The notes below the pieces were generated by a model. It had not been told where the DNA came from, did not search any database, and worked only from the letters and a program-made list of their open reading frames with translations. From assembly GCA_949358305.1 (NCBI GenBank), contig CASHSZ010000083.1, positions 1-27,500 on the forward strand: a stretch of 27,500 nucleotides of DNA. Reading direction: 5' to 3'. Both the position numbers and the translations under genes were made by a program. Position 1 is the first letter of the stretch. Every line of letters starts with the position of its first letter. Source of the stretch: Strigamia acuminata (Eukaryota; Arthropoda; Chilopoda; Geophilomorpha; Linotaeniidae). Of this stretch, positions 1 through 27,500 are shown piece after piece.

Positions 1-1923
1 ACTTTATTGTTGAGTAAATGTCGTATTGCGCCGACGAAAAAAGTGACTCTTCCTCGACTTGAATTAACTGCAGCAGTGGTAGGAGTGCGAATGACCAAGT
101 ACCTGTTAGAAAACTTTCTTCCCGGTTACCCGGTCACTGAAGTGCGATACTACTCGGACTCCACCATAACTCTAGCCTGGATAAATTCGGACAAGAACGT
201 ATGGAAGCCATACGTCTCAAACCGTGTTCAAGAAATTATTTCTTCAACCAAACCCGAACAATGGTCTCACGTACCAACGGAATTTAACCCAGCAGATTTA
301 TTGACTCGACCACATAACTCAAAAACATTGATGCAAAATAAACTTTGGTGGTTTGGAGTTGATGTCTCAAAACTAGAAAAAACAGAAATTATACAAGAGA
401 TTCTTCCAGAAGAGGAACGAAAAATTGTAGTGATGACTATTCAAGTTAAAGAAAGTTTTATTGGACAATTCTTCAAACGTTTCCGGAATTACAACAAACT
501 TTTGAGAGTTTTTTCGTATATTTTGCGATGGAAAAACAAACTTTTGCGCGGTGAGCCTCTCTCGCCACTCGAGTTAGAGGACAACCAATTGAAGATCCTG
601 CAGTTTTCTCAGAAATTACATTTTTCTGAGGAGATTGATGATGTGAAAAACAAAAGAAAACTGTCTAAACACTCCACCCTACGCAATTTCGAGCTCTTCA
701 TTGACGAGGACGGATTACTTCGACTTCGTAGCCGCTTGAAAAAATCTTTATTGACATTTGATGAAGTGTATCCGATTATTTTGCATTATGATAGTTGGAT
801 AACAAGACTGTTAATTAAAAAAGTGCATTTGGAGTTGCTTCACAGTGACATAAGCGAAACCTTGTATCACTTACGCGAACGATTTTGGATTATTAGAGGA
901 AGAAGAACTATACAAACAGTTATACGAGAATGTGAGATTTGCAGACGAGGAAAACTTGCACGCAACAACCCTTCAACGGGTGACCTTCCTGCTGAACGTG
1001 TGACACCAGCGGCGCCATTCCAAAACACAGGAGTTGACCACTTGGGTCCAATTTATGTCGGCAGCAACAAGAAGGAAAAGAAAAAAGTTTACATCTTGCT
1101 TTTCACGTGTATGGTGACCCGTTCCATACATTTAGAAGTATCAGAGGACCTTTCTGTGCCAAAGTTTTTGCTTGCAATGAGAAGATTTGGGGCACGCCAC
1201 GGATACCCCGGGAAGATTTTCTCTGGCAACAGTAAGACGTTTGAGCGCGGAAGCCTCGAATTACAATCATGGGGGAAACTCATCGGTCATTCAGATGTGA
1301 AAACTTTCCTATCCGAAAAGAGAGTGCTTTGGACTTTCATCCCACCGCTGTCTCCATGGATGGGCGGAGCGTGGGAGCGCTTAGTCCGCTCAGTAAAAGA
1401 TAAACTTCGAAAAACTTTGCTGCGCAGCACTGTTGACTTGGAAACTCTCCAAACATTGGTCTTGGAAATAAGTTCAGTGCTAAATTCCCGACCCTTAAGT
1501 TACGTCCCAGACAGTGGAGATGGTGGTAGAATTTTGGCACCTGAAAACTTTCTATCAGGAGGCATGCCAAAATACGTAATAAACAAACAACTGAGTGCAA
1601 TTAAAAAATCAGATTTAAGAAAACTGGACATTAAACGACGCCAATTTATTTGGGAGTTCTGGAAAATTTGGAAAAAGAGTTACCTCATGCAATTGAGGAA
1701 TTTTTATGAATCCAAAGGTGATAAGTTCTTCAAAAACCCTAAAGTAGACCAAATAGTGCTTCTAGAAAAAATGGGTACTAACCCATATTTTTGGCCACTT
1801 GCCAGGATAAAAGAAATTTTTCCCGGTGAGGATGGTCAAATCCGTGTGATAAAAGTTGTGCTACCCGATGGACGTGAGTTGAAAAGGTCAGTCAAGCATG
1901 TGAGAGCCCTAGAACTTGAGTGA
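1..1923 (+). CDS. BEL/Pao Pol, C-terminal part: RNase H, integrase, DUF5641-like domain (5' partial)
   Basis: The frame is open from base 1, so this is the tail of a longer polyprotein and has no start codon here. In order it holds: the end of RNase H (LPRLELTAAV, YYSDSTITLAW, HVPTEFNPADLLTRP); an HHCC zinc-binding region (HLELLHS ... CEIC, about 826-945); the integrase core; and a C-terminal domain like that following BEL integrases (GEDGQIRVIKV ... RALELE). The integrase would insert the cDNA into the host chromosome. Its first Asp (GVDHLGP, codon 1036-1038) and the Glu (GAWERLVRS, codon 1375-1377) are present. The second Asp is not: the usual SDNGTNF motif reads SGNSKTF, with Gly at 1225-1227. 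The frame has no stops or frameshifts, so the copy is young or only lightly decayed, but integration activity is doubtful. Confidence 0.9.
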   Translation, partial: TLLLSKCRIAPTKKVTLPRLELTAAVVGVRMTKYLLENFLPGYPVTEVRYYSDSTITLAWINSDKNVWKPYVSNRVQEIISSTKPEQWSHVPTEFNPADLLTRPHNSKTLMQNKLWWFGVDVSKLEKTEIIQEILPEEERKIVVMTIQVKESFIGQFFKRFRNYNKLLRVFSYILRWKNKLLRGEPLSPLELEDNQLKILQFSQKLHFSEEIDDVKNKRKLSKHSTLRNFELFIDEDGLLRLRSRLKKSLLTFDEVYPIILHYDSWITRLLIKKVHLELLHSDISETLYHLRERFWIIRGRRTIQTVIRECEICRRGKLARNNPSTGDLPAERVTPAAPFQNTGVDHLGPIYVGSNKKEKKKVYILLFTCMVTRSIHLEVSEDLSVPKFLLAMRRFGARHGYPGKIFSGNSKTFERGSLELQSWGKLIGHSDVKTFLSEKRVLWTFIPPLSPWMGGAWERLVRSVKDKLRKTLLRSTVDLETLQTLVLEISSVLNSRPLSYVPDSGDGGRILAPENFLSGGMPKYVINKQLSAIKKSDLRKLDIKRRQFIWEFWKIWKKSYLMQLRNFYESKGDKFFKNPKVDQIVLLEKMGTNPYFWPLARIKEIFPGEDGQIRVIKVVLPDGRELKRSVKHVRALELE

Positions 1924-3300
1924 TTTTTCTTTTGTGATTTTTTGCGTGGTTCTCCATCTCTGTCCTCTCGCCGGCAATTCGCTGTTGCAAGACAGCGTAG
2001 AAATTGTTGTGCTATTTTATTGTCAATATTTTTTACCATTTACTTTGAGTTGATTAAAATCTTTAAGTGTTTTAATTTCCTTTGCCTAATTGGTATTTTT
2101 TCACTTTTCAGATTTTTATTGCTTATTAAAGTGTTTTGACTTGATTTTTATTCATACTTTTCAATATTTAGTAGTGTTTATGCTTTGTATTGATTTCAAA
2201 TATCTTATTCCGTGCATTTATTGATTTATTCACTTGTTTTTTGAGAGTTTGTGTTGATTCCGAACTGTTTTGGTGCAAATTTCGTTCCCTAGCATACATT
2301 TGCGATGCTAGTGACGTCATTTTTCTGTTTCCCGTAAAGTTACGGTTCCGTCTTCTAACCTTTTGTTTAGTACTTTTCAAATCACTTGGAATTTTATTAA
2401 GCATTCGTTTAGACTAATTCAAGCATGCTCTTTCTATCTAGATGCATCAAAACTGCTTTGGAATTTCCGTTTGGTTGGTTTGAATGTTCGTTTCCGTCTG
2501 CCATAAAAGCGCAGCCGGGAATGTTCGTTTGGCCGATAAATTCGTATTTATTCAACTTGTGTGTAATCACTCGGTGTTTTGTGAAGAGAATGAACAAATA
2601 TTCTTATTATTTAATCTATTCTTTATTGCATAATTACATTTAGTGCTTTTTATTCCATTTTCGTGTTGTTTTGAAGCTTTTGTAATGTTCGCCGGACGCC
2701 ATGTTTGATCCAACACCTTTGTTATGTTCGCCGGTCGCCATGTTTGTCCCAAGCGACTGTTTACATTTAGTAATCGTTGTTTATGTATTTTATATCACAT
2801 AATTTGCATTTACTATTACATTGCTTTATTATTCAGTGTGTATTCTTTGATAATTTTGTGTTTTTGTTGCGATCAAAATTCAAATGTTAACGTTATGTCA
2901 TATTCGAAGCCTGTGATTGGCTATTTTCAATCCTTTTTTTCCGAGATCGGTTTATTGCAAATATCTCATTGTTTAACGTGTTTTTGGACATTGTTGTGAT
3001 TAGCTTTTTTGTTCACCGCATTCTTGTGGTCATTTCAATGTAATTCAATGTATTTTTAGTGCATTTTTAAGCAAATGCCAACTTTGCCGTAATCTTGTTT
3101 CCTCCGTTACCATGGTAACGGAATCTTTCGTGTATCTGTATTTCGCCGCTATCGGCCTGGCGCGTGCCATATTCGGTACTGCGCATGTGCGGTTCTCTAA
3201 GAACCAATCTAATTGCTGTAATTTCTTCAGTTATTAACCAACCTTTGAATAAATGTGTTGTGTTTTATTAGCTCTTGTTTTAGGTTTATTTTCAAACACA
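1924..3300 (+). promoter_or_regulatory. Noncoding 3' region and probable 3' LTR of BEL element 1
   Basis: No credible gene is present; open frames here are short and unconserved in appearance. The stretch is T-rich at the start. It holds a direct repeat of a ~25-base motif (tgttcgccgg..gccatgtttg) at about 2685-2709 and 2723-2748, then a cluster of promoter-like sites at 3103-3212 and an AATAAA at 3248-3253. Promoter sites followed closely by a poly(A) signal are the usual U3-R layout of an LTR. Neither the TG start nor the CA end could be fixed without the partner LTR. Confidence 0.45.
3103..3212. promoter_or_regulatory. Palindromic X-box with NRF1-like and CCAAT sites
   Basis: Positions 3103-3122 are a perfect 20-base palindrome whose core GTTACCATGGTAAC (3106-3119) fits the RFX-factor X-box consensus (GT-N-RCC / GGY-N-AC with an AT centre). 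Downstream come TGCGCATGTGCG (about 3180-3191), one base off an NRF1 site, and a CCAAT box (about 3204-3208). An AATAAA follows at 3248. The cluster would be the U3 promoter of BEL element 1. Factor binding is inferred from motif match only. Confidence 0.45.
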
Positions 3301-3540
3301 TTCAATGTGTAGTGAGTAGTTTAAAAATTCTCAGGCCAACTTATGTTCCCGCCACCTATTGGATACTTGGTGCAGGTGTTCTCCACATTGTTCCAGCGGT
3401 ACAACAATGCCATTTGTTGCGGATTTATTGCTTTCCAGTGCGATTTTCGTACTAGCCACGTCATACGACCTTGGGCGAGCTCAAGTGTCTGGAAATTGGA
3501 TACACATCGCCGTTCCTTTCTGTCTGTCTTGTTGACCTGC
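3301..3540. other. Noncoding spacer, nothing recognised
   Basis: About 240 bases between the probable LTR and the satellite. I see no gene, RNA or repeat unit that I can name. It could include host flank of BEL element 1. Confidence 0.3.
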
Positions 3541-4690
3541 AACAAAGTCAACTGTGATGAGATCAAAAGTCTATTCTCCCAAATCGTTGCTAGGATGTTG
3601 CTAAAACTTGCATTGAAGGTTTCTAGTAAGGTTTAAACACTATATCTGAACATTCTGAGACATTGGACTTGTGGTGTTTGTGCCAAGTCAACTGTGATGA
3701 GATCAAAAGTCTATTCTCCAAAATCATTGCTTGGATGTTGCTAAAACTTGCATTGAAGGCTTCTAGTAAGGTTTACACACTATTTCTGAACATTCAGAGA
3801 CATTGGTCTTGTGGTGTTTGTGCCAAGTCAACTGTGATATCAAATGAGCTCCAAAGTCCGTTCTCAAAAATCATTGCTTGGATGTTGCTAAAACTTGCAT
3901 TGAAGGCTTCTACTAAGGTTTAAACACTATTTCTGAACATTCAGAGACATTGATCTTGTGGTGTTTGTGCTAAGTCAACTGTGATGAGATCAAAAGTGTA
4001 TTCTCCCAAAATCATTGCTTGGATGTTGCTAAAACTTACATTGAAGGCTTCTAGTAAGGTTTAAACACTATTTCTGAACATTCAGAGACATTGATCTTGT
4101 GGTGTTTGTGCTAAGTCAACTGTGATGAGATCAAAAGTCTATTCTCCCAAATCGTTGCTAGGATGTTGCTAAAACTTGCATTGAAGGTTTCTAGTAAGGT
4201 TTAAACACTATATCTGAACATTCTGAGACATTGGACTTGTGGTGTTTGTGCCAAGTCAACTGTGATTAGATCAAAAGTCTATTCTCCAAAATCATTGCTT
4301 GGATGTTGCTAAAACTTGCATTGAAGGCTTCTAGTAAGGTTTACACACTATTTCTGAACATTCAGAGACATTGGTCTTGTGATATCAAATGAGCTCCAAA
4401 GTCCGTTCTCAAAAATCATTGCTTGGATGTTGCTAAAACTTGCATTGAAGGCTTCTACTAAGGTTTAAACACTATTTCTGAACATTCAGAGACATTGATC
4501 TTGTGGTGTTTGTGCTAAGTCAACTGTGATGAGATCAAAAGTGTATTCTTCCAAATCGTTGCTAGGATGTTGCTAAAACTTGCATTGAAGGCTTCTAGTA
4601 AGGTTTAAACACTATATCTAAACATTCAGAGACATTGGTCTTGTGGTGTTTGTGCTAAGTCAACTGTGATGAGATCAAAAGTGTGTTGCG
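3541..4690. repeat. ~140-base tandem satellite in a four-unit higher-order repeat
   Basis: The motif gtcaactgtgat recurs at 3547, 3687, 3827, 3973, 4114, 4254, 4518 and 4658, giving units of about 140-146 bases. One further unit near 4380 lost this motif through a ~23-base deletion. Units differ by diagnostic variants: A has tatatctgaacattctgag, B has aaggtttacacac, and C has the gatatcaaatgagctcc insertion. The order A-B-C-D (3547-4113) is repeated as A'-B'-C'-D' (from 4114), so a block of about 567 bases was duplicated. The short open frames are accidental. Confidence 0.9.
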
Positions 4691-7139
4691 AATTGCAACA
4701 GGAAATGATGCAAATCTGAAAAGGAGGAATTTTGTTTCAAGTTAATTCTTATTGACTGGAATCAAAGAGTTACTCATCTGAAATTACCGCTCTTCAAAGT
4801 GATGCGAGTTGTGCTTGAGCCATCACAAAAGCTCTTCACAGTAGATCTGAAAGACATGGGTTCAGATTATTCTAGTTATTTAATTTATACAGTTAAATTA
4901 ATTAATATTTTATTACCTTCAAATCTTGCATAGGTTGAGTCTGGTGTTGTAGTTGAGTTCTTCCTGGTTCTTTATTTGAGTTGATTTGTATTTCTTAGCT
5001 GCTAACCTGAAGGGAAAAAGTGTTAAATTCAATATCAAAAAGTTATCCTAAAAATCCGTAAAATATACCATTTTGTAGAGTTTTTCAAGCTCTTTCCAAT
5101 GGGCTATAGAGCAGAATTTTAGGACCTACGGTTGAGGCGCTACGAGGGCCGCAAACATCGCGAGGTGCACCTTTAAGCCTAAAAGTGCATCCTTGTATCT
5201 GTACATTGTTACAGACAATGTCAGTTGCCTGCAACATCTTAGAATGAGTTAGTTAGTTAATATTAAGATAATTTAATATGGAAATACCTGTAATCACATG
5301 CCTAGTTGTTCCTGGCTTTGAAATGCAGTGCTTGCCTCCAATCCTTGACAATGAGGAAGCCATGTTGGTTTCAGTGCTGCACTGAAGGTTGTTTGGATCT
5401 GAAAATAGTCAGATATCATGGGTTTTAATATTTGTTAATTATTCTATTAATATTTAAGGAATATTAATGTACATTAGCAATTTTTCTGTTAGGTTTAAAG
5501 TTGGAAAATATTAATTCTCAGGGTTTTCAAGCTTTAAGCAATCTAATTGGCTGTTGGCTTCTAGGGCTAAATCTGAAGCAGTATTTATGTATAGTGATCA
5601 TATTTCAATGTATTCTATCTACTATGTACCTTGTTTTTATTGCTCTAGGACTATCAGTAATTCTTTGTAAGCTCTAACTTGAATTGTAAGTAATTAATCA
5701 AATGTATTTAGGTTTAAGCTGGAACCAAATACGGAAACCTATTGGGACCAGCATACATTGTTACTCTTCTTATGTACAGGAGCCTTAAAGGTTTCTAGTG
5801 TTTTTATTGATGATCTTATTGTTAAAGGGTCAGCTCCAACACTTGTTTGGTTGACCTATAATTGTTTAAAGTGTATGATCTTTGTTTGCACATGCTTTTG
5901 TGTATTGTATCAGAGTTCTTTCAAAGAAGTTATATAAAGAAGTTGTTCTTTTCCTCTCTCTTAGTGTTCTTGCCTTAGGCCTAATGGAAGAGTAGGAAAA
6001 AACACTCTTTTCCCCACCCAGCTGGGTTCCTGGGACAACTAGATGAACTACTACTGATCAACAACTTCCCAGCAATCCAGACAAGGAAAGAATGATCTTT
6101 CAACATGTAAATTCAGGGAATTCATGCAAGGTAGAAGAAACCACATATTTTACCATCAGATACCACTATACATCAAACAAGATGGCTGCTGAGCCATAAT
6201 CCTTAACACATTGCCATGCTGGTTAGCAACAGAGCAATTGTTTTTCTGGTGCCTTCTGTGAACCAGGATGACTGAAACAGGGATGCAGTGATTTTCCACA
6301 TCAAGGAGCAAGCAGCACACAAGAAAGGCATTAGTGTTTATTCAGTGATCATTCATACTAGGCCTAATGTATACAAGTGTGAGCTGATGATATGCAGTGT
6401 CATCTTGTGAGAGCTTCAGTCAGTATTCAACTGGATTCAAGGGTTCAACTGCAGTACACCTGAGAGGCCAGGAGTGAAAGAAAGCTGAGTTCTTCAAACA
6501 TCAGGGCAGCATTTCCATGAGGATTTCTACAAGAGTCTTGAAGTGTCAACCTGCTGCTGGATGCCTGCTTGAGCCTGAACTGGTGTGGTGGTCAACTGTA
6601 CAAGCAAGACACAACGCAATCTACTGGTGGGATTCTTCAACCTGGAAGAAGATATAGTTTTAAGATTTTCAATTGTGAATTTGAATTGTATTTTTCTTTG
6701 CTGTACCTTTGCATGAATTGTTCAGTGGTATTCTAGTTGCTAGTACCTAGTATGGGGGGAAAAGCAGTTATATTATAAGAAATATAGAGTAGATATTTTT
6801 TGTCAGTTTGAGAGATTAGTAGAGAGACAGGTTAGACATAAGGGATCGAGACACAAGGGATTCCTTCAACTTAGTTAAGCTTGACCAGTCAGCTGGACAA
6901 CAATAGAGGCTTCACAGAACTACCCAGGTAGGGAAGCATTTACACTTTCTCTTACTATAAGATACCCATTAAGGGTTAAGTCCCTCATTGGTTTATAGAG
7001 TTAAGATACCTTTTGGTGGGTTCCTTGTCTGCATTGTGACCCAGGGGTATTGGATACTAACACAATTACTAGTATAAGAGTATTAGTATAAGAAGCGATA
7101 TACTTTAAGAGAGTGAATAGAATAAGTTACTCTAAGAAG
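4691..7139 (+). other. AT-rich noncoding stretch: probable 5' LTR and leader of BEL element 2
   Basis: No gene was recognised in these 2.4 kb. The sequence is CpG-poor compared with everything after 11358. A TATATAAAG lies at 5931-5939, followed by a small ggaaaa/ttttcc hairpin near 5996-6015. Two sites contain TGGGTTCC (about 6023 and 7017), and either could be a tRNA primer-binding site because such sites begin TGG. If the TATA box is the LTR promoter, the LTR would end near 6020 and leave a leader of about 1.1 kb. I could not confirm this without the other LTR. Confidence 0.35.
5931..5939 (+). promoter_or_regulatory. Candidate TATA box of BEL element 2 LTR
   Basis: TATATAAAG stands about 1.2 kb upstream of the gag start, and a pyrimidine-rich ctctctctta-type start region lies ~25-30 bases downstream. 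It is the best TATA match in the leader region. Its use is inferred. Confidence 0.3.
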
Positions 7140-10100
7140 ATGTCCGAGACAAAAGAGGACATAAGACTGATGTCAGCTCCTACTTCGAGAGTGACCTCTC
7201 CTATTCCGAGGACATCAGCTGGACGTTTGACTGGACATTTAACTGGATCTCAGGCTGGATTTCCACTTGGACAACAGACTGGACCTCCGCCTGTACTTCA
7301 GACTGGACCTCAGACCGGAACTCAGGCTGGACTTTCAGCTGGACATCATACTGGACACTTGACCGGACCTACTAAGGATGAGATCCGATTACAGGAAGCC
7401 GTATGGGATACGCACACCGGAGGTTTAGAGAACCTTTTAGATGAGTCCAGGGACATTTGTGATGCCGGAGAACTCGAAGCCATAGCTGCATCTGCAGAAG
7501 GAAAAGTTACTCGGATGATTAATGGTCTCAACGAACTGAAGAAGCTGGTTGACCTCAAACAATACATGAACAATGTTACTCGAGCCGAAGAAGTTAAGGA
7601 CAAGATGGACTTGTTACGGAAAAGAGCCGATGTCGCAATGCGATCAATTTCTCGATTAGGAGGAACCAGTATTGCCGACACTTCAGCCAACTTGACCGCC
7701 TCAGGGTTGAACTCGTCCATGGTTGCAAGAAGGAAAAACTCCAAGTTGCCTAAACTTGAGTTAGAGAAGTTTAGCGGAGACGTGCTTCACTACAGGTCAT
7801 TCCTGGGTGGATTCGACACAGCGGTCCACAATGATCCTGATTTGACCGAAACCGAGAAGCTGCAATACCTACGTGCAAGCTGTACCGGAGAAGCATCGGC
7901 CTTGATTTCTTCTTTTCCATTGACCACTGGGTCATACGAACTTGCTAGAGCCGAGTTGACGAGGAGTTATGGAGCTGAAGACACGCAACGGGTTGCACTG
8001 ATTAAGTCAGTGAAAAGTGCCAAGCCAGTGAAAGACTTGCACCCCGTTAAGGCAGTGAAGAGTTTGCTTACCCAGATTTCATCGGCTGTACGCCTACTGG
8101 CACAGCTAAAAGTGCCTGTTGAAACATCAGGGATGTTCTTAGCACCGGAAATTTTGAAGAAATTTCCAAAGAAGATCGTCGTTCGTTTCTATGAGAAGCA
8201 TGGAGCGAAGTCCGACAATTTAGTTACCCTGCTCGACTTTATCTCCGACGAAGTAACAAACGTGGAACGCGTTGAAGATGCTTTGGGATCAGAGAGGCAG
8301 GTGAAGGTTGACAAGACAGAGTCAACAAAAGAAAGTCCGAGGTCATCCATGGCAACATGCGTTGCGATTCAACAGACAAGAGGGACTAGAAAGGAATTGC
8401 CAAGGCATAAGTGCGCCTTTTGCAATAGCAACGAGCATCATAATGGCAGTTGCAAGAAATTGATGGACGTAGCGAAGAAGTTGGAGATTATAAGGAAAGA
8501 TAAATTATGCTTTAACTGTCTTCATACCGGACATCAAATGCGCGACTGTAGCATGAAGTTTTCCTGCCAACATTGCGGTGGACGTCATCACACAACGATC
8601 TGCCGAAAGATGTTAGTCAAAGTGGACTCAGGCAAGGAAAAGTCACCAGGTGAAGCAACAGTGAGCGTCTCGTTGGTCGCATCCGATCAGCTGCAACTTA
8701 TGGTCTTTACTGCGGACCTGAAGATCCCAGGTGGAAAGTTCCATAGAGTTCGCGGAATCATAGACCCAGCGAGTCACCGTTCATTTATAGTCAAGAGTCT
8801 TGCGCAGAAGCTGAAACTGAAGAAAGACGGAGAAGTTCATGTAGCCACACAGCGGTTCAATGATCAGACGCCGAAGTCAACTTGTCATGATGTTCATCAC
8901 CTGAAGTTGAAATCTCGACATGACAGAAAAGGACTTCTGGTATCGGCCTTAACAACGGATTGTCTCCCTTTTGTATCAGGAGTGGTAGACCCAGAAGCTG
9001 TCCGAAGGATTAAAGGCCTGGGACTGGAGCTAGCTGAAGAGTTGCCGTCACAGACGAATGACATTGAGATCCTGCTCGGTGTAGATGTCTGGTGGGAGGT
9101 GTTCATCAACGGAAGGAAGAGACTTAATAAACAGTGTGGACTGATCAAGACCATATTTGGATGGATCGTTTCAGGAGCAATTGGACACCAAAGTTTGCTT
9201 CCTGACGCTAACATGTTGATCACCAATGCTAACTGGAATACTTCTCCTGAGTACAAAGAATTGGAAAAGTTATGGACGCTTGACTCAATTGGGATAAACC
9301 CTGGTGAGAAGACATCCGATTTCGTGAGAGATCGATTTGACAAGACCGCCACTCGTCTTCCGAATGGACGGTATGAAGTCTCATTACCTACGAATGAGAA
9401 AATTGGTCAATTGGATCAAAACTGGAATTTGGCACTGAACCAATTGGGTTCGACCTTGAGGAGAATTGACGACAATGAAGATCACAAAGCTCGTTACGAT
9501 AAAGCGATGTGGGAATATGTTGAACAGGATCATGCCGAGCAAGTTCCTAAAGAAGAGAGGTTTCTAGACAAGGACACCTATTACATTCCACATCACCCAA
9601 TCATACGAGAAGACAGGGATACAACGAAGTTCCGTGTTGTCTTCAATGCTTCCTCCTCCAAGAAAGGCCAATATTCACTCAATGATTGTCTGTATCCGGG
9701 GCCGTCCCTGAATCCGGATATAATTCTAGTGATGATTCGGTTTAGATTGTATTGCATCCCAGCAATAGCCGACATCAAACAAGCTTTTTTGCAATTTTCG
9801 ATCAACCCGACATACAGAAATTTTCTGAGATTTCTATGGGTTGCCAAGGACTATTTCTCCAAACCATACTCATGGGAAAGTCTATGGGAGAACTTAGTAG
9901 TTTTACGTATGACAGTCGTTCCGTTCGGAGTTAATTCATCGCCATTCTTACTCTGTGCTGCGATCCGCAAGCAAGCCAAGCTCTTCATTGACGTTTACCC
10001 GAAGGAAGCGGAAGCGTTAGATCAAGGGATTTACATGGACGATTTAACTTCAGGAGGCGACGGTACACAAGACACATCAGAACACTGTGGGCTATTGCGT

Positions 10101-11474
10101 AAGATCTTAGACGATGCGCAAATGCCGCTAGTAAAGTGGGTCACCCCGAGTGAAGAGGTTTTCCGAAATCTACAAGAGGAAGGGTTCCACATGAGAAGTG
10201 ACAAGTTTGAAGACTTGGAATTCATCAAGATGTTAGGAATATTATGGAACGTACAAGAAGACGTCATGATGTTCAATATTCCCTCAGCAGAGAATACTCC
10301 GAGAACCAGAAGGGAGATGTTGTCGCTCTCGGCTTCCGTGTTTGATCCGTTAGGCTTAATTTCTCCAGTGGTTCTGCGGATGAAACTACTATTACGCGAA
10401 ATCTGTAGTCAATCGATAGGATGGGACGTACCGATTTCCGAAACAGAGCGCCAAGAAGTTGAAGATTGGTGCAAAGATATCCAAGAGCTGAAAGAGCTAA
10501 AGATCAAGAGATGGTTAGAGACCTATTCAAAGAGGGATATCACGCTAGAAGTATTTTGCGACGCAAGTCCAAAGGCATATGGATGCGCAATCTACATTTT
10601 GACTGATCAAGGGAAACGGACATTACTTCTGAGTAAATGTAGAATAGCGCCCTTGACCAAACTAACACTACCAAGGTTGGAATTAACTGCTGCGGTCATA
10701 GGGATTAGAATGTGTTCGTATGTGACGAAGAATTTCTTACCCGGATATCCAATCACCGCAGTACGTTATTACTCCGACTCCGAGATCACCCTTGCTTGGA
10801 TCAAGTCGACACGTAACCAGTGGAAGCCCTATGTTTCTAATCGTATTCAAGTGATAAATGAGAAATCAGAACAGTCGCAATGGTCTCATGTCCCCACAGC
10901 ATCGAATCCTGCGGACCTTTTGACTCGCCCGAGAAAAGCAAAGGAACTCCGGGAATGTCGTATCTGGTGGGAAGGCACGGAGGTCATTCCGTCGTCATCT
11001 TCAAACGAAGTAGAGATGCCTGAGGACGAGAAAAGAGTCATACCAGTCAATATTATTACTTCCGTTCAAAGGGATGGATTTAGAGAATTTGTGACCAAAT
11101 ACGATTCGTTAAAGAGACTCATCGGAGTCTATGCGTACATTCGTCGCTGGAGGACTCGTTCGTTCGGCGGGGTATACCTCGTGAGGAACGAGTTGGATAA
11201 AGCAGAAAGAGAACTCATTCGACGATCTCAGGAGATATATTTCGAAGATGATTTTGAAGCTGTAAGAGAAAAAAGAGATTTAGATAAGGGCTCCCCACTG
11301 AAAAATTTTGATCTATTCATTGATGAAGATGGGCTTCTACGCCTAAGAAGTCGTTTAACCTTTCCGCGGATTGGCTTCCGCGAAATCCGCATTTCGGGGG
11401 CGACTATTCTGGGGATTCCGGGTGGACCAAACTCTTCCGGAAAACGTCCGGGGTGGTGTTGGGAGTGTCAATAG
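7140..11474 (+). CDS. BEL/Pao Gag-Pol polyprotein, truncated before integrase, with a 39-codon foreign tail
   Basis: The start is placed at ATG 7140 (MSETKEDIRLM), giving 1444 residues. Order: a Gly/Thr-rich N-terminus (about residues 20-75); a DUF1759 Gag region (KLPKLELEKFSGD from about residue 200); three CCHC knuckles (CAFCNSNEHHNGSC, CFNCLHTGHQMRDC, CQHCGGRHHTTIC; about 424-490); an A17/DUF1758 protease whose active-site loop reads DPAS (Asp about 542) where DSGS is usual; RT with ADIKQAF and the catalytic IYMDDL (Tyr about 965); and RNase H with FCDASPKAYG (Asp about 1141) and YYSDSEITLAW. Together these would make virus-like particles and copy the RNA into cDNA. The last 39 codons, from 11358 (TFPRIGFRE...), are not BEL; they are read from the DNA inserted at TTAA. 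The integrase is missing, so the copy cannot complete its own integration. Confidence 0.92.
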   Translation: MSETKEDIRLMSAPTSRVTSPIPRTSAGRLTGHLTGSQAGFPLGQQTGPPPVLQTGPQTGTQAGLSAGHHTGHLTGPTKDEIRLQEAVWDTHTGGLENLLDESRDICDAGELEAIAASAEGKVTRMINGLNELKKLVDLKQYMNNVTRAEEVKDKMDLLRKRADVAMRSISRLGGTSIADTSANLTASGLNSSMVARRKNSKLPKLELEKFSGDVLHYRSFLGGFDTAVHNDPDLTETEKLQYLRASCTGEASALISSFPLTTGSYELARAELTRSYGAEDTQRVALIKSVKSAKPVKDLHPVKAVKSLLTQISSAVRLLAQLKVPVETSGMFLAPEILKKFPKKIVVRFYEKHGAKSDNLVTLLDFISDEVTNVERVEDALGSERQVKVDKTESTKESPRSSMATCVAIQQTRGTRKELPRHKCAFCNSNEHHNGSCKKLMDVAKKLEIIRKDKLCFNCLHTGHQMRDCSMKFSCQHCGGRHHTTICRKMLVKVDSGKEKSPGEATVSVSLVASDQLQLMVFTADLKIPGGKFHRVRGIIDPASHRSFIVKSLAQKLKLKKDGEVHVATQRFNDQTPKSTCHDVHHLKLKSRHDRKGLLVSALTTDCLPFVSGVVDPEAVRRIKGLGLELAEELPSQTNDIEILLGVDVWWEVFINGRKRLNKQCGLIKTIFGWIVSGAIGHQSLLPDANMLITNANWNTSPEYKELEKLWTLDSIGINPGEKTSDFVRDRFDKTATRLPNGRYEVSLPTNEKIGQLDQNWNLALNQLGSTLRRIDDNEDHKARYDKAMWEYVEQDHAEQVPKEERFLDKDTYYIPHHPIIREDRDTTKFRVVFNASSSKKGQYSLNDCLYPGPSLNPDIILVMIRFRLYCIPAIADIKQAFLQFSINPTYRNFLRFLWVAKDYFSKPYSWESLWENLVVLRMTVVPFGVNSSPFLLCAAIRKQAKLFIDVYPKEAEALDQGIYMDDLTSGGDGTQDTSEHCGLLRKILDDAQMPLVKWVTPSEEVFRNLQEEGFHMRSDKFEDLEFIKMLGILWNVQEDVMMFNIPSAENTPRTRREMLSLSASVFDPLGLISPVVLRMKLLLREICSQSIGWDVPISETERQEVEDWCKDIQELKELKIKRWLETYSKRDITLEVFCDASPKAYGCAIYILTDQGKRTLLLSKCRIAPLTKLTLPRLELTAAVIGIRMCSYVTKNFLPGYPITAVRYYSDSEITLAWIKSTRNQWKPYVSNRIQVINEKSEQSQWSHVPTASNPADLLTRPRKAKELRECRIWWEGTEVIPSSSSNEVEMPEDEKRVIPVNIITSVQRDGFREFVTKYDSLKRLIGVYAYIRRWRTRSFGGVYLVRNELDKAERELIRRSQEIYFEDDFEAVREKRDLDKGSPLKNFDLFIDEDGLLRLRSRLTFPRIGFREIRISGATILGIPGGPNSSGKRPGWCWECQ

Positions 11475-11700
11475 ACTGTTTTGTGTCAAGGTTGTCAATT
11501 TTCATGTGAGTATTGGAAGGTTCATTTCTGCACATTCTCATGTATTTTTTTTCACAGGAGCGACAAGGAGCGATGAAGCGGGATCGAGCGAGAGTGGGTA
11601 AAATAAACTGGTTTACGTCTCCAATGCGCGTTCAAGATGGAATACGAACTCGGAATCGACTCCAACACGCGTTCGCGTGACATACGGACGCATTCACGAC
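11359..11700 (+). other. Probable left terminal region of the piggyBac-type element
   Basis: It begins at the TTAA junction with a C+T and CCGCG-rich start, a 7-base hairpin (GCGGATT/AATCCGC) and three TGTCAA copies near 11465-11495. A good GT donor (catgtgagt, about 11502) and an acceptor (tttttttttcacag, ending about 11560) suggest a small intron, so a noncoding or very short exon may be transcribed here. No protein is recognised. It passes into the palindromic array near 11700. Confidence 0.35.
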
Positions 11701-12530
11701 CCAGATCAAAAAATGATCTCGTATTCGACTCGTTTTCGAGTCGAATGCAAATTTTGCCCTTCTTTGACGCGAAATCGTATTCGACTCGTTTTCGAGTCGA
11801 ATGCGAGTTTTGCCCTTCTTCAACGCGAAATCGTATTCGACTCGTTTTCGAGTCGAATGCGAATTTTGCCCTTTCTCAACGCGAAATCGTATTCGACTCG
11901 TTTTCGAGTCGAATGCGAGTTTTGCCCTTCTTCAACGCGAAATCGTATTCGACTCGTTTTCGAGTCGAATGCGAATTTTGCCCTTCTTCGACGCGAAATC
12001 GTATTCGACTCGTTTTCGAGTCGAATGCGAAATCGTATTCGACTCGTTTTCGAGTCGAATGCGAGTTTTGCCCTTCTTCAACGCGAAATCGTATTCGACT
12101 CGTTTTCGAGTCGAATGCGAATTTTGCCCTTCTTCGACGCGAAATCGTATTCGACTCGTTTTCGAGTCGAATGCGAAATCGTATTCGACTCGTTTTCGAG
12201 TCGAATGCGAGTTTTGCCCTTCTTCAACGCGAAATCGTATTCGACTCGTTTTCGAGTCGAATGCGAATTTTGCCCTTTCTCAACGCGAAATCGTATTCGA
12301 CTCGTTTTCGAGTCGAATGCGAGTTTTGCCCTTCTTCAACGCGAAATCGTATTCGACTCGTTTTCGAGTCGAATGCGAATTTTGCCCTTCTTCAACGCGA
12401 AATCGTATTCGACTCGTTTTCGAGTCGAATGCGAATTCGTATTCGACTCGTTTTCGAGTCGAATGCGAATTTTGCCCTTCTTCAACGCGAAATCGTATTC
12501 GATTCGCTTTCGAATCGTATACGAGATGGT
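11700..12530. repeat. Palindromic tandem array, left arm (56- and 34-base units)
   Basis: Each unit contains a 24-base palindrome with arms ATTCGACTCG and CGAGTCGAAT around a TTTT loop, followed by a linker tgcga[g/a]ttttgcccttctt. Copies start at about 11723, 11779, 11835, 11891, 11947, 12003, 12037, 12093, 12149, 12183, 12239, 12295, 12351, 12407 and 12441, with a variant at 12497. Spacing is 56 bases except for three 34-base units that skip the linker. The array is open in several frames only because the repeat has no stop codons; it is not taken as coding. Confidence 0.95.
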
Positions 12531-14240
12531 CGATTTTTGTTTCCCGGACTTTGATTTGTATTCGAGTTGTTACGAGTTCGTATTTTGATCGTATTCGTAT
12601 TCGAATCGAATTCGAATCGTATTCGAATCGAATACGAATCGAATTCGAGTCGTATTCGAGATGGTCGATGATTTCCACTCGCTCGTATACGCGTTGTATA
12701 CGAGCTCGTATTTTGATCGTAATCGTAAACGAATCGTTTACAAGTCGTATACAAGTCGTATACGACGTGTATACACCTCGTATACGAACGAAGTTTGTGA
12801 AAACACAATTTCCAAATAAGACGTATGTGACTACTATGTGTTTTCATGTCGTAGTAAGTGTCCGGTGGATTTTCCAAACTTCGTTCGTATACGAGGTGTA
12901 TACACGTCGTATACGACTTGTATACGACTTGTAAACGATTCGTTTACGATTACGATCAAAATACGAGCTCGTATACAACGCGTATACGAGCGAGTGGAAA
13001 TCATCGACCATCTCGAATGCGACTCGAATACGATTCGAATACATCTCGAATACATCTCGAATACGAGTCGTACGAGTCAAAGTCCGGGAACGGGTCATCG
13101 ACTATCTCGTATTCGAGTTGTTACGAGTTCGTATTTTGATCGTATTCGTATTCGAATCGAATTCGAATCGTATTCGAATCGAATACTAATCGAATTCGAG
13201 TCGTATTCGAGATGGTCGATGATTTCCACTCGCTCGTATACGCGTTGTATACGAGCTCGTATTTTGATCGTAATCGTAAACGAATCGTTTACAAGTCGTA
13301 TACAAGTCGTATACGACGTGTATACACCTCGTATACGAACGAAGTTTGTGAAAACACAATTTCCAAATAAGACGTATGTGACTACTATGTGTTTTCATGT
13401 CGTAGTAAGTGTCCGGTGGATTTTCCAAACTTCGTTCGTATACGAGGTGTATACACGTCGTATACGACTTGTATACGACTTGTAAACGATTCGTTTACGA
13501 TTACGATCAAAATACGAGCTCGTATACAACGCGTATACGAGCGAGTGGAAATCATCGACCATCTCGAATGCGACTCGAATACGATTCGAATACATCTCGA
13601 ATACATCTCGAATACGAGTCGTACGAGTCAAAGTCCGGGAACGGGTCATCGACTATCTCGTATTCGAGTTGTTACGAGTTCGTATTTTGATCGTATTCGT
13701 ATTCGAATCGAATTCGAATCGTATTCGAATCGAATACTAATCGAATTCGAGTCGTATTCGAGATGGTCGATGATTTCCACTCGCTCGTATACGCGTTGTA
13801 TACGAGCTCGTATTTTGATCGTAATCGTAAACGAATCGTTTACAAGTCGTATACAAGTCGTATACGACGTGTATACACCTCGTATACGAACGAAGTTTGT
13901 GAAAACACAATTTCCAAATAAGACGTATGTGACTACTATGTGTTTTCATGTCGTAGTAAGTGTCCGGTGGATTTTCCAAACTTCGTTCGTATACGAGGTG
14001 TATACACGTCGTATACGACTTGTATACGACTTGTAAACGATTCGTTTACGATTACGATCAAAATACGAGCTCGTATACAACGCGTATACGAGCGAGTGGA
14101 AATCATCGACCATCTCGAATACGACTCGAATTCGATTCGTATTCGATTCGAATACGATTCGAATTCGATTCGAATACGAATACGATCAAAATACGAACTC
14201 GTAACAACTCGAATACAAATCAAAGTCCGGGAAACAAAAA
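12531..14240. repeat. Core of the array: 551-base direct repeats built of nested short palindromes
   Basis: A 551-base unit repeats directly (equivalent points 12838, 13389, 13940). Each unit has an ~85-base ordinary spacer (about 12795-12880, 13346-13431, 13897-13982) flanked by inverted arms beginning aaacttcgttcgtatacg. The arms are almost entirely overlapping palindromic words such as TTCGAA, GTATAC, GAATTC, CGTTTACG and TCGA. The first two full units are nearly identical, implying recent duplication. Outer flanks (12540-12790 and 13985-14235) are mirror images of each other. Confidence 0.93.
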
Positions 14241-15225
14241 TCGACCATCTCGTATACGATTCGAAAGCGAATCGAATACGATTTCGCGTTGAAGAAGGGC
14301 AAAATTCGCATTCGACTCGAAAACGAGTCGAATACGAATTCGCATTCGACTCGAAAACGAGTCGAATACGATTTCGCGTTGAAGAAGGGCAAAATTCGCA
14401 TTCGACTCGAAAACGAGTCGAATACGATTTCGCGTTGAAGAAGGGCAAAACTCGCATTCGACTCGAAAACGAGTCGAATACGATTTCGCGTTGAGAAAGG
14501 GCAAAATTCGCATTCGACTCGAAAACGAGTCGAATACGATTTCGCGTTGAAGAAGGGCAAAACTCGCATTCGACTCGAAAACGAGTCGAATACGATTTCG
14601 CATTCGACTCGAAAACGAGTCGAATACGATTTCGCGTCGAAGAAGGGCAAAATTCGCATTCGACTCGAAAACGAGTCGAATACGATTTCGCGTTGAAGAA
14701 GGGCAAAACTCGCATTCGACTCGAAAACGAGTCGAATACGATTTCGCGTTGAGAAAGGGCAAAATTCGCATTCGACTCGAAAACGAGTCGAATACGATTT
14801 CGCGTTGAAGAAGGGCAAAACTCGTACTCGACTCGAAAACGAGTCGAATACGATTTCGCGTTGAAGAAGGGCAAAACTCGTACTCGACTCGAAAACGAGT
14901 CGAATACGATTTCGCGTTGAAGAAGGGCAAAACTCGTACTCGACTCGAAAGCGAGTCGAATACGATTTCGCGTTGAAGAAGGGCAAAACTCGTACTCGAC
15001 TCGAAAGCGAGTCGAATACGATTTCGCGTTGAAGAAGGGCAAAACTCGTACTCGACTCGAAAACGAGTCGAATACGATTTCGCGTTGAAGAAGGGCAAAA
15101 CTCGTACTCGACTCGAAAGCGAGTCGAATACGATTTCGCGTTGAAAAAGGGAAAAACTCGTACTCGACTAGAAAGCGAGTCGAATACGATTCCGCGTTGA
15201 AAAAGAGAAAAACTCGTACGCGATT
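14241..15225. repeat. Palindromic tandem array, right arm (inverted relative to left arm)
   Basis: The same 56/34-base units occur in reverse complement. Palindromes start at about 14310, 14344, 14400, 14456, 14512, 14568, 14602, 14658, 14714 and 14770. The order of 34- and 56-base steps and of linker variants mirrors the left arm from the centre outward. From about 14815 the units change to a subfamily with cgtactcgactcg and aaa[a/g]cgag, seven more copies to about 15190, which the left arm lacks. The last two carry aaaaagggaaaa or aaaaagagaaaa linkers and are the most degenerate. Confidence 0.95.
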
Positions 15226-15234
15226 CAGTGAAAC

Positions 15235-16530
15235 TAAATTTACATGTGCGCGTTGACGCGCGCGATTCGTGTGTTCTACGTGAGTAAATAGAGTGCGCGT
15301 CACATATGAATACAAAATGTCGACCATGCGTCGCCACGATGCCAGTGGACGAATTCTGCGAATTCGTGCAAACGCAGAAAGTTAAAAATATTCAAATTTG
15401 ACGCCCACGATGACACGTTCGTAGTAGACGCCTCCACAACTGCTTTTGAAAAGAATTTGATAAATGTTTGGAAATAATATTTAGGATTTTCTTTAATCAT
15501 ATCAGGAAACTGAAAACAGAAATAAAGTTTATACATTGGAAATTTTTTATAATAAAATTACGTATTAAACATTATATAGCGTGAGAATGGACACTTTGAT
15601 ATGAAAGCGAATATTTTCGAAATTAAAACAATTATTTTCAAAGTTAAAACGACTATTTTCGAGTATTGTTAATTCAAAACGACGTGCAGCATGGGAATAA
15701 AAAAAATTAATTGAGACGCGCTTATGACACGCGCTGCACAGCCTCACGAATCCTAGAGGCATCCACAACTATACGCGTCGGCCCTGACGCGGTCGTCTAG
15801 ACGAGCGCATCTGGACGCGCACAAAGCTAAGTTCACATGTGCGCGTCTAAACGCGCGCGTCAAGGCCGACGCGTATGGCTGAGGACGCACTTAGGATTCG
15901 CGAGGCTGTGCAGCGCATGTCACAAGCTCGCGTCAACCAATTTTTTGGTTCCCATGCAGCACAAAAACAAAAATTGTTAAGTTGCTTAAGAATTGATTTT
16001 TTTTGGTATTTCATTGTTGATTATTAATTTAAAGAATATTTAATTGTTTTTTAAAATGGGAAAAGTTGAAAATTTGGTGGGTTTTTGTGTTTGCTTGCTC
16101 GACGGGAAATTGCAATCTCCCCGGCCGCAGCAGGCGAGCATTGAGCGGCATGTAATTTCCACGCGCACCGTCGAAAGGATTGTATTTGTTTATGAACTCT
16201 TTTTTTCTTGTATTGTTTTTCGTGTATTGTTTTGACGTGAAAACAATTCATTTCAATAGAATGTGACTGTTTTCAATGTAAAAATCAATGATTTCACTGG
16301 AAAACAAAGGTGGCAACGAGTGGTCGCGCGCGTCAAAGTTGAATATTTTCAACTTTCGGCGTTCGCGCGATTTCGGGGAATTCGTCCACTTGCGGCGCGG
16401 CGACGCGCGCGGCGACGTATGGTCAACGTTTTGCATTCACATGTCGAACGCGCGAACTTAGCTTTTACACGCGTGTGTCACGCGATAGAAGACGCGTCGT
16501 CTACAAAACACACGTAAATAAATAAATAAA
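15235..16530. repeat. Foldback (nested inverted repeat) segment, MITE-like
   Basis: Two nested imperfect inverted repeats occur. The outer arms are about 15235-15440 and 16310-16520; for example agtggacgaattc at 15344-15356 pairs with gaattcgtccact at 16378-16390, and the tcgacc.tgcgtcgcc blocks also match. The inner arms are about 15680-15795 and 15855-15968; for example gctgcacagcct at 15733 pairs with aggctgtgcagc at 15903. A gcgcgt-rich motif with acatgtgcgcgt recurs at 15245, 15835 and 16440. I recognise no protein in it. It resembles foldback or MITE-type nonautonomous elements, family unknown. Confidence 0.7.
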
Positions 16531-16675
16531 TATTTTTGGTGGTTAACCCGTGTGTCTTTCCATGGAAAAAAAAAGAGAAGAGTTTTCTCGTCGTAAGATT
16601 TCTCTCAAAAATCTCTAAAACACGATAGAAAGCAGTCCAACAATCGAATTTGGCGCCATCGTACGAAGCGATTTG

Positions 16676-16706
16676 ATTGGCCAACAATGAGCAGAGTCGT
16701 GATTGG
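16676..16706 (-). promoter_or_regulatory. Two inverted CCAAT boxes upstream of the acidic coiled-coil gene
   Basis: ATTGG occurs at 16676-16680 (with a CCAA overlap) and at 16702-16706, both within 75 bases of the ATG at 16750. Paired CCAAT boxes close to a start are typical NF-Y promoter elements in TATA-less animal promoters. Transcription would then start within a few dozen bases of the ATG. Confidence 0.4.
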
Positions 16707-16749
16707 TCTTGTCTATGCCTCCTGGATGCAGAACTAACCACCCGACATC

Positions 16750-18184
16750 ATGGACGCCTTAGTACCACAATTGATAGAAGATTTTAATGTAATTGGGGTA
16801 ATTTTTATCACGAATTTTTGTCAAACGTACAGTCCCGAGTGAGTGAGTGAGCGAATGAGTGAATGAGTGAGCGAGTGAGCGAGGTGATGCGTGTGACTAA
16901 CGTCCATTGGACGTTTCGTCCGTCGTTAACAGAGATCGAAACTGAGTTTACGTCCCATTCGTTTTCCTTTGTTCAGGTTTTATTCATTTATATAACCTCC
17001 ATCTTCCTCACTTTTTTTTTTTTTTTTTTTTTTTTTCTTTTTTTACAGGTCGCTACGGAGAAAAACAGAGAGATTGGAGGGGATGGGGAAGAGGAAACGA
17101 CGACTACATCGAATTTGTCGTCCGCTGTGCCATTGACCGACACGCCGTCAAAAATGGATCCTATTCCATCTAAACGCGCTTGTTTAGTGGGTGATGGAGA
17201 GATGGAAGACCCGGCGCAAGTTAACGAGGTACTGATTCGTTCGTTTGCTTTATTTGTCATCAATCTATTTATTTGTTCATCCGTTTTTTTTTTTTTTGTT
17301 TTTTTTTTTTTTTTTATCCGTTTGTCTTTTTTCTCTCTTTCAAGTCGTGTCGAGGAGAGGCGTCGCCACTGCTGCCACCGCCGCAGCGCGAGAAAAAGAC
17401 GGTGGCGGGGGCGGTGAAAAAAGCCAGGCAGATCGCGTGGACTCTAGCAAAGAGATTCACGGGGACAACCAAACGAATTGAGAGGATCGAAGAGTACATG
17501 GGTTGGAGGTGGCGTGGCAGGAAGGAGATGATAGGTCGGTTGAGATCAATGGAGAAGAAGTTGAAGCGGATGGAAAGCGACCTGGACTGGGTCGATACAG
17601 ATGTGTATGATATGGAAGTGGAGGTGGAGATAACTGAGGAGGATAGAGAGGTGGACGTGGATGGAGTGGAAGCGGAAGTTGAAGTGGCTATGGGTGAAGT
17701 GGAGGTGGCGGAGGCGAGATCAGGGGAACGGGAGCAGCGGGAGCGGGATGATGTCGAACCGGTCGCCGAGAAAACGCGCGATGGTGGCATTCTTTTATCG
17801 TCTATTGCGGCGGACACGGTCGAATCCGTGTTAAAGAAATTGTCTGGCAAGGTAAGAATAAAACGCACGATGACGCGCGCGACCACTTTTCGACCTTTCA
17901 TGTACATTCATTTTTGTTTGATAATTTTCAGTGTGTCGATTTGATGGCGTTGACTTCGATCAAGTCTGTCGAATCGCTGTACAAGTTTCAGCAACGGGTC
18001 TGCCAACCGGTAAACATGTTTGGTGCGCATCCACCTTTTTTGATTGTTTCTCTTATTTTTTCTTTCTTTTCAGAGGGTAATTGATGATGACGACGACGGT
18101 GACGATGTTGATAGTGACGATGGTGATAGTGACGATGGTGATAGTGACGATGGTGAAGATGATGACGATGACAATGTCGACTAG
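16750..18184 (+). CDS. Uncharacterised coiled-coil protein with acidic tail, five exons
   Basis: Exons: 16750-16797 (or donor at 16788), 17049-17228, 17345-17851, 17932-18009, 18074-18184. All introns are GT..AG and phase 0, and the joined frame ends at TAG 18182-18184, giving 307 residues (304 with the alternative donor). I know no family for it. Visible parts: N-terminus MDALVPQLIEDF; a Thr/Ser-rich acidic stretch; a basic segment (about residues 93-120, KKARQIAWTLAKRF); a charged region likely to form a coiled coil (about 120-175, RIERIEEYMGW ... EKKLKRMESDL); a Glu/Val-rich stretch; a short exon with two Cys (CVDLMAL...QRVCQP); and an Asp tail built on DSDDG repeats. There is no signal peptide or membrane helix. 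The mixture suggests a nuclear or chromatin-binding protein, an inference from composition only. CCAAT boxes lie upstream and poly(A) signals at 18337. Confidence 0.65.
16834..16885. repeat. (GAGT)n / (GAGC)n microsatellite in intron 1
   Basis: An imperfect tetranucleotide repeat of gagt, gagc and gaat follows the first exon of the 16750 gene, within its first intron. Confidence 0.8.
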
Positions 18185-18195
18185 ACAGATCATTC

Positions 18196-18290
18196 GAATT
18201 TTTTATTTTATTTTATTTTATTTTATTTTATTTTATTTTATTTTATTTTATTTTATTTTATTTTATTTTATTTAATTTTATTTTATTTTT
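18196..18290. repeat. (TTTTA)n microsatellite in the 3' UTR
   Basis: A near-perfect run of about 18 TTTTA pentamers begins directly after the stop codon of the 16750 gene and lies before its poly(A) signals. Confidence 0.95.
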
Positions 18291-18336
18291 TTCTTTTTCT
18301 TTATTTCTTCTTTCGTGTGTTGTTATGTTTTAATTA

Positions 18337-18346
18337 AATAAATAAA
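18337..18346 (+). terminator. Overlapping poly(A) signals of the acidic coiled-coil gene
   Basis: AATAAA occurs at 18337-18342 and again at 18341-18346, about 155 bases after the stop codon at 18184. This is the only good candidate 3' end for that gene. Confidence 0.6.
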
Positions 18347-18595
18347 TAGTAGTTGTCGTACAATTTCATCATCAAACAAGTGGTTTAACATCGTTGTTAT
18401 TACTGTTTGTTTGTTAAATTATTTGTCGTGTTCGGTTCGGCTTTGTGGAACAATCATGATTGTGTGAAAAGTTTGGGACACCTGTCGTTGATTTCGTGTA
18501 TCACCTGTTGTCTGGTGTGCTTTTTAGCCACTGACTGTCGGGTCCCGTTGGCAGGACTGAGACCGAATTGGCGTTCTATTTTTCTCTCCTTTCAG

Positions 18596-18714
18596 GTCGG
18601 GAGATGGACAAACGCCATGCGGAACGGCAGTTGCGATCGGTCGTCCATCGCGGTATTCTCGCGCTAGTTTTATGCTTGTATTGGACGCGCACACATTGCA
18701 AAAATAAAAGATAA
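18596..18714 (+). CDS. Possible terminal exon or small ORF (36 codons)
   Basis: A strong acceptor (tttctctcctttcag, ending 18595) is followed by a frame with ATG at 18604 (MDKRHAERQLRSVVHRGILA...) that ends at TAA 18712-18714, with an AATAAA overlapping at 18703. It holds a short hydrophobic stretch (ILALVLCLYW) after a basic start. No upstream exon with a matching donor could be established. It may be the last exon of an unseen transcript or chance. Confidence 0.2.
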
Positions 18715-20150
18715 ATTAGCGTACTGTATCGAAACCTTGGTCCGGCTTTTGAGGAATTTTTTTTTTTCTTTCTCGTCAACAAAATATACGCGCGATCACA
18801 CGTAATAACGTCAAAAAATGTTTAATAAACGCCCAAAAACCGTGCATTGGAGTCGTGAGCGCATTCCGTATTGCAGCGCGACCACGCGCGGATGCACATT
18901 GGAGTCGTGGACGACTTTGCGTCGCAATGTGATCGCGGGGAACGGGCTACACGCACGCTCGAATATGATGCGCGCGTCGGCAAACAATATTATCTCGTGA
19001 TCGCGCGTCGTGAACCTACCGGGCGGATGTGACGCGTGAATAACCCCAGGATCAAGTTTCACGAAAACCTGATTTCGAAGAAAAAAACAACATACCGGTC
19101 AGATGTGACGCGTGGATAACCCCAGGGTCAGGTTTCACGAAAACCTGATTTCGAGGAAAAAATAACCTACCAGGCGGATGTGACGCATGGATAACCCCAG
19201 GATCAGGTTTCACGAAAACCTGATTTCAAGGAAAAAACGAAAAGACGCACAAAGACTACAGGATAAAAATGATACGTAGAGAGAAGAAAATAGAAATTGA
19301 TTCCCCGATTCGTGAAATTAATTTCACATCGTGTACTCCAACCATTAATTGCATTGTCGTATTAGGTGTTGTGTGAAACGAAGATCGTAAACGTTTCGAT
19401 CGGTTTACGATTTAAATTTCATCTCTCGGTGCGCGTCGCATCGTCCTAAATGACGCGAATTCATATCACCGCGTTCGCCAGATTCACGAGCACTTCCAAA
19501 CCGTTCGTTTCGGACCTTCGCGGGGATCCGGAGGGTTTCGGTGTCTGTCTGGTCTCATGTCCCAGACTCGCTGCGTTGCGCAGTCACCGGCCAACCAAAT
19601 GTGTCGGTTAGACGCGTCGCAATGAATAGGGGCAGACATGGATGTGTGTTAAAAAATAAACAATAGTTGGCTGCTGCGGATAACCTCGACCACTCGTCTC
19701 AATCGTTCGCTCAACCGACAGGGGCGCACCACTGCAGATTTAAATTTTCAGATTTCAATGGGAGACCTTGTCTCACACAAGGTACGGAATCTCCTTTGTG
19801 CCATCCTCGATTCAATCGTTAAAGACAGCATGCTCCTCGACCAGGACTGACTAATAGAATCAACTGACATTTTACCCACCGCGTTTGATCGCGCGCGTGC
19901 TTTTCTTCTCCCTGCCCATCCGTCCGCTTGTTTATTCTATCGTTTGGGCGATGTTGCGGAACAAAACGTCTACCTTTTTTATCGCCTTTACACGACCTTT
20001 CTTTATTACCCTCCTTCTTGGAATGTGCGTGGCCCCTAGCAATTACGTAACCAAACAGGGTGCTCACGTTGTTCTCTCTTTTGGTCTAGATAATCCCATT
20101 TTCTCCACCGCCACTCAAACACGCCCACATAAAAAATCCAAAGATTTGTT
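18715..20150. other. Noncoding stretch with a short tandem repeat; no gene recognised
   Basis: The sequence is rich in CpG and gcgcg like the rest of the segment after 11358. Apart from the 76-base repeat at 19015-19240 and a doubled gcattggagtcgtg-type word (about 18844 and 18895), I see nothing to name. Open frames are short and present on both strands, without convincing splice partners. Confidence 0.35.
19015..19240. repeat. 76-base tandem repeat, three copies, each with a hairpin
   Basis: Units start at about 19015, 19091 and 19167. Each carries gatgtgacgc.tg.ataacccc followed by the hairpin ATCAGGTTT-cacga-AAACCTGAT. Copy 1 has one base change in the left arm (atcaagttt) and copy 2 a gtcagg start, both compatible with wobble pairing on one strand. 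Function unknown. Confidence 0.88.
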
Positions 20151-20790
20151 TATTTTATTTTATTTTTCTATTTAACAAAACAGACAAACAAAACAAATCG
20201 AAAATTAGAGAGAAAATCTGAATAAAAATTGAATAAAGATTGAAACAAAAATTGAATAAAAATCGAATGAAAATTGTAATAGAAATTGAATAAAAAAATT
20301 GGAGTAAAAATTGGAATGAAAATAGAAAAAAATTGACAAATCCAACGACGCATTCGATTGCGGTGGCCACCGAGGTGGCCGCCGCCACTGCACGCAAAGC
20401 TTCTCGGATGGTTTCGGGGCTCCTCCATCTCCATCTCCCTGCACGCCACCGTGGTCGATTCCGCCACCGTGGTCGATTCCGCCACCATACCGACCGCCAA
20501 GGCAATCGTCCAAAAACGAGTTTAGGTCCTCCAAACATAAACGCGAAGCGGATGGCCGCGACAATCCTGTCCGACCAAATCCGCGCGCGATGCCACTGCC
20601 TCTACACCGGCGGTCTCGGCGCAAGACAGTTGGTAGAAGAAGAGCGAAATAAAAAATTAACATTTGAATTAATAATTGGTCAAGACGCTGGGCCAGTCAC
20701 TTCGGTCGCGCGCGTAGTAACAACGCGCCGGGTACACGCGTCTAGCCGAGGTCTTCTGTTTACCCATTTGGAAAGAAAGAGAAAATGAAT
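20150..20790. other. AT-rich degenerate repeat and GC-rich block of unclear coding status
   Basis: 20205-20335 is a degenerate run of aaaattgaat-like words. 20335-20650 is GC-rich, with an 18-base duplication (ccaccgtggtcgattccg, about 20447-20482), and is open in several frames on both strands. One plus-strand frame gives a Pro/Arg-rich chain ending at 20651. Equal openness in many frames and the lack of clear splice sites keep me from calling a gene. Confidence 0.3.
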
Positions 20791-21434
20791 AAACGTAATT
20801 TAATGAGAAGCAAATACTTGTAGATGCAAATAAAACGTAGGGGAGAGGGGGGGGGGGGGGGGGGAAGAAAAACCCAAACCAAACAAAACCAAACAGAGTT
20901 TGAAACTGCACGGCGTGATTAAGTCTGTCTCGACGTGCCAAAAATGCCAAAACAATGACAAAGTATGTGTTAAATGAATGCCGCTTCTTTCTTTGTTTGT
21001 TTCTTCATTCGTCTGTTCGTTGTGTGAAAATAAAACAAATTGGTCAATTACACACGTCGAGTTTGGTCCAGAAAACTCACACAACGCAATGAAGACCACC
21101 TCGCATGCTTGTTAAAAATTAAAAAGTGATGGCGATGCACGGGGTCTCCCGCCCGTGCGCGTGTGCACATGCTAATGTAATGTACGCACGCGCACGGGCG
21201 GGCGGTCGAGTGAATGCGTGAATCGTCTCTCCACTCGCTCGTTTGTTTGAAAATAGACACTCGCACTACTTACAGTACCAAAATCCCTCCCCCCACCTAT
21301 TCACGTTGTCGCAGTTACGTCAAGGTATCACGACGCGCAACAAAAAAAGGAAGAAAGATTTTTATCTATTGCGCCACACTCCATTTCGTGAAACACGCGT
21401 GTGTATCGATACGTTCGAGCGTTTTATCTGCAAG
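20791..21434 (+). other. Upstream region and probable 5' untranslated exon of the zinc-finger gene
   Basis: A poly-G run of about 19 lies at 20838-20862. A GC-rich hairpin is at 21148-21202. The stretch ends in a good donor (tctgcaag/gtgaga, exon end 21434), which would splice to the acceptor at 21830. The open frame before the donor joins the next exon out of frame, so I treat this as 5' untranslated. Its start is not defined. Confidence 0.35.
21148..21202. repeat. Perfect 16-base GC-rich inverted repeat (hairpin)
   Basis: CCCGCCCGTGCGCGTG (21148-21163) and CACGCGCACGGGCGGG (21187-21202) are exact reverse complements around a 23-base spacer, which is itself partly self-complementary (tgcacat...atgtacg). 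It lies about 230 bases before the donor of the presumed 5' exon of the zinc-finger gene. Confidence 0.9.
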
Positions 21435-21480
21435 GTGAGAAAATAGTCGGTTTCCCCGACCACCATATTTTAATTTAGCC

Positions 21481-21780
21481 GACTGACTGACTGACTGACT
21501 GACTGACTGACTGACAGATAGATAGATAGATAGATAGATAGATGGATAGACAGGGAAACAAACAAACGACTAAACAGGCGGTCGGGGATAAACGAGTGAA
21601 AACACGATGCGAGCACGGGCGGGGAAACCCCGTATTGTAACACAATAACCGCCATTGTTTACCGATTTGTTCGCTCATTTATTCACTTGACAATAACAAT
21701 AATAATAATAATAATAGTAATACCTGTAAAAGCAATAATAGTGATAATAATAGTAATAATAATAATAATAGTAATAGAAA
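21481..21780. repeat. Microsatellites (GACT)n, (GATA)n and (AAT)n in the first intron
   Basis: A (GACT) run at about 21481-21513 adjoins a (GATA) run at 21515-21543. Further on, 21692-21780 is AAT-rich with GTAAT and GTGAT variants. All lie between the presumed 5' exon and the first coding exon of the zinc-finger gene. Confidence 0.9.
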
Positions 21781-21850
21781 GAGAGAGATACGCGCATACG
21801 CTTATTGACGAAATGTGAATTTCTGTACAGGTGTGCGGACTGGAAAAAAA

Positions 21851-24800
21851 ATGGAGAAACAGAAAAAGAAAAAAAACCAGAAGGTAGCGAGGAAGAAGTT
21901 AAAGGGAACGAAGAAATGGAATACGACCGACAGCCAGAGATCGGATATAGATGGTCAACCGATAGATAGTCAGGTGTCGGTGTACTCGGATAGCCAGTTG
22001 GTCGACGAGATGGATATCCAGCACAGAGATGACGACGACAGCGATTCCGAAACGAGAACACAAAGAAGAAGCAACGACGAAGATGCCCGGAAAAATCGGA
22101 CGAAAAAAAGCGTCAAGAAGACGCGCGTTTTGACGAAAAAGGACGACGAGACGATAAGATCCTCGACGGAGAATGGTGCCGAGAAGGTGCAAATTTTGAT
22201 GGAAGTGGGCGACAAATTGGAGAAAACCACAACCAAAAATGATGAAGCCGAGGCAACGAAAATTTTGACAAGAGAAGATGACGAGTGGGCGAATCTGAAC
22301 AAAAGTCTTATTTTATTCGAGGACAACGAGGCACCCGATGCAGACAAACTACAAGAAAAACAAGAACGGTGAGTAGAAACGCAAATTGTTTGATTTGAAT
22401 CGCACCGAAGAAGTTATCGCGCGGTTTACATCTATAGCGCGCGCATATAACGCGCGGCTCAAAGCGTGCGAATTGCGATCCGTTTTTTTTTTTTTTTTTT
22501 GGCGCTCGATGCTAGTAACTCGCGATGATTTATTTGTTATTCTATTTAATCGTTTATTTATTTTTTTATCCCCCCCCCCCCCCCCCCCCCCACTAGACTC
22601 GATGACGGCAGACTCACGTCGACGATGCCGAGAACAGAGGATGTAACGGTTCTAAAAACACGCGTAGATTTCTTGTACCAGCAAGAAGAGGGACGTGGGA
22701 CTAAATACACACAAATTGCGGAAGAATTACGCACCCTTAATCAAAGGTTGAGTGTAATCGAAGAAAGACTCACGACCGCCAGTACATCGCAACACATGAC
22801 CGCAAGTACATCGCAACGCGTGACCACTAGTGCGTCGCAACAGGCTATTTGGTCGTCCTACGACCACCTTAAGGTAACAACGACGACAATCAATCAGCTC
22901 ATTCGTTCGTTCGTTTGTTCGTTCAATCATCTTTCTCGTTTAGGACAAACCTGTCATCGATACGAGAAATGGGGTGTGTTGGTTGTGTCCCGACTCAAAC
23001 AAAGTCCCGAAGGGCCCCAAAGCCGACATATGTAATCACTGGCGGCATATGCACAACGTTGGAAAAATCAAACCGGCCAGGGAGTTGTTGCGCAATCACG
23101 TTGGCAACTTTGAGAACTTTTGTCGGGTATTTCCTAGCGCGTACGCGCGCGATTCGTTTGTTCGCCTTTATTTACAATGTAAGCTGCGTAGCTCGGACAT
23201 AACACCGTCCGGACAACTACGTGGTCCGGACAATTTTGTCCGGGCCCGGGCCCAACCAATAAGGAGCGATGCTAGATTTACTCTTTGGTTTGGACGACTT
23301 CCCTTTCCGAATTCCGGGCAAAGCGGTGCATCCCATATAAGGAAAAAATTACCGTGTGGTTCGGACAAAAATAAAAAATGTCGATTTTCCAATGAAATAA
23401 ATTAGAAAAAAAAACAAAAACAAAAACACTAAAATAAAAAAAAATAAATAAATAAAAAAAGGTGTACACACCCTACAGAACGAACATCGCCTGGACTGGA
23501 CACATTTCTGGGCCCCATCCTACATCCGGGCTACATAGCTTACACTGTATTTCTTTATTTATTTGTTTGTTTATTTACTTATTTATTAATTTAATTTATT
23601 TATTTATTTATTTATTTTTTTTTTTAATTTATTTTTTTTTTTTTTTTTTTCCCCCATTTTCATTGATGTGATCATCTCAATCGTTCATCTCTTCTTCAAC
23701 AGGCACTGATGTTAACGAGGAAGAAGGCGGACGACTGTCCTTTATGCAACACACGATCAGAAAATATGCAATATCATTTGCGAGAGACACACAGATTCGA
23801 CGTACTGCCCACATTTCTGAAGCTAAGTGGGAAGGGCACGAAGAGAGGAGGTGATACCCCTCCCCACCACAGTGGTGCTCGACAACAGCAAGGGAACGAG
23901 AAGAAGAAGAAGGGTGACGAGGTGAGGGAAAAACAATTCGGTTTATTTGTCATTGACATTTTCTCTCTCTAGGCAATCGTGGTAACACCAAAGACCATGA
24001 AGTTGTTGCGAGAAGGATACACGCAATGGGAGAAGAACGTGAGTGTCTCGCCCCAAGGACCTGCCCGGGCAACTAGACTGATCGATTGTCCGTCTGTTTG
24101 TTTGTTTGTTTTATTTCAGCAACCCATCGATTTGAATCGACAAGCTCGGGCCCTAGAGTTTTTGTTCGGGAAGACACGACCCGACGACGATGACAGTAGC
24201 GACATCGAAGACGACGAAGACGAAGGCGAAGACGAAGACGAAGGCGAAGGCGAAGGCGATGGAAACGGTGGAAACGACGGCGGTCGCGTCGGACATGGTC
24301 GCGGCACCGCTCCTGGACGCGGGATGAAGCGCGATTGCGGTCTAATCGCTAGCATTGCGAAGAGCAAACGCGAACGTGAGGCTAAACAAATACGTGGACG
24401 CGGGCCGACTCCCACTACAAAGTCGTCGCCATCGTCGTCGTCGTCGTCGTCGCCGGACAATGACAAACCGGATCCGTTCAAGGTAAAGGAAAGGGATCCT
24501 TTCCGCTGCTCTCATTAATTTGGTGGTTCGTGTTTGACTGAAATTTCAGACAGCCTTGTATCGCGAGAAACGAGACATCACGGGAAGCAAATGCGACAGT
24601 GTTTACTGCGCGGAGTCGACTAGTCCGCGACTGAGTTGCAAATCGTGTTCCTCTTCGGTACACGAAGAATGTGTGGGGCGGACATGGACCAACCGGAAAA
24701 GCTACACCAAGTTCTTTTGTAGCGGTTGTCGTAAAATTCGTCCCGCTCCTATCACGAAACTGCGGTGAGTGTTTTCTTTCATTTTATTCTGTAATTAACT

Positions 24801-25410
24801 ATAATTTTTTTGACCACACCGTAGTCTAATTCGCTTGTTCATTATTTTACACAGGTACTCCACTTACTCGATTGAGCAAAATCTCACCAAACACTTCAAC
24901 ATCTGCTTCCAACACGTCGCAGACGTACTCAATGGAAAGGTTAAAAGTTGGCGGATGAACCTCTTTGACAAAGGTGCCCCGAAGCGATCGTCCATGTCGA
25001 CCAACCGACACGATTTACTGATCCAAGACGAAGAACTGGTACAGACTATAGATTTTTTATTATTTTTATATGTTTTTGTTTGTTTGTTTGTTTGTTTGTT
25101 TGTTTGTTTGTTCGTTCTTTGCTTTCGTTCGATTGAATTTTGCTCATTTACATTTCAGTGCAAACGTTTTGCTCATTCTATTATAAAGAAAATAAGGACG
25201 GAGCTGCCCATAAAAACACAGTATGCGCAGACGTGGGGACCAGACGGAATTGAAACATTCATGACAGCGGTCGCAATTCCCGAATTTCTGACCCGATTGA
25301 TCTCTAAGATCGAGGACATCGACCGGGACCACGCAGACTTTTTCCTGGCTAATGTGGATCGCCCGCGGTATTTTGTTGACGATTTGAAAGACACGCGTGC
25401 CAGTCCGTGA
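21851..25410 (+). CDS. Uncharacterised nuclear-type protein with two C2H2-like fingers and a PHD-like finger, nine coding exons
   Basis: Coding exons: 21851-22368 (exon begins 21831), 22597-22873, 22944-23126, 23703-23921, 23973-24038, 24120-24482, 24550-24764, 24855-25038, 25159-25410. All introns are GT..AG; most are phase 0 and two are phase 2. The joined length of 2277 bases is exactly 758 codons plus TGA. Order: Lys-rich basic N-terminus, then mixed acidic/basic (1-172); a short coiled coil (RTLNQRLSVIEERL) and TASTSQ repeats (about 195-255); C2H2-like fingers in exon 3 (from about 277) and exon 4 (from about 338); an Asp/Glu-Gly hinge and Ser run (about 440-535); a PHD-like finger (about 557-603); and a C-terminal domain (615-758). 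The ATG at 21851 is the first in frame after the acceptor. Chromatin or DNA binding is inferred. The C-terminus faintly recalls the RTC4-like domain (GPDGIETFMT ... IPEFLTRLI), unverified. Confidence 0.75.
22944..23126 (+). other. C2H2-like zinc finger 1 (exon 3 of the zinc-finger gene)
   Basis: The exon encodes CWLC, a Lys/Pro-rich spacer of about 12 residues, then CNHWRHMH, giving two Cys and closely spaced His as in a long-spacer C2H2 finger. A conserved-looking helix-like tail (KPARELLRNHVGNFENFCR) follows. The third Cys makes other zinc arrangements possible. Confidence 0.5.
23127..23702. other. Long intron with promoter-like sites and a short inverted repeat
   Basis: This 576-base intron of the zinc-finger gene is far longer than most of its neighbours. 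It holds GTCCGGACAA twice (about 23209 and 23225) and an 8-base inverted repeat CCGGACAA-TT-TTGTCCGG, then a CCAAT (about 23254) and a TATATAAGG-like catataagg (about 23333). It may contain a small MITE-type insertion. An internal promoter for a shorter product starting at the ATG at 23709 is possible but unproved. Confidence 0.35.
23736..23795 (+). other. C2H2-like zinc finger 2 (exon 4 of the zinc-finger gene)
   Basis: DDCPLCNTRSENMQYHLRETH has Cys-x2-Cys and His-x4-His spacing close to a classic C2H2 finger. Together with the finger in exon 3 it forms a pair suited to nucleic-acid binding. Confidence 0.6.
24592..24735 (+). other. PHD-like zinc finger (exon 7 of the zinc-finger gene)
   Basis: The Cys4-His-Cys3 order is visible: CDSVYC, then CKSC, then HEEC, then CSGC at the end. 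A PHD finger with an aromatic two residues before the last CxxC pair (here FFCSGC) is typical. PHD fingers commonly read histone H3 tails. The loop between HEEC and CSGC is of normal length (17 residues). Confidence 0.65.
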
Positions 25411-25467
25411 AACGGCACAGTTTGTCAGATTTTCTTTTCTATTTTTTATTTTTCATTTGTGGTTTCG

Positions 25468-25473
25468 AATAAA
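25468..25473 (+). terminator. Poly(A) signal of the zinc-finger gene
   Basis: AATAAA lies 58 bases after the stop codon at 25408-25410 in a T-rich 3' UTR. Confidence 0.65.
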
Positions 25474-26501
25474 CAAACACGCACCCCGTTTCGCATTGTT
25501 TTTCTTTCGTTTATTTATTTATCCATGCGTTTAACAAAATTTTCAGCACATAAATTGTTGTTGTGTAAAATTGCACACGCACGCGCGGTTGATTATATAC
25601 ACGCGCGTCCGATTTCCATACTCGCCTCTCGACCGCGCGAGCCTTGTGAAAGCCCTGTGGTTTCCCATCATCCCTCGGTTCATCCTACACGCGTTCTGCA
25701 CGACGACGGCGTGGCAGCGAGTAGTTGGTCAACTGCCAAGTACTTTTCCAGCGAGAAAAAGAGGAAGAAAATTGAATCAACCGGTCTATCAACCGGCCTA
25801 TCCATCGAATTAAGCAGGTATGTCGACGAGCGAGCGCCATGTTCGCGGACGGACACAGACGGGAACCACAAGCGGTGTAATTGTCACCATCTTGCTCCCA
25901 CAGATATTTCGAGAGAAATATTTGACGAAAATAGCGTGGGTAGATATTTTCACCAGTTGCATTCAAAAGCTAACATAATTTGTATTTTACTCTAAATTTA
26001 AATGAAGATTGGCATCATTTACCATTTAAACCCGTGATGAAATTTAAAACGCATCGGTATTTCAAGGGGGAAGGGAGGATAACACGTGTGCCATTGCTTC
26101 CCCTTTAATCACGTTCCCAGCACGTGACAACGATCACGTTCATCCGCGCTGCACACGCGCACCAACCCGCGCGCCATTTAATGACCGCGCGTTATTTGCA
26201 AACCCGAACCCCCTATTATCAGATACCCGTGTCCAACCCTTCTCGGAGGTTTGTTAAAAGATCTACTCGACCGACTCTGGTAAATCGCGAAGAAAGGTGC
26301 ACCAAATGTTGTCGCAATAATGCATATACATATCGTGGGAATATCCTGCATCCTATTTTCCCTGAAATACCAATGCAAATAGCCACCCGCGCTATTTCCA
26401 CTGCAAAATTTTCTCGTTCGTCCGTACTTACTTTACTTTACTTTACTTTACTTTTTTTTTGTTTTATTTTTTGTTTTTTTGTTTTGTTTTGTTTTGCCTA
26501 G
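25474..26501 (+). other. Upstream region and 5' untranslated part of the piggyBac transposase gene
   Basis: No convincing coding region. A good donor (aagcag/gtatgt, exon end 25817) could close a 5' untranslated exon that joins the acceptor at 26501. A (CTTTA)n tract (about 26425-26452) and T-rich sequence lead into that acceptor (ttttgttttgcctag). Short frames on both strands here are not supported by other evidence. Confidence 0.35.
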
Positions 26502-26505
26502 GTCC

Positions 26506-27500
26506 ATGACGGACGGTTTTCCAAAAACGCCCAACGACACGCGCGTATGGGCCGCCACGACGACGCGGTACCGACAGGACGTCGGATTCGACGGCGAAAC
26601 ACCCGGCTATCGCGGCCGATGCGTGGCTACCAGCTCGGAATTCGACTATTTCGAGGAACTCTTCGGCGAGGCGGCCCGCTTCACCGTGACGGCGACGAAC
26701 CGGGCCATTCGGAGAGAGGCGAAGCAGGAGAAAGAAGTGGGAAGAACGCGAGTACAGGTGTTGGGAAAAGTTGACGCACACGTTGCACACGTCGTTCACG
26801 GGGGTTCTCAGACGCGCTTTTGGTTGATTGTTCGTATAATATACATGTTTTTCGTTTTAGACGCGTTCGATGCAACGACCACGAGGTCCGAGAACTAGAC
26901 AAAGAACGTTGGTCGCCGTGGCTTGCGGTAGTGGCGCTGGAGCACCCGGACCACAACGCAGTGTTTTGAGAGTGTGTATCACCGCGGCCGACAGAAGGGC
27001 AGCCGAGCTGGCCGCCGGGCGACAGCCCCGACTTCCGTCTCGATCGCAACACCCGCCACAACCGAGAGGGACAGCGACAAGGGCGCGCGCGCGGGTCCGC
27101 CCTCTAACGCTCGATGAGTTTTATGTATATCTAGGGATCCACGTCTTGGCCGGCTACAACAAACAACCCGAATTGCGACACTACTGGTCGAGCAGCAACG
27201 TCGGCGATCTCGGTGCACCGGCCGTTGGGCGAGCCATGACACACAAGAGGTTTCAGGAGATTTCGCGGTACCTTCATTACGGCACGCAACCGTCCTACCA
27301 ACGGTTGCACGTTACCGGCTCTGCACGCGGCCCCGATGGCGGCAGCACAACGGCGGAAAGGGTGTCATTTTTGAAAGAACGCGAACAGGACGACCGCGCG
27401 ATGAAAGTTCGCTTGTTCGCCGACCTGGTCAACAAACGCTTCCGCGCATGTCGGCAACCAAGGACGACGCTCTGCATTGACGAGTCGATGATCGCCTTCC
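26506..27500 (+). CDS. piggyBac-superfamily transposase, N-terminal half, two exons (3' partial)
   Basis: Exon 1 (from acceptor 26501, ATG 26506) ends at 26757; a 103-base GT..AG intron follows, and exon 2 runs in frame from 26861 to the window end. Exon 1 carries the typical N-terminal motif (FDYFEELFG ... TATNRAIRRE). Exon 2 continues with LTLDEFYVYLGIHVLAGY, RHYWSS, the MTHKRFQEISRYLHY block and LCIDESMIAF, whose Asp (codon 27479-27481) is the first catalytic carboxylate of the DDE_Tnp_1_7 fold. The enzyme would excise and insert DNA at TTAA. The remaining catalytic residues and the C-terminal Cys-rich domain lie beyond the window. Oddity: about 80 Arg/Pro/Ala-rich residues (26861-27100) separate the N-terminal motif from the LTLDEF block, longer than usual. 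No stops or frameshifts are seen, so the gene may be active. It is the likely mobiliser of the whole segment. Confidence 0.88.

Follow-up and report, generated by a model that had tools for sequence, protein, structure and literature searches.

Genes and features in the window

The window, which is the whole stretch of 27,500 nucleotides of Strigamia acuminata DNA analysed, lies on the contig referred to here as C94 and shares its numbering. The other contigs mentioned, C1, C3, C5, C9 and C12, are chromosome-sized; TTAGG telomere repeats, in keeping with an arthropod host, were observed at two of ten contig ends of the genome. An open reading frame of a Bel/Pao LTR-retrotransposon occupies positions 7092–11354 on the forward strand, and its frame remains open to 11474. 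The last 409 bp of this ORF are found in five other copies with 96–100% identity. In all three of the intact Bel/Pao copies that were read, the sequence carries on without a break across one TTAA at the corresponding point, so that the intact targets carry one target 4-mer. In the window, this TTAA is located at 11355–11358. The left end of a transposable element had been predicted at 11355, and this proved exact: the retrotransposon is the insertion target and lies outside the element, which begins at 11359.

The left terminus (11359–11396, forward strand) starts with CCTT and bears a 16-bp motif. It is followed by an inverted array (11719–15223), built of 56-bp units around repeats at intervals of 551 bp; the length of the array varies among copies. 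A diverged inverted (foldback) repeat at 15303–16445 was detected by opposite-strand translated similarity; its arms of approximately 140 bp are about 1 kb apart, at about 15.30–15.44 and 16.30–16.44 kb. The charged, acidic ORFs at 16863–17944 on the forward strand appear coiled-coil-like by eye and may be exons of a single gene. Of this set, the only ORF tested, 17225–17941, gave nothing better than E 0.02 in Pfam. A highly charged forward-strand ORF of 187 aa at 21809–22372 matched no Pfam family at E ≤ 1.

The gene at 22625–25410 on the forward strand encodes a predicted zinc-finger protein of 576 aa in eight exons (22625–22873, 22944–23126, 23703–23921, 23973–24038, 24120–24482, 24550–24764, 24855–25038 and 25159–25410), which form one open frame with GT–AG introns throughout. 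Two Cys/His fingers and one acidic stretch are discernible by eye. The weak matches to PHD_2 (E 3.2e-4) and to an RTC4-like end (E 0.015) are both under the Pfam cut-off. Comparison with a 95.7%-identical copy showed two indels in exons, each of 3 bp and both in exon 5, and indels of 16, 22 and 8 bp in introns 4, 6 and 7.

The transposase gene begins at 26506 on the forward strand and runs to the end of the window at 27500 and beyond, with exon 1 at 26506–26757 and exon 2 at 26861–27520. The part within the window was sufficient to bear out its assignment to the piggyBac superfamily (PF13843, E 1.4e-19). The full model of six exons was obtained from a copy on C1 (L025), which is 100% identical to the window over 26000–27500, and its product contains the DDE_Tnp_1_7 domain (PF13843) at residues 159–526 with E 3.1e-56. 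The best PDB match is piggyBat 9c0f (2.1e-18), and 6x67 is also matched (7.1e-17). The motifs CIDES, ACDNR and WVDV align with Asp residues of piggyBat 9c0f, and we take these to be the positions of the catalytic Asp triad of piggyBac. At what is presumably the place of the fourth conserved Asp in the piggyBac alignment, the enzyme carries Asn, as does the transposase of a second family described below. The introns are of the GT–AG type, and a 155-aa stretch of the protein is found stop-free in 46 places at ≥98% identity (of 111 matches); the gene looks intact. No relatives of this stretch were found in IMG/VR. Four Asp residues are named for the piggyBac transposase in PMC5601938.

Every item that had been predicted between the left end and the transposase, namely the array, the foldback repeat, the acidic coiled-coil-like ORFs and the zinc-finger gene, was found.

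Extent, termini and copies of the element

The element extends over C94:11359–68530 and comprises 57,172 bp. The window holds its left part (11359–27500, forward strand; 16,142 bp or 28% of the whole), as is evident from the shared ends, the flanks and the copies described below. The original prediction of a giant element with its left end in the window therefore stands, and its size of more than 16 kb was an underestimate: the element is 3.5 times the 16 kb and its right end lies outside the window. A right end within or near the window was considered and rejected, as the copies run on to C94:68530. The repeat at C94:68531–71621 was considered as a possible further element or a duplication within this one, and this too was rejected; it is flanking DNA, a piece of another copy starting from its position 23969.

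Position 11359 is the start of the sequence common to at least 44 of the matches listed, self included, with 99–100% identity over query positions 1–367 (the best 40 of 545 first-look candidates were scored), and outside this point the sequence differs from copy to copy. The right end is sharp in at least 40 matches including self, and all 39 non-self matches stop at query positions 634–642 (best 40 of 1193 candidates scored). These base-exact ends occur in varied contexts, including the chromosome-sized contigs C1, C3, C5, C9 and C12; insertions were seen in a retrotransposon, in a satellite and in other element copies. In some copies inversions or absent parts were observed, and one junction reads head to tail as right end, 54 bp, left end.

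For piggyBac elements, PMC5601938 gives termini that begin with CCYT and a terminal inverted repeat of 12–19 bp. Read inward, the termini of the element begin with CCTT on the left and CCCT on the right. A terminal inverted repeat of 12–19 bp was not found, the left and right termini being identical at 6 of 13 bases. Because of this poor inverted repeat, the element is classified by its transposase only and its termini are called atypical. The 16-bp motif at bases 19–34 from the left terminus recurs exactly and in direct orientation at bases 14–29 from the right terminus, and the score of this direct match was reached by none of 2000 shuffles.

NTAN was found at every flank read, 24 left and 25 right. 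TTAA is the commonest 4-mer overall (15 of 49; 4 left, 11 right), in line with a TTAA preference, and on the left side ATAT (6) outnumbers it. The left and right 4-mers are equal in one of seven two-ended copies, the copy on C3, where 0.92 would be expected from random pairing of the observed 4-mers; a 4-bp target-site duplication is thus not apparent from these pairs. None of three predicted partner junctions was located in the genome by a search run without a positive control. The copy on C3 was also considered as an old one on account of its degenerate transposase; this was rejected, since its ends are 100% and its TK gene 99% identical, and it is a mosaic at best.

Of the 40 matches listed, counting self, 38 extend over no fewer than 1499 of the 1501 bases of 26000–27500, and 19, again counting self, share 100% identity and the same score across these 1501 bp of coding and non-coding sequence. 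Separate piggyBac termini near 26 kb, which would have set the transposase apart from the rest, were not seen there. From the matches listed, 118 chains were assembled using five markers (left end, transposase, mid marker, TK, right end). Five chains contain all five markers in order. One marker is lacking in others (transposase in 2, right end in 2, left end in 8), and single-marker chains consist of the left end (29), TK (13), the transposase (11) or the right end (10), an isolation that is partly explained by the use of the matches listed. Judged from these sequences, the element has recently spread to dozens of near-identical copies, which suggests that it is now or was very recently active.

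With its sharp repeated termini, its internal piggyBac transposase and co-linear content in several copies, the element corresponds to the giant cargo-carrying piggyBac that had been predicted. We propose, with a probability of about 0.88, that it is a DNA transposon of 57 kb and encodes the piggyBac-superfamily transposase responsible for its movement. This enzyme would recognise both CCYT termini (C94:11359 and 68530), excise the whole 57 kb and reinsert it at NTAN, preferably TTAA, and all cargo between the ends would move as a single unit. Copies would be gained by templated repair of the donor site or by transposition ahead of the replication fork.

Thymidine kinase and a second family

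The most telling cargo lay outside the window. Beyond it, the element encodes a thymidine kinase (TK; PF00265, E 1.2e-52). Among the matches listed, the TK gene is present in at least 60 places at 99–100% identity, 55 of them full length and none with a stop. The similar ORFs at 43.6–46, 49–51.6 and 57–68 kb were considered as gene families; their similarity recurs across many frames, and these stretches have the look of non-coding repeats. An ORF of 163 aa at about C94:49.9–50.4 kb, which we take to be retropepsin-like in appearance, gave nothing in Pfam at E ≤ 1.

The genome also harbours a second family, with a transposase 72% and a TK 79% identical to those of the large family. Twelve of its 13 TK genes have a family-2 transposase at a distance of 3.4–19.5 kb, always in one relative orientation, and in the one copy read a homolog of the first coiled-coil gene lies between the two. 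The gene order transposase, coiled-coil gene, TK is the same in both families, and these three genes are the predicted core kept across them. The zinc-finger/PHD genes, the long non-coding repeats and the inverted array are those observed here in the large family. Homology between the families was also considered for a second coiled-coil gene, beside TK; no protein-level similarity was found and the match of 113 bp is half A-rich, so that it is regarded as tentative. In this genome, a TK was also observed within the polyprotein of a Bel/Pao retrotransposon. In titles and abstract openings of the open-access literature, no TK-carrying piggyBac, giant arthropod piggyBac or TK-carrying Bel/Pao was recognised.

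The dN/dS values between the families are 0.10–0.13 for TK and 0.11–0.19 for the transposase exons. This selection on the TK gene is the evidence suggesting that TK may aid the copying of the element through thymidine salvage where dTTP is short. Tentatively, TK may be a working core gene of the giant piggyBac lineage, which would provide virus-like nucleotide salvage of its own for copying 57-kb DNA in dTTP-poor cells, possibly through an episomal or tandem-forming stage; the TK-carrying Bel/Pao would have reached the same solution. Alternatively, the element is real, but its cargo, TK included, brings it no benefit and is carried solely because piggyBac tolerates large cargo. The 48 of 60 family-2 transposase matches that have no nearby family-2 TK among the matches listed would fit this reading, and the copies are too young to reveal decay within a family. 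Against it stand a TK dN/dS of about 0.1, similar to that of the transposase, a conserved order in 12 of 13 cases and a counterpart within a retrotransposon polyprotein, and we consider this explanation rather unlikely.

Origin and relatives of the element

Large DNA viruses often encode TK. The element could accordingly be a DNA virus or virus-like replicon, too diverged to be recognised, that integrates by means of a piggyBac transposase, with viral TK, coiled-coil and zinc-finger genes and the inverted array as its origin. Its size, its richness in genes and the head-to-tail junction, as from concatemers, are compatible with such an origin. To search for viral genes, 262 ORFs of ≥70 aa (130 + 132; 62 of 324 were excluded as low-complexity) were scanned against Pfam at E ≤ 0.01. 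No capsid, polymerase, helicase, packaging ATPase or viral protease family was detected among them, and no herpesvirus core gene, with the reservation that short exons could escape; the absence of herpesvirus-like genes noted in the original prediction thus holds at the Pfam level. PHROGs gave no match under 0.001 for 130 ORFs. The single phage-named Pfam match, Gp5_trimer_C (4.5e-4), was one of several weak matches that are taken for low-complexity chance. The GT–AG introns of the zinc-finger and transposase genes also argue against a virus, as does IMG/VR, in which the transposase stretch has no relative and the TKs are just 30–34% identical to that of the element. In the PDB, TK scores higher against the cytosolic TK 1xbt (154 bits) than against 2j87 (146 bits), which we take to be the vaccinia enzyme. 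Taken together, a viral origin is improbable. It is even less credible that the 57 kb are host DNA (a segmental duplication or extra chromosome) with a chance piggyBac and that the repeats are assembly duplicates. The many copies on small contigs, their near-identity, the inversions or absent parts of some and the mostly unequal 4-mers could be so explained. The structure of the ends already contradicts it: they are base-exact in varied surroundings, chromosome-sized contigs included, and interrupt a retrotransposon, a satellite and further element copies, and among the matches listed the region near 26 kb shows no piggyBac termini of its own.

A transposon moved by its own piggyBac transposase can be compared with several known systems. 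Canonical piggyBac and piggyBat elements are a few kb long and contain little besides the transposase gene. The element shares with them the transposase family, the aligned Asp positions and a TTAA-type target, and differs in its target relaxed to NTAN and its poor terminal inverted repeat. Polintons/Mavericks are also large DNA transposons with multiple genes, and they are defined by a retrovirus-like integrase, PolB and capsid genes, none of which was found among the 262 ORFs, where short exons could escape. The Starships of fungi use a tyrosine-recombinase captain in place of the piggyBac transposase found here. They resemble the element as giant cargo-carrying transposons of eukaryotes (PMC11623301, PMC12289983). 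A close likeness is also seen to Teratorn and Teratorn-like elements of teleost fish; according to its description (Inoue et al. 2017, PMC5601938) and a 2023 review (PMC10175614), Teratorn is approximately 180 kb long and largely an alloherpesvirus genome. Both have a piggyBac-superfamily transposase, CCYT termini, a giant gene-rich interior, many copies per genome and a TTAA preference. Unlike Teratorn as presented there, the element is 57 kb long, lacks any detected herpesviral or other viral hallmark family, has intron-bearing genes with TK and zinc-finger/coiled-coil cargo, and resides in an arthropod. Its designation as a new type of cargo transposon was a little strong, because Teratorn is already a giant piggyBac; the differences in host group, in cargo and in the lack of recognised viral genes stand. 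We regard it as a lineage of giant piggyBac elements that carry TK and contain no recognised virus, a variant of a kind already known from Teratorn.

If this is true, there is a giant piggyBac that contains no recognised virus and lives in an arthropod, not in a fish; cut-and-paste transposition would then be able to move 57 kb together with a metabolic gene under selection. It would become testable whether transposons, besides viruses, benefit from a nucleotide supply of their own, and whether giant piggyBacs can move genes between animals.

Boundaries and target sites of the element

The original prediction placed the start of a cargo-carrying piggyBac element at position 11355 and the transposase at 26506, with everything between them as cargo. 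The left boundary was refined with the help of the Bel/Pao ORF that is cut by the element in the window. The 409 bp preceding the element were found in five other retrotransposon copies, and all three Bel/Pao copies read are in frame across one TTAA exactly at the junction point. Since the intact copies pass through a single TTAA, the element was inserted at the TTAA of 11355–11358 and begins with base 11359. The cargo is co-linear in several copies; the interior is not confined to the window and continues to C94:68530 (C94, the 71,621-bp contig whose bases 1–27500 make up the window; other C numbers are contigs of the same assembly).

The 367 bp after position 11358 have at least 44 matches, self included, all of which span bases 1–367 at 99–100% identity. 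The left-end counts are lower bounds, as the best 40 of 545 first-look candidates were scored. Eight of the matches listed belong to tandem duplications of the left end in C92, C91 and C48, with a period of 382 bp (e.g. C92:16893–17353). Among the 24 left flanks read, a single pair is alike over 40 bp. For the right end, the query C94:67900–69500 gave at least 40 matches (the best 40 of 1193 candidates scored), and all 39 non-self matches end at query positions 634–642. The 20 right flanks fetched diverge after CATAGGG, and those of C71, C27 and C31 belong to the same kind of satellite. The common stop and the divergence of the flanks past CATAGGG define the element as C94:11359–68530, with a length of 57,172 bp. 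The C94 sequence beyond 68530 is a fragment of another copy.

The four-mer, the 4 bp of flank directly adjoining the element, reads NTAN in 24 of 24 left and 25 of 25 right flanks, with a TA frequency in the left flanks of about 0.066 per position. TTAA is the commonest four-mer overall (4/24 left, 11/25 right); on the left side alone it is outnumbered by ATAT (6 against 4). For 10 of the 46 flanks tested, the loci fetched included the target without the insertion. Read inward, the termini begin with CCTT on the left and CCCT on the right, consistent with the CCYT start of piggyBac termini given in PMC5601938. The terminal inverted repeat is otherwise poor, with 6 of 13 bases matching. A 16-bp motif occurs in direct orientation at bases 19–34 from the left end and 14–29 from the right end; its score was reached in 0 of 2000 shuffles, and the inverted-orientation score in 34 of 2000. 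To the left of the element, a 140-bp satellite unit is tandemly repeated at positions 3405–4785 of the window. Units of this kind also surround four of the flanks read (C5:12977, C71, C27 and C31), where the element adjoins TTAA, CTAA or TTAG.

Copies and the pairing of their ends

The assembly searched comprises 237.5 Mb in 157 contigs. Of ten contig ends sampled, two (C1 start, C8 end) carry (TTAGG)n, the repeat typical of arthropods, and one is N. Co-linearity of the copies extends far beyond the window. Chaining by five markers (left end, transposase, a 49.5-kb marker, thymidine kinase (TK) and right end) was built from the matches listed and two extra right ends, and produced 118 chains. 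Five contain all markers in order, while two lack the transposase marker only, two the right end only and eight the left end only. A single marker makes up 64 chains (29 left end, 13 TK, 11 transposase, 10 right end and 1 mid marker), and the remainder are shorter runs. The seven two-ended copies span 54–69 kb from first to last marker, and some copies show internal inversion or truncation. Over the 1501 bp of coding and non-coding sequence at 26000–27500, at least 19 matches, self included, show 100% identity and the same score, which points to a very recent expansion. The copy at C3:2316004–2370885 has ends of 100% identity, a TK of 99% and a transposase stretch of 87–90% with a TGA; it is at best a mosaic in which young parts stand beside diverged ones.

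The left and right four-mers are equal in only one of the seven two-ended copies (C3, TTAA/TTAA) and unequal in C94, C42, C154, two C1 copies and one C5 copy. Random pairing of the observed four-mers would give 0.92 agreements in seven, so the ends look randomly paired. None of three predicted partner junctions was found, in a search run without a positive control. Misjoining or collapse of the assembly is likely over 57 kb of near-identical sequence, and element sequence borders on gaps of 200 N in two of the stretches fetched (C8 and C5). An alternative to misassembly is transposition that used the ends of two neighbouring copies. In its favour, a junction of right end, 54 bp and left end was read at C154:43240–43390, where two elements stand head-to-tail. 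The 54-bp spacer also occurs at C1:66533, with a variant at C1:60398, and the same spacing is found at C46:9680–9728 from coordinates alone.

Genes of the element

The transposase gene was modelled on the C1 copy, whose sequence matches C94 fully in the part that lies in the window; the model comprises six exons separated by GT-AG introns. Its product matches PF13843 (E 3.1e-56). In the PDB, matches at E ≤ 0.01 are limited to 9c0f (piggyBat transposase) and 6x67 ('Transposase'), which we take to be piggyBac. Three Asp residues, presumably the catalytic ones, are aligned in this comparison, and a fourth conserved Asp is replaced by Asn. The C-terminus appears Cys/His-rich by eye, the PDB alignment there being too weak to count. 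A 155-aa stretch of the transposase has 111 matches in the genome; none of the 46 at ≥98% identity, three of them partial, contains an internal stop. The TK gene (C94:55620–56177, minus strand) covers the whole PF00265 profile (E 1.2e-52). Among the best 150 of 201 candidates scored, it is present in at least 60 places at 99–100% identity, 55 of them full length, and the 60 listed copies have no internal stops.

Within the window, the cargo consists of an inverted array of 56-bp units, coiled-coil-like ORFs judged by eye, and a zinc-finger gene of eight exons (576 aa), whose PHD and RTC4-like matches are weak and fall short of the Pfam cut-offs. Compared with a 95.7%-identical copy, the zinc-finger gene has two exonic indels, both of 3 bp in exon 5, and indels of 16, 22 and 8 bp in introns 4, 6 and 7. 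This is the pattern expected for a gene kept in frame. Two mutually similar minus-strand genes at about 36.1–36.5 and 62.9–63.3 kb of C94 (E 1e-4 and 0.011) have a Cys/His pattern that resembles, by eye only, that of the zinc-finger gene in the window. Outside the array 324 ORFs of ≥70 aa were collected; 62 were set aside for low complexity, and no viral hallmark families were detected among the 262 scanned, a scan that short exons could escape. Besides the transposase and TK, it returned PHD (1e-4) and weak matches to HSP90 (5e-5), Borrelia lipoprotein (2e-4), phage Gp5 trimer (4.5e-4) and others, the weak ones being taken for compositional chance. Long diverged repeats, apparently non-coding, at C94:49274–49718/51118–51586 and 57.2–68 kb take up a large share of the element's right third.

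Other TK genes are present in the genome. A Bel/Pao retrotransposon at C5:12588600–12591400 carries a TK domain in its own frame, an unusual capture for an LTR retrotransposon; this frame shares 44% identity over 171 aa with the Bel/Pao ORF of the window. The Bel/Pao-borne TK is 51% identical to the element TK, and its family, with frames mostly of 995–1013 aa, occupies at least 72 places at 50–52%. A further TK type (56–57% identity to the element TK, frames of 221–239 aa) occurs at C3:1819599, C5:11756496, C5:11273330, C13:7714643 and C13:1193779.

The sister family and the proposed mechanism

A second family in the same genome has transposases of about 72% identity to the first (at least 60 matches, some partial, three weak short ones having been dropped) and TKs of about 79% identity (at least 13 matches). 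For twelve of the 13 TKs, a family-2 transposase lies 3.4–19.5 kb away, and the pair is convergent, an arrangement shared with family 1; no family-2 TK is listed near 48 of the 60 transposase matches. C34, the one family-2 copy read, also repeats the family-1 order of transposase and then coiled-coil gene. This first coiled-coil gene shares 37% identity over 73 aa between the families (blastp), or 41% over 228 aa with repeats in the codon alignment. The family-2 gene, read within C34:22067–29415, has a long Pro-Glu dipeptide repeat, and the distance from the same transposase exon to TK is 7.8 kb in C34 versus 28.6 kb in C94. For the second coiled-coil gene, beside TK, 113 bp at 73% identity, half of them A-rich, are common to both families; its homology is tentative, since it is absent from the protein comparison. 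The dN/dS values between families are 0.10–0.13 for TK, 0.11–0.19 for the transposase exons and 0.36–0.51 for the first coiled-coil gene; they are rough, with synonymous sites near saturation and YN00 failing for several pairs. On these estimates purifying selection on TK is clear. Its conservation, and the arrangement kept in both families, argue that transposase and TK have been together since before the families split.

The closest known system is Teratorn, likewise a giant piggyBac, which differs in that its interior is largely herpesvirus (PMC5601938, PMC10175614). A 2019 review of giant transposons also cites it as a piggyBac case (PMC6431247). No giant arthropod piggyBac or TK-carrying piggyBac was recognised among titles and abstract openings of the open-access papers listed in the literature searches.

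At the level of sequence, the Strigamia element has discrete ends that adjoin NTAN targets, its transposase gene is open, its cargo is co-linear, and its copies are many and nearly identical. We propose that the encoded transposase would move it by cut-and-paste and that copies would be gained via repair or replication. The TK, by its predicted activity, would help by supplying dTTP.
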